A stretch of 64,000 bases of DNA from positions 49,730,583 to 49,794,582 of the forward strand of contig CM070874.1 in NCBI GenBank assembly GCA_036365515.1, read 5' to 3'. The notes under the pieces are model-generated. The model saw only the letters and a list, made by a program, of their open reading frames with translations, had not been told where the DNA came from and did no database searches. Position numbers and translations under genes: made by a program. The DNA is from Torymus aiolomorphi. Its lineage: Eukaryota > Arthropoda > Insecta > Hymenoptera > Torymidae. Shown here one piece after another: positions 1 through 64,000 of the stretch; positions within the stretch are counted from its first letter, which is position 1, and every line of letters starts with the position of its first letter.

Positions 1-472
1 TATTCCCACCCATTTTTAACTGGATATTTAAGTGGATTCCCACCTAGATATAACAGGATTCCTATGCATTATTAACTGGATTTCCATTGAATAGAAAAGC
101 GAAAGTTAGATGGATTCCCATCTATATTAAACTGGATTTTTACATGGATTTCCGCCGTCACGCTGGGATTCCCATTTATTATTAAGTAGAATTTTGAGTG
201 GATCCCATTTAATAGAAATGCGAAAGTTAGGTGGATTCCCACCAACATTTAACTGGATTTTTACATGGATTTCCGCCTTCGCCCAGGAATTCCCATTTAT
301 TATAAGTGGATTTCCATTTAATCCAGATAAAAATGGGTGGGAATATTTGATATCATCAACTGGGAATCCGACTGGAAATCCACCAAAATCCAGCTGGAAT
401 CCACTCTTCCCCAGCTGGATTTCCCTCTTGGAAAATCCAGTTGGATTTCCCAACTGGATATTTTTGACCGGG
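1..472. mobile_element. Foldback element F (GGATTTCC/CCAGCTGG array), left end cut by window
   Basis: The stretch is built from irregular copies of a motif like TGGATTCCCACC / CTGGATTTCC in both orientations. Bases 1-18 are the reverse complement of about 330-346, so the centre of symmetry is near 173 and roughly 126 bases of the left arm lie outside the window. The right end reads ATTTTTGACCGGG at 460-472, which read inward is CCCGGTCAAAAAT: the same plan (CCC, variable bases, A-run) as the other foldbacks here. No real coding sequence; ORFs here are by-products of the repeat. Confidence 0.7.
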
Positions 473-1089
473 TATACTTGGAGAAAGCAGGTGTTAGGAC
501 TGTTAGGTTACATATTCTAATAACATAAGAAAATTGAGTTTCTATATAAAATTAAAAGATTTCTCTCAAACCAAATAATAAAAAATATTAAATTTTTTAA
601 AGGAAACATTAGCAAGTGGCAATTTTTAATTTTTTAAAAATATTGTTTGTTACTTATTAAAATAATTAAATGATTTGGCTTCTCCTCACTTTCTTTAGTT
701 TTTCCTTTTGTGGTTTTCGAATTTTTTGACGCCATTGCACTTTTTAAAATCTATAATCAGTCCACACTCGAGTAAAAAGCTCTGCACTGGGAAAGTAAGA
801 AGTAAGAACACGTATCTTCCTGTCTTTGTTCAACACCATGTGTTAAAGAAAGATAGACAGAGACATGTTTCCAATTATAAACTCGGGGTGGCGCTGTATT
901 ACCGTAAAGAGATGCTGGGATTGGCCGATGTGCCAGCGGCGTGAAACGCATACATACATCCAGACGTCCTCCGACTTTCAAAATATAGGTATAAACAGTA
1001 GGAAGGGCGGGACTACAGGAGTTAGGATTTTGGGAAGCGATAGCGCGGCGCGTGCTCCCGTGTTGACAAAGTGCGCGCGTCATAAAACA
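473..1089. other. AT-rich non-coding stretch
   Basis: I see no gene, long inverted repeat or recognisable transposon end. Base composition shifts from AT-rich to GC-richer after about 1000. Confidence 0.4.
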
Positions 1090-1335
1090 TTGGCGCAACG
1101 GCGCGGAGGTTCGGCGCGCGCTCTGCTATATATATAGGTATACCTTATAAACGGGAGAGTGCGCGCGCCGTTGCGCTTGAGCGTGGATTGAAGAGAGCAA
1201 GAGTTTTCCTTAAAATCGCCAAAAAGAGCAAGAGCTTGTTTAAAATCGCCTAAAAATCGCCAACGCCAAACCATAAAAATCAGTCGCCATTGGTATCTGG
1301 AAATCGCCAATTTGGCGACAAATCGCCAAATCTGG
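1090..1335. repeat. GC-rich inverted repeat and AAATCGCC motif cluster
   Basis: A GGCGCAACGGCGCG-type sequence near 1091 is answered by CGCGCCGTTGCGC near 1168 with a TATA-rich loop between. It is followed at about 1212-1335 by many irregularly spaced AAATCGCC motifs, some inverted (GGCGA). Origin unknown; possibly the arm of a degraded foldback element. Confidence 0.4.
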
Positions 1336-1435
1336 CAATCCTGGCATGTGACGCCTCGGCCACGTGGGGTCTGGTGTAGAACGTAGAAGAAAGTGCGACG
1401 TCACGCTGCGCATACTCTTTTCGGAGAAAGCTTTA

Positions 1436-1684
1436 GAGCGAATCCACATTGCGCGCTGTGCGTCGTGTGCCGTGCGATTTGTGTCGTATCAAAAAGAAAG
1501 TCTTGTTCGACATCTATGTAATTGTTATCTATGTTTGACATCTATGTTCATCTGTTCAATAGGAAAATAGGTCCTTCCTCTTTATCCTGTGGTAATAAGT
1601 ATGTAGATGTTGAACAACACTTTCTTTTTGGTACAGCACAAATCGCACGGCACACGACGCACAGCACGCAATGTAGATTCGCTC
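1436..1684. mobile_element. Palindromic MITE with TTA target duplication
   Basis: The left arm (GAGCGAATCCACATTGC onward) is repeated inverted at the right end with about 50 bases of near-perfect pairing. TTA flanks both ends (1433-1435 and 1685-1687), the 3-bp duplication usual for PIF/Harbinger elements. No transposase. It shares the block GAATCCACATTGC with the palindrome at 13159-13327, although the sequence inside differs. Confidence 0.65.
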
Positions 1685-1993
1685 TTATTTTCGTTCGTTT
1701 TTTTACGAAAAAACAACAAGATGTGAAACAATCATTTTACGTCCACTGCATTAAGAAAAGTTATATGCATTATAGTTTCACAAGTTCAATATTTGAAATA
1801 ACGAAAAAGATGGTTCTGTTTTTCGTTTTACCCACAATTTCAGATAAAATATTGAAACTAAGAGCGTTTGATGGCTAGTTTGAAAACTTTTTTGAAAACT
1901 TTTGGGGGAAAACCTAATCAGACATATAAGTATAGGTGAAAAATATGAAAAATATGATTAAAAATATTATTTCAAAATTTTCCGAATCATTAT

Positions 1994-3019
1994 AAAGGAG
2001 TGTCCATAAGGGCTGTTTCTTGCCCACCTGTAAAAAAGTAACCATTTTTTTCGAAATTAAGGTTTTATTCGATAAATTGATTAATATAAAGATGAACAGA
2101 CCGGGTTTCGTGTGTCGGCCCAACTTGGTTTGGGTCCCAGGCGAAAATGATCTTCTATAATAAAAGTTTAAAAAAGTTTATAACTGATATTGGCAGATTA
2201 TAAAGTCAGGATTTGAGACTTTTTATAAAAGTTTAAAACTGTTATAAATAGTTATAAATAGTTATTTACTTTCATAAGTTTTTTGGATCGTCGTACAAAT
2301 TTCAATATTTGATCAGTAAAAAAAAGTAAATAACTATATTAATAACTATTATAAATTTTTAATAATTGAAAATAATGATTTTAAAGTTCAAATTAATAAT
2401 GATTTAATATAATAATGATTTAAGAATGATTTTAAAGTTTAAATTCATTCAAAACAATTTATAACTATTAATAACTATTATTATTAAGTAAAAAAAGTAT
2501 ATAATTGATAATAACTTTTAACAGATTGATTTTATGGTTATGCACCGCAGCCCAAAAAAGTAAATAAAAGTTTATAGCTGTTATAAACTTTTTTTAGCTA
2601 TTCATAACAGAAAAAAACTGTTGATAACTTTTATAAACTGTTACTATAGTCTCAAATCCTGCCTTTATAAACAGTTATTAACAGTTATAAACTTTTTTTT
2701 TAAATTATAAAAAATTATATTTTGTTATTAATAATTATTTGCTAAGTTTTATTTCCGCCTGGGGTATTATAGGAGATGAGGGTTTTACGAAAACCGTATT
2801 CTTCTTAATAATTTTTCGTCGTAAAAGTTAAAATTAGAACTCTGAAATCAAAACTTTCTGGGTCTCCCAAACCCAAACCAAGTTGGGCCCACACACCAAA
2901 CCGGGTCCGTGCGTCTCCAAATTGATTATTTTACCAAAGAAAATCGTAATATAGAAAAAAATGGTTACATTTTTTTTTATAGGTGATCCAAAACAAGCCC
3001 TTAGGGACACTTCACCTTT
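1994..3019. mobile_element. Inverted-repeat element interrupted by foldback J
   Basis: About 140 bases at the left (AAAGGAGTGTCCATAAGGGC onward, up to the TTGGTTTGGGT block near 2135) reappear inverted at about 2850-3019 with moderate divergence. The middle is occupied by foldback J, so J appears to have inserted into an older palindromic element. No coding capacity. Confidence 0.55.
2136..2763. mobile_element. Foldback element J (TTATAA / GTTATAAC array)
   Basis: The ends are CCCAGGCGAAAAT and its near-inverse ATTTCCGCCTGGG. The interior is a dense array of AACTGTTATAAAC, AGTTATTAATAACT and related palindromic units. GT precedes the left end and follows the right end, a candidate 2-bp duplication. 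It fits the CCC-(N)5-AAAA plan of elements A-D and F-H. Confidence 0.6.
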
Positions 3020-3542
3020 GCACTTGTTTACAAGAGTATCAATCTTAAAAGTAACAGTATTAGTTACACACGCTACTCTGGTAGAAATGTTAACCACTAG
3101 CTGGCTATTTTTCAGTTAACTTTATGGCTAAAAACAAACATTGCTTGTATTTCATAATTATGTACCAATCAGAAATAAGTTATAGCATTTACACTTTATA
3201 AAATATGTATTTTAAGTAATAGTAGAAGTTTTAGATGAAATATATTATTTTGCATTACGATTTTTGCTAAAAATACCTCTATTTAATTAATACGTTAGCT
3301 AAAAATATGTTTAATTTTCTACCAGGGTAAGTACAATTATAGCTAGTTTTTTTATTTAGCGCATAGTGAGACTAATTTCATGCTTGGAGTGTTCAGAATT
3401 TTTTTCTATAGTATAAAATAGCTTGTATTTTAATGTATGCATGTTTATATACATTTTTGACAATTCTTTTGTTTTAAAAAAAATAATAAACTTTTTTGGA
3501 TTAAATTGGTCGAATTAACTATACACGACGAAGCAGTCACCC
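3020..3542. other. AT-rich non-coding stretch
   Basis: Nothing recognisable apart from short poly-A/T runs. Confidence 0.4.
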
Positions 3543-4521
3543 CCCACATAGCACGTTACGTTTTTGAAACGTTTTTGAAACGTTTCTTTAGGAACCTACA
3601 AACGTTGCCCTAAAAGTATAGAAACGTAACAGAAATGTTTCAGAAACGTAGAAATGTCCCAAATCTGAAAAAATTTTTATAAAAATCGTAAACGTGTTTA
3701 AATCGTCTCAGAAACGTTTCTGAATCAGAACTCAAACGTTTGTACAAAGTTTTGGAAACGTCTCTGAAACGTATACATAATCGATTCGATAAAAAGCTTA
3801 CTGGACAATTATTCACGTTCCAGATTCGTCTCAAAAATGTTTCCAAAACTAATTGGAAACGTTTCAGAAAAGATTCTGAAACGTTTCTAAAACATAGCAC
3901 GAAACGTTTGAGAAACGTTTCTACAACGAAATTAAAATAATCTACATTGTCAGTTATTAACACTGATATTACTTCAAACAGTATTCGGTACGCTTTGCTA
4001 GAGTAGACGTTCCTTATGTATCCTGGAAATATCTTTTCTTTTATGGACTGAACTACGCCATCTATCGGCGGGTCGGATATCGAATACTTTACAATCTTAA
4101 TGTTTTGTATATAGTGAACCATATACAAAACATTTTTCGTCTTAGAAACGTTTGTGAACAAACGTTTCTAAGACGTTCTTACAACGTAACCTTGCACTTC
4201 TGAAACGGCAAAGAAACGTTTCCGGCTCAATCAGAAACGTCGCTGAGACGAATCTGGAACGTGAATAATTGTTCAGTAAGTTCTTTGTCGAATCGATTAT
4301 TTACGTTTCAGAGACGTTTCCAAAACTTTGTACAAACGTTTGAGTTCTGCTTCAGAAACGTTTCTGAGACGATTTAAACACGTTTACGATTTTCATAAAA
4401 ATTTTTTCAGATTTAGGACATTTCTACGTTTCTGTTACGTTTCTACATTTTTAGGAAAACGTTTGTAGGTTCCTAAAGAAACGTTTCAAAAACGTTTCAA
4501 AAACGTAACGTGCTATGTGGG
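3543..4521. mobile_element. Foldback element E (AAACGTTT array)
   Basis: A 979-bp near-perfect foldback: CCCACATAGCACGTTACG at the left is answered by CGTAACGTGCTATGTGGG at the right, and the arms pair over several hundred bases. Each arm is packed with the palindrome GAAACGTTTC and variants. CC flanks both sides, although C-runs make the exact ends ambiguous. The 173-codon reverse-strand reading frame across it is repetitive and not a gene. Confidence 0.75.
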
Positions 4522-5761
4522 CCCGCTCTTTTCACATTTTTGCTTCGTATGAAGTCAATTTCACCTCTAGGGCGCCCTCAATTTTTTTCATCGTAGAAGA
4601 TGTACTATATTTTGATGTCTCTTTAATAGTTTTTTTCTGAACATGCTTGAAACAACATAGAAAATATTTTCCTCTTAAAAGTGCTGTCTACTCCGATCGC
4701 AACGCCACCTACTGTCAAAAGTGTTTTTTGTCAATTAAAATAATTTGGGGCAATTATAATATAAAATTCGAGTTTTCGCACGTGTATTAGATATTAAAGA
4801 AAACATTAGAACAGTTTTTACAAACTAAGGTCAATCAATAAATGCGTATTTTGTAGAGAAACGCGGGGAGCAGTTTACCGTAACGTCCACTGAACGTTTG
4901 ATTTTTCTCTACAAAACACAAGTTCATTTATTCATCTAAATTCATGAAACTTGTTTGAGGTGATGTCGGAGCCACGCTGATTGGTTGAAATTTTACTAAC
5001 CTCAAAAACAGAATATCATAAATAAAAAAAAAGTATACCATTGTAAAGCACAAAAATGCGGTGATCGCGTGTTCTTTTTATAATATAATTATAAGGAATA
5101 TTTATAAACGTTATTCAGCATTTAATAATTTTTAGTTGAGACAAACAATGGGAAATACGATGCGAGGTGAGGATATGCCGTTTCACATAGAAAATTGTAA
5201 GATGACCGTCACTTTTACGTAATTCCACGCGTCAATTTTAAGAATATTGCATTACATAAATTATTAAACATTTTGACTATTGAAGATGCTGTGATCCCGC
5301 ATTGTTTACACGGTAACAAATCGTTAGCAACTTAATTTTCAATATCACGAAGTAAATTTCACGCGAACAATGGGAAATACGGCTCGAGGTGGGGGTCACT
5401 ATCGGTAAAGTTCGCTCCTACATCCCCTTAAATATAATCCTTATTAACTTCTACATATGCGAAAACTGAGTTATGATGAATTTAAACTTTATAAGTCCAC
5501 CTAAATTAATGAAAATATGTAGATGAATTCATGGGGGCGCTGCGATTTATTCCGGAGTTGGGGTTTAGGTAGAGAGCACTCAGGTGGCCAATTCATCCAG
5601 AGTTACCTTATAAACAAATAATTTAAAAAGCTATTGTAAATTGGGGTGATATACATTGTTGTGATGGTTGATTAATTCAGTTGGTAGCTCATACATCGAT
5701 AAGAAAAAACAATTTTTAAAAATTACTGGCACTAAGTGTCATTTTAAGTCGCTAGAAATTG
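4522..5761. other. Non-coding stretch with small repeats
   Basis: Contains a short inverted repeat (about 4832-4943, ATTTTGTAGAGAAA against TTTCTCTACAAAAC) and two direct copies of a CAATGGGAAATACG...CGAGGTG block (near 5147 and 5369). No gene recognised. Confidence 0.4.
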
Positions 5762-6279
5762 CCTGCTAAACTGGGGGGAGGTATTTTATCAGAATGGTAA
5801 AATGTTAGATGGGTATATCCAATACTGTAAATTCCGAACAGAAGCTATTCAGAACACAAAAGGAATTACTTTCGAAAACAAATATCAGAAAAATTTGCGC
5901 CTGTAAAAATTAAACAGATTTCATAAAATTATAAAGATACTTACTTATTTTAACTAGAAAAATAACATTCCGAAAAATTAAAACATTCATTCCCATACGA
6001 TTTTTAGCTCATTTGTCGACGTTATAGCTTTCTAAATCACTGGATTTTCCACAATTTAATCGTTAGGTAGAAATAGCATTAGAAAAATTGATATCACATA
6101 TCATATAAAAATAATTTAATGAAAATATTATGGCCTTCTTGCCAAATTTTTTCGAATTTTTATATATTATACATTTTTAAATTCTATCATAAGATATTCT
6201 AATTTGTTTTTTTCACTTTTCTGAGAAAATACTCATCTAACATTTTACCATTCTGATAAAAGACCCCCCCCCCCGCAGG
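5762..6279. mobile_element. Inverted-repeat MITE-like element
   Basis: TTTATCAGAATGGTAAAATG with GTTAGATG near 5791-5817 is repeated inverted at about 6235-6262. Outside it the ends are a G-run/C-run plus CCTGC/GCAGG. The inside is AT-rich and non-coding. No clear target duplication. Confidence 0.55.
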
Positions 6280-6288
6280 CCGTCAGGG

Positions 6289-6523
6289 TGTAGCCACAAA
6301 TGGTCGGTGGCGTGGAGTGGCGTGCCGTGCCGTGGCGTTCCAAACGCTTTTGAAAATGAGCTTGCCATCTATAGCTTTGTACTTCTGTACGATATTTTTT
6401 GCCAAACCTATTTGCAAAGTTCTGAACATGAGTACAATACTCTATAGATGGCAAACTTGTTTTTCAAAAGCGTTTGGAACGTCAGGCCAGGCCACGCCAC
6501 GCCACCGACCATTTGTGGCTACA
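6289..6523. mobile_element. Short palindromic MITE (hAT-like?)
   Basis: TGTAGCCACAAATGG at the left pairs with CCATTTGTGGCTACA at the right, and the arms contain GTGGCGTG-type short repeats. The bases just outside the left end read CAGGG, which resembles hAT termini, but no target duplication could be defined. Confidence 0.5.
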
Positions 6524-6535
6524 TCCTCAGGATGT

Positions 6536-6608
6536 GCGTGTGTGCGCGTGCGTGCATGCGTGCGTGCGTGCGTGTGTGTGTGTGTGTGTGTGTCTGTGTG
6601 TGTGTGTT
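6536..6608. repeat. GT-rich microsatellite
   Basis: GTGTGC/GTGCGTGC/GTGTGT run between the preceding MITE and element X1. Confidence 0.85.
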
Positions 6609-6666
6609 TCCTATCCAGTCATATTTTTTTCGTCCGAATCGGATGACATTAAGTTGTTTTTCAAAA

Positions 6667-9538
6667 CCGCTGCCAATTCATTGGCACGTAGCTTCCTCCA
6701 AATTAATGTATCGTTCCTATATGTATATAGTATATATTTTAAATATATGTTTATCCATTATACTTTTTTTCAATGATTTAATAATTCATTAATATTTAAA
6801 AAATTGTATAGTTTTTTTCTTATTATTGAAATTATTTGTTATTTGACACTTATTTTATTAAAAAAAAGTAATATTTTAAAATATAAATAATTCAAAAATT
6901 GCTATCTACCCTGAGATCAACTTACTAGTAGCTCACATTTTCAAAATCATATAATATATATGATTATAATTATGTGATAATAATATATGATTATAATTAT
7001 GATTATAATTATGATTATAATTATGATTATAATTGTGTACATATTATGTACTAACAGTTTTAACCTCAAATATCTCTGAGATTTATAAACTAATTCTTTT
7101 ACCCTAAGAACTCATGTAATAAATAATATACGAAAACTCTACATCTTCATCAAATTTGAAAGTAATTAAATTTTACTGCAGTTATTAATTGTGCGACATA
7201 GAAAGTCATTTCCAGAAATACCAAAATTTTAAAAATCACATCTCAAAAACTAACTATATAATTTCGAAGAAATTTTACATAGGTAAAATTTATATATTCC
7301 TATAGCCCATACAAAATAGTCTATAAATTTCAAACTGTAAAAAAAATCTCTAAAATTTTTGAGACAATTCTTTTTTCTAAAGGACGTATACGATAAATGG
7401 GTCTGAAATTTGCAACGTTGGGGCGCAACGAAATAAAAAAATAATTCATTTTACTTCAAGTTTATACTAATTAATATTAATTTTGTGTGTAGATTTAGGG
7501 TTTTATAGTATAAAATAGCACTATAACGAAGGTTTGGATAAAATTTCCATTGTTTAATAAATTTGAGCAATTGTAAAAAATTATTTCGTTGCATTCCAAC
7601 GATGCAAACTTCAGACCTATTACGATAAATATATAAACTCTACATCTCCGCAAAATTTCAACATGATTAAACCAATTTTTTTTCTCTAGTTATCATGCGA
7701 CAAAGAAAATGACTGTAAAATACGAAAACTTTAAATATCAAATAAGGTAAAAGTACCAATGAGCGGCCAGTGCCCAGTATGTGGCCATCTAGATAAATAT
7801 TCAATTACTTTAAAGAATGTGTAGTAGTTGGATAATATTTTATTCTATAAGATGATTCTAAAATAATTAATGCTTATTGTTTAAATAGTATTATTACTCT
7901 TAGTGAAAATTTAATACTTAAAAAGACGATTTGAAAATGCTACTCGCGGGGATCACGGCTTTCTATGAGAGGTCCTTAATGCTTTCGTAAGGATTCATGA
8001 CTCACCTTTTAGGTATTTTTAAATAAATTTGAAGTAAATCTTTACTCTTGAAAGTTTTAAGACACTTCTAAGATGCATCAAATTCAATTACAGTCGTTAG
8101 GAGCCCAATAATTATTGTTTTTAATAAAAATAATTCAAGGTTATCTACTAGTACAGTTTAAACGTCATGTCCCAATACTTGGCCCTATGTATTTCACCGA
8201 TGTTTTGATGGTTAGGGTTCCTACGTATTGGTAGAGTTAGTAGGTTGGAAAACCATAATATGATTATTATACATTGATTTGCTGTAATTTCATATTATTA
8301 ACGATTGATTTAGTGTTAAAAAGTATTTCCAGTTCAAAATTTAGCGATTTTATTATTTTTACATAAAAATAAAAATAAATATAGAGTACAAATTATATAG
8401 TCCAAGTATTGGGACTAACAATTTCGACCACTAGTACATGACTTTTTAACACGGTCCAACTACTAGTACAAGTAGTGTATTCATAATTTAATTAATTTTT
8501 CTATCATAAAAGCTTATTTTCACAAATTAAATACTTTTTTCGCAAGTAAAAAGTAATAATAATTCTATTGGCTACTGATTCTATGCATTTTTAATAATAT
8601 TTCGCATTTAAAATATGACATCAAAATTCTAGCTTCACTAAGCGGCCATCTATTGGTACTTTTACCTTATCTCAAAAAGTAATTGAACGATCTTGATGAG
8701 AATTCGCACACATATTATCTACATCACACACACAATTGTCTATAAATTTGGAGCTGATTCATCGAGCCGTTCTCGAGAATGTACGATTTGAAAAAAAGGT
8801 TAAAAAATTTTAACCTCAAATATCTCTCAATTTATTGACCAATCATTTAGCCCAAAGAACTCAGCCGAGAGCTATCCAAAATCTACCTCTACAAGGAATT
8901 TCAAAGCGATTAAGTCAATTTTACTCCCGTAATCGTGTTTCATACAAAACGCATTTTTTTCATTTTTCAATTTTTTTCTCAAAAATTAGTCGACAGAATG
9001 GATTCAAATTTTTACAGATTATAGCTATTTATATTCTGCATTATCATGATTTTTTTCATAAAAATTGACCGTTTATCTTTGGAGTTATAAGCTTAAAAAA
9101 ACACATTTTTGTTAATAACAAAAGAACCGTTACAGCTAATATAATTTTTTTTAAAGATAGAGTTTTTTATGCTCTTTCGAATGCTATTTGTCCGGTTCAA
9201 ATATCTCAATGATATCATTAAAAAAATGCAAAAGTAAATTTTGCGAAAATCAAAATAAAACAAAAACGCATCGGCAAATAAAAAAGTGGATTTCCTTCCC
9301 GAATTCGCACAAAAAACACAAAAAATGAGACCTGTCCGGTTAAAATCGATCGAGTAGATCCTGAGGTAATAAACGGTATGTCGGTATACGACACACAGGC
9401 ACACGCATACGTACGCGCGCACACACACACACAGACATTTTCTAAAATCATGTGATTCGAACACCTCTATCCGTGTTTCTAGAGTGATTTAACGAAACTT
9501 AAAATTTTACTATTACAAAGCTTCCTTTAGGAGGAAAC
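6667..9538 (-). mobile_element. Repeat family X, copy X1 (Helentron-like?), interrupted
   Basis: X elements read in forward sense start with a hairpin GCTTCCTC...GAGGAAGC and end with GAGGAAGCT, then the hairpin GCCAATGAATTGGC, then GCGG followed by Ts. X1 is reversed: the end hairpin is at 6667-6700 and the start hairpin at 9520-9538. Inside are blocks repeated across all copies, such as TTAACCTCAAATATCTCTGA, an AC/GT microsatellite near 9400, and the TA-MITE 7745-8667. No protein is encoded. Terminal inverted motif, 3' hairpin and internal microsatellite recall Helentron/DINE-type non-autonomous elements; that assignment is inference. Confidence 0.6.
7745..8667. mobile_element. TA-flanked MITE inside X1
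   Basis: AGGTAAAAGTACCAATGAG at the left end is answered by TATTGGTACTTTTACCT at the right, each flanked by TA (7743-7744, 8668-8669). TA duplication suggests a Tc1/mariner-type non-autonomous element. The inside has GGCC-containing repeats near both ends and no reading frame. Confidence 0.75.
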
Positions 9539-9576
9539 AAAATAACGAAAAATATGAAAAAATCGAAAATAATTTT

Positions 9577-11025
9577 GCTTCTTCAAAGAGGAAGCTTTGT
9601 AATGGTGAAAAAAATTTTGGAAACAAAAAATATTCAAAAATAGGTTTTAAGACTTTCGGCGCTAAAATCCGTTGTTTTTGATAAACAAATTTTCGTGTGT
9701 GCGCGCGTGCGTGCGTGTGTGTGTGCGTGAGTGAGTGCGCGCGCGCGTAGCAGGCGATAACTTTTGAACCGAGCAACCGATTTACATCGGACAAAGCTTA
9801 TTCTCTTCGTTTGGGAAGAGAATAGAGAGAGAGAGAGCATAACCTACTTCTTGATTTTATAAGTTTCTTTTTTAATAACCAACAAACGATTTTGAATTTT
9901 TCGTTTTTTTGATTTTTAATTCGTTACAGACAGTATTACTTAATATAATAAATTTTTCTTAAAAGGTCGTTAAATTACCTACAATTTCTTTTTTTAATAT
10001 TTAAATTACAAGCGACATTCAAACGCGCTTCGCGCGTACTTGTCTGGTTTTGCGGTTATGTGTGCTATCTTCATTATGTTTTACTTTTAACTTATTTAAG
10101 TATTTTTTCAAAGTCAGAACTTAATCATTTTTATACTACACTAAATGTAAAAATTCCATTTAAAAAATTCAAACATTAAATTCCAAATAGTAAATTTCTC
10201 GCGCCTTCTTATCGACCAATCAAAATCAAGCCTTTAGATGCTTCAACATGGCCGCTCATCATTTTTTTAAGAAAGGAGAATCTTTAGCCTGTCATTTGTT
10301 ACTAATGAAAATATGGTTTATAATTCTTTAATTAATATCTCAAAAACGTTTTCATTTATCCACTCAAAATTTTTACCAATTATTACACTTCTCGAGTACA
10401 ACATTGTGTTAAAATTTGAAGAGGTTATGTTGGTTTGTTTCCGAGAAAGAAATTATTTTTGAAAACAAGTGCGTTTTCTTTCATTTATGATAACAGGAGT
10501 AAAAGTCAATGAATCGTTTTGAAATTTGGCAGAAAGTAGCATTTTTATATCTAAGGATCGAGTTCTTTACCCAAAAATATCTGACTGTTGTCTGTTGTCA
10601 AGATATTTGAGGTTAAAATTTTTGTTATAAATTTCTTATATTTGCATTTTTAAAAAGAATATTCGATTGATGACTCAAAATTTTGACAACTTATTACACT
10701 TATCGGGTACAACATTATGTTGAAATTTCAAGAGATTTTTCGATTTTTTTCTCGAGAAAGAAATTATTTTCGATAACTAATGTATTTTTTTAAATTTTTG
10801 ATAACAATAATTAATTGTTTGTATAGGATACATAAATGAAAAAACAAAAAGGATATTTTTTGTATTAAGTCAAATTGTTTAATAAACAACAAAGAATAAC
10901 AAAGAAAGCAGCTTTATTTATTAATAAAGTTTTGTTGTGAAAAATTTACTTTTGTTTTTTAAATTTTAAAAAATGGAATCGATAAAGTAGTTTGGGGAAG
11001 CATCTTGCCAATGAATTGGCAGCGG
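9577..11025 (+). mobile_element. Repeat family X, copy X2
   Basis: Starts with the hairpin GCTTCTTCAAAGAGGAAGC and ends with the GCCAATGAATTGGC hairpin plus GCGG before a T-run. It carries a GTGCGTGC microsatellite near 9700 and repeated TTTGAGGTTAAAA blocks. It is the best complete reference for X6, with which it is collinear. Non-coding. Confidence 0.65.
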
Positions 11026-11379
11026 TTTTTTTCAAGGCGAGGTTCAAAAATAGGTTTGAAGTAGGAGCATTTTCTAAAAGTACTTTTTAAAAATGTAAAT
11101 ATAAAAAATTTATAAAAAATTTTTAACCTCAAATATCTTTGGTCAAAACTTCTCTGCCAAATTTCAAAACAATTTGGTAGTGGGGGGCAGTCAGATCGTC
11201 CTTTGCTAACAAAGTTTTTTCCAGGTTTTAATTAAGTTTTTATTTCAGATTCTGCGGGGGTGATTATAAACAAGGGCAATCTGACTGCCATAAATATTAA
11301 TTATTTTAATTTAATTTGCAAGACTGTAAGGCCGATGGAAAAATTCTTATCAGTTGATAGTAAATTGCAGTCGACATAA

Positions 11380-11650
11380 GTAATATTTTTAATAATTCAA
11401 AACAATTCATTGACTTTTACTCCTGTTAACGTAAACGAAAGAAAACACACTTGTTTTCAAAAATAATTTTTTTCTCAAAAAAAGAATCAAGAAATCTCTT
11501 GAAATTTTAACACAATGTTATGCTCGATAAGTGTAATAAGTGGTAAAAATTTTGAGTCAATCAATCGAATATTCTTTTTAAAAATGAAAATATAAGAAAT
11601 GTATACAAAAATTTTAACGTTAAATATCTTTGGTCATTTACACCATATTT
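11380..11650 (-). mobile_element. Fragment of family X
   Basis: Reverse-complement copy of the X2 segment around 10400-10690, recognisable by TCATTGACTTTTACTCCTG and the block with CACAATGTTATGCTCGATAAG. No ends present. Confidence 0.55.
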
Positions 11651-12538
11651 ATTTGAATGAATGTATTTATTAGCGCGAATGGAAAGTATGAGAGTGTAAG
11701 GTTAGTATTTTAATTTTTAGTCTTAAGTTTACTTTTGACCCCCTGACTAATGTAAGTCAGCGGTATTTTTAATGTATTAGAAACTAGGCATTTTTTCGTG
11801 TATTTCTAGTCAATTAAGCTTCCGTCTGTGATATCACTAATTTCTGGTTTTCGACTTTGTAGTACTATTAGTTTTTAAGAATAATAGCTGTGATATCGTA
11901 AGTTATCTTTACTGAAATAGACTGAGAAGCGCAAATTGGCTGTGTTTAATTTGTATTTTTATAAGGATTATTTTATTTATATTTAAATTGTTTTTACATT
12001 GGCTATAATTCTTTTGTATTATATACACGACTCAAACTATAACGAAACATTTTTTTCTTTATTGCTTCCAATTTTCTCTATTTTTCTTATTATTGTATAT
12101 ATTTCCCAATTTCTTCTTAAAAACTTGAAACTGCTTAACTGAAAAAACTTACATGAGTCCTCCTGTCAAAATCTTACCTGGCTTAAATACCACAAAAACG
12201 CTACAATTTAGTTTAAAAATTGGCTGCTTTACCTTTGATGAAAGTCATATTTCTTTTGTAATTCTGCCCAAATTTACCTACAATACATTTTATGTATACA
12301 ATTTATATACAAAATGTACTTTATACAAAGTTTTTGTACAATATCTTACTTAAATCTTGTAACTTAGAAAAAATGTTAATATAAAAAAATTTTTATTTAA
12401 AAATTAACTTGAAATGCTTTTTTTCTGATTTTAGATGAAATGATAAAAGACGCATTGTCATCCATACAACCGCTCTAAAGGTAAAACACAATTTTTCAAC
12501 TATAATATTCGTGTTATTCAATCATGAATATTCGAATG
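11651..12538. other. AT-rich non-coding stretch
   Basis: A 66-codon frame at 12153-12353 has no recognisable domain. Nothing else supportable. Confidence 0.35.
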
Positions 12539-12576
<38 letters not shown>

Positions 12577-12749
12577 GCACGCACGCACGCACGCGCATAC
12601 ACACACACATATATACGTATATACATATATATACACATATATACACACATATGTGTGTTCGTGGGCGTGTGCGTGCGTGCATGCGTGCGTGTGTGTGTGT
12701 GCGTGCGTGCGGGCGTGCGTGCGTGCGTGCGTGTGCGTGTGTGTGTGTG
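12539..12749. repeat. Mirrored AC/GT microsatellite (imperfect hairpin)
   Basis: An AC-run grading into ACGC repeats, a central TATATAC/CACATATG part, then GTGCGTGC grading into GT. The two halves are complementary, so the 211 bases can fold back and alternating purine-pyrimidine sequence runs throughout. Confidence 0.85.
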
Positions 12750-13158
12750 AAGAGACAACATTAAACTATAGTTTAATGACTCATGAAGTTTTCAAAATAT
12801 TGGGATTTGCGGACTAATTTCCGTATTCTATGGAAAAAATTCTATTAAAAAAAATTTATATAATAAATAAATATCAAACTTAAAATCTATAGATTATGTA
12901 TTGATGACCCCCTTTAAGCCAAAATTGAGTATTATCTTGAATTCAATTAATGTTTTTTAGGAACAACTTTATTTGAAAATTGACTCATATTCAAGAATGT
13001 CAGTTCCAATTTCATATATTGTGCATGAAGCGTCTTCACTATATAAGTTCTGAAAAAAATCTGTCAGTATCACTATTGGTCGATATGGTCTAAAATTGTT
13101 CGCTCCTAGCGCGCCACCATTCAACATCCGATCAAACTCGCTGAGCAATGATTCTCAC
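12750..13158. other. Non-coding stretch
   Basis: AT-rich; no gene, repeat or RNA recognised. Confidence 0.35.
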
Positions 13159-13327
13159 AGTGAATCCACATTGCATGCCGTATGCTTATGCCGTATGCGT
13201 TTACTACTCGTTGACTTTCCCGCTGATTGGCTGTTTTTTAAAGCTCAGCCAATCAGCAGGGAAGTCTGCGAGTAGTAAACGCATACGGCATACGGCATAG
13301 GCATACGGCATGCAATGTGGATTCACT
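13159..13327. mobile_element. Small palindromic MITE (GAATCCACATTGC ends)
   Basis: AGTGAATCCACATTGCATGC at the left is repeated inverted at the right. Arms carry GCCGTATGC repeats and pair to the centre (CTGATTGGCTG / CAGCCAATCAG). The terminal block matches the MITE at 1436-1684 but the inner repeats differ. No target duplication was seen. Confidence 0.6.
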
Positions 13328-13491
13328 GTCAACAACACAAGGTACCGCTTACCCTGGCTACGTCTGTGATAAAACCGGCTGCGCGCGTGCTCCAACCAAA
13401 GGAACGTGGAAGCTTTTTTCGTCCTATCTCGGTGCTTCTTCTCAGCTTCCTCTCTACTTGGCGTTATTCACAGAGCCTCGTCACACATATA

Positions 13492-13494
<3 letters not shown>

Positions 13495-13586
<92 letters not shown>
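13495..13586. repeat. CT microsatellite, about 92 bp
   Basis: Uninterrupted (CT)46-type run; reading frames through it encode only Ser-Leu or Arg-Glu repeats. Confidence 0.95.
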
Positions 13587-13590
<4 letters not shown>

Positions 13591-14339
13591 GCTGATGATG
13601 TGGCAAAACACGTTGCTTTCCTGCTATAATACATTGAGGTCCGACACGCTGTATAGCATAATACGTCGGAGCAAGTAAGATGTGGCTGCCCCGGCTGCTC
13701 CGTTGGGCCGTTGCTCGTTTCTCCAACTTTTCCCCCACATCAATGCGAGGGCCGAGGTGGGAGAGGCCGAGTGGCTAAAGAGTGATTTCATTTGCGTAAT
13801 AATTAGCAGTAAAGCCAATGTTTTTGTAAATTATAAATAAAATTCTGTTGAGTAATGTGTTTTTATTAGCTAATTGTAGATTTCTTTTTTGTATAACTTA
13901 AGTTTGAGAAAACTTATTTTATTAACTCTTATTTCATTAAAATACTCTTGAGGATCATTTTAATTAAAAAACAAAGTTGTATGATTTTCATGTAAGTGCA
14001 TATTGCAAAGAAATTAAGTAATTGGTAATAAGAATTAATTATAGTTTATGAAAATATTTTATATTCTTTAACGCATTAAAAATAAAATAATTAGATTATT
14101 TTTATAAATAAGTTTCTTCTATTAAGACATTTTATCTCAAACAAGTATTTAATCTCAAAAATGAATTTTTTGAATCAAGGAAGTAACCGGTAACGCCATA
14201 TGTTTTGTGTGCAGCGCATTATCTAAGCTTTAAAAGACGGCCACCAAAATGGGCGCCACCTGTCTCTTAGCAGCAGGGCTGAGCTAAGCGGCCCAGCAGC
14301 CGCCGCCGCCCGCCATGCCCATGAGTAGCGTCCGTCCAG
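13587..14339. other. Non-coding stretch
   Basis: AT-rich after 13780. A GGCCGAGTGGCTAAAG block near 13762 resembles the start of a Leu/Ser tRNA, but the rest of a tRNA is absent. Confidence 0.35.
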
Positions 14340-14553
14340 GAGCCTTTCTGCAGACGACGCAGAGCACGGAGCAGGGCACGGAGCAGAGCACGGCGCCTAT
14401 TGTATTTCCTCCTTACAATACGTTCAGTTCAACTGTTCATTTCCGTCGAATACATTGTGAATATATCTATATATACTTATGTACATAGATGTATTCACAA
14501 TGTATTCGACGGAACTGAACAACTGAACTGAATCTATTGTAGAAAGGCTCCAC
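14340..14553. mobile_element. Short inverted-repeat element
   Basis: GGAGCCTTTCTGCAG at the left pairs with CTATTGTAGAAAGGCTCC at the right. A second inverted pair lies inside (TTCCGTCGAATACATTGTGA with its inverse, about 14440-14515), and GAGCACGGAGCA repeats sit in the left arm. It adjoins the gypsy 5' LTR by about 130 bases. Confidence 0.45.
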
Positions 14554-14683
14554 ACTCCACACGGACTCCACAGGCGGAACAGGCGCAGATTATAGATGGT
14601 GCTTTATAAGTTTTTACAATCGCAATTCGCAATTTTTCAAACTTCCGGTTTCCGGACGCAGAGGGCGCATGTGCACTATTTGG

Positions 14684-16137
14684 TGTTATGAACTGCATTT
14701 GCGTAAACGAGTCGTGCAACTCATAAAGGCAATTCTACAATAGAACCTTGAATACTGATTTCTGATGAGAGTTAAATAAAATAATAAATAAAATAATAAT
14801 AATGGAATGCGTTCCTATAACAATCTCGATCCAAAATTCTAATAGTAGAATCTATATATTAATTAGTTAATTAACTAAGTTATAAATAAGTAATTAACAA
14901 TAACTCGAATAGGAATCGATGATAAACAAGCGATAATGAATTTATTAACTAATTACAAATAGTAATTGCGCCCGCGTAATTAAACTATCAATGGCAAGGT
15001 CAACGCGCTAACGAACAAATTGAGATTAGCAATAAAACTAAATAAATAATAATTACGTCATAATAATTAGCGATTTGATAAATAACGGCAGGCGTAATAA
15101 TAATTAATTAGGGAAGCTCGCTCAGGTATGAAGAAGCTCTGTTACAGAAATTCCCAAGGACAGCCAGCAGCTCGAGAAACAATTCAAGGACAAACAAAAG
15201 ACGTGAACGCTTCCGAGAATCAATTAGCGAAGGGCTCGAGGAAACTTAATCCACTTCGAGGTCGACAGTTTCAGTAATGCATCAACGGTCGAACCAAGAA
15301 TGCGTAAACACTTGTTGGAATCCATTAGGCTAAGGAAAGGATTAACGGACAGGCCAGGCATGCGTAAACAGTTCTCAGAATCCATTAGTGCCAACGGTCA
15401 CCCGACAAGAGACAAACAATTCCCAGAACTATGGCGCAATGGCGCAACAACCTAACGGCCCGAGCCATCGTCAACAGCCAATCACAGACTAGCGGCGTCC
15501 CGCGCCACTGGAGGGAGGCGGTCCGTCATCCGCTGCTCATCGCTCTCGACCCTGTTTTCTGGTCTAAGGCCCCTCCATCGCCACTCTCCCCACTTGGGAG
15601 TGGGGGAAGGCTTCTAAGGTAATCTGGCGTCCTACAGCTTCTACACCATACTGCCTCCCACTACCAACCTGAAGCTGCCGACCAATAGCGTTTCTTCTAG
15701 AATCCTTGTCAACGGCCTGAGGTCCCCGTTAGGGGTATAAAAGAAGAGCCCCGAGCCGCCAGAGTCAGTCGCTACCGAGCACATGAGACGCTTAGTAGTT
15801 AGAGCTTGGGTCGTTATCAATATATTTGGTACTCTGCTGCACTTTGTGCATGTTGCGCCCAGAAGCTTCAAATAGTCAAAGTCATTCTACGCATTTTGCA
15901 ATTGTATAGAGTCACGGTCAAAAGTCTATCTGTTTGTTAAAGTTCATAAAGTACTTAATTAATTTAATAAACCTCAAGTTAAAGTTATTTTTCTCGAGTT
16001 CGAGTTTTATTTAAATTCCCGCAACTCTGTGCGCTTTAGCGCTTAATTGAGCAAACGATTCCACGTTCCGACTGGTCAACTTGGCGACCATTGCAGAAGC
16101 ACCTTTCTGCTCGCCGAGTCCGACTTGGGTCGTAACA
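14684..16137 (+). repeat. 5' LTR of the gypsy element
   Basis: 1454 bp, starting TGTTATGAACTGC and ending GGGTCGTAACA (short inverted TGTTA/TAACA ends). It is nearly identical to 25616-26394 over the shared part, and the solo LTR has the same start and end. Internal near-repeats of an ATGCGTAAACA...CAGAATCCATTA block lie at 15299-15390. A polyadenylation signal AATAAA is at 15966-15971. The short reading frame at 15431 recurs in all three LTR copies and is not a gene. Confidence 0.92.
15736..15770 (+). promoter_or_regulatory. LTR core promoter (TATA box and initiator)
   Basis: TATAAAAG at 15736-15743 is followed about 30 bases later by TCAGTC at 15765-15770, a classic arthropod initiator. 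The same pair is present in the 3' LTR (near 25994) and the solo LTR (near 43843). This would set the R region start near 15767. Confidence 0.75.
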
Positions 16138-16142
16138 AATTT

Positions 16143-16160
16143 TGGTGACACGGTGGGATT
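16143..16160 (+). promoter_or_regulatory. Primer-binding-like site
   Basis: TGGTGACACGGTGGGATT starts five bases after the LTR, where reverse transcription would be primed. It begins TGG, as expected for pairing with a tRNA CCA end, and ends GTGGGATT like sites matching some leucine tRNAs, but it appears about one base short. The tRNA is not identified with confidence. Confidence 0.5.
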
Positions 16161-16661
16161 GCTCATGGAGTTGTGAAGGAAAAGGACATTTCCGGAGGAG
16201 TTCAAGAATTGTGTTCCGTCGAAGGTTTTAAACCGTGGTTTCCCTTGGAGCTTGGGCGAATGCCGGAGCATCAGATTGGGTAACTGAGTCCACGGCAGCG
16301 ACAAGGAAGACATCCTCAGCCAATAGACGGTTACGTAGCTCCTCCGAACACACGGGAAAGCAGACCTGATTCAAGGTTCGGGAGCGGCACCAACGAGGTA
16401 ACTCCAAGGCCGGCTGCTGGGCGCCGGTCATCCACACCTGGACACCAGTACCAACTCCGTTCGGGACGTCACCTGCGATCTCTCCACTGCCTGTCCACTC
16501 TCCCTCACTGCAGGCATTGTCGAGGCCATTAACGAATCAACAACGTCAGCTACAAGTCTTCAGCGCCAACTACGAGTCATCAGTTCCTGTTCGAGGCATC
16601 GAGGTCACCGACAAATAATTAGAGCTAAGTATCCTGAGTGAGCGAGCGCGTAATTTTGAAA

Positions 16662-17819
16662 ATGTCTAATAACAGTGAAATACCCCCCGGTTTCGCGCTG
16701 GCTGCGGATGATTTAACAATAGCAAACGCGAATAAAGAACTAGTTCGTAATCCTTTGCACGGTTTAGCGTTGCCAGGTGCGTTAGATTTGAGTGGAACTA
16801 GCGACAGAGGGTCAAATCCGGGGTTAATAAGACCACAGCGAGCATCTGCCTCTAGCAACAGAGATAATTCCGCTTCTCGCGATTCTATAATTAGAGAAGA
16901 ACCGCGAATTAGCTATAAAAAAACTACTGAAGTAGCACGGATCCTCCTCGAATTCAACGGAAAAAATATCTCGGTGAATCGTTTCATGAGGGAGTGCAAG
17001 GAGGCAGAGGTTTTTGTTAATCCGAGTGATAGAGATTTCTTTTTTGAAATTAGTAAAATCACGCATCACCAGGGAAGCTAGCGATTACCTCCAATTTAAA
17101 ACCTTCGATAATTTGAATCAGTTATTAACAGAGCTAAAGGAAGTTTTTGCACCTAGTCAAAATCTGCCTCAGATCCAAACGGATTTGGCACGCGTGAAAC
17201 AGGATAAGCAGGAGAAGGTTTCGGAGTTGGGTTAAGGGTAAAAAGAATTTTACAAAAAGCGCAGGAATTAATTAATGAAAATTTTAGTCCTGCTATAGCA
17301 CGCGGCATGATGGAGGGGACAGTTACTATCGCGGTCGAATGCTTTGTCTTGGGATTGGATTCTGAAATCGCGGCTCAAATGATAGGGAAAACCTTGCACA
17401 CCCTTGAAGCAGCTATTAACGCAGCAATAACCTGTGAACGTCACGTTCAACAAAGAAGGGAACTGCATGGCGACGTTCCAGACAGCCGCAAAAGGGCATA
17501 TTGTCACGTAGCCGACCCGAGGGATGACCCCTCTCCTAACAAAAAACCAAGGTGTTACAGATGTAGGGAATTAGGTCATATTGCGCGGCGTTGTCGACAG
17601 GGGGTTGATGGAGGCACCTTTTGCAATTATTGTAAGCGTGAGGGACATACCTATGATTCATGTGGGACGCGACGACAGAATTTTTCTAACACGGGTTATT
17701 CCCCAGACAGGAATTACTTACCTATTGTTAATTATCCTCAAAATCAGGTTCCCGTTAACGATCCTCGTCGTTTAAACTCGAATGCGGTTCGTCAGGCGGG
17801 CACGATGGCGAACCCTTAA
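16662..17819 (+). pseudogene. gypsy gag, frameshifted
   Basis: Encodes the structural Gag protein that packages element RNA. I took ATG 16662 as the start; the frame opens earlier only with a GTG. The N-terminal part runs to 17081, but similarity continues in the next frame from about 17060, and the frame changes back near 17230, so two indels break it. The last part carries two zinc knuckles, CYRCRELGHIARRC and CNYCKREGHTYDSC (near 17550-17660), which bind RNA. The pol frame is open from 17732 and lies -1 relative to gag, so expression of pol by -1 frameshifting in 17732-17819 is likely. Confidence 0.85.
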
Positions 17820-19456
17820 AACCTAAATTATCAAGTGTCCCGACCCGCGCTGTTATCGTTGCCACCAGTTCCACCGAGAGGATAAATTCACCCTTTGTCA
17901 CAATCGAAAGTAATGATCTAGCTGTCAATAGGCCGCGATTTCTTATTGGTACGGGATCAGAACTTAATATTATTAAGCGCGGCTTGCTAAAAAGCAAAAT
18001 GCCTATTTATAAAGATAATTTATACCGACTCGTCGGAATAAGTGAAAGCTTGGTTCTGACCGAAGGATATGTTAGGATAAAGCTCAATGGGATCCCCTGT
18101 AGACTTAATATTGTGCCGGATGATTTTCCTATAAGGGCTGATGGAATTCTTGGGGTGGAATTCTTAAAGGAGCAAAAAGCGACTCTATCTTTTGACGATG
18201 ACGTATTCCTTTACGGAGATACACGCGGTCCAGCCCCTTTTATTGATCATAACACTCATTACCTACCTGCTAGAACTAAATCCTTAATTCAGATCTCCGT
18301 TCAGAATTCCACCCGGTCTACAGGTTATATACCAAAAATAAATGCGGGGCCTGGGGTTTTCATTGGAGAATGCCTGGTCACTAATAAGAACGGAAAAATG
18401 AATGTATTCGCGATCAATACTACCACAGAAGAGATGAATATTATTATACCGCCCATTGAACTAGAAGGTTATGATTGTACTTTAAAACCTGTGCGCGCCA
18501 TTAGAACAATAAACAAAGGTGAAACCGAGGCAGAGCTACAGCTCAGAATAGATAAGATTTTGGAATTACTCGATTTAAAAGATCTCGATCAGGAAGAAAG
18601 AGGTAGTATAGTTAAACTCGTGTCAGAATTTCCCTGCCAGTTTCATTTGCCTAAGAATAAGTTAAGTAAAACTACTATAGTTACCCACAAAATTCCTACT
18701 ACCAATGATATTCCTATTAATGTAAAACAATACCGGTATCCGCCTCACTTAAGGGACATAGTTCAGAAGCAGGTTCAGGAATTAATCGATAACGACATAG
18801 TAGAAGAATCCGAATCGCCTTACAATTCTCCATTGTGGATTGTTCCCAAAAAACCTGATTCGCAGGGAAATAAAAGATGGCGTTTAGTTATAGATTTTCG
18901 GGCTCTCAACGAGAAAACCATCGCTTCCGCTTATCCCCTTCCCAATATAACGGAAATTCTTGATCAATTAGGAAGAAGTAAATATTTTTCAACTCTCGAT
19001 TTGGCTTCGGGTTTTCATCAAGTGCCAATTGATCCATCAGACGCTCCTAAGACTGCGTTTTCAACTCCATTTAATCATTTACAGTACAAAAGAATGCCCA
19101 TGGGGTTAAAGGGTTCCCCCGCCACGTTTCAGGCTCTCATGGATAAGGTACTGAGCGGGCTGTAGGGTATTGAGTTGTTCATCTATATGGATGACATAGT
19201 AATATACGCCGAATCCTTAGAGGATCATACTCGGAAGACAAAGAAATTGTTTGGGAGATTAAGAACTGCCGGTCTCACCCTGCAGCCCGATAAGTGTTTT
19301 TTCCTCCGCAAAGAAGTTGTTTACTTAGGGCACATCATATCCGAACAGGGGGTGAAACCCGATCCTCGTAAGGTTCAGGCCGTCTCTGAATTCCCGCGTC
19401 CAAAGAATGCTAAAAATATCAAACAATTTTTAAGGTTTAGCTGGGTATTACCGTAG
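17732..19456 (+). pseudogene. gypsy pol: protease and reverse transcriptase, interrupted
   Basis: The aspartic protease part surrounds 17942-18000, where the expected Asp-Thr-Gly active site reads GTGSELN: the aspartate codon position (17948-17950) is GGT, glycine. RT follows, with WRLVIDFRALN, YFSTLDLASGFHQ and the catalytic YMDD (near 19185). An in-frame TAG at 19163-19165 cuts the protein just before YMDD, and an indel near 19430 shifts the frame to a stop at 19454-19456. The enzyme copies element RNA to DNA. These lesions, with the lost protease aspartate, mean no functional Pol is made. Confidence 0.9.
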
Positions 19457-20522
19457 GTTCATTCCTGACTTTGCTCAAATTGTCAGGCCCCTCCATTCAC
19501 TTTTGCAAAAGGATAAACGCTTTTTATGGGGAAACGCGCAAGAGAATGCTTTCATCACCCTAAAACAAACACTCTGTTCCAACCCCATCCTAGAATATCC
19601 AGATTTCAATAAACCATTTGTTGTAACGACTGACGCGTCCAATTATGCTTTGGGTGGTGTCTTGAGTCAGGGCCCGATAGGAAGGGATCTTCCAATTGCC
19701 TACACGTCAAAGCCTCTAGTTAGCGCAGAACTAAGATACACAACCACAGAGAAAGAATTACTAGCTGTAATGCATGCAGTGAAGCAGTTTAGACCGAATC
19801 TCTATGGCAGGGAATTTACGCTAGTAACTGATGATCATAGACCATTATTATGGCTAAATAAATTAAGAGATCCTATTGGAAGGGTGGAACGTTGGAAAAT
19901 ATTATTAAGGGAATATAATTACGACATTGTTCATAAACCGGGAAAAATAAACATGAACGCGGATGCACTGTCCAGAAACCCTATACCTATTCTTCCAATA
20001 CCCACAGGTCCCGTTGACTCTGATCTAGAGGAATTGTTCCCAGAAACTAACATCGAAAGACTATTTCTAATTAATCATGCTGAGTCAGGTCATAAGGGAC
20101 AAGATTCCGAAGGATCAGAGAATTCCAATCATTCCTATACCCCGACTAGACAAGACGATAGGCCAATGAACACTGACGGACGGACTGATGGACTTAGCAC
20201 TGTCTCCTCAACAGAAGAGACAGCGGTCATCGTATATCATGACCGAGGTAGCTCTAGTGAAAGTCCGGTTGTAAGGGTCGTGGCTGATGTCCTCTCAAGA
20301 GAGGAGAATAGAGTAGGGAGACCGGTCGTGGATATCGCGGCCGATGCCCTGAAAAATGGAAGATTTAGTGTTAGGAATAGTCCGGTTTCAAGCAATGTTA
20401 CCGATGTCTCTGAGTGTGCTGGGGGGCTCGGGGGATGTGTGAACCTGGAGCGAAGTACTCCCACATATTTCAGAGAGAATGCCGGGGGCCTACGGGAAAA
20501 TTCCCATCAAGAAACCCTGTAG
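19440..20522 (+). pseudogene. gypsy pol: RNase H region
   Basis: Continues pol in a new frame after the indel near 19430. Motifs typical of Ty3/gypsy RNase H are clear: VTTDASNYALGGVL, TEKELLAVMHAVKQFR, LVTDDHRPLLWL and MNADALSR (up to about 19980). RNase H degrades the RNA strand during reverse transcription. After residue ~165 the sequence becomes a low-complexity, charged linker rich in Asp, Glu, Ser and Arg without a recognisable fold. The frame ends at 20522; similarity to a second copy of the linker continues in another frame. Confidence 0.88.
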
Positions 20523-20690
20523 GCGAACCAAGGCCAGTCACGAGGAGTACAACCGATGATCTCACGTGCGCTGGGGGGCTCGAGGGATATGTGAACCTAG
20601 AGCGAAGTACTTCCACGTACGTTGAGAATGATAGAGCCGGGGACCCACAGGAAAATTCCTATCAAGAAATCCCGTCAGGCGAAAATAGGG
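20416..20690 (+). repeat. Duplicated segment in the gypsy pol linker
   Basis: Two diverged copies of a roughly 120-base unit (about 20416-20530 and 20568-20690) share GGGGGGCTCG, GTGAACCTGGAGCGAAGTAC and GGAAAATTCC blocks. It lies between RNase H and the macrodomain-like part, a region expanding by tandem duplication. Confidence 0.7.
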
Positions 20691-20859
20691 TTGAGAGGAT
20701 GCAGACAAAGGTTCAAGGGGAGGTTGATCTCCAAGAACCAATAACAGATAACCTTAACAGTGTATCCGACGATTCTGGGGATGAATTAGAAAATGAAATT
20801 ATTGGAATAAAAACCTATGAGATTCGGTCTTCTGTTGTCACGGGTTAATCCCCTAACAC

Positions 20860-20975
20860 ACAGTCCTATGTGGACAACAGTACAGAGTCCTATGTGCACA
20901 ACAACACACGGTCCTATGTGGACAGCAACGCACAGCCTTATGTAGACCATGACGCCCAGTCCTATGTGGACGATC
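20860..20975 (+). repeat. 24-bp tandem repeat, about five copies
   Basis: Five diverged copies of a unit containing CAGTCCTATGTGGACAAC. The period is 24 bases, eight codons, so in one frame each copy encodes an octapeptide with a conserved SYVD/SYVH core. The frame is separated from the preceding linker by an in-frame TAA at 20846-20848. Confidence 0.75.
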
Positions 20976-20991
20976 CGATACACAAAACACC

Positions 20992-21534
20992 GTGCTCAAT
21001 GGACCACACAACACCATACACAAAACCCAACCCCACCTAAACCTGACTCCGCCTATCGCGAATAGAATAGATCAGGTCTTAGTCATAACTTCCGTCGACT
21101 ACTCCCGGAGCCAACTTCTAATGAGGAAAGATAATGTCGCGCATTTTATGTTAGTAGATTGCGAAATAAGTACCCCTATTTGCCAACAGTTAGCAGATTT
21201 AGAAATGATAAATATCGAAAAATTAAAGACAGAACCCATTGGTATAGGCGCGGTAGTACAGACAAATTTATCTAATGGAAAGATTATATATTCATTATTT
21301 ATAAAGGAAAAGTCGAACGAGATAGCTACCGCGGCCATAATAGTTCAATGCTTAGATTCCCTCCGAACCGCGATGATTGAGGAGAAAGTAAATTCGGTTA
21401 GCATTTCAAAAGTTGGGGACGGGTTGGAAAAAAAATCATTGGTTACCTATAGAAATAACTTTGCGAGCGCATTGGAAAACCGGACCTCCGAAACTAACCA
21501 TTTGCACGGGGGAAGTAATTGTCCCATCTCCTGA
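20992..21534 (+). pseudogene. gypsy pol: macrodomain-like segment before integrase
   Basis: A 180-codon frame that is not part of the standard RT/RNase H/integrase set. The segment with DNVAHFMLVDCEIS, then GIGAVVQ, IIYSLFIKEKS and SVSISKVGDGLEK follows the order of motifs in macrodomains of the OARD1/TARG1 type (AHC.S.DF.MGAGIA, YLITK, S.PRIGCGLD), which bind or remove ADP-ribose. The lysine of the TARG1 active site may be kept (FIKEK), while the aspartate after GxGL is glutamate. This comparison is from memory of the family, not a search. The C-terminal part leads into the integrase zinc-binding region through another frame change. Confidence 0.5.
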
Positions 21535-21818
21535 CGATAGACTAGGAATTATTGGCGAGGCCCACGATTCAGCTATTGGGGCTACAAAGGCATCGCGAAA
21601 ATTTATCACCGCGTACGCGAACGATACTTTTGGCCTGGAATAAAGGAAGATATATCCGAATATGTTAGAACTTGCGAGGAATGTCAAAAAAGGAAACTAG
21701 TTCGAGTAAAAACCAAGCAGCCGATGAGGATTACTGCAACCCCTAGCAAAGCATTCGAAGTCTTAGAAATGGATATCGTAGGGCCCTTACCTGTAACTGT
21801 AGCCGGGAATAAATATAT
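21535..21818 (+). pseudogene. gypsy integrase, N-terminal part
   Basis: Holds the His-His-Cys-Cys zinc-binding region (Cys pair in VRTCEECQKRK near 21670) and the first catalytic aspartate in MDIVGPLP (near 21770). A one-base change near 21578 shifts the frame inside the zinc region. The gene is then cut at 21818 by the inserted transposon. Confidence 0.85.
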
Positions 21819-23954
21819 GGGAGCGTCCAGCAGAAACGGGCCACCGAGCGCGCGCGGTGCCTTTTTTCGCGTAAAAGGAGCTCTGTTTAACTCGTTCATA
21901 ATCGTATGCTGCGTCTTTGAAAAAAAAACAAGGACCTACATCGATAGATTTTTTCCTGCTCTTTCCAATGGTGCCATTGTTTTTATTGCGAAATGCGTTC
22001 TTCCGGACGAAAACTCGAGTTGAATATTGAAAGCCATTTTTCTCAAAGTATATCATGTTTTTTTCAAAATAAACTACACCATTGGAAAGTACAACTCATA
22101 AGCTTCAAAACCCTATCTTGGAGAAGTTGGAGAAATAAAGGGTTTAAAAGTAACAACATGAAAAAGACAGCGCCGAGGGTCCGCGCGAGCCCCTCGCGCC
22201 CGTGCGTACGGCACGTGTAAGTGCATGCTCTATTCAATTCGCTAATAATCGTGTACCAAGTCTCTGAAAAAAGAACTAAGGACATATATCGATAGATTTT
22301 TTCCTGCTCTTTCCAATGGTGCTATTATTTTTATTCCGAAATGCTTCTGTTCGGGATTAGTACCCGAAGTGCCCGCTAGATGGCAAGCACCAAGCGCGTT
22401 ACCTTCAATGAAAAACATCACCCCGCGGACTTAACTAGAGTCCTGCGTCGCCCACTAGCCAGGTGCTTTATGCACATGCCTTATTACTTTGCCCCTTTGT
22501 CTTATTGCCTTAATAAAAAAAAGCTTAATAAAATGTCTAAGATTTTAAATCGTTGCTGTAATCCATTTGATGAAATAAAGCATTCATCGAAACTTAGGTT
22601 TGTTTCCGATAAACTTAGAGCTTGTTATCCGCATTTCACTGATAGAGACAAAATATGCGATTCTTGTCGAATAAAATCTAATGCTCAAATTGAAGAAGAG
22701 AGTGAGATTTCAATACAAGATTCTAAAGAAATTATTTTTAATTTGAAAAAAGACAATACCTGGAACTCAATTGTTTCATTGTATTAAATTATTAAATGAT
22801 GCCAAAAAGTTAGAACTTAAAAGATTTTCAGCGTCAGAAGATTCTCAATTATATCCACCGATCAAAAAAGAAAAAGTACTTAAAACTCAAACAAAGAAAG
22901 AAGCGGATGTCGCAAAAAGGACAATTCTTATAAAATCAAAAAAATGTAAAAAAATTAGAATTTAAAGGAAAAGGTAATATTGTTATGCCAGATTAAACAA
23001 TCTATAAGGTTATTTTAAATTTCTGTTTCACTGCTTTCAGTGCGTTCATGGATATTTTTATGTTTAATATATTATGTTTTTCAAATTTTGTTATATAAAT
23101 GAACAAAGTTCATTGTAATATTATACTAACTGTTACAACTAGATCCACAAAATTATGTCCACGCATTGGCATTGTAAGTTACAAAACATTTTATATTTAC
23201 AAAAAGAAAGGGCGAAATAGCACATCGCGTGTATTAATCCGCCCTTGAGCATAGCGTAAAAAGTTCGGGCAGCCGCTGTCTTTTTGATCTTACTATTTTT
23301 GAACTTTTCATGTTTCAACTTAAAAATATAATATTTTATAGTTTAAGACTTGTACTTTTGAAGAATATAATTCATTTTGAAGAAAAGACTGATATTTTAT
23401 TGAAAAAATAGAGTTTAAACATTCAAATGGAATTTTCAACTAGAAGGAAGCATTTCGGAATAAAAATAATAGCACCATTGGAAAGAGCAGGAAAAAATCT
23501 ATCGATATATGTCCTTAGTTCTTTTTTCAGAGACTTGGTACACGATTATTAGCGTATTGAATAGAGCGTGCACTTAAACGTGCCGTACGCACGGGCGCGA
23601 GGGGCTTTTTCATGTTGTTACTTTTAAACCCTTTATTTCTTCAACTTCTCCAAGATAGGGTTTTGAAGCTTAAGAGTTGTATTTTCCAATGGTGTAGTTT
23701 ATTTTGAAAAAAAACATGATATACTTTGAGAAAAATGGCTTTCAATATTCAACTCGAGTTTTCGTCCGGAAGAACGCGTTTCGCAATAAAAACAATGACG
23801 CAATTGGAAAGAGCAGAAAAAATCTATCGATATAGGTCCTTGGTTTTTTTTTTCAAAGACGCAGCATACGATTATGAGCGAGTTAAACAGAGCGCCTTTT
23901 ACGCGAAAAAAGGCACCGCGCGCGCTCGGTGGCCCGTTTCTGCTGGACGCTCCC
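21819..23954. mobile_element. DNA transposon with ~500-bp inverted repeats inside integrase (Chapaev-like?)
   Basis: Left arm 21819-22346 and right arm about 23448-23954 are inverted copies, ending GGGAGCGTCCAGC / GCTGGACGCTCCC. ATAT flanks both sides (21815-21818, 23955-23958); removing one ATAT brings the two integrase halves into one frame, which independently confirms a 4-bp duplication. Arms contain repeated TCGATAGATTTTTTCCTGC and AAAGAGCAGG motifs. A 4-bp duplication and the Cys-rich ORF inside suggest the CMC/Chapaev group, but no catalytic domain remains. Confidence 0.8.
22380..22965 (+). pseudogene. Truncated transposase-like ORF in the inserted element
   Basis: The frame 22380-22787 encodes 135 residues with a Cys-rich part: RCCNPFDEI near residues 58-66, then LRACYPHF, then KICDSCRIK near 97-105. 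I recall similar CCNP...CDSCRKK N-terminal modules in Chapaev-type transposase-like proteins of insects. A further Lys-rich frame (22771-22965) overlaps it, suggesting a frameshift near 22780. The catalytic part that a transposase needs is missing, so the element is non-autonomous now. Function by similarity only, low certainty. Confidence 0.4.
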
Positions 23955-24643
23955 ATATATTAACCCTCCAGTGCAACCTAGCTAAGTATTCTGACGCCCT
24001 TCCTATTTCTGATATGACCGCTGAGATGGTTGCCACCGCGTTAGTCCATGATTTCATTACTAGGTTCGGTTGTCCCGAAGCCATAAAAACCGATCAGGGT
24101 AGTAATTTTCAGAGTAGTTTAATGCAAAAGGTAGCAAAAATATTTAAAATTAAACAATTAAGATCAACCTCCTTCCATCCCCAAACAATGGGATCCTTAG
24201 AAAGAAGTCACCATTCACTAGTAGAATATTTAAAAATGTATACGGATAAAACTGATTGGGATGCTTGGATTAAAATGGCCATGTTTTCGTATAATACGTC
24301 GGTTCATTCAGCGCACGGTTTTACCCCCCACGAATTAATATTCAGTCAGAAGGCGAGGCTACCCTCGGAATTCGAGACCAAAACCGTGGAAAAAACCTAC
24401 AAAATGTATTTAGACGAACTAATATTTAAATTAAACGACACTCAGAAAATGGCAAAAACCCGATTATTAGAGGCAAAAGAACGCTCGAAAAGATATTATG
24501 ATCAAAAATTAAATATAAAGAATTTTAAGGTAGGGGAAGAGGTATATTTATTGAAAGAGCCGCGAATAGGTAAATTTAATGAGCAATACGCGGGCCAGTA
24601 TAAGGTAATAGAATTGATAGGCGATAGAATCGATAGGCGATAG
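23955..24643 (+). pseudogene. gypsy integrase, catalytic C-terminal part
   Basis: Resumes exactly after the transposon. The second catalytic aspartate is in AIKTDQGSNF (near 24095) and the glutamate in GSLERSHHSLVEYL (near 24200), completing the DDE triad begun before the insertion. The remainder is the C-terminal DNA-binding part with basic and hydrophobic stretches up to VGEEVYLL. The reading frame starting at 23726 includes transposon arm and is not the true start. Confidence 0.88.
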
Positions 24644-24661
24644 AATTGATAGGCGATAGAT
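24608..24661 (+). repeat. Three copies of a GAATTGATAGGCGATA unit
   Basis: An 18-base unit repeated about three times at the 3' end of pol, ending the integrase frame at 24643. Confidence 0.75.
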
Positions 24662-24714
24662 CCCGGCGAGCCATAGGAAGCATCTCACAGAAGGGAACGA
24701 TGGCAGGGGCTCCC

Positions 24715-25610
24715 TTCACCCTTAAAAATTTAAATTATTGAAATTAAACCCGTGTTTCATTGTAGATTCACCCTTAAAATTTAAATTATTACCCGCGTTT
24801 CATTCTAGATTCACCCTTAAAAATTTTAATTATTTAAATTAAACCCGTGTTTCATTGTAGATTCACCCTTAAAATTAAATTATTACCCGCGTTTCATTGT
24901 AGATTCACCCCTAAAAATTTAAATTATTTAAATTAAAACCCGTGTTTCATTGTAGATTCACCCTTAAAATTTAAAATTATCTGTTGAAAATTTACATTTA
25001 AAATTTAAAATCATCTACTGAAATTTCACCCGTGTCTCATTCTAGATTCACTCTAAAAAAAATTAAATTATTTAAATTACAACCCGCGTTTCATTGTAGA
25101 TTCACCCTTAAAAAATTAAATTATTTAAATTACAACCCGCGTATCATTATAGATTCACCCTAAAAAAAAAAAAATAATAATAAAATTTTTATTGAAATTT
25201 ACACTTAAAATTCAAAATTACTTATCGAAAGGTTCACCCTTAAAAATAAAAAAAAATAATAAAAAAATTTTTAACTTCACCCTTAAAATTTTAAACTTAC
25301 ATATTGAAAATTCACCCTTAACAATTGAGGGTATTCATTGAAAGTGCACCCTTAAAATAAAAAAAAATTTTTTTTTTTTTTATTAAAACTTCACCCTTAA
25401 AATTTAAAACTATCTATTGAAATTTTCACCCTAAAATTTAAAATTATTAACGATTCACTCTTAGAGATTAAACATATTGATTTTTCGCCCCTAAAAGGAT
25501 ACAAATTTGAATTTCACTTAAATTACATAAAGCTAATAAATTCCCTTTTAAGAGATCTATAATTATGCAGAACCCTCTTCAAATTAGGTAAAATTAACGA
25601 GTGCAACCCT
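24715..25610 (+). repeat. AT-rich tandem repeat between pol and 3' LTR
   Basis: Irregular copies of a ~60-75 base unit with TTCACCCTTAAAA, AAATTATTTAAATTA and CCCGTGTTTCATTGTAG, degrading rightwards to isolated CACCCTTAAAA motifs. It occupies the place of the 3' untranslated region and polypurine tract. No coding capacity. Confidence 0.8.
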
Positions 25611-25615
25611 TTAAA

Positions 25616-26394
25616 ATGCGTAAACAGTTCTCAGAATCCATTAGTGCCAACAGTCACCCGACGAGAGACAAACAATTCCCAGAACTATGGCGCAGTGGCG
25701 CAACAACCTAACGGCCCGAGCCATCGTCAACAGCCAATCACAGACTAGCGGCGTCCCGCGCCACTGGAGGGAGGCGGTCCGTCATCCGCTGCTCATCGCT
25801 CTCGACCCTGTTTTCTGGTCTAAGGCCCCTCCATCGCCACTCTCCCCACTTGGAAGTGGGGGAAGACTTCTGAGGCAACCTGGCGCCCTACAGCTTCTAC
25901 ACCATACTGCCTCCCACTACCAACCTGAAGCTGCCGACCAATAGCGTTTCTCCTAGGATCCTTGTCAACGGCCTGAGGTCCGCGTTAGGGGTATAAAAGA
26001 AGAGCCCCGAGCCGCCAGAGTCAGTCGCTACCGAGCAAATGAGACGCTTAGTAGTTAGAGCTTGGGTCGTTATCAATATATTTAGTACTCTGCTGCACTT
26101 TGTGCATGTTGCGCCTAGAAGCTTCAAATAGTCAAAGTCATTCTACGCATTTTGCAATTGTATAGAGTCACAGTCAAAAGTCTATCTGTTTGTTAAAGTT
26201 CATAAAGTACTTAATTAATTTAATAAACCTCAAGTTAAAGTTATTTTTCTCGAGTTCGAGTTTTATTTAAATTCCCGCAACTCTGTGCGCTTTAGCGCTT
26301 AATTGAGCAAACGAATTCCACGTTCCGACTGGTCAACTTGGCGACCATTGCAGAAGCACCTTTCTGTTCGCCGAGCCCGACTCGGGTCGTAACA
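25616..26394 (+). repeat. 3' LTR of the gypsy element, 5' half deleted
   Basis: Matches the last ~780 bases of the 5' LTR nearly identically, from ATGCGTAAACAG to the terminal GGGTCGTAACA. The first ~675 bases (from TGTTATGAAC) are missing, and tandem-repeat sequence abuts instead. TATA box and initiator are intact and point toward the host gene downstream. Target duplication TTGG follows at 26395-26398. Confidence 0.9.
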
Positions 26395-26740
26395 TTGGGT
26401 GCTTGTTGATGACCTAGCTAGGATATAGTGATTGGTTCCTCATAACAAAACAATCTGCTTGCATGAACTGCAGCTCATAGTCACAGTTCACAGTACATAG
26501 CCTGAGGGCTGAGGTAGATAAATAACTCTAGAAGTAAAGAAAAATAAAAACGGCAGCTCACTAGTCACTGGCCACTTTGCACTCGGCAGTGTTACGGAAG
26601 AAAGGAAAATAAAAGAAAAGTTAACCTACAATCGGAGATTTACACTGTTGTTTAATTGATGAAACAACTTTCAACAGCGAACACATCACGTGAATGAAAA
26701 AACTAAAGCTTGCGTGCAAACATAGATTCAGAAATTGATG
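26395..26740 (+). promoter_or_regulatory. Likely promoter and 5' UTR exon of the SRRM2-like gene
   Basis: Between the gypsy LTR and a good splice donor (GATG|GTAAGT at 26740/26741). No TATA box seen; the transcription start is not fixed by sequence. The exon must end at 26740 if the intron below is real. Inference. Confidence 0.45.
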
Positions 26741-27340
26741 GTAAGTTTTATTTTGTAAATACGTAGACTAGTAATCCTAATTAGTACGGAATGGATGAAA
26801 CGTTTATTAACATGCAGCATGCTAAGTTTGTTTTATTTTTATTCAATCAATACGCTGAACATACTAGTGATTTTCCAACTATTTAACTTATCTATTATGC
26901 TAATAACATAATTTTCTAATCAATAACATTTAACTAAAGTAAATGCATTTTTGTGTATATTAGATGTGAATAGTTAATAATTATAAAAGGTTTTATTTGA
27001 ATAAAGATATTATAATTTGAAATTTATTCCTTATGAATAAAAACTTAAAAATTGTTTACTTTAAATTAAAAAAAAATTTAATTATCAAAGTTGGATTCTA
27101 ACCTAAATAAGGTTAGTTTTATAATTTACTGGGTGCATCTAAGTATGCTGTAATATCTTGATATGTATTAGATATTTAATATAATCTTTTTTATAAATTT
27201 TTGTTATTGTCAATGAAGAATACTGTCTCAGCATTTTACATTAAAAATCGCTCTGAAATCCATTAGACATATATTATTTGATGAATTAATATTGTTCGAA
27301 ATGTTAAAATAATCATTTTGATATATTTTTTAATTTACAG
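26741..27340 (+). other. Probable 5' UTR intron (600 bp)
   Basis: Begins GTAAGTTTTA, ends with a pyrimidine-rich stretch and TTTACAG, followed by exon 2 that contains the start codon at 27549. AT-rich inside. No other acceptor of equal quality lies before the CDS. Confidence 0.55.
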
Positions 27341-27548
27341 TCAGCCTGTTCTAAGTTTCTGTTGCTTGGAGTTAGCAAATGATGGGCCCATGAATTCATC
27401 GTTATCTGTCCTATCCCTACACCTTTTTTAAAACCACCCTTAGTTGGTAGGTATACAAGGTATTTCAGGCCAGTGGTACATTTAGTTCTTCTCGATTTCT
27501 TGGTTGAAGCAGTTCATAAATTTCAAGTAACGTTACATGTGAGCAAAA

Positions 27549-28556
27549 ATGTATAACGGAATTGGTTTGCAAACTGCTAGAGGTTCAGGCACAAATGGCT
27601 ATGTGCAAAGGAACTTTGCTATTGTACGTAAGCGTGAAAAACTCAATTTCAAGGATGACCTAAAAGCTGATCAAGCTAATCGTCAACCAAACAAGGAGAT
27701 TCTTGAACATGCTAGAAAAAGACAACTTGAATTAAAATGCATAGAATTAGCTGATACTTTAGAAGAACAAGGATACACACCAGATGAAATTGATGCTAAA
27801 GTTGGAGCTTACCGTGACACTCTGCAAATGATTGAAGAGCAAGGGCGTAACAATGAGAAAATACGTCGTGATATTGTGCAAGAAACACATCACATTGCGG
27901 AAGCTAATCTGCAGAAAAATAATCTTCTGAGAGAAGCCTTTGGGATATCAGAGTATTTCGTGGAGGGCACCAGCTTGGATCCCGAGAGACACGAACGAGA
28001 AGCTCAGTTGAAGGCAGCAGTCCAGCAAAATTATCAACTTGTTCGAACACCTAGCCCTTCTCCAGAACGAGATGAGAAGGACAGTGAAATAAAAGAAAAA
28101 AAACTAAAGAAGGAAAAGGATGTGATGCTAGAAGACAAGAAGAAAAGTAAAAAGTTTAAAAAAGAAAAGAAAGAAAAGAAGAGAAAACGCAATTCATCCG
28201 TATCTTCTGACAGTGATTTGGATAGATTAAAAAGAAAGAAGAAGAAACGTGATACATCTGAATCTTCTGAGAGTGATTCAGACAAATTAAAAAAAAAAAA
28301 GAAACGCAATATACGTGAATCTTCTGAGAGTGATTCGGATAAATTAAAAAAAAAAAAGAAATGCAATATACGTGAATCTTCTGAGAGTGATTCAGACAAA
28401 TTAAAAAAAAAGAAGAAAAAGCGCGATACACGTGAATGTTTTGACAGTGATTCGGACAAATTAAAAAAAAAGAAGAAGAAGCGTAATACACATGAATCTT
28501 CTGACAGTGATTCGGACAAGTTGAAAAAAAAGAAGAGAAACACAAGACGTGGTTGA
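27549..28556 (+). CDS. SRRM2/Cwc21-type spliceosome protein
   Basis: A nuclear spliceosome component of the SRm300/Cwc21 family, which binds the catalytic core of the spliceosome (Prp8/Snu114 side in yeast) and helps position the 5' splice site. The start MYNGIGLQTARGSGTNGYVQ is the family's highly conserved N-terminus, so ATG 27549 is secure. The cwf21 domain follows at about residues 49-95 (NKEILEHARKR...EEQGYTPDEID). Residues ~170-335 are Lys/Glu-rich, with a ~20-residue unit (ESSESDSDKLKKKKKR) repeated about six or seven times, a mixed acidic-basic tail with likely CK2-type sites. At 335 residues it is far shorter than vertebrate SRRM2 and lacks long RS repeats. The CDS is intact and without introns; AATAAA is at 28786-28791. 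It is the only clear host gene here. Confidence 0.9.
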   Translation: MYNGIGLQTARGSGTNGYVQRNFAIVRKREKLNFKDDLKADQANRQPNKEILEHARKRQLELKCIELADTLEEQGYTPDEIDAKVGAYRDTLQMIEEQGRNNEKIRRDIVQETHHIAEANLQKNNLLREAFGISEYFVEGTSLDPERHEREAQLKAAVQQNYQLVRTPSPSPERDEKDSEIKEKKLKKEKDVMLEDKKKSKKFKKEKKEKKRKRNSSVSSDSDLDRLKRKKKKRDTSESSESDSDKLKKKKKRNIRESSESDSDKLKKKKKCNIRESSESDSDKLKKKKKKRDTRECFDSDSDKLKKKKKKRNTHESSDSDSDKLKKKKRNTRRG

Positions 28557-28854
28557 ACTACCAATTAGGGATTTATACTACGTTTTTTTGCTTTTTTTTG
28601 TATTATAATATAGTATTCTATATATTGTAATAATAATCGATTAAACAGCAATGAGAAAAAACTTTCAACAATTATAATTAAATGAAGTTCTAATAAATTA
28701 CAATTAAAATTAAGTTATTAAACATAAAGGGTAAATAATATATTGTATGTAGAATTTTTTAAATAATTCAAGACAATAGTTGTGTAATAAACTAAATACT
28801 TTGTATAAAATAGTAAAACTTGAAAAATGGTTCATAAATTCTATGTATGTATAT

Positions 28855-29704
28855 GGGCTATTTCAGGTCAACCATGTGGACTGAAAATTTTAAGTGACAG
28901 AAACCAGGTTTAATTTGTTCAAAATAACAAAAAAAACACAGAAACCAATTTTTGGCATATTTGCAAATGTTCAAAAGTTATAGGAACATCAAATTTTGAA
29001 AATTTTGAATTTTTTTCAAAATTTGCAAATTTCATGATTTTTTATCTCAAAAACTTGAAATATTTTGTATTGCATATATAATGGGAAAAAGTTCACAATA
29101 ATGTTTTGACAATTAAGAAACGATGAATTAATCTGTGTTTTGCATTGCTTTTTTTATCAATTGCAAGCTACTATTGGTTTTGATAAGTATTTAGTAGAAA
29201 TTAATGGTTTTATATTAATGATATTACTTTCAAAAGTATGTCAAACATTTTAAAGGGTTTGGCACTCATAAGTGTTTTTTTACATTTTTCAGTACTTTAA
29301 TCATCTATAGCTTTATCCAGAATGATCACACGTATCTGTGCAAGGTTTTTTTTAAAAGATAATTTTGTAAAATTTTAGAATTTTTCTGAGCAGTAACAAG
29401 TCTGTCGAATGCGCACATCCCCTATGTTAAAGGATTCGCTGTTAGTATCATTGTATAAATTTCAAGATATGGGTTTAACAAACATAAGAGCAGATTCTAC
29501 ACTAAATTTGTGAACTTTTTCCCTATATATAATACAAAATATTTCAAGTTTTTGAGATAAAAAATCATTTTGAAAAAAGTTCAAAAGTTTCAAAATTTGA
29601 TGTTTCAAAAATTGGTTTCTGTGTTTTTTTGTTATTTTGAACAAATTAAACCTGGTTTCAGTCACTTAAAATTTTCAGTCCACACGGTTGACCTGAAATA
29701 GCCC
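28855..29704. mobile_element. Long-TIR MITE with 10-bp target duplication (MULE-like)
   Basis: GGGCTATTTCAGGTCAACC at the left and its inverse at the right begin inverted arms of well over 100 bases. GTATGTATAT flanks both ends exactly (28845-28854, 29705-29714). Long arms plus 9-10-bp duplication fit Mutator-like elements. No transposase. It lies just past the polyadenylation signal of the SRRM2-like gene. Confidence 0.75.
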
Positions 29705-29714
29705 GTATGTATAT

Positions 29715-30464
29715 ATTTAAATTAGTTATATTTAATTTAATTTTTTATCATATTTATGAGACTATAAATTTAATTTATATACGAAATATTTTAACTATGT
29801 TAATATGTATATATACAATAGAAAATATGAAAATTTGGCGACTTTCACAATTAAGATTATAAAATCTTGTGACTTCATAAGATACTACTGTATTATAACT
29901 AATTCTTCTGAATCAGTTGTTAACGTGATCTAAGTAATTTTGACAATTCAACAATAAAAATATTGATATAATATATTTATATAACTCTTTTTACAATAAT
30001 TCATTGCCCCTGACCATATTATATTTTCATTACTTTCGTACATATATATCTTCCACTTATTGTGTTTACAAGGCGAAAATTACTTCTCTAAAAAACGAAG
30101 TTTATAACATCTTACTGTTGAATATAACATTTAAATACAATGCAGTATACTTGTAGCTCTGTAATAAAAAATCATTTTTAATATCTTAAGTTATTTGTCT
30201 TTTAATGCTTTTTGTAAATATTCATTAAATCTGTAATTGATGCCATTTCATAGCTTAAGACTGTTGCAGCAAAGTACTAATTTTTAAAATAAAATTTAAA
30301 TTCAATTTTATATTAATATTTATCAAATTTTTATTTTAAATTTAAAATTCGCTTAATGATTTCAAAGGATGTATCGTTTTTATGTTTGATACCATGCTAA
30401 TGCCATACCTATTACCAAAAGATTTTTATTCGTATTGAAGTTTTTCGATATTTTATAATAGCGA
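29715..30464. other. AT-rich intergenic stretch
   Basis: No gene, element end or RNA recognised. Confidence 0.4.
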
Positions 30465-33136
30465 CCCTATTGAAAAAAATCATGTAACAAAATTACGTGA
30501 TTTTGTTACGTAACAACATCACGTAATATTTTGGTCCAATATGATACGTGATTTTACAAAAATTACGTAACATATGATAATTGCTTTATTCGAAAATCAC
30601 GTGAAGTTTGCGTAATTACGTGATTTTTACTTAATGAAAAAAATTTTATAGACATTAAAAATCACGTAATTTTCTTCCTCATAGAGAAAGCTTTGTAATA
30701 GTAAAATTTTAATTTTCTTTAAATTGCTCTAGAAACATGAATAAAGGTGTTAGAAGTTTGTGTCACATGATTTTAGAAAATGTCTGTATGGATGTGTGTG
30801 TGTGTGTGTGTGTGTATACCGCTTTATTTTCGGATCTACGCGGTCGATTTTAACCGGACGGGTCTGATTTTTTTTTGTTTTTTGATTCCGAATTCGGGAA
30901 AAAAATAATTTTGTACGACTAATTGATTCGTTTTTGTTTTATGTCGAATTTTTCATTTTCGAAAAATTTATTTTTTATTTTTTTTAATGATTGGATTTAA
31001 ATTTTATAATCGGATGGGTAGCGTTCGAAAGAGCATAAAAAAACCTATATTTAAAAAAAAAAAAGTTTCTAGCTATCACGGTTCTTTGGTTATTAACAAA
31101 AACGTAAAACATGAAAAATGAAAAAAATGAGTTTTGTATGTCCAACGATTTCGGAGGGAAAATTGTCGTAATTTCTTCAAAATTCCTTGTGGAGGTAGAT
31201 TTTGGATAGCTCTTGGTCGAGTTCTTTGGGCAAAATAATTGGTCCATAAATTTCAGAGATATTTGAGGTTAAAATTTTTTAAACTTTTTTTTAAATTGTA
31301 ATTTCTCGAGAACGGTTCTACGAATCAGCTACAGATTTCTAGACAATTTTGTATATGATATAGATATGTATGTGAATTTTCATGAAGATCGACCGATTAT
31401 TTTTTGATATTCAAAATTTTCCTATTTTACAAAGTTATTTTATTTGTCGCCTGATAACTAGAGAAAACTTGTTTTAATTTTTTTTTAATTTGGCGGAGAT
31501 GTAGAGTGTATATTATTTATTATATGCGTTTTTAGAGTAAAAGAATTCGTTTATGAATTTCAGAGATATTCGAGGTTAAAACTGATTTAGCCTTCTTTTC
31601 AATTCGTAATTTTTTGGATATATCTATACTAGAAAATGGAAATAACACGTGCTATGCGTGCGTGTTGTTCACTTGCTTTTGTTTTTTATTGAGGGTAATT
31701 TACAGCGCGATCAAGTTTTAACCTTATTAGACTCATTGAAGAATATATTTGGTTGAAATTTCAAAAGATTATCTTTATTTTTTACTCAAAATATCGAAAT
31801 TTTTTGTATAGAACATTGATTGGGAAAAAGTTTGCATTTTACTTGCAGAATATGCCAGTATTTTTGTTGTAACGTTTTTGGAAAGTCTCTTGACTGACTT
31901 GATTGGTGACTTTATAATAAACATTCATATGTGTAATAAACGAATATATATGTAATACAGAGTTTGGTAATTTGTTCGAATTTATTTTTAAGTTGTAAGT
32001 GTAGAGACAAGTCAATAAAATATTATACACGTTATTTGAAAAAAAAAAATTTAATTAATGAGCATTTTGTTGATGATAATATAATAATAGGGTAACCCTA
32101 CTGAAAAAAATCATATGATTTATCATATGATAAATCATGAGATGTTTTCGAGAAAATCATCTTATAATTTGTCATATGATAAATCATATGACAAATCATA
32201 TGATAAATCATGTGATAAATCACATGACAAATATCATGTCCCATCAAACAATAAATCTAATAATTTAAATTATTTCTATTATATGTTTTAAAATAAATCC
32301 TTAAAACAAAATTAATTTATTTAACGCAGATATGGCGAAAAATTTTCAGTCCCCATTGTAAAGGGGCTATCAAAAACAAGGCAAGCCTTGTAATTCTCTT
32401 CGTAGAGTCATTTGAACAAAGAAAGAAGAAAGTAGGGATGGTGGGGGTCCCCTCCGTCGCCCCCTACCAGTGAGGTACAGCCTGCCTGGATCACCGTCCA
32501 GGAGCCCCTTACGTAGAAATGAATCCACGTAGGAGGAGCCTGGGCGATTCCAGTTACCTCTCCTTAAAGAAGGAAATCAAGAAGAGGAAGTTGTGCGTTA
32601 CCCTGTGAGGGCATTTCCACACTATCAGAAGTTATAGAGCAAAAACGGTTGTATGGCTGGACTACTATTTGGAGTGTAGAATGGGGAAAAACCTCGCTAG
32701 GAGTAAAAACCCATTTATCTTAAGTTAGTTGTTGAGACGCGCAGAAAGACTTTATTAGACAGAAAAAATAGATGAGTAATTTATATAGGTAGGTAAAGGT
32801 GATATGCGGCAGAAAGTTTTAGAGGAAAGAGATTCACCCAGAGGGAGACGCCGCATCCGCCAGCCGGTCCGGTCAGGCATTCGTTGCGGTTTTGAGGCGC
32901 ACTGAATATCAGCCGCCAGCATAACGTCGCTGCGTCTCTTTCTGCGTGAAAGGAGAGAGAGAGAGAGAGAGTTTAGTGTATGAGATGCGTCTTCTTGATG
33001 TGATCCTGAAAGAAAAATGATTAGTAAGGGGAAGGTAAATCTGGTGTGTCTGCATTTGTCCTTGGCTTGGATCTGTTGTATCTGAAACATCGTAAATTTG
33101 CGTTATTTACTAGGATTTATGTGGGTGGATCTATAT

Positions 33137-33953
33137 CCCTACTGAAAAAAACCATATGGGATCCCACGTGGAATCCCACACGAGATCCCACGTGTGAATT
33201 TGATATGGGATCCCATGTGGCATCCCACGTTTAAACTCGAAGCATGAATTCCCACATGAGATCCCACAAGAGATCCCACATGGGATCTCATGTGGGATAT
33301 CATGCGTTTAACTTGAGTACGGGATCTCATGCAGATATGGCGTAAAACTTTGAGTCCCCCATTGTAAGTAACGGAGTTATCAAAAACAAGGCAAGCCTTG
33401 TAATTAGGACGCTTCACAAAGAGTCATTTGAACGGTTGACTTACACGCCTTATATACTCTTGGCCGTCCAACTTATCCACAGATAGCACTACCGAAGCAC
33501 CGCATAGCGGATAAATAGCCGAAGCTTACTTATGGAGAGCCGTCCATCACAAGTTCTGCTTTGTCACCGCAATGCGGCGTTCCGATAGCGCTTTCTGTGA
33601 ATACACTGGATGGCCGAGAGTATATAAGCCGTGTAAGTCAGCCGTTCAAATAACTCTTTACGAAGAGTCCTAATTACAAGGCTTGCCTTATTTTTGATAT
33701 TCCCGTTACTCACAATGGGGGACCCAAAGTTTTACGCCATATCTGCATGAGATCCCGTACTCAAGTTAAACGCATCATATCCCACATGAGATCCTATGTG
33801 GGATCTCTTGTGGGATCTCATGTGGGAATTCATGCTTCGAGTTCAAACGTGGGATGCCACATGGGATCCCATATCAAATTCACACGTGGGATCTCGTGTG
33901 GGATTCCACGTGGGATCCTATGTGGGATCCCATGTGTTTTTTTTTCAGTAGGG
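33137..33953. mobile_element. Foldback element B (GGGATCCCACGTG array), inserted in the LINE
   Basis: 817 bp, ends CCCTACTGAAAAAAACC and its inverse. Arms are arrays of CCCACATGAGATCCC / GGGATCCCACGTG units. The core is homologous to that of A (GCAGATATGGCG, CAAGGCAAGCCTTGTAATTAGG, a palindrome with TATATAAGCCGTG). TAT lies on both sides. The youngest layer of the nest. The terminal HMGSHIGSHVESHTRSHV-type residues appended to the LINE RT frame come from this array. Confidence 0.82.
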
Positions 33954-35652
33954 TATGCAAAAAGTCTTTAGGTCTCTTGTATTTGTCTCTTGCGTCGGAG
34001 TCGTAGTTGCCTAGGTTTTTAATGATTTGATATTTTGATTCCGAAATTCTGTTGTAGAAGTTTTTGCCGGCTTCTTTGATGTAATCTTTAATGTACTCTA
34101 CATTTAAATCTTTATGAATTAGAGTATTTTTAGTGTATCTAGGGGCGTTTAAAATAGTGCGGAGTGTTTTATTCTGTACCGTTTGTATTTTTTGGTAATT
34201 AGATTTGTTTGTGTTAGCCCAGATCGTCGAGGCGTAGGTTAAGATGGGTCTTATTATCATTTTGTAAATTATTACTCCGTTATTTATATTTAGTGCTGAG
34301 TGATTATTTAAGATCGGTTTGAGTTTCATTGTGGCTCCTATTGCTTTGTTACGCGTGTTATTAACGTGGGCTGTGTAACTTAATTTTTTATCAAGCATTA
34401 CTCCTAGATATTTTACTTTATTTTCCCATTCTATAGACTCGTTGTTTAGATTAGGCGGATCTAGATCCCGTGTTGGGTTTTTTTTACGCGAGAAAAGGAT
34501 TGATTCTGATTTAGAAGCATTTATTTTTATGCGCCATAATATTGTCCAGTTTTTTACTTTATTAAGGAATTCGTTTAATAGTTTTACTATTTTGAGATTG
34601 CTCCACGAGGTAGCCCACGCGGCCGTGTCATCTGCGTAAATTCCTATTTTTACTCCTTCAACGGTTGGAAGGTCATTGATGTAAATGATGAAAAGTATAG
34701 GACCGAGTAGACTGCCTTGTGGTATGCCTGCACGTATATTAAATTCTTTAGATACTACGTCATTTAGTTTTACTTTAAATTTTCTATTTTTTAAATATGA
34801 TGCTAGTAGGTGAATTAAATTTTTATTTATTTTGGCTTCGATCAGCTTGTGGATTAGTCCGTTAATCCACACGCTGTCAAAAGCCTTCGCGACGTCCAGA
34901 AAAACCGCGCCTGTGTTTCTGTTGCAGTTAAAGCTTTTCGTGATGTCTTCTGTTAGTCTAAGTATGGCCTGTACTGTCGAGTGTCCATCTCTAAAGCCAA
35001 ATTGTTCTGCTCGGAGTCGAAGTTTATCGTTTAGTTCGTCTTTAAGTCTGTCGATTATGATTGATTCGAAAATTTTGCTCATTGTATTTAGTAAACTTAT
35101 GGGCCTGTAGCTGGTGGTCATGGTTAGATCTTTACCGGGTTTAGCAAACACTAAGATAGTTGCTTTTTTCCACTCCGTAGGGAAATAATTTAAATCGAAG
35201 CAAGCATTAAGAATTTTCGTAATATAACTTATGGCGCTGGAGGGTAGATGTTTAAGCATGCAATTAGTGACTTTATCCGGTCCGGGGGCTTTATTGTTTT
35301 TAGTTCTTTTAATATAGTTTTTGATTTCGAATGGTTTGGCTTTATATTTAGGATCCGTAATTTCCAGATGGTTTAAGTACGAGGAAACCATGCGGTCTGT
35401 TTCTGTGGTGAAGAGCTTTGCTTCTTCGGATTCGTTTTTATGCGGGGTAAATGTATTAGCGAAGTGCGTTCCAAATGCGTTAGCTTTGTCTTCTGGAGAA
35501 AAATATTTAATTTCATTATTTTCGTTTTTAAGAGCTGGAATATTTGTTTGTTTACGCGTTAGACCTTTTGTCATTCTCCAGAGGCTGTTATCTTTAATAT
35601 TTAATTTTTTAACTGTGTTATTCCACGTGTTACATTTAAATTCTTTAATCAT
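33954..35652 (-). pseudogene. LINE ORF2, reverse transcriptase part
   Basis: About 565 codons of non-LTR RT. Visible blocks: KAPGPDKVTNCMLKHLP, YRPISLLNTMSKIFE, EQFGFRDGHSTVQAI, VFLDVAKAFDSVW, AGIPQGSLLGPILF and the catalytic YADD in IGIYADDTAAW (near 34640). It copies the LINE RNA at a nicked target. The frame differs from the endonuclease part by one indel near 35700, and its last few codons are displaced by foldback B, whose removal would leave a stop a few codons later. Not functional as it stands. Confidence 0.9.
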
Positions 35653-36650
35653 TTTATCGATTTTTTCCGTTGGTGATTTATTTCTAGTTTTAGTAGGGGA
35701 TTTGGCCTGACATGGTTCTCTCGTATGTTTTTATTTCTGGAGTTAATTAAATCAAGTATTGTTTGTGCCAGAGGGGGTTCACCGGTTTTATTTTCATTTT
35801 TAGGTACTGCTATTTCTAATGCTTCCGAGATTGACTTAGTTAAATTTAAGATTGCAAGATTTATATTATCGATTGAATTTAAGTCGTTTTGGCGCTCTTT
35901 AATCGCGTTATCTATATGATTTTGAAATGAATTCCAATTTGCTTTTGCTAAGTTATATTTAGGATGGTTAGTGGTGAATTTAGCGCTCAAGTTAACTATG
36001 ATTTCTATGGGGTAGTGATCTGAGTCTAACTCGTGAATTGTGTTTACATCCGAAGTAAAATAGAGATTTTTTGAGATCATGAAATCTATTATGTCCGGTT
36101 TTAGTCTTTTGTTAAATGGATAGTGCGTGAATTCCGGAGGTGCATGAACTGAAAGGTTATTTTTAAAACAGAAATTATTAATGGTTTTGCCAAGTGTGTT
36201 AATAGATCTACTACCCCATATGGTGTGTTTTGCATTGTAATCTCCTGCTGCAATAACAACCGGGGCTATTTTAAAGATTTTAGTGTAGTCGGCTTTATGG
36301 AATTTTACGCTAGGGGAGTTATATGTGGATATTATCACGACTTCTTGGCCTCGCGTTTTAATTTTTATAGCCGTGGCTTCTAGTTTTTCGAGATCAATCG
36401 GAATTACGTAGTGGCTGATGTTATTTTTAACGAGAATAGCCGTGCCTCTGTTAGTGTTGTTTTTATATGTTTTATAATTTTTTATGTTGAAATTTTGTTT
36501 ATCTTTAATTAAGGTTTCACTTATGAGGCAAATGTCTATTTTGTTATTTATTAAGAGGGATTCTAATTCAAGTCTTTTGACATATAATCCACCACACGCG
36601 TTCCATGCGTAGATTTTTAATTGTTTATTTTCCTGCTCCATTGCTGACAT
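35649..36650 (-). pseudogene. LINE ORF2, apurinic-type endonuclease part
   Basis: Starts at ATG 36650, overlapping the end of ORF1 by 26 bases, the usual dense ORF1/ORF2 arrangement. Endonuclease/exonuclease/phosphatase fold motifs: WNACGG near the start, ICLISETLI with the metal-binding glutamate, VIAAGDYNAKHTIWGS and SDHYPIEI. It nicks target DNA to prime insertion. Ends at 35649 because a frameshift near 35700 separates it from RT. Confidence 0.88.
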
Positions 36651-38055
36651 TAAGGGCTGTAGAGAAAAGTTGTTTTATTAGATTAGCTGTTTGAATTGTT
36701 GCATCTTTAAGTGTGAGTGTACCTGTTGTAATTTGAAGTGTTAACTCGATTGCCTCGTTTATAATGTTCATTAGGTTTTCGGCGTCTTTAGATTGTATTT
36801 TATCATTATTATTTATCATGTTTGTTTGTGTGTGTGTCCAAGCTGGACTTGCGTTTTGTTTATTAATAAGTCGCGGGAAGTTACGTTCATAGTTAGTGTT
36901 GGCGTTGTAATTATGTTGTTGTGTTTGTTGTTGTTTTTGTGGCGGTTGTTGTCTGGGCGCATGAATTTTTACCTGTTGTGTAGGTTTAGCGTTTGTTTGT
37001 TTTTGTGACCTGATTTTGATTAGGTCGTGTTGTCTTTTATATCTTGGGCATCCCTGGTAGTTTGCCGTGTGGTTTCCTCCACAGTTAGCGCATTTTAGGT
37101 TGTTTGTTTTATCCGAGAAATCTAATTTGCATTCAGTTGATTTGTGGATTTCTCCACATTTAACGCATTTGGGAAGCATGTGGCAGAATTTAGATACGTG
37201 ATTAAATTCCTGGCAGTTGAAGCATTGCACAGGTTTGTTAGGTTTGTTGTACTTTTCAAGTTTTATTTTAAAATAATTAATCGATTTTACTTCGTTCAAA
37301 AGCTTTAGGTTTTCATCATTAGTTATGGTTAATAAGAAAAGAGGGAGCGGCGTGGCTGTTCTTCCACTTCCTCTTTTCATCTGTGCAACGCCCTCAATCT
37401 TCAGTCCTAATTCAATCAATTCTTTCTTGATTTCATCCGTTTCTGTGTACGAGGGGAGGCCTCTTATCACAATTTTCGCAGGGGGGGTGGAATCAGCAGG
37501 TCGTCTCAGGGAGAATTGAAAATTTGCTTCCTCAATACCCTTGAGTAACAACCGATAGTCGTCAAGTGTACTAACCCCAACTAACATGTGGGTGCTGTCA
37601 ATAGTTTGAACCATCGGTGGAAACTTAAGTTTCCTGAGAATAACTTTAAGCATCTTGTAGGGGAAGTTTAATTCGTCCACTTTGACTGTCACTGGTTTGA
37701 TGTTTTGTTTTTTAGGTTTAGGGTCTGTCACGTTGTTTGTCTGTGTGTCGTTTGTATTTAGGCACCCGGTTGGTACCGTTTTTTCTGTATTGTCATTGGC
37801 AAGCGCCTCAAAGTAATTTTTAGTTTTATTAGAAAGGGTTACGTTAGATGGTTGTGTGTTGATCTTACTAGTGCTGGTTTTGGTGCTGCTGCTGGCCCTT
37901 GTTGAGGTCCTGGCCTTTGTCGAGGTCCTGGCCTTCTTCCTCTTGGTCGATGATACGACGCTGAATCCATCATCACTATTATCGGGGTTCACTCGCTTAG
38001 GGTGGTGTGGCGTTGAACCATCCGACTGGTCCATTTTGTCCGATGTGCATGACAT
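36625..38055 (-). CDS. LINE ORF1, Gag-like nucleic-acid-binding protein
   Basis: About 476 codons from ATG 38055 (the frame extends a little upstream only with a GTG). N-terminal part is Ser/Thr/Lys-rich; the middle carries the PRE_C2HC-type region of Jockey/R1 Gag proteins, followed by three zinc knuckles: CFNCQEFNHVSKFC, CVKCGEIHKSTEC and CANCGGNHTANYQGC (about 37070-37235). A Gln/Asn-rich stretch and a short helical C-terminus follow. It binds element RNA. The frame is uninterrupted, unlike ORF2. Confidence 0.88.
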   Translation of the reverse strand: MSCTSDKMDQSDGSTPHHPKRVNPDNSDDGFSVVSSTKRKKARTSTKARTSTRASSSTKTSTSKINTQPSNVTLSNKTKNYFEALANDNTEKTVPTGCLNTNDTQTNNVTDPKPKKQNIKPVTVKVDELNFPYKMLKVILRKLKFPPMVQTIDSTHMLVGVSTLDDYRLLLKGIEEANFQFSLRRPADSTPPAKIVIRGLPSYTETDEIKKELIELGLKIEGVAQMKRGSGRTATPLPLFLLTITNDENLKLLNEVKSINYFKIKLEKYNKPNKPVQCFNCQEFNHVSKFCHMLPKCVKCGEIHKSTECKLDFSDKTNNLKCANCGGNHTANYQGCPRYKRQHDLIKIRSQKQTNAKPTQQVKIHAPRQQPPQKQQQTQQHNYNANTNYERNFPRLINKQNASPAWTHTQTNMINNNDKIQSKDAENLMNIINEAIELTLQITTGTLTLKDATIQTANLIKQLFSTALNVSNGAGK

Positions 38056-39870
38056 GGTGACCTTGGAGGTCACCTCTCCTAGGTCCGCTCTCTGGTGGCT
38101 GCTGTTGTTGTCGAACTTGTAGTTTGGAAGGATGCGGTGAATAACACAATACTGTGTTCAGCCGTGTGATTGCCCTTAGAAGGGCAGGTGATCAAATTGA
38201 TTCTCTGATGCACTATCACAATCACTATCACTCACTAATGAAAACTATCGCGATACTCATCCGCTTCCTGTGCGGAGCGAAAAGGAATCCCATCTCCATC
38301 GTCATTTGAACAGTTGACTTACATGGCTTATATACTCTCGGCCATCCAGTGTATCTACAGAAAGCACTACCGGAGCGCTGCATAGCGGTGACAAAGGGGA
38401 ACTTGTGATAGGCGGCGATCGATCAGCAAGCTTCGGCTATTTATCCGCTATGTGGCGCTCCAGTAGTGCTTTCTGTGGATATACTGGATGTCCAAGAGTA
38501 TATAAGCCGTGTCAGTCTACCGTTCAAATGACTCTTTACGAGGAGTCCGAATTACAAGGCTTGCCTTGTTTTTGATAGCCCCTTTACAATGGGGACTGAA
38601 CATTTTTCGCCATATCTGCGTTAAATAAATTAATTTTGTTTTAAGGATTTATTTTAAAACATATAATAGAAATAATTTAAATTATTAGATTTATTATTTG
38701 ATGGGACATGTTATTTGTCATGTGATTTATCACATGATTTATCATATAATTTGTCATATTATGATGTTTCATATGATAAATCACATGATTTATTATATGA
38801 AAAATTATAAGATGATTTTCTCGAAAACATCTCATGATTAATCATATGACAAATCATATGATAAATCATATGATAAATCATATGATTTTTTTCAGTAGGG
38901 AAACGCAACCGTTGTCGGCCACTTGTTTAATATGTTACAGATATTATTACTTAACATCATAAATTTTTATTAAAAGGTATTTAAATTATGTACATTTTAT
39001 TTTTTTAATATTTAAATTATCTTCACTCTGTCATTTATTATTAACGAAAATGTGCTCAAAATTATTTAATAAATTTTTCAAATAATAATTGATTTATCGA
39101 CTTCAAGTTTTAACCACTTATTATACTCATTGAAGAATATATTTGGTTGAAATTTCAAAATATTATCTTTATTTGTTTTTTAAAAAAACAATGTTTTATA
39201 AAAAAGTAGGAGTTTTGTTGTCACGCGATAACAATATTAAGAAAATCAACCAATAGTCCTAAAATTTGGGAGAGATATATTTTTTATATCTTCAAACTGA
39301 ATTCGTTGCCCAATAAAATCGAACTATTACGACGAAAGATATTTGAGGTTTAAAATAAAACTAATTGAACATGTGATAATATTTTGAAAAAATTGATTTA
39401 TAAAAATATCGGGTTGTCGCACGAGAAAAAGAGTAACAAGAATGAATTTTCGAAAAATATATATTAATTTATTACGAATATTCATAAAGAAAATTGGGTA
39501 TGGTACAATTAATTATTGTTATAAAAAATAAAAAAAAAATGAATAAATACATTATTTTGAGGAAGCTAAGTGCCAATGTATTGGCATCGGTTTTACATAT
39601 TGATCATGGGCTACTAAATTTTAATATTCAAGGTTTTTTTATGATACAAGTGTTTTCGTATACAATATAAAATAATTATGTACAGCAAAATCTGGTATTC
39701 CATATTCTATATTCTTATTTTAAAGTTTTATATGCATATGCGATTATGCACTCGTTTTGGCGACACGAATTCTGCAGTATAACCACATTGTATTGGCTGG
39801 ATGACAAGGAGTACGTCAAGTCTCAGCTCCAAATATCAAATCCAGGATCCTGGTATCCAGTTCAATCACA

Positions 39871-40461
39871 CCCTACCAAAAAAAAATCAGCTGATAAATC
39901 AGATGATTTGTCTGATTGATTTATCAGCTGATTTCTCATCTCAAAAAGTCACCTGAGATTCTGCCCGGATGCTGCCAAAAGCTTACGTAAATAAAATATC
40001 AGCTTATTCAGTATTGGAAATTGCCTATTAGGATGTTTTACCCCCCCAGATGAGTTAAAAAATGCACGTTTGGAATCCTTTTGCAAATTTTTTCTATTTC
40101 TAAAAATTTTGTACATGAGATATCAGCTGAGAAATCAGCTGAAAAATCAGGTGATTTCTCGGTGAGATCTCAGGTGATTTTTCATCTGATTTGTCAGCTG
40201 ATTTCTCAGCTGATATCTCATGTACAAAATTTGTAAAATTTGAAAAAATATGCAAAATGCTTCCAAACGTGCATTTTTGAACTCATCTGGGAGGTAAAAC
40301 ATCCTGATAGTCAATTTCGAATACTGAATAAGCGATATTTTATTTACGTAATCTTTTGGCAGCATCCAGGCAGAATCTCAGGTGACTTTTTGAGATGAGA
40401 AATCAGCTGATAAATCATCTGACAAATCATCTGATTTATCGGCTGATTTTTTTTGGTAGGG
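39871..40461. mobile_element. Foldback element C (CAGCTG array)
   Basis: 591 bp, ends CCCTACCAAAAAAAAATC and its inverse, flanked by CA on both sides. Arms are ATCAGCTGATAAATC / TGATTTCTCAGCTGA units. The spacer AGATTCTGCC...GATGCTGCC and ACATCC...TCATCTGGG blocks are mirrored in both arms. Sits in the core of D. Confidence 0.82.
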
Positions 40462-40629
40462 CAGTCTCGACAACGCAGTTAGTCGCAGAGATAAAAAGAA
40501 AAATAAATAAATCGTTATACGTATTTTTAATAAAGAAAAAGAGAGAAATTCAGAATTATTGACGAACAAAGGTGTATCTTTGATCTAAATGGCGCGGAGT
40601 GAATGAATGAATGACTGAATGACAGAGCG

Positions 40630-41057
40630 GGGGGGGGGGGGGGTCCAAAGTTTCGACGACTCACTTGAAAATTGAAGTCAATTATAGACGTGCTCGGTTT
40701 CGATATAAGCTACTGCATATTGTGCAAAACTTCGAAATTCTAAATTACGAAAATCATATTTTCGAATCTAACAATTCACCTACTGTCCAAAACATCGAAT
40801 TTCATCAATACGATTTCAAAGCAAATATAACTTGTTTCTAATGATTTATTTCGAAATATGTTTATTGCATTCCTATTAAAATTCTATTAATGAAATTCGA
40901 TGTTTTGGACAGTAGGTGAATTGTTACATTCGAAATATGATTTTCGTAATTTAGAATTTCGAAATTTTGCACAATCTGTAGTAGCTTATATCGAAACCGA
41001 GCACGTCTATAGTTGACTTCAATTTTCAAGTGAGTCGTCGAAAATTTGGACCCCCCA
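40630..41057. mobile_element. Palindromic MITE with 8-bp target duplication
   Basis: A G-run plus TCCAAAGTTTCGACGACTC at the left pairs with GAGTCGTCGAAAATTTGGA plus a C-run at the right; the arms pair over nearly 200 bases. ACAGAGCG occurs on both sides (40622-40629 and 41058-41065), consistent with hAT- or P-type 8-bp duplication. Non-coding. Confidence 0.7.
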
Positions 41058-41416
41058 ACAGAGCGATCTTAAAAAAGATATAATTGTACACGGAAAAAAG
41101 TTCCCATTAAAAATTACTATTTTCTCTACTAATTTGAGGACATACTCAAATTGTCAAAATATTTAATATATTTTTAGCAATTAATGTTATACATCTTTTT
41201 AAAAATAAATAAATATGGTTATAAAATTTGTTACATTACTTATATAAAATTTAGTACTTACAAAAAAAAAAAAAAAAAAAAATTCAAAACACTAATATTT
41301 GATAGAAGATGTAGCAATTTTTACGAGCCACTTTACTAAAATTTTATAGAATTGTAGCAATTTCTACGAGTCACTTTACCAAAAATTACGAGACCTTCTG
41401 CTAACGACAACATCAG

Positions 41417-42230
41417 CCCGAGTAGAAATGAAATACGGCGTGCCGTAGGTATCACACGGGCCGGATGGCGTATGCCGTGCAAGGCCCTCGCGCGGCATGT
41501 AATGCTTTTATTGTAAGGTACTTGCGTTTCTGCCGTATGATAAACTCATTTACAGCAAGGCTTATCCGGGCCGGTACAACGCCGTGAAATTTTCCGGATA
41601 AGGTACATGCCATTTTTCCGTTATATTAGCATTAGTATTTGAGCATTTGTTTACGCGCGCGTCATAGCCTCAAATCTGAATAGTGCTCCGTTTGTTTCTG
41701 TCGTACGAAGAACAACCTAATAAGTATAATGGATAAACAATGAAGGAAAAAGTTAACTACTAAATTTCGAAAAAAGAGGATATTTTAATAAAAATAAGTA
41801 GTGTTTAATTAAATAAAGTACAAATAGATGTAGAATTATAATTTTTCGAAAAAGTGCAATTATTAATTTTATATTTGTTATAAAAAAAACAAGATTATAA
41901 TGTAGTGTCCAAATATATAAAATACATTAAATATGATTTAATAAATACACCAAAAATATATTAAATGTTGTAATTTTTATTAAGTATAGAACATATTCGC
42001 TTTCAAATTATTTAGACAATAAGCCACGTGTTGCCCGAATCAGGGCCGGATCAGGGCCAGATGTTTCACCGGACGTAAGGATATAGAAAGGTAAAATCAT
42101 CCGGCCCTCATACAGTTCAGCGTTACATGCCTTGTACGGCACTCATCCGTCAACAACATCAGGTACGGATCAGGAATCACGGCAGACGGATCCGTCCCGC
42201 GTCATTGCCGTTTGAAAATTTCTACTCGGG
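41417..42230. mobile_element. Foldback-like element H (CCGG/GCCGT repeats)
   Basis: 814 bp, ends CCCGAGTAGAAAT and ATTTCTACTCGGG, flanked by AG on both sides. GC-rich subterminal parts repeat GGGCCGGAT, TACGGC and GCCGT units in both orientations; the centre is AT-rich. Same CCC-(N)6-AAA terminal plan and 2-bp flank as A, C, D and J, but weaker palindromicity. Confidence 0.65.
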
Positions 42231-42457
42231 AGCAAGTCGACATAACCTCAAAGGAGAGTTACTTATCACCTTTTCTTCTATAAAATTAATTATAAAATAT
42301 AACCTGCATATTTTTACAAATATTTATTAATTTAGAAACTCGTATACTACATCCTTCGCGAAACAAATAGTTAATTAACTTAGGTGTTGAATTTGTCCTA
42401 TTGTGAAACTACACAAGCTGTAGCATATGTAAACGAGTCGAAACGTCTTTCGTGTAA

Positions 42458-42532
42458 GTGCACGTTGGCGTAGCGGTAAGACTGCGGCTTCTCGCGCGGC
42501 GAGCTCGGGTTCGATCCCAGCTCTCTGCGTTT
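42458..42532 (+). ncRNA. tRNA-like Pol III promoter unit (SINE head or pseudo-tRNA)
   Basis: TGGCGTAGCGGTAAG matches an A box and GGTTCGATCCC a B box at tRNA spacing, and TTTTTT follows. Acceptor and T stems pair poorly, so it is not a sound tRNA. A short SINE derived from a tRNA, or a decayed tRNA, are both possible. Confidence 0.4.
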
Positions 42533-42929
42533 TTTTCAAATACAAAAAATTATTTATTTCTTCTATTTAAGGTAGTTCTCTTCATATTGCAAAAACTGAA
42601 AAAGCTTTTAAAAAAAAGATACAAATATTCTTCAAAGTCACAGAAATATTACCATATGTTTGTTTATATACATAGCCGAACAAATTTTTGAGAAAAAAAT
42701 TCTTGAAAATGGTTATTTTTACATGAGAGTAAATGAGGGCTATATCAACTGTTACAGAAAGTAATAGTATTACTATCAATAAAAATGGACTTCAAAAAGA
42801 AAAACATAACTTAAGAAAGATGAAATTCGGCTCTTTCTGTTAAGTTTATCAAACATTATTAATGATTATAAACACAAATAGCAGATGACGTGCACGAGAG
42901 CGAGAGAGACAGAACGACGCCCATGGTAT

Positions 42930-44228
42930 TGTTATGAACTGCGTTCGCGTGAACGAATAGCACGATATTTCGGGTCATTCTACAATAATAATTCCAAATT
43001 TAAATATTAAATGTAAAACCAAGTAAATAATAAATGTATTGACGCTAATTGATAAGTCCAATAAAGTTTTAACAGTAAAATAATGAATTAATCAAATCCG
43101 TAAACAAGTTGGTAATTAACGACGATAATTACACGATAATTAGGAAAGTACGCGTGATAACAATTAAGAATAATTAATTAGGGAAAAGCTCGCTCAAGTA
43201 TGAAGAAGCTCTGTTACAGAAATTCCCAAGGACAACCAGCAGCTCCAGAAACAATTCAAGGACAAACAAAAGACGTGAACGCTTCCGAGAATCAATTAGC
43301 GAAGGGCTCGAGGAAACTTAATCCACTTCAAGGTCAAGAGTTTCAGGAATGCATCAACGGTCGAACTAAGAATGCGTAAACACTTCTTGGAATCCAGGCT
43401 AAGGAAAGGATTAACGGACAGGCCAGGAATGCGTAAACACTTCTCAGAATCCATTACTGCCAACGGTCAGCCAACGTGAACACAAACAATTCCGAGAAAC
43501 AGTGAATTGGCTCGAGAGACAAACAATTCCCAGAACTATGGCGCAGTGGCGTAACAATCTAACGGCCCGAGCCATCGTCAACAGCCAATCTCAGACTAGC
43601 GGCGTCCCACGCCACTGGAGGGAGGCGGTCCGTCACCCGCTGCTCATCGCTCTCGACCCTGTTTTCTGGTCTAGGGCCCCTCCATCGCCACTCTCCACAC
43701 TTGGAAGTGGGGGAAGGCTTCTGAGGCAACCTGGCGCCCTACAGCCTCTACACCATACTGCCTCCCACTACCAACCTGAAGCTGCCGACCAATAGCGTTT
43801 CTCCTAGGATCCTTGTCAACGGCCTGAGGTCCGCGTTAGGGGTATAAAAGAAGAGCCCCGAGCCGCCAGAGTCAGTCGCAACCGAGCACATGAGACGCTT
43901 AGTAGCTAGAGCTTGGGTCGTTATCAATATTTTTGGTACTCTGCTGCACATTGTGCATGTTGCGCCCAGAAGCTTTAAATAGTCATTGAATTATATAGAG
44001 TCACGGTTCTAAAGTTCATTGGTTGTCAAAATTAACAATGTTCTGAATTAATTCAATAATTTCAAGTTAAAGTTTATTCTCTCGAGTTCGAGTTTTATTT
44101 CAACTTTCCTGCAACTCCATGCGCTTTAGCGCTTAATTGAGCAAACGAATTCCACGTTCCGATTGGTCAACTTGGCGACCATTGCAGAAGCACCTTTCTG
44201 CTCGCCGAGCCCGACTCGGGTCGTAACA
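42930..44228 (+). mobile_element. Solo LTR of the same gypsy family
   Basis: 1299 bp from TGTTATGAACTGC to GGGTCGTAACA, homologous throughout to the LTR at 14684 but more diverged and lacking some internal repeats. GTAT directly precedes and follows it (4-bp duplication), so it arose by LTR-LTR recombination after insertion. TATA box and initiator are conserved. Confidence 0.92.
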
Positions 44229-44529
44229 GTATAGAGTTTGTGCTGTCGCTGAGCGCACAAACTGTAGTGCCAAGGAGAACCACATGTACATTCACAATCT
44301 AAAATATAATGTCGGTAATGTAGATTGCGAAAAAAAATTTTTTTAATTGTAAATTTCTACTTTAGTTTTCGAAATACTATTGTAAAATTTGATAAAGTGG
44401 ATTCTAAAATTCAATACATTTCGAGTATGTCACCGTTTTTCTATACAGTATACTAGTCATTGAAGGAGTCATTTTTACTGGAAACTTTTTTTCCGTGTAT
44501 GCATTTTCTCGTTCTGCATTATTTCTATT

Positions 44530-44654
44530 GCTTCCTCCTAGAGGAAGCTTTGTGATAGTAAATTTTTGAGTTGTTGTAAAAACATGTTATAATTGTGTTC
44601 CGAGGTGTTAGGAATCAAAATACATAGTTTTTGAAAAATGTCTGTATGGATGTA

Positions 44655-44694
<40 letters not shown>

Positions 44695-46007
44695 CGCCTG
44701 GATCTCAGCCTCTACTCGGTCGATTTTGACCGGACAGGTCTCATTTTTTTTTTGTTTTTTTTTGCGTGATGGCAGGTCAAAAATCCGTTTTTTGATTGGA
44801 GCGATGCGTTTTTGTTTTTTTTCAAATTTTCGATTTTCTCAAAACTGTTTTCTGATTTTTTTAATGATAGGATCGAGTTATTCGAATCTGATGGGTAGCG
44901 TTCGAAAGAGAATTAAAATACTTATATTTTCTAAAAAAAAAAAGTTTCTAGCTATCACGGTTCTTTTGTTATTAACAAAAACGTGTTTTTTTTTAAAAAG
45001 CTTATAACTCCTAAACTTAACGGTCAATTTTTTTGAGAAAAGTCATGATAATACAGAATATAAATAGCTATAATCTGTTAAAATTTGAATACATTCTGTA
45101 GGCTAGATTTTGAGTAAAAAATTGAAAAATGAAAAAAATCAGTTTTGTATGTCCAACGATTACAAGAGTAAAATTGACTTAATGGCTTCAAAATTCCTTT
45201 TAGAGGTAGATTTATTATAGTTCTCGGTCGAGTTCTTTGGGCAAAATGATTGGTCCATAAATTTCAGAGATATTTGAGGTTAAAAATTTTTTGACATTTT
45301 TTAAAAATCGTAATTTCTAGAGAACGGCTCTATGTATCTGAATGGGGTGGGTGGCATTCGAAAGAGAATTAGAATACCTATATTTTCCAAAAAAAATTAA
45401 TTTTCTATCTATCACGGTTCTTTAGTTATCATCAAAAACAAAAACGTGTTTTTTTTTAAAAACTCATAACTCAATTAAATGATGTGTAACAAAATGAATT
45501 ATAATGTTTAAAAATTATATCTATTATAATCTATTATAATTATGAATTATGCATTATGAATGCATTATATTCTGCATTATTATAATTTATTTGTGAGTTA
45601 TGAACTTTTTTAAAAAAACACGTTTTTGTTAATAACAAAAGAACAATGATAGCTATAATTTTTTTTTTCTTAAAAAATATGAATTATGAAATATAAAAAA
45701 AAACACGTTTTTGTTAATAACAAAACAACCGTGATAGCTATTTGTTTTATTATAAAATATAGATATTTTACTTTTATTTCAAATGATAACTTTATTTATC
45801 AGCTCAAAATTTATATAAATTTGATATAAATAAATAATAAATAAATAAATAAATTTAAAAATTAACAATTTTTAATATTCATAAATGAATTTAATTATAA
45901 TTATGCAATAAATTTTTTTAAAAATTATAAATTTTGTTATTAAAAATTAATTAAAGGAATCAACAAGTTACGGTTGAGGAAGCTACGGGCCAATGAATTG
46001 GCAGCGG
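44530..46007 (+). mobile_element. Repeat family X, copy X5
   Basis: Complete: GCTTCCTCCTAGAGGAAGC at the start, GAGGAAGCT, hairpin GCCAATGAATTGGC and GCGG before a T-run at the end. A GT microsatellite lies at about 44657-44690, followed by TATACGCCTGGATCTC and the GGTCGATTTTGACCGGACAGG block, then repeated TATCACGGTTCTTTTGTTAT units. Non-coding; the 115-codon frame at 44660 runs through the microsatellite. Confidence 0.68.
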
Positions 46008-46637
46008 TTTTTTTTTTTTATATAAAAAACCCCAACACAAATTCTTAATCCGTGTATTTATTCAAATAAAAAACACTACAAAATAAAGTTATATTTTCTT
46101 TTACTAAATATAGAATACCAGATTTTGCTGTACATAATTATTTTATATTGTATACGAAAACACTTGTATCATAAAGAAAACCTTGAATATTAAAATTTAG
46201 TAGCCCACGAGCAATATGTCAAAAAATTACTCGATTTTGCCGATAATTACGTGACTTTGTAAAAATTACGTGATTTGTAAAACATTACGTCATTTTGTCA
46301 AAAAATTACGTGATTTTTAATGTCTAAAATTTTTTACATTCGGAATAAATCACGTAATTACGCAAACGTCACGTGATTTTCGAATAAAACAATTTTGCCA
46401 ATAATTACGTGATTTTGTCAAAAAATTACGTGATTTTTAATATCTAAAATTTTTTACATTCAGTAAAAATCACGTAATTACGCAAACATCACGTGATTTT
46501 CGAATAAAACCATTAACATATATTACGTAATTTTTGGAAAATCATGTATTATATTGGATCAATATATTACGTGATTAATTACTGTATTTTGTCACGTAGC
46601 AAAATCACGTTTTGTTACGTGATTTTTTTCAATAGGG

Positions 46638-47547
46638 GATAGCAACTATGACAATTCAAGGTGCGGCGCGCTGGGCCGTATCATTGGGAGGGCTTTTAGG
46701 GTGCATTGCATTTTTACTTAGAGAATCGACGAAATTGTAATAACATTTAGTTAATGACAAGTTGTAATTCTTAACCATTTGAGCACCTTGCAACGTTAAA
46801 ATAAGAAAGTTATTCATTAATACTGGTGGAATGCTACGGCCCTGCTAGTGTATGTTATACATAGGAAGAACGGTTCTTTATTTTATGCATAAAGATTTCT
46901 TGAAAATTTTGTCGGTGATCGTCAGTTTTCAACACATCACTGTAAACTATAGATAATAAACAATTATTTACACGTTTTTTTTTGAAGAACTTATGTGTTT
47001 TCAACTCACAACAGGAAAATTAATACTTAAAAATTGTTCTTCTCCCGTAAGAGCCTGTATTAAAAGAACGAATTTCAATGAATTTCAACATTTTTTCCTT
47101 TTTCATTTAGTTGGTGACCCTATTCGGGACACAATCCATTAAATAGCTTGGAATTTCAGCTTTCGATTAGGATTCTTATTTTTAAATTTTTATGTTTTTA
47201 AAAAAACGCCGGAGCCACCTTAATGCAGTCAACAATTATTGCAACACATTTTTTCGTGGTAGCGTAAGCGTCATAATAAACGATTTCATTATAACGACTG
47301 ACTCACGATGTACAGTGTATCGCGTGTACACACTTTATTTGTATGTAGGTACATACATGAACCTTTAAATTTGTTTGATGCATTTATCTCGGTGATCGTT
47401 ACCGTGTCACTTGTCTGCGGTAGAATTGGCACGCCTGCGATGGGGTGAAGTGGAGAAGGTTATACGGCATTACGACAGAATGGGATAATTTTGTATTTAT
47501 GTATAAGTATACCTACATACGTACCTTGTATACAAAAGTTAATTATT
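46638..47547. other. Non-coding stretch between D and X6
   Basis: No gene or element end recognised. Confidence 0.4.
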
Positions 47548-49429
47548 GCTTCCTCAAAGAGGAAGCTTTGTAACGGTGAAAAAAATTTTTGAAACAAAAA
47601 ATATTCAAAAAGAGGTTTTATGATTTTCGGCGCTAAAATCCGTTATTTTTGATAAACAAATTTTCGTATGTGTGCATGCGTGCGTGCGTGTGTGTGCGTG
47701 AGTGAGTGCGCGCGCGCGCGTACAGGCGATAACTTTTGAACCGATCGACCGATTTACATCGAAAAAGACTTATTCTCTTCGTTTCGGAGAATAGAGAGAG
47801 CATAACCTACATTTTGATTTTACCGATTTTTTTTTTTTATAACCAAAAACGATTTTGAATTTTTCGTTTTTTTGATTTTTTAATTTGTTTCAGCAAGTAT
47901 TACTTAATAAACTAAATTTTTATTAAAAGGTCTTTAAATTACCTACAATTTCTTTTTTTTTAAATTTAAATTATCTCTAGCCTGTCATTTGTTATTAATG
48001 AAAATATGGTTTATATTTCTTTAATTAATATCTCAAAAACTTTTTCATTTTTCCACTCAAAATTTTTACCACTTATTACACTTATCGAGTACAACATTGT
48101 GTTAAAATTTGAAGAGGTTATGTTGATTTGTTTCCGAGAAAAAAATTATTTTTGAAAAAATGTGCGTTTTATTTCCTTTACGATAACAGGAGTAAAAGTC
48201 AATGAATCGTTTTGAAATTTGGCAGAGAATTAGCTTTTTTATATCTAAGGAGTTAATTCTTTGCCCAAAAAAAAAAATCTGACTGTTGTGAGCAAAGATA
48301 TTTGAGGTTAAAAATTTTTTATAAATTTCTTATATTTGCATTTTTAAAAAGAATATTCGATTGATTGACTCAAAATTTTTACTACTTGTTACACTTATCG
48401 AGTACAACATTGTGTTAAAATTTCAAGAGGTTATGTTGGTCAAAATTTTTTTACTCATTCCAAATTAGCCCCAAAACAAAAATATAAAGTTTTAGAGCAA
48501 AATATGCAATAGTTCTATTTAATTTGTATATCATATATAAATAAAATAATTATTGTGTACTAGGGCATATCCCCGAGAAAGTAATTTCAGATTGAGTCCC
48601 GCGGCAACGTGTACTAGGGCAACGATAATAATTGACTTTCAAAATATGAATTTCGTAAAAATTTCATAAAAATATTTCATAAAAATATCGATTCTTAAAT
48701 ATGAAAAAAACTACCTCTCTGTTAAATTTCAAAACTGTTCATTGTCTTTTGTTAAGAAGTATAACATAGTTATTATATTTGTATGATGGTTACAATGATG
48801 GATTAACTTTAAACCACTAACAAGGAAAGGATACTTGGTGTCCTCCTCCGATTTTCATGAAACTTCGCATATGAGTAGAGTGTCAAAAAATATTCGACAC
48901 GTATTTTTTTTATCTGCGGAAAAACATCTAAGGGGTGAAAATCGCCCTTAAAGTTCACCCCCAAAAACCGTTTTTTTTAATATCTCAAGATGGAATCGGA
49001 ATTTTTTAATGAAACCAATACCTATTTGTTTCTTATGAAAAGTCGAGTTTTTCGGCACAGTTTTAATGCTGAGGGTTGCATCCCCTATTTTTTATAAGGG
49101 TAAATATGATATTTTCCCTTGTATTTTTGATATAAAAATGTTTTAATGACCTAAATTTGATTGAAAATTGCCATGCTATAAAGAAAATTGAAAATTATAG
49201 TTGACCTGTTTCGAGATTTAAAAATAAAAACACCTTGACGGGGTGAATTACCCCTAATTTAATTAATCACCTTTTTGTTAGTATCTGCCTCCGATTTTCA
49301 TGAAACTTTGCAACTGGTTAGAGTATCGAAAAATATTTGACACTTATTTTTTTTATCTGTGGAGAAAGACATCTGGGGGTGAAAACCACCCTTAAAGTTC
49401 ACCTCCAAAAACAGTTTTTTCTTCATCCC

Positions 49430-50944
49430 CTAGCCGAAAGTACGGTCTTCCCGGCTCGATTTCGCGCCGGGAAGAGCGACTTTTGTGGCCGCTCTTTGTT
49501 GATCGTTGCGTGGCAACGTCCGCGACTGATTTTGATGTTTTGGAGGTTTTTTCGTTAGGTATCCACTTTTATACCAGGCATATTTAAAAACATTTTGAAA
49601 TCTTGGTGAAGAAAATTGATTATGGGTTAGAGATTGTAGTTTGATTATATTATTTCTCTCGTGTAATTTGGCATCTAATTCATAAGAAGTGTTATGTCTG
49701 ATAATTTTCTTATAATGTTTTTCCATAATCGAAAACCATATACATCAAGAGGCTGTATCTGACCAGTTGTGCCTTTTGGTATCGTTTTCAATATAAGATT
49801 TGACTCTTTCGCTAAAGCTTCTTTTACAGCGTTTTCACATTGTCCACGAATCTAATAGCAGTATAGGTGAATTCCCACTGTGAATCAAAAATACATTTTG
49901 AATCCTAATTTGAAATAGTTCCTTGGATATTTACCGGACGCTGATGTTTCTACGTATATATTTTCTGGTTTGAGTAAAGTTTTCATTACTTTAGGTCCAA
50001 ATTGCCCATGAGCCTCTTCCAAAACTATAAATAACGGGGACATAAGCTGTACCTCTGCTGATATTGTTGGTTGAATAGTGTAACTATGTGTTGTAGAAGA
50101 TACCGACTGAACGATGTTTTCTACATTTTTAATTCCCTCATAACAAAGAGTGCAACTCTTTTGAAAATTGAATCCACTTTGATCAGAATTGTAAACGTTT
50201 TGAGTACCATGTACTTTAATGAAATTTTTGATATCGTTAACAACATTTTCTTTGTGTTGTTCTACTTCTATTGCCTTCTGTGTAGATGACATAATAAATT
50301 TTGTTATTTTACGTGAAACAATGTGATGTTTTTTTTTTAATATTTGTATCCATCTATGTGAAGCTTTAAACCACGGAATATTTAGTTCTACTTTCTTTAC
50401 GAGAGCCCATCTTTTTATATCAATATCATGCAGAGTCATTTTTGATTCTATCGCTTCTTTAACTTTTTGAAGTACATAAGTTGTTATTCCATATAGAATG
50501 TTTTTCTGGTACCCCTGCTTCAATTTGTAATTTCCATCACAATTGACGATCGGAAGTAACTTTTCTATACTTCGATTGTACACTTGTCAAGGATAATGGC
50601 TTTCTTTTTCCACTTTGCCAATACTGCAATGCCTGTTTCTCATATTCAAAGTCTACATCTTCTTCATTCGGTAATGAAGCAGGAACCTCTGCATAATCTT
50701 TATTTAATTCATCCTCTTCTTCAATATCTTGTGGAAGTGTATCACTGTAGTCATCCTCAAAAAGTAAAGTATATTCTTCTTCTGTATGTAAATTGTAATT
50801 TACACTCTCCTTTATTATATTTTCTATTACATGATATAAAGTTGTCTCTTGTTCGTTAGCTTGTGATTCTTCAATTTTAACATTGTTAGGATTAAAGATT
50901 ATAGATAATAAAGATATTACAACCAGTAGTGGATTAATAGCCAT
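49430..50944 (-). pseudogene. Tc5/pogo-type transposase, frameshifted
   Basis: Cut-and-paste transposase of the mobile element above. N-terminal frame from ATG 50944 is acidic (residues ~60-100); a frameshift near 50570 leads to the DNA-binding part, where WFKASHRWIQILKKKHHIVSRK (cut here in two: WFKASHRWIQ, then KKKHHIVSRK, near 50340) fits a Tc5-type HTH. The first catalytic aspartate is in VYNSDQSGF (codon near 50184). The third-acid region QPLDVYGF lies near 49745-49775, after a second break near 49880. The C-terminal PRFQNVFKYAWYKSGY follows in the 49430-49726 frame. At least two frame breaks make it inactive. Its 3' end runs into the left inverted repeat. Confidence 0.75.
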
Positions 50945-53034
50945 TTTTTAATTTTATTTGAGGCAATGACGTTCAAGCAACAGCCGTAGATTATTTATTC
51001 TATAATTATTATTTTATTTAAAATAACTTTATTTTATTTTCATGAACGTCAATTGAATTTACTTTTATTTCAGATATTTCATAATTTTATTCCCTTTATT
51101 AAAATTGATGGCTATGTTATTTCACGTTTTATTCGTAATCTGATTGGTCGGAAGCGTTGCCATGCTGTAGCTATGTGCATGGCAACGTAATGTTGTTTGT
51201 TTATATTTTTCTTATAAGGTTATTTTCCCATTTTTGAATATTGTATTCAAAGCATAGTTCATCTCCGCGCGCGCAGCGCGCGTTTGATCTAGTCTTCTTT
51301 TTAAAATAAAGTTATGTTTCACTGAAATAAAAATATTATAATTATTACGATATTATGGGACACACACAAATAATTTAGTTTATTTTATTTGTTTATTATA
51401 TGGTAGAGAGAATCGTGCCAGTTTAATATAATAAATATATCAAATAATGAAATTGAATATACGTATTTACACTCAAGCGCGCGCACGCACTCACACGCTT
51501 ACATACGCACGCTCATACGATTTCATTAATTTTATTTATTAATTGTATTAAATGGGCAAGATACTCATTACAATAAAATATTATACTATAGTTTTATTTA
51601 AATCAGTTATTGCGGGCATGTTGAATAAGAATAAGAAACTTTACCGGCCACCACGTGTTTTAATTAAAAAATTAATTTGCAAACATTTATTTGATATAAT
51701 CTCAACTTCAGGCCTTCGATTTGTGCGGAGATAATTTTCAGAAATTTTGTGGATCATTTTTGTTATAGTATCTGTAAGATATTTGGGTTGAAAAATCTGA
51801 CGACTTTTTTAGATACTTGTAATTATTTAACATACACTGAATAAAAGGCAAACGAAAAATTTATTAATATATCATGATATGATATTTATGTATATAATAA
51901 ATATTATAAATTCTATTAACTCTAGAAAAAAAATGAAAACAAGTCGATGTTTTTTTACAAATAGTCTTCTTATCATGGTTATATTAATAAATTGAACATT
52001 ATTAGAATCATTATTTTATTTTACGTTATTATAATAATCCTATTTACATTATATCACTTCTTTTAATCAAACTTTATTTTATTTTTTTCAAGAAAGTTCT
52101 TATTTGTTTAAACGTTTCGCCCATATGACTAAAAATAAAATAGCAATACTTACAAGCCCTTTTTAATAATATATTTTCTGTATCCTCAATGCGGAATTAA
52201 AATTTTTTTTTGAAGAGTATATAATAAAATGTATAATTATATCAATTTAAACAATTGTATAAACACCAACAATATGTAATCAGTTTAGTATCTAGCGTGG
52301 GCATGTTCTTGTTTGTGCACATAAGGATTGTGCACATATTTATTGTGCACAGATAGCATTGGTACAGATCTATATATATATATAGATATATACCAATGTT
52401 AAAGTGTGCACAATTAATATGTGCACAATCAGTATGTGCATAAACAAGAACACGTCCTAGCGTGTAGTCAATACAAAGAAACACTACAAATTGACCAAAG
52501 TCGAATAAAAATATCTCTTTACTCGAGAATTATCTCGTATTCAAAGTTTATTTTTAACTTACCAATATTTTTATAAATGTCGTTGCGAAAAAAATATTCA
52601 TAGAAGCGTGATGACATTGAAAATTGTAATGTAAATTTAATATAATTATAATTATATTGCATATTTCGGTAAAAATGAAACGTTTGTTGATAAAAAAAAC
52701 TTAAATTTTTATGACATCAACAATACAAGTATCAATACGGGAAATGAAATATTATCCTAATATAATGTAAAAAAAGATGAATTTTTAATAGAATTTTACC
52801 CAGAAAAATTCTTTGTTTATAAATAATTTCATCATTAATTTCATAAACAAAAAAAAAATAATCGATAAAAATTTTCTTGCAAATTTTCATTTAATGTATT
52901 AAATTTTAGTAGTCAATTTTAGTATTTCACGTAAAATATGATTTGAAATAAGCATCTCAAAGTTAAAAATCAAAAAGAATGTTGTGATCAATTTTTTTTA
53001 ATCACTAAAAGATAAATAACTAAAGTAGGGGTAG
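50945..53034. other. Non-coding interior of the Tc5-like element
   Basis: About 2.1 kb upstream of the transposase gene. AT-rich, with a GCGCGC-rich spot near 51270, and a small MITE at 52300. No gene recognised. Confidence 0.4.
52300..52456. mobile_element. 157-bp MITE with GTGCAC array and 8-bp duplication
   Basis: GGCATGTTCTTGTTT at the left pairs with AAACAAGAACACGTC at the right. Each arm has three TGTGCACA palindromes spaced about 16-20 bases. CTAGCGTG lies on both sides (52292-52299, 52457-52464), as in hAT-type insertion. Confidence 0.75.
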
Positions 53035-53754
53035 CTCACCCCTTCTATGTGTTTTTTTTAAACCTCGAAACAGGTCAACTATAATTTTTAATTTGCTTTA
53101 CAACATGGCATTTTTTAATCAAATATGGCTCGTCAGAACTTTATTATTTTAAAAACAGCGTGAAAAAAATTATATTTACCCCCATAAAAATAGGGGGTGC
53201 AACCCCTTATCATTAAAACTGTGTCAAAATACTCGTCTTTTTATAAGAAACAAATAGGTGTTGGTTTCATTAAAAAATTCCGATTCCATCTCGAGATATT
53301 AAAAAAAACTGTTTTTGAGGGTGAACTTTAAGGGTGGTTTTCACCCCCAGATGTCCTTCTCCACAGATAAAAAAAAAATACGTGTCAAATATTTTTCGAT
53401 ACTCTAACCAGTTGCAAAGTTTCATGAAAATCGGAGGCAGACACTAACAAAAAGGTGATTAATTAAATTAGGGGTAATTCACCCCGTCAACGTGTTTTTA
53501 TTTTTAAATCTCGAAACAGGTCAACTATAATTTTCAATTTTCTTTATAGCATGGCAATTTTCAATCAAATTTAGCTCATTAAAACATTTTTATATCAAAA
53601 ATACAAGGGAAAATATCATATTTACCCTTATAAAAAGTAGGGGATGCAATCCCCAGCATTAAAACTGTGCAGAAAAATTCGACTTTTCATAAGAAACAAA
53701 TAGGTGTTGGTTCATTAAAAAATTCCGATTCCATCTTGAGATATTAAAAAAAAA

Positions 53755-56830
<3,076 letters not shown>

Positions 56831-57553
56831 CAAAACGGTTTTTGGGGGTGAACTTTAAGGACGGTTTTCACCCCTTAGATATGTTTTTCCGCAGATAAAA
56901 AAAAATACGTGTCGAATATTTTTTGACACTCTACTCATATGCGAAGTTTCATGAAAATCGGAGGCGGACACCAAGTATCCTTTCCTTGTAAGTCGAACAG
57001 GTTAAATACCTGTTTCAAAACAAATATTTATTAGATTATTGCCAATACATACTTTTCTTTCTCAAACTAATGTATTTCTTTAAAATTTTTTATAACAATA
57101 ACTAATTGTTTGTATAGGATATATAAATGAAAAAACAAAAAAGATATTTTTTATATTTAGTCAAATTGTTTAACAAACAACAAAGAACCACAAAGAAAAC
57201 AGTTTTATTTATTAATAAAGTTTTGTTGTAAAAAATTTACTTTTGTTTTTTAAATTTAAAAAATGGAATCGATAAATTAGTTTGAGGAAGCATCTTGTCA
57301 ATGAATTGGTAGCGGTTTTTACATTCCTACAGTAAAAGCAAAGTCGACACCATTTGATGTGTTTTACTATTTTTTCTGTTTTTTTTCTTCATTTTTTTGC
57401 ATGTCACTGTATCTTATCTTTTGGTTGATTTTCTATATGAATTGGAACATTATTTCTATAATGTTCCAATATAATGCAAAGAAAAACCAAAATATACAGA
57501 ACAAAATCAAACAATGAACAAACCAAAAACAAACGTATATAAATACATAAATA

Positions 57554-58079
57554 TGAGGCGTTTCGCGTCAACTGTCCCAGCGCGCGGCGAGCGAGCCCCA
57601 AATTGTGCTATTTCTAACTCATGTTTATGATACTAAAAATTACTTAAAAAAATTGTTTGATAAGCGTTTTCGACGTATTTTTTCCTCAGCTTTCCAATGA
57701 TGTAGGTAGTTTTTTCGAAACTTTCCATTTTCATCTTCAAAAACTCTTTTGCATTCTATTTCTCGCAAAAAACATCTTGGGCACTCTTTGGAAAATATCC
57801 TTTCCTACGTAAAAAATGCTCAGCTTTCGATCTAGAGGGTAAAAAAAAATATTAAAAATACACTTTTTGAGATATAACATGTTTTGTACTTTTGGAAGGT
57901 GAAAACGAAAAATTTTAGAAAAACTGTTTACGTCATTGGAAAGCTGAGGAAAAAATACGTCGAAAACGTTTATCAAACAATTTTTTAAAGTACATTTTAG
58001 TATCATAAACATGAGTTAGAAATAGCACGATTTAGGGCTCGCGCGCCGCGCGCTGGGACAGTTGACGTGAAACGCCTCA
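57554..58079. mobile_element. TA-flanked palindromic MITE
   Basis: TGAGGCGTTTCGCGTCAACT at the left and its near-inverse at the right, GC-rich ends with GCGCGC, arms pairing over about 250 bases toward the centre. TA on both sides (57552-57553, 58080-58081) fits Tc1/mariner-type insertion. Non-coding. Confidence 0.75.
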
Positions 58080-58539
58080 TATATGCATGTATTATTGTAC
58101 TGTCGCAACTTTTCAATTGCATTGGTTCAAGGGCTATTATCACCCGTTTAAATAATCAGTAACTAAATAAATATGCAGAAAAAAATAGAAATAAACGATG
58201 ATCAAAATATGAACTAAAATAAAACGTGTTAATTTAAATATAACATCTTTTAGTTAGCAATACCCGACAGACAGCTATAGACACATTTTTATTTTTTTTT
58301 TTAATATTTTGTTTATTTCTGTTTAATTCTGTATATTTCTCTATATTTTAGTTTTTTTTTTTTTTTTTAATCTATATTTTTGCTTTTTCCTGTTTCAAAT
58401 GTTCCAATTTGTTTAGGAAAAAAAAAACAAAAAAATGATGAAAAACCAAAATATGTAGAAAACTGTTGAAGTATACAAAAATATACAGAAATACACAGGA
58501 AAAAAACAATAAAGTGTAGAAAAACACATCAAATTTTTT
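58080..58539. other. AT-rich stretch before the BEL/Pao remnant
   Basis: A/T runs only; no LTR or gag seen. Confidence 0.4.
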
Positions 58540-58559
58540 TGTCAAGGCTTTGAAGTCTC

Positions 58560-59604
58560 ATTCATCTCCAAGAATACGGTTGAATTACTCAAAATTAAAC
58601 GGCAACACTCATCTGTACCTATTCATGGAATTGGAGGGTCGCACTTAACTCACACACTCGGAAAAGTTCAAATAGACTTAAGGCCCATCCATAAAAATCT
58701 CAAGGTTAGGATCACTGTTCACATTATACGCCAAGTCTCATCAACTCTGCCATCCCAGAAATGTGAGCAGCTCATGTGGAACCATACACAGAAATTACGC
58801 TTGGCAGATTCAGCCTTTTGGAAACCTCAACCTGTGGATGTTCTCATCGGTGCTGACTATTATGGTCAAATCATTAAGCCTAATCTCATCAAAGGAAATG
58901 TGACTGAACCAGTTGCCCAATTATCGATCTTCGGCTGGCTTATAATTGGTCCATACAACTCAGCTGATCAACACAAAACAGTACATCATACAACGGTTGC
59001 ACTCAATATTGAAGAATTGCAGAGGTTACTCATACGGGTTCAAGAAGAACCACCCTCAACACCTATAATCAAACTCAGCAAAGAAGAGGCATTATGTGAA
59101 CAGCAGTTTGCTGAAACTCATACGAGAGATACTCATGGACGCTATTAAGTAAGGTTACCTCTCACTAAATCAGCTGATGTGCTAGGAAGCTCATTCGGCA
59201 AAGCTCAAGCGTGTCTCAACCGAATACTCACTAAATGCAAACAAAACAGCATCTACAAGGAAAGGTATTTTGCTTTCATGGAAAAGTACTGCAAATTGGG
59301 TCACATGGTACAGATCCCTCAACAGGAAATATCTGCCAAACCATCTTATTATCTTCCTCACCATGGAATTTTGAAGGAAGACAGTTTAACGACAAAACTC
59401 AGAGCAGTATTCAACGGTTCACCATTCACTACAAATGGAAACTCACTCAATGACATAATGCATACTGCACCTAACCTCTCACCTAACATTGTTCTCACCT
59501 GGATTCGGATCCAACCATTGGTTTTCTCAACTGACATCACAAAAATGTATCGTCAGACAATGTTCATCCTCAAGATTGGAATTCACAACGCATTTTGTGG
59601 GTAG
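58560..59604 (+). pseudogene. BEL/Pao pol: protease and start of RT
   Basis: The protease-like region, including VDVLIGADYYGQII (near 58840) and LSIFGWLIIGP, is typical of BEL/Pao Pol (DUF1758-type). An in-frame TAA at 59146-59148 interrupts it. The next frame (59179-59604) is the N-terminal RT region, with LRAVFNGSPFTTNGNSLND, and ends at a TAG at 59602-59604 after a frame change. Confidence 0.82.
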
Positions 59605-59894
59605 ATAACAAGGGTTAACTCACTCATTTCCAGTTGACAACTGTCACTTATGGAACTCGAGCAGCTCCGTATTTAGCAATCAGGACACGTCTTCAGCTGG
59701 TGAAAGATGAAGGAGATAAATATTCGATGGCTAGAGACTCACTACTTTATGGAAGGTATGTGGATGATATCTTCGGCGGAGCTGCTTCAAAGGAAATTCT
59801 CATACAAAAGGCCAAGCAGTTAATCTCGCTATGTACGGCGGGCGGTTTTCCATTAGCCAAATGGAACTCCAACTCAAGCTGTACCTCTAGATGA
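59605..59894 (+). pseudogene. BEL/Pao pol: RT catalytic segment
   Basis: A short frame with YGTRAAPYLAIRT and the catalytic YVDD in GRYVDDIFGG (near 59760), the BEL/Pao form of the RT active site. A frameshift near 59880 separates it from the next part. Confidence 0.85.
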
Positions 59895-60987
59895 TTGCGC
59901 TACAAACATACTCGGGATGAAATGGCTCCCACATTCGGACAAATTCACCTTCAGAATGACCCTGACGCCCAACCAGTAGATGATCACGAAACAGATTATA
60001 CTTTCTGAAGTATCTCAACTTTACGATCCCATTGGAATAGTCTCACCAGTCATAATCACATTAAAAATCCTCTTGCAAGAACGGTGGCTTCACAAACTTT
60101 CTTGGGACGAACCACTGCCACGTTCAATGGTGAAGAAATGGTTGCACATCCGAGAAGATCTCACAAACCTGGATACAATCTCCATACCAAGGTGGCTAGG
60201 AATCCAGGAGGACTCAGTTGTGAAAATTCATGGCTTCTCGGATGCTTCACAACAGGCGATGACCGCAGTTCTGTACATAAAAGCCACAGCAATCACCTCT
60301 CACTCAACATCATCATTTCTCATCTCCAAAACAAAAGTGGCACCACTCAAACGACTTTCAATCCCACGATTGGAATTAGGAGCGGCAGTGTTACTCACGA
60401 AGTTGGCTAAACACGTATTGGATAACTCAAGATTGCCAATTTCGCAGATTCATCTCTGGACAGATGCAAAGGTAGCACTCACTTGGATACGCTCACACCC
60501 CTCACGATGGAAGGATTTTGTTGGAAATAGAGTTGTACTCATACAAGATCTCATTCCAACTGCACAGTGGAGACATATTCCTGGAACGAAAAATCCAGCG
60601 GATTGTGCATCTCGAGGGTTAGTCACATCTCAACTTAGAGAGCACCATTTATGGTGGCACGGTCCAAGTTGGCTTTGCAAAGATGAGGTAGCGTGGCCAT
60701 CTCAAGTCAACTCAATTGAAGAGAACAACCTTCCAGAAGCGAGGGCTAAGGTCACATTCACCGCAACCTTCCCACACTCAACCACAACATGGCCTATCAT
60801 CGATCATTACTCGTCTCTCACTCAACTACTTAGAATTATTGGATGGGTAACGCTCGCATGCGATCGATTCAAGGCTAAAGGCAAAACTCACCATGAATCG
60901 AAACTCACTGCTGATTTAATCAAACTAAACTCTTCTGGGTCAAGGAAATTCAGCAAGTTCACTTCCACTCAGAACTTACCATGCTGA
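59895..60987 (+). pseudogene. BEL/Pao pol: RT C-terminus and RNase H-like region
   Basis: The main open part (59980-60987) contains QLYDPIGIVSPVIITLK, then RNase H-like motifs FSDASQQAMTAVLY, LELGAAVLL, WTDAKVALTWI and PGTKNPADCASRGL, all standard for BEL/Pao Pol. It overlaps the next frame by a few bases at a frameshift. Confidence 0.87.
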
Positions 60988-62214
60988 AGAATTCTTTTCA
61001 GAATTCAAATTCAGAATTCAATTCAAAAAGAATCCTAAAAGTCCTAAGAAATCATGTCTTTAATCGGTTGACTGCATACATAGACTCATTAGGAATCATT
61101 AAAGTAGGAGGTCGGCTTCACAAAACTCAACTGGATTATCACTCAAAATACCCAGCAATACTACCATGGAATACTATCATTAGGAATTCTCACTCATCAA
61201 CATTCCACGGTGGCGCTCAACTCACACTCGCACACACACGGCAGGAATTTTGGATAATCGGAGGTAGGGCACCGGTCAAGTCACTCATTTTAAAGTGTGT
61301 GACTTGTGCAAGGTATCGGGCTCAACGGGCTCAGCAACTCGTGGGGCAACTACCTATGGCCAGGGTCACCCCATCCTCACCTTTCATTCATACTGGGATC
61401 GACTACGCCGGGCTAATCAATATAAACTCATAGAAAGGTCGTAGATTCAAAATTTATAAATATTGGATTTGTATCTTTGTGTGCTTCTCAACCTCAGCTG
61501 TTTATCTCGAATTGGTCAGTGACTACTCAACAGATGGATTTCTAGCGGCTTATAGACGGTTTACCTCGAGGAGAGGAAGCTGACCCTCTCACCTCTACTC
61601 AGACTGCGGAACAAATTTTATTGTAGCAGATAAGGAGCTGAAGACCCTCTTCAGACAAGTTCACCAGGAAAACTCAAGCATGTATGTACAACTCAATTGT
61701 GAATGATGGCACTCAATGGATATTCAACCCACTTGCTGCACCTCACATGGGAGGCAAGTGGGAAGCCGTTGTGAAATCAATAAAATTTCATCTACGTAGG
61801 ACCATTGGGGATACTCATCTCACCTTTGAGGCTTCAGCTACACTACTCACTCAAATTGAAGGATTACTCAACTCAAGGCCGCTAGAACCACTCAGTGAAG
61901 ATCCAGAATATATCAACGCACACACTCCAGGATTCTTCCTCATCGGCAAGGCACTTAACTCAGTGCCTGAACCAAATCTACTCAACCTTAACGAGTTAAG
62001 GCTTTCTAGATGGAAACTCATTCAACGTATGACTCAACAGTTCTGGCAACAGTGGTCAAGCCAATACCTTCATCGGTTACAATCCATTTCTAAGTGGCAT
62101 CATCCATCACATGAGATTCAAGTCGGTTCATTGGTTTTACTCAAGACATCAACGACTCAACTTACACGGCCAATCACCAAACTCGCTATCTTACCAGTAC
62201 CAAGTGGACTTTAA
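60981..62214 (+). pseudogene. BEL/Pao pol: integrase, broken
   Basis: 60981-61433 has the zinc-binding His-His-Cys-Cys region (KCVTCARYRAQ near 61300) and the first catalytic aspartate in GIDYAG. 61434-61683 is degraded by stops and frameshifts. 61684-62214 holds GGKWEAVVKSIK with the DDE glutamate, LNSRPLEPLSEDP and the C-terminal VGSLVLLK. The enzyme would integrate the DNA copy. Confidence 0.83.
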
Positions 62215-62242
62215 TCAACCTGGCGGTTGATAGCGGGCGGAA

Positions 62243-63732
62243 TGTTTGGGAATTATATGCTTTTTAAATCTCGCGCGGTAGCACTCTCGGCGGTTTCACT
62301 CACGGCGCTGCCACGGCGCGGCAGCACCTCGTGGTGTCTCTGTAGGACAGTCTAAACGGTGTTTTGATTAGGTTAGTCAGTGAAATAGTCTCTCTGTCTC
62401 TCTCGCTCCCCCATACATTAATGGAAGAGATAAAGATTTGACTCGCACTGCGAGTGACAGTACAAGCCGAGAAGAAGGAAGTTGGCCCCGACGCTCACTC
62501 TCTCTGCTTTTTGGCCACCCTCGAGGCACATCACACTCAACCGAAAGGCACACCTTTTTTGATTGGAATACTCAAAACATTCACTGGCTCAACTCAGTAG
62601 GGGAGGGCGGGGCACGTGTGACACCCTAACTTTGATTAAAAATAACAACTAAACCGTGTATTATTTCAAAATGTACGAAAACGGAATAATTAGATCAGAA
62701 AAAAATAAAATAAAATAAACTATTAACTTTTTCTTCATTTTCTTTTAATTATTGATAAAATACAGAAAAGAAATTCTGAAAAAAATGCTCTACGTGCCCC
62801 ACCGGCGGGTGGATTGTGGCACCCGACAGGGCATGCATGGCACGATCAAATTTAATATTTTACTATAGGTATTTTTCAATTCTTTTTTCCAATAATCAAT
62901 TCTTTAATAATTATGCCATAATAAAAATTTCAAAAATCAAATAATTAATCAGTCTATTGAAAATTTAAAATTTTATTTTTATTAAGGAACATAACAATTT
63001 TTATTTTAAAATACCATTGTTTTTTCTACTCTAAATATAACTTAATACGCAGTCGAAATAATCGTTATTTACTTATTAATGTAATAATTGAAACTAAAAA
63101 CTAGTTAAAACTAAATTATTGCACTGCGTAGTTGTTAACCCATCTTGCTCCGTTTTTGGTTTGTAGGTTACATCACTTCGCTCGGCGGCCGCCGCGGCGC
63201 ACTGATACGCCCGAGTGTGCCACGCGTGCCCCATTTTAATACCATTTTCATTTTTTAATTATATTATTTATAAAGATTTTCTGAAAATAACAAAAACAGG
63301 GCTTGAAAGATAAAAGTTGAAACTATCAAATAGGTTTGGTCTCATTTAGAAAAAAATAATTTTCTCGTTGCTCCAAGCGACTTAAAAATGAAGTTAACCT
63401 TGTTTCTAAGCACCGATTTTCAATCTTATTAAATTAAATGTTAAACATTATCTATAATCTCAAAAGTATAGTGGAAAATTCTAAAAGCATATCTAATTAG
63501 GTTTACGTAAAAATTACATTTTTTGCATTCATTAATATTAAAAATATGAGGGTGCCAATCTTAACTACCTGACACGTTATGCCTCGCCCTCCCCTAATAT
63601 AACTGGATTCTCTCCTGCTTGGATATCTGCACATCACCATCAGCAGCATTCACGGTTGGAGCAGTACACTTGATCTTCTCTACAGGCAGTGCACGTGCAC
63701 AGATAACCTCTCACTCTTACGGCTATTCCATA
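62243..63732 (+). repeat. Probable 3' LTR of the BEL/Pao element, interrupted
   Basis: Starts TGTTTGGG directly after a purine-rich tract. 62243-62600 and 63595-63732 flank the TA-MITE. Without a second LTR the end cannot be set. Confidence 0.5.
62601..63594. mobile_element. TA-flanked MITE in the BEL/Pao LTR
   Basis: GGGGAGGGCGGGGCACGTG at the left and the near-inverse CGCCCTCCCC at the right, with TA on both sides (62599-62600, 63595-63596). Repeated GTGCCCC and GGCACCC motifs near both ends; AT-rich centre. About 994 bp, non-coding. Confidence 0.7.
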
Positions 63733-64000
63733 CCCTGCTAAAAACGTAGATTGAAAAGAATTGGAATCGATTAAAATTCAATCGATTTTGAGACTAATTC
63801 TTGATACCAATTTTCAGAATTCAATTCGATTACTTTCGATAGAAATTTACAGAAATCTATTAAATACGATTCAATTTTAAATTTCAGTGATTTGGTTTGA
63901 CCGGTTTGAATCAATTTTAATCGAAAGCAATCGAATTGAATTTTGAAAATTGGTATCAAGAATTAGTCTCAAAATCAATTAAATTTTAATCGATTCCAAT
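63733..64000. mobile_element. Foldback element G (AATCGATT array), cut by window end
   Basis: Begins CCCTGCTAAAAACG. Bases 63760-63778 are the reverse complement of the last 19 bases of the window, so about 27 bases of its right end are missing. Units: AATCGATT, CAATTCGATT, AATTGGTATCAAGAATTAG. Confidence 0.75.

What the first reader, a model, noticed from the sequence alone, without database searches (positions are those of the whole stretch)
1..64000. One transposon plan with many different palindrome arrays
Seen: elements A (32096-38900), B (33137-33953), C (39871-40461), D (30465-46637), F (ends 472), G (starts 63733), H (41417-42230) and J (2136-2763) all end CCC + 4-6 variable bases + A-run. 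Just inside lies an array of a short palindrome repeated in both arms, and the palindrome differs: CATATG, GGGATCCC/CACGTG, CAGCTG, TACGTA/CACGTG, GGATTTCC, ATCGAT, TTATAA. E (AAACGTTT) has the same build with a different end. Inference: one transposition system in which the subterminal array, probably the protein-binding part, is replaced or homogenised into a new palindrome per subfamily. The nearest known design is the subterminal motif arrays of CACTA/EnSpm elements.
Basis: partly seen in the sequence, partly recalled or inferred. Interest (0 to 1): 0.9.

Follow-up and report, generated by a model that had tools for sequence, protein, structure and literature searches.

The report
Animal CACTA transposons with interchangeable palindrome arrays
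These are jumping genes of the CACTA kind that keep almost the same outer ends while the block of short repeated palindromes just inside changes from family to family, giving a natural series for asking how a transposon's recognition sites evolve.

Summary
A, B, C, D, E, F, H and J are bounded by inverted CCC ends; seven have an exact 2-bp target duplication, B a 3-bp one. E, filed as an exception, also starts CCC. Arrays are strong in A, B, E, short but clear in C, weaker in F, J, D, G, absent in H. Genome-wide, the A/B end occurs 642 times against 6 for the reversed control. Twenty sampled arms with that identical 15-bp end fall, by eye, into seven classes; three of these are abundant and strongly periodic. 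A and B share end and core (84%) but hardly any array; C shares its core with two elements whose arrays differ. The system is CACTA/EnSpm, animal "TRC" branch: a 15-kb element with CCCTGTTGAAAATATCC ends, AA duplication and arrays in both arms contains a Transposase_21 match, and two Transposase_21 families stop exactly at near-identical CCC ends with different arrays. Variable subterminal repeats are known from plant CACTAs. What appears new is their variety on constant ends and cores in one animal genome, and a shared framework: CA-NN-TG is 6.7 times background over 19 arms and frequent in 10. No transposase was found for the window's exact ends, and what binds the arrays is unknown.

The parts
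32096..38900 (.). Element A: CCCTACTGAAAAAAA ends, CATATG array (unit ATCATATGATNN), TSD AA; interrupted by a LINE
33137..33953 (.). Element B: same 15-bp end as A, arrays of GGGATCCC/CACATG/CACGTG (12-bp period), TAT on both sides (3 bp); same core as A; sits in the LINE inside A
33331..33746 (.). B core, from GCAGATATGGCG inward in each arm, shared with A (84% over 331 bp)
39871..40461 (.). Element C: CCCTACCAAAAAAAA end, CAGCTG arrays at ends and centre, TSD CA; core shared with an element at G000:C2 49801610-49801932 (CAGGTG array) and with L031
30465..46637 (.). Element D: CCCTATTGAAAAAAA end, TACGTA/CACGTG arms without clear period, TSD GA; contains A, C and H
3543..4521 (.). Element E: CCCACATAGCACG end, AAACGTTT array of period 11, TSD CC (ambiguous)
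1..472 (.). Element F, right part (whole element 599 bp, left end outside the window): CCCGGTCAAAAAT end, CCAGCTGG motifs, TSD TA
63733..64000 (.). Element G, left part: CCCTGCTAAAAACG end, ATCGAT motifs, partner end not found
41417..42230 (.). Element H: CCCGAGTAGAAAT ends, TSD AG, no array
2136..2763 (.). Element J: CCCAGGCGAAAAT / CCCAGGCGGAAAT ends, TTATAA motifs of period 10, TSD GT
32419..38300 (-). LINE inserted in A (RVT_1, PRE_C2HC frames), 12-bp duplication GTCATTTGAACA on both sides; carries B

Best explanation
The window's CCC-ended elements are non-autonomous members of the CACTA/EnSpm superfamily (animal TRC branch). A transposase of the Transposase_21 type acts at the CCC ends and leaves 2-bp (sometimes 3-bp) target duplications [shown: ends, duplications, and Transposase_21 elements with such ends; inferred: catalysis, and that the window's families use this type]. 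The subterminal arrays are tandem dimer sites, often CA-NN-TG in a unit of about 12 bp, read by an element-encoded DNA-binding protein or transposase domain [inferred from the TnpA precedent]. Ends stay constant while the array on a given core changes, in both arms together, when a subfamily shifts to a new recognition site, either by converting the array or by exchanging whole arms between families [shown: one 15-bp end with several array types, one core with two or more array types; inferred: how].
For: Ends and TSDs in the window. 642 v 6 and 1218 v 0 genome-wide. First 8 and first 10 pairs under 1 kb of the two listings: 15 of 18 have an exact 2-bp TSD, 2 of the other 3 have 3 bp, 1 none (1 of 16 expected by chance for 2 bp). 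150 Transposase_21 matches (150 of 344 candidates scored). L045 and L046 (96-98% alike; frames of 722 aa, and of 115 + 677 aa; PF02992 at 2.4e-10 and 1.8e-10) lose homology exactly at CCCTGTTGAAAATATCC beside an array of ATCCACGTGGAT-like repeats. Of the pairs under 30 kb among the 100 listed places of that end, two enclose Transposase_21 matches: C1:49909174-49924223 (15,050 bp, TSD AA, arrays in both arms) and C1:49546027-49563836 (17,810 bp). L049/L052 (99.7% alike) stop at CCCTGTTGAAAAAAATCAGG with another array; the transposases are 48% identical over 363 aa. A/B core 84% with arrays that align at or slightly above shuffled level. C core with two other elements, 86% and 83%. CANNTG 6.7 times background, the highest of 16 spaced half-site palindromes. 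CCC ends, 2-bp TSD and Transposase_21 mark animal TRC elements in PMC1636069 (passages); PMC4298943 uses CCC and 2-bp TSD (passages).
Against: No Transposase_21 element with a window element's exact end was found: none of the matches falls in a CCCTACTGAAAAAAA pair under 30 kb among the 100 places listed of 642. L023 and L024, two long CCCTACTG elements, hold nested mariner/Tc1-like elements instead. H has no array, nor by eye do CCCTGGTGGAAAT and CCCTAGAGGTACT elements of the sample. Seven of 19 arms (E, G, H, J, the TCGCGCGA family, two sampled families) have no CANNTG. The A left arm aligns with B's arrays slightly above the shuffled range. L049's array has few palindromes and best period 18. 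No array-binding protein was identified.
Confidence: 0.8

Rival explanations
1. Arm exchange, not array replacement: cores were shuffled between otherwise stable families, so B is the A core carrying the arms (end plus array) of another CACTA family that happens to share the 15-bp end.
For: The CATATG array occurs beside at least two other interiors (L033, L040) besides A/L037, and the A/B core with two arrays. One 15-bp end is common to several array types, so a swapped arm would look like a swapped array.
Against: Both arms of A and of B are matched within each element, which needs two exchanges or one followed by copying. L040 is an unpaired end and L033 was read for 281 bp only, so their interiors are uncertain.
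Confidence: 0.4
2. The arrays are by-products of replication slippage in the arms and are not bound by anything; their variety is neutral turnover.
For: Palindrome counts alone are mostly not significant against shuffles; tandem repeats expand readily.
Against: Best period 12 in 18 of 20 sampled arms, 15 of them at a strength reached by at most 5.4% of random windows; arrays in both arms and in transposase-bearing copies; shared CANNTG framework.
Confidence: 0.15
3. The arrays are E-box arrays that recruit host bHLH factors (for expression or for bridging the ends) rather than an element-encoded protein.
For: CANNTG with varied central dinucleotides (CACGTG, CAGCTG, CATATG, CAGGTG, CACATG) in 12 of 19 arms, frequent in 10; that CANNTG is the bHLH site is recalled.
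Against: Several families have other palindromes (AACGTT, TCGCGCGA, TTATAA, ATCGAT); the precedent in En/Spm is an element-encoded protein (PMC2613891, passages).
Confidence: 0.15
4. Some listed elements (H, G, J, E) belong to other superfamilies with convergent CCC ends.
For: H has no array and dissimilar arms; E lacks the RAAAW step.
Against: H and J have exact non-TA 2-bp duplications, as do 9 of the 15 sampled short elements with 2-bp duplications.
Confidence: 0.25

Closest known systems
TRC elements (animal CACTA/EnSpm: SmTRC1 of Schistosoma, elements of Tribolium and Aedes; Spongebob of Hydra and insects)
   Same: CCC termini and 2-bp target duplications; Transposase_21 in the first three; Tribolium end CCCTAGTAGCACCG is like the ends here (PMC1636069 and PMC4298943, passages)
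   Different: No family of short-palindrome arrays on constant ends is described in the passages I saw; SmTRC1 has a region of tandem repeats and an internal repeat in its TIR
Plant CACTA elements (En/Spm, Tgmt* and Tgm1 of soybean, Jozin of Chenopodium)
   Same: Ends such as CACTAGTAGAAA (close to several ends here); subterminal arrays of 10-20 bp units, 12 bp in Jozin, that differ between families or species and are thought to be bound by TnpA-like proteins (PMC2613891, PMC8978399, passages)
   Different: CACTA start and 3-bp duplications; units are not described as CA-NN-TG palindromes in the passages seen; two subfamilies per genome are discussed
Foldback elements such as Tetris and Galileo of Drosophila (listing and start of abstract only; rest recalled)
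   Same: Long inverted repeats with internal tandem repeats (recalled)
   Different: P-like superfamily and longer target duplications (recalled)

Membership tests
CACTA/EnSpm (TRC branch) | Transposase_21 (tnp2) transposase inside the element | tested here: inconclusive
   Met for two genome families with ends CCCTGTTGAAAAT and CCCTGTTGAAAAA; no transposase found for the window's own, non-coding families
CACTA/EnSpm (TRC branch) | Terminal inverted repeats beginning CCC (animals) in place of CAC | tested here: met
CACTA/EnSpm (TRC branch) | 2-bp target duplication | tested here: met
   7 of 8 complete window elements, E's ambiguous; 15 of 18 sampled short pairs, 2 more with 3 bp
CACTA/EnSpm | Subterminal arrays of 10-20 bp units in direct and inverted orientation | tested here: met
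   A, B, C, E, J; weak for D, F, G; not met for H
CACTA/EnSpm | TnpA-like protein binding the array | not testable with these tools
   no candidate seen among the frames of at least 100 aa in L047+L046, about 13.4 kb of the 17.8-kb element
Tc1/mariner (considered because TA is the commonest duplication) | Strict TA duplication and a mariner transposase | tested here: not met
   9 of the 15 two-base duplications are not TA; the mariner/Tc1-like frames in L023/L024 are nested with their own ends
piggyBac (considered because of CCC ends) | TTAA duplication | tested here: not met

The most novel reading that the evidence does not exclude
The arrays are a modular recognition code. A dimeric DNA-binding domain reads CA-NN-TG sites set about every 12 bp, and CACTA subfamilies in one genome separate from each other by changing the central letters (AT, GC, CG, GG/CC, CA) while the cleavage ends stay the same; non-autonomous elements change allegiance by swapping the array on an unchanged core.
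Probability: 0.3. Interest if true: 0.78.

Novelty: new variant of a known kind. Interest (0 to 1): 0.58.

Why it matters
Soybean work suggested that subterminal motifs and the proteins that bind them diverge together (PMC2613891, passages), with two subfamilies. Here one genome offers several array types on one identical 15-bp end, several arrays on one core, and long open Transposase_21 frames of at least two subfamilies, so the question of how a transposase family changes its recognition site, and how non-autonomous copies switch helpers, becomes directly testable. The CA-NN-TG framework gives a specific prediction about the binding protein.

Tried and rejected
Viral contig scans for the A/C end with array and for the E end: 0 hits. 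A first genome pattern with wrong spacing (CATATG every 10 bp) found only simple repeats, 2+2 against 8+8 in the control. A scan of all 64 terminal triplets for 2-bp duplications was not a clean test: CCC had 27 of 78 pairs with matching flanks, second of 64 to CGC (18 of 46), but 11 of the 27 are pairs inside B's arrays, and long inverted repeats inflate other triplets; its predecessor wrongly dropped TA duplications. Rfam (gathering scores) and tRNA scans of the window: nothing. Long CCCTACTG elements L023 and L024 were tested as autonomous copies and rejected. A 6.7-kb CCCTGCCTCAAAAA element on C5 holds LINE-like frames (by eye). In the sample, CCCTGGTGGAAAT (C3, two copies that look like one inverted duplication, since their flanks are reverse complements) and CCCTAGAGGTACT (C3) have no array by eye: counterexamples to 'every CCC element has an array'. 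Genome-wide counts of the grammar CCCN5RAAAAA-N-TCANNTGA and of CCCTACTGAAAAAAANCANNTG could not be obtained: the tool was busy each time.
Full report
What is there. The window lies on contig C2 of an unnamed 1.08-Gb genome in 21 contigs; LINE, integrase/Pao and mariner-type frames and a cwf21-domain frame suggest an animal, probably an insect (inference). Eight of the nine named elements could be bounded on both sides, each by inverted ends that start CCC: A CCCTACTGAAAAAAA, B the same, C CCCTACCAAAAAAAA, D CCCTATTGAAAAAAA, E CCCACATAGCACG, F CCCGGTCAAAAAT, H CCCGAGTAGAAAT, J CCCAGGCGAAAAT; G has CCCTGCTAAAAACG at its one visible end. The flanks are AA, (TAT), CA, GA, CC, TA, AG, GT in that order. 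Simulated windows gave 0-2 such cases each among 7-12 chance pairs; the window read backwards gave 10 among 52, against 23 among 67 for the window, many of these inside B's arrays.

Nesting. A is cut by a LINE with the 12-bp duplication GTCATTTGAACA. B lies in that LINE, and the reverse transcriptase frame reads into B's array. A, C and H lie in D. Hence D came before A, A before the LINE, the LINE before B.

Arrays. Autocorrelation shows 12-bp periods in A, B and, in short blocks, C; 11 in E; 10 in J. F has CCAGCTGG twice in one arm. D and G are weak and H has none. I fetched 20 arms with the identical end CCCTACTGAAAAAAA (20 of the plus-strand places among the first 100 listed of 642). In 18 of 20 the best period is 12, in 15 of them at a strength that at most 5.4% of 2000 random 160-bp windows of the sample reach. 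Counts of 8-bp palindromes alone are mostly not significant against shuffles.

Same end, different arrays. By eye and alignment the 20 arms fall into seven classes: B type (9), TCGCGCGA (4), TCATATGA (3), and one arm each of CAGGTG/CACCTG (L044), CAGCTG with C's core (L031), D type (L032) and L036, which has CAGCTG and CACGTG motifs but no clear array. The first three classes carry the strong 12-bp period (15 of their 16 arms); the four single arms are weakly or not periodic. L032 has the A/B end although D itself has CCCTATTG.

Same core, different arrays. From GCAGATATGGCG inward A and B are alike (84% over 331 bp). Between the 15-bp end and that point their arrays score, against 200 shuffles each: A right arm with B arms -26.0 and -21.0 (shuffled maxima -17.5 and -16.5), A left arm with B arms -3.0 and -4.5 (maxima -11.0 and -5.5); so two comparisons are at chance and two slightly above, while the two arms within A score 175 and within B 161 (maxima 39.5 and 8.0). 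L037 repeats the A combination; L023, L027, L028, L030, L035, L038, L039, L041, L042 and L043 repeat the B combination. C's core recurs in an element 7.3 kb right of G's start (end CCCTACTGAAAAAT, array CAGGTG/CACCTG, duplication TA) at 86% over 87 bp, and in L031 at 83% over 113 bp. Conversely the CATATG array lies beside interiors unlike A's in L033 and L040; L040 is an unpaired end and L033 was read for only 281 bp, so these two are weaker evidence.

Which transposon. PMC1636069 (passages, one from the abstract) describes animal CACTA elements, 'TRC', with CCC ends, 2-bp duplications and Transposase_21; PMC4298943 (passages) assigns elements to TRC by CCC and 2-bp duplications. The genome has 150 Transposase_21 matches among the 150 of 344 candidates that were scored. 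Two loci 96-98% alike, L045 (frame of 722 aa) and L046 (115 + 677 aa in two frames), match PF02992 and lose their similarity exactly at CCCTGTTGAAAATATCC, next to about 950 bp of ATCCACGTGGAT-like repeats. That 17-bp end occurs 1218 times against 0 for the reversed control; of 40 neighbouring pairs among its 100 listed places, 33 are 700-830 bp long. Two listed pairs enclose Transposase_21 matches: C1:49909174-49924223, 15,050 bp, with the array in both arms and AA on both sides; and C1:49546027-49563836, 17,810 bp, which is L046's element, with AA on both sides, though an inverted end 339 bp inside its left end makes this less certain. A second pair of loci, L049 and L052 (99.7% alike), stops exactly at CCCTGTTGAAAAAAATCAGG beside another array with CATGTG, CATATG and CAGGTG motifs. 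The two transposases are 48% identical over 363 aa. So nearly identical ends carry different arrays in transposase-bearing elements too.

Target duplications in the genome. Of 18 short pairs (the first 8 and first 10 under 1 kb in the two listings), 15 have exact 2-bp duplications (TA 6, TT 2, and GT, CG, AG, CT, AA, GA, TC once each), two have 3 bp, one has none. B's 3 bp fit this.

A rule across arrays. In 19 arms (one arm each; related families are not independent), CA-NN-TG occurs 3.61 times per 160 bp against 0.54 in 3000 random windows, 6.7-fold, the highest of the 16 possible spaced half-site palindromes; the next, GA-NN-TC, is 3.7-fold. Ten of 19 arms reach a density of three per 160 bp, two more have one or two, and seven have none: E, G, H, J, the TCGCGCGA family, and two sampled families (C1 26546 and C1 44400). 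The arms were not chosen blind to their arrays.

How it probably works. By the En/Spm precedent (TnpD with the tnp2 domain, and TnpA, which recognises the subterminal repeats; PMC2613891, passages), the Transposase_21 protein acts at the CCC ends and a second DNA-binding function acts on the arrays. Palindromic, evenly spaced sites suggest a dimer per unit. Since both arms of an element match while arrays differ between elements with one core, both arms change together, by conversion between arms or by acquiring whole arms. All of this paragraph is inference.

Novelty. The idea that diverging subterminal motifs go with diverging binding proteins has been proposed for plants, and 12-bp subterminal units that differ between species are described (PMC2613891, PMC8978399, passages). 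My literature searches showed, in titles and abstract starts, no report of exchangeable palindromic arrays on constant ends in animals; this library lacks most subscription journals and the Repbase entries, so prior description there is possible.

Noticed in passing
window 48816-53840: Long inverted repeats (83-96% alike) around a frame that looks pogo/Tigger-like by eye (49885-50947, minus strand; no Pfam match); no CCC ends noticed.
   Followed up: partly
window 1999-3011: J sits near the centre of a larger inverted repeat (78% over 141 bp) with CCCAACTTGGTT on both sides, as if inserted into the loop of another fold-back element.
   Followed up: no
window 28741-29820 and 10308-11630: Further long inverted-repeat elements; CCC ends not seen in them.
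   Followed up: no
window 27543-28556: cwf21-domain protein frame (PF08312, 1.5e-16) with repeated SSESDSDKLKKKKK units, a likely splicing-factor gene among the transposons.
   Followed up: no
L024:1530-2822: A 1293-bp mariner (Transposase_1, HTH_48) with ends CGAGGGTCATTTGAYAAG and TA on both sides, nested in a CCCTACTG element.
   Followed up: yes
L023:382-3686: Element with inverted repeats of about 1.2 kb and a weak DDE_3 match, inserted in the core of a B copy with a 2-bp overlap, apparently TA.
   Followed up: partly
L045:6534-7128, L046:7469-8063: A 595-bp palindrome (92% alike) starting CCCACGTAAAAATTG inside the Transposase_21 element.
   Followed up: no
L025, L026, L034: The TCGCGCGA arms run into sequence that resembles 5S rRNA DNA by eye (GGCCGATCACTGAGGCTAAGCAGCA...); an Rfam scan of the three pieces gave no match at gathering scores, so this stays a guess.
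   Followed up: partly
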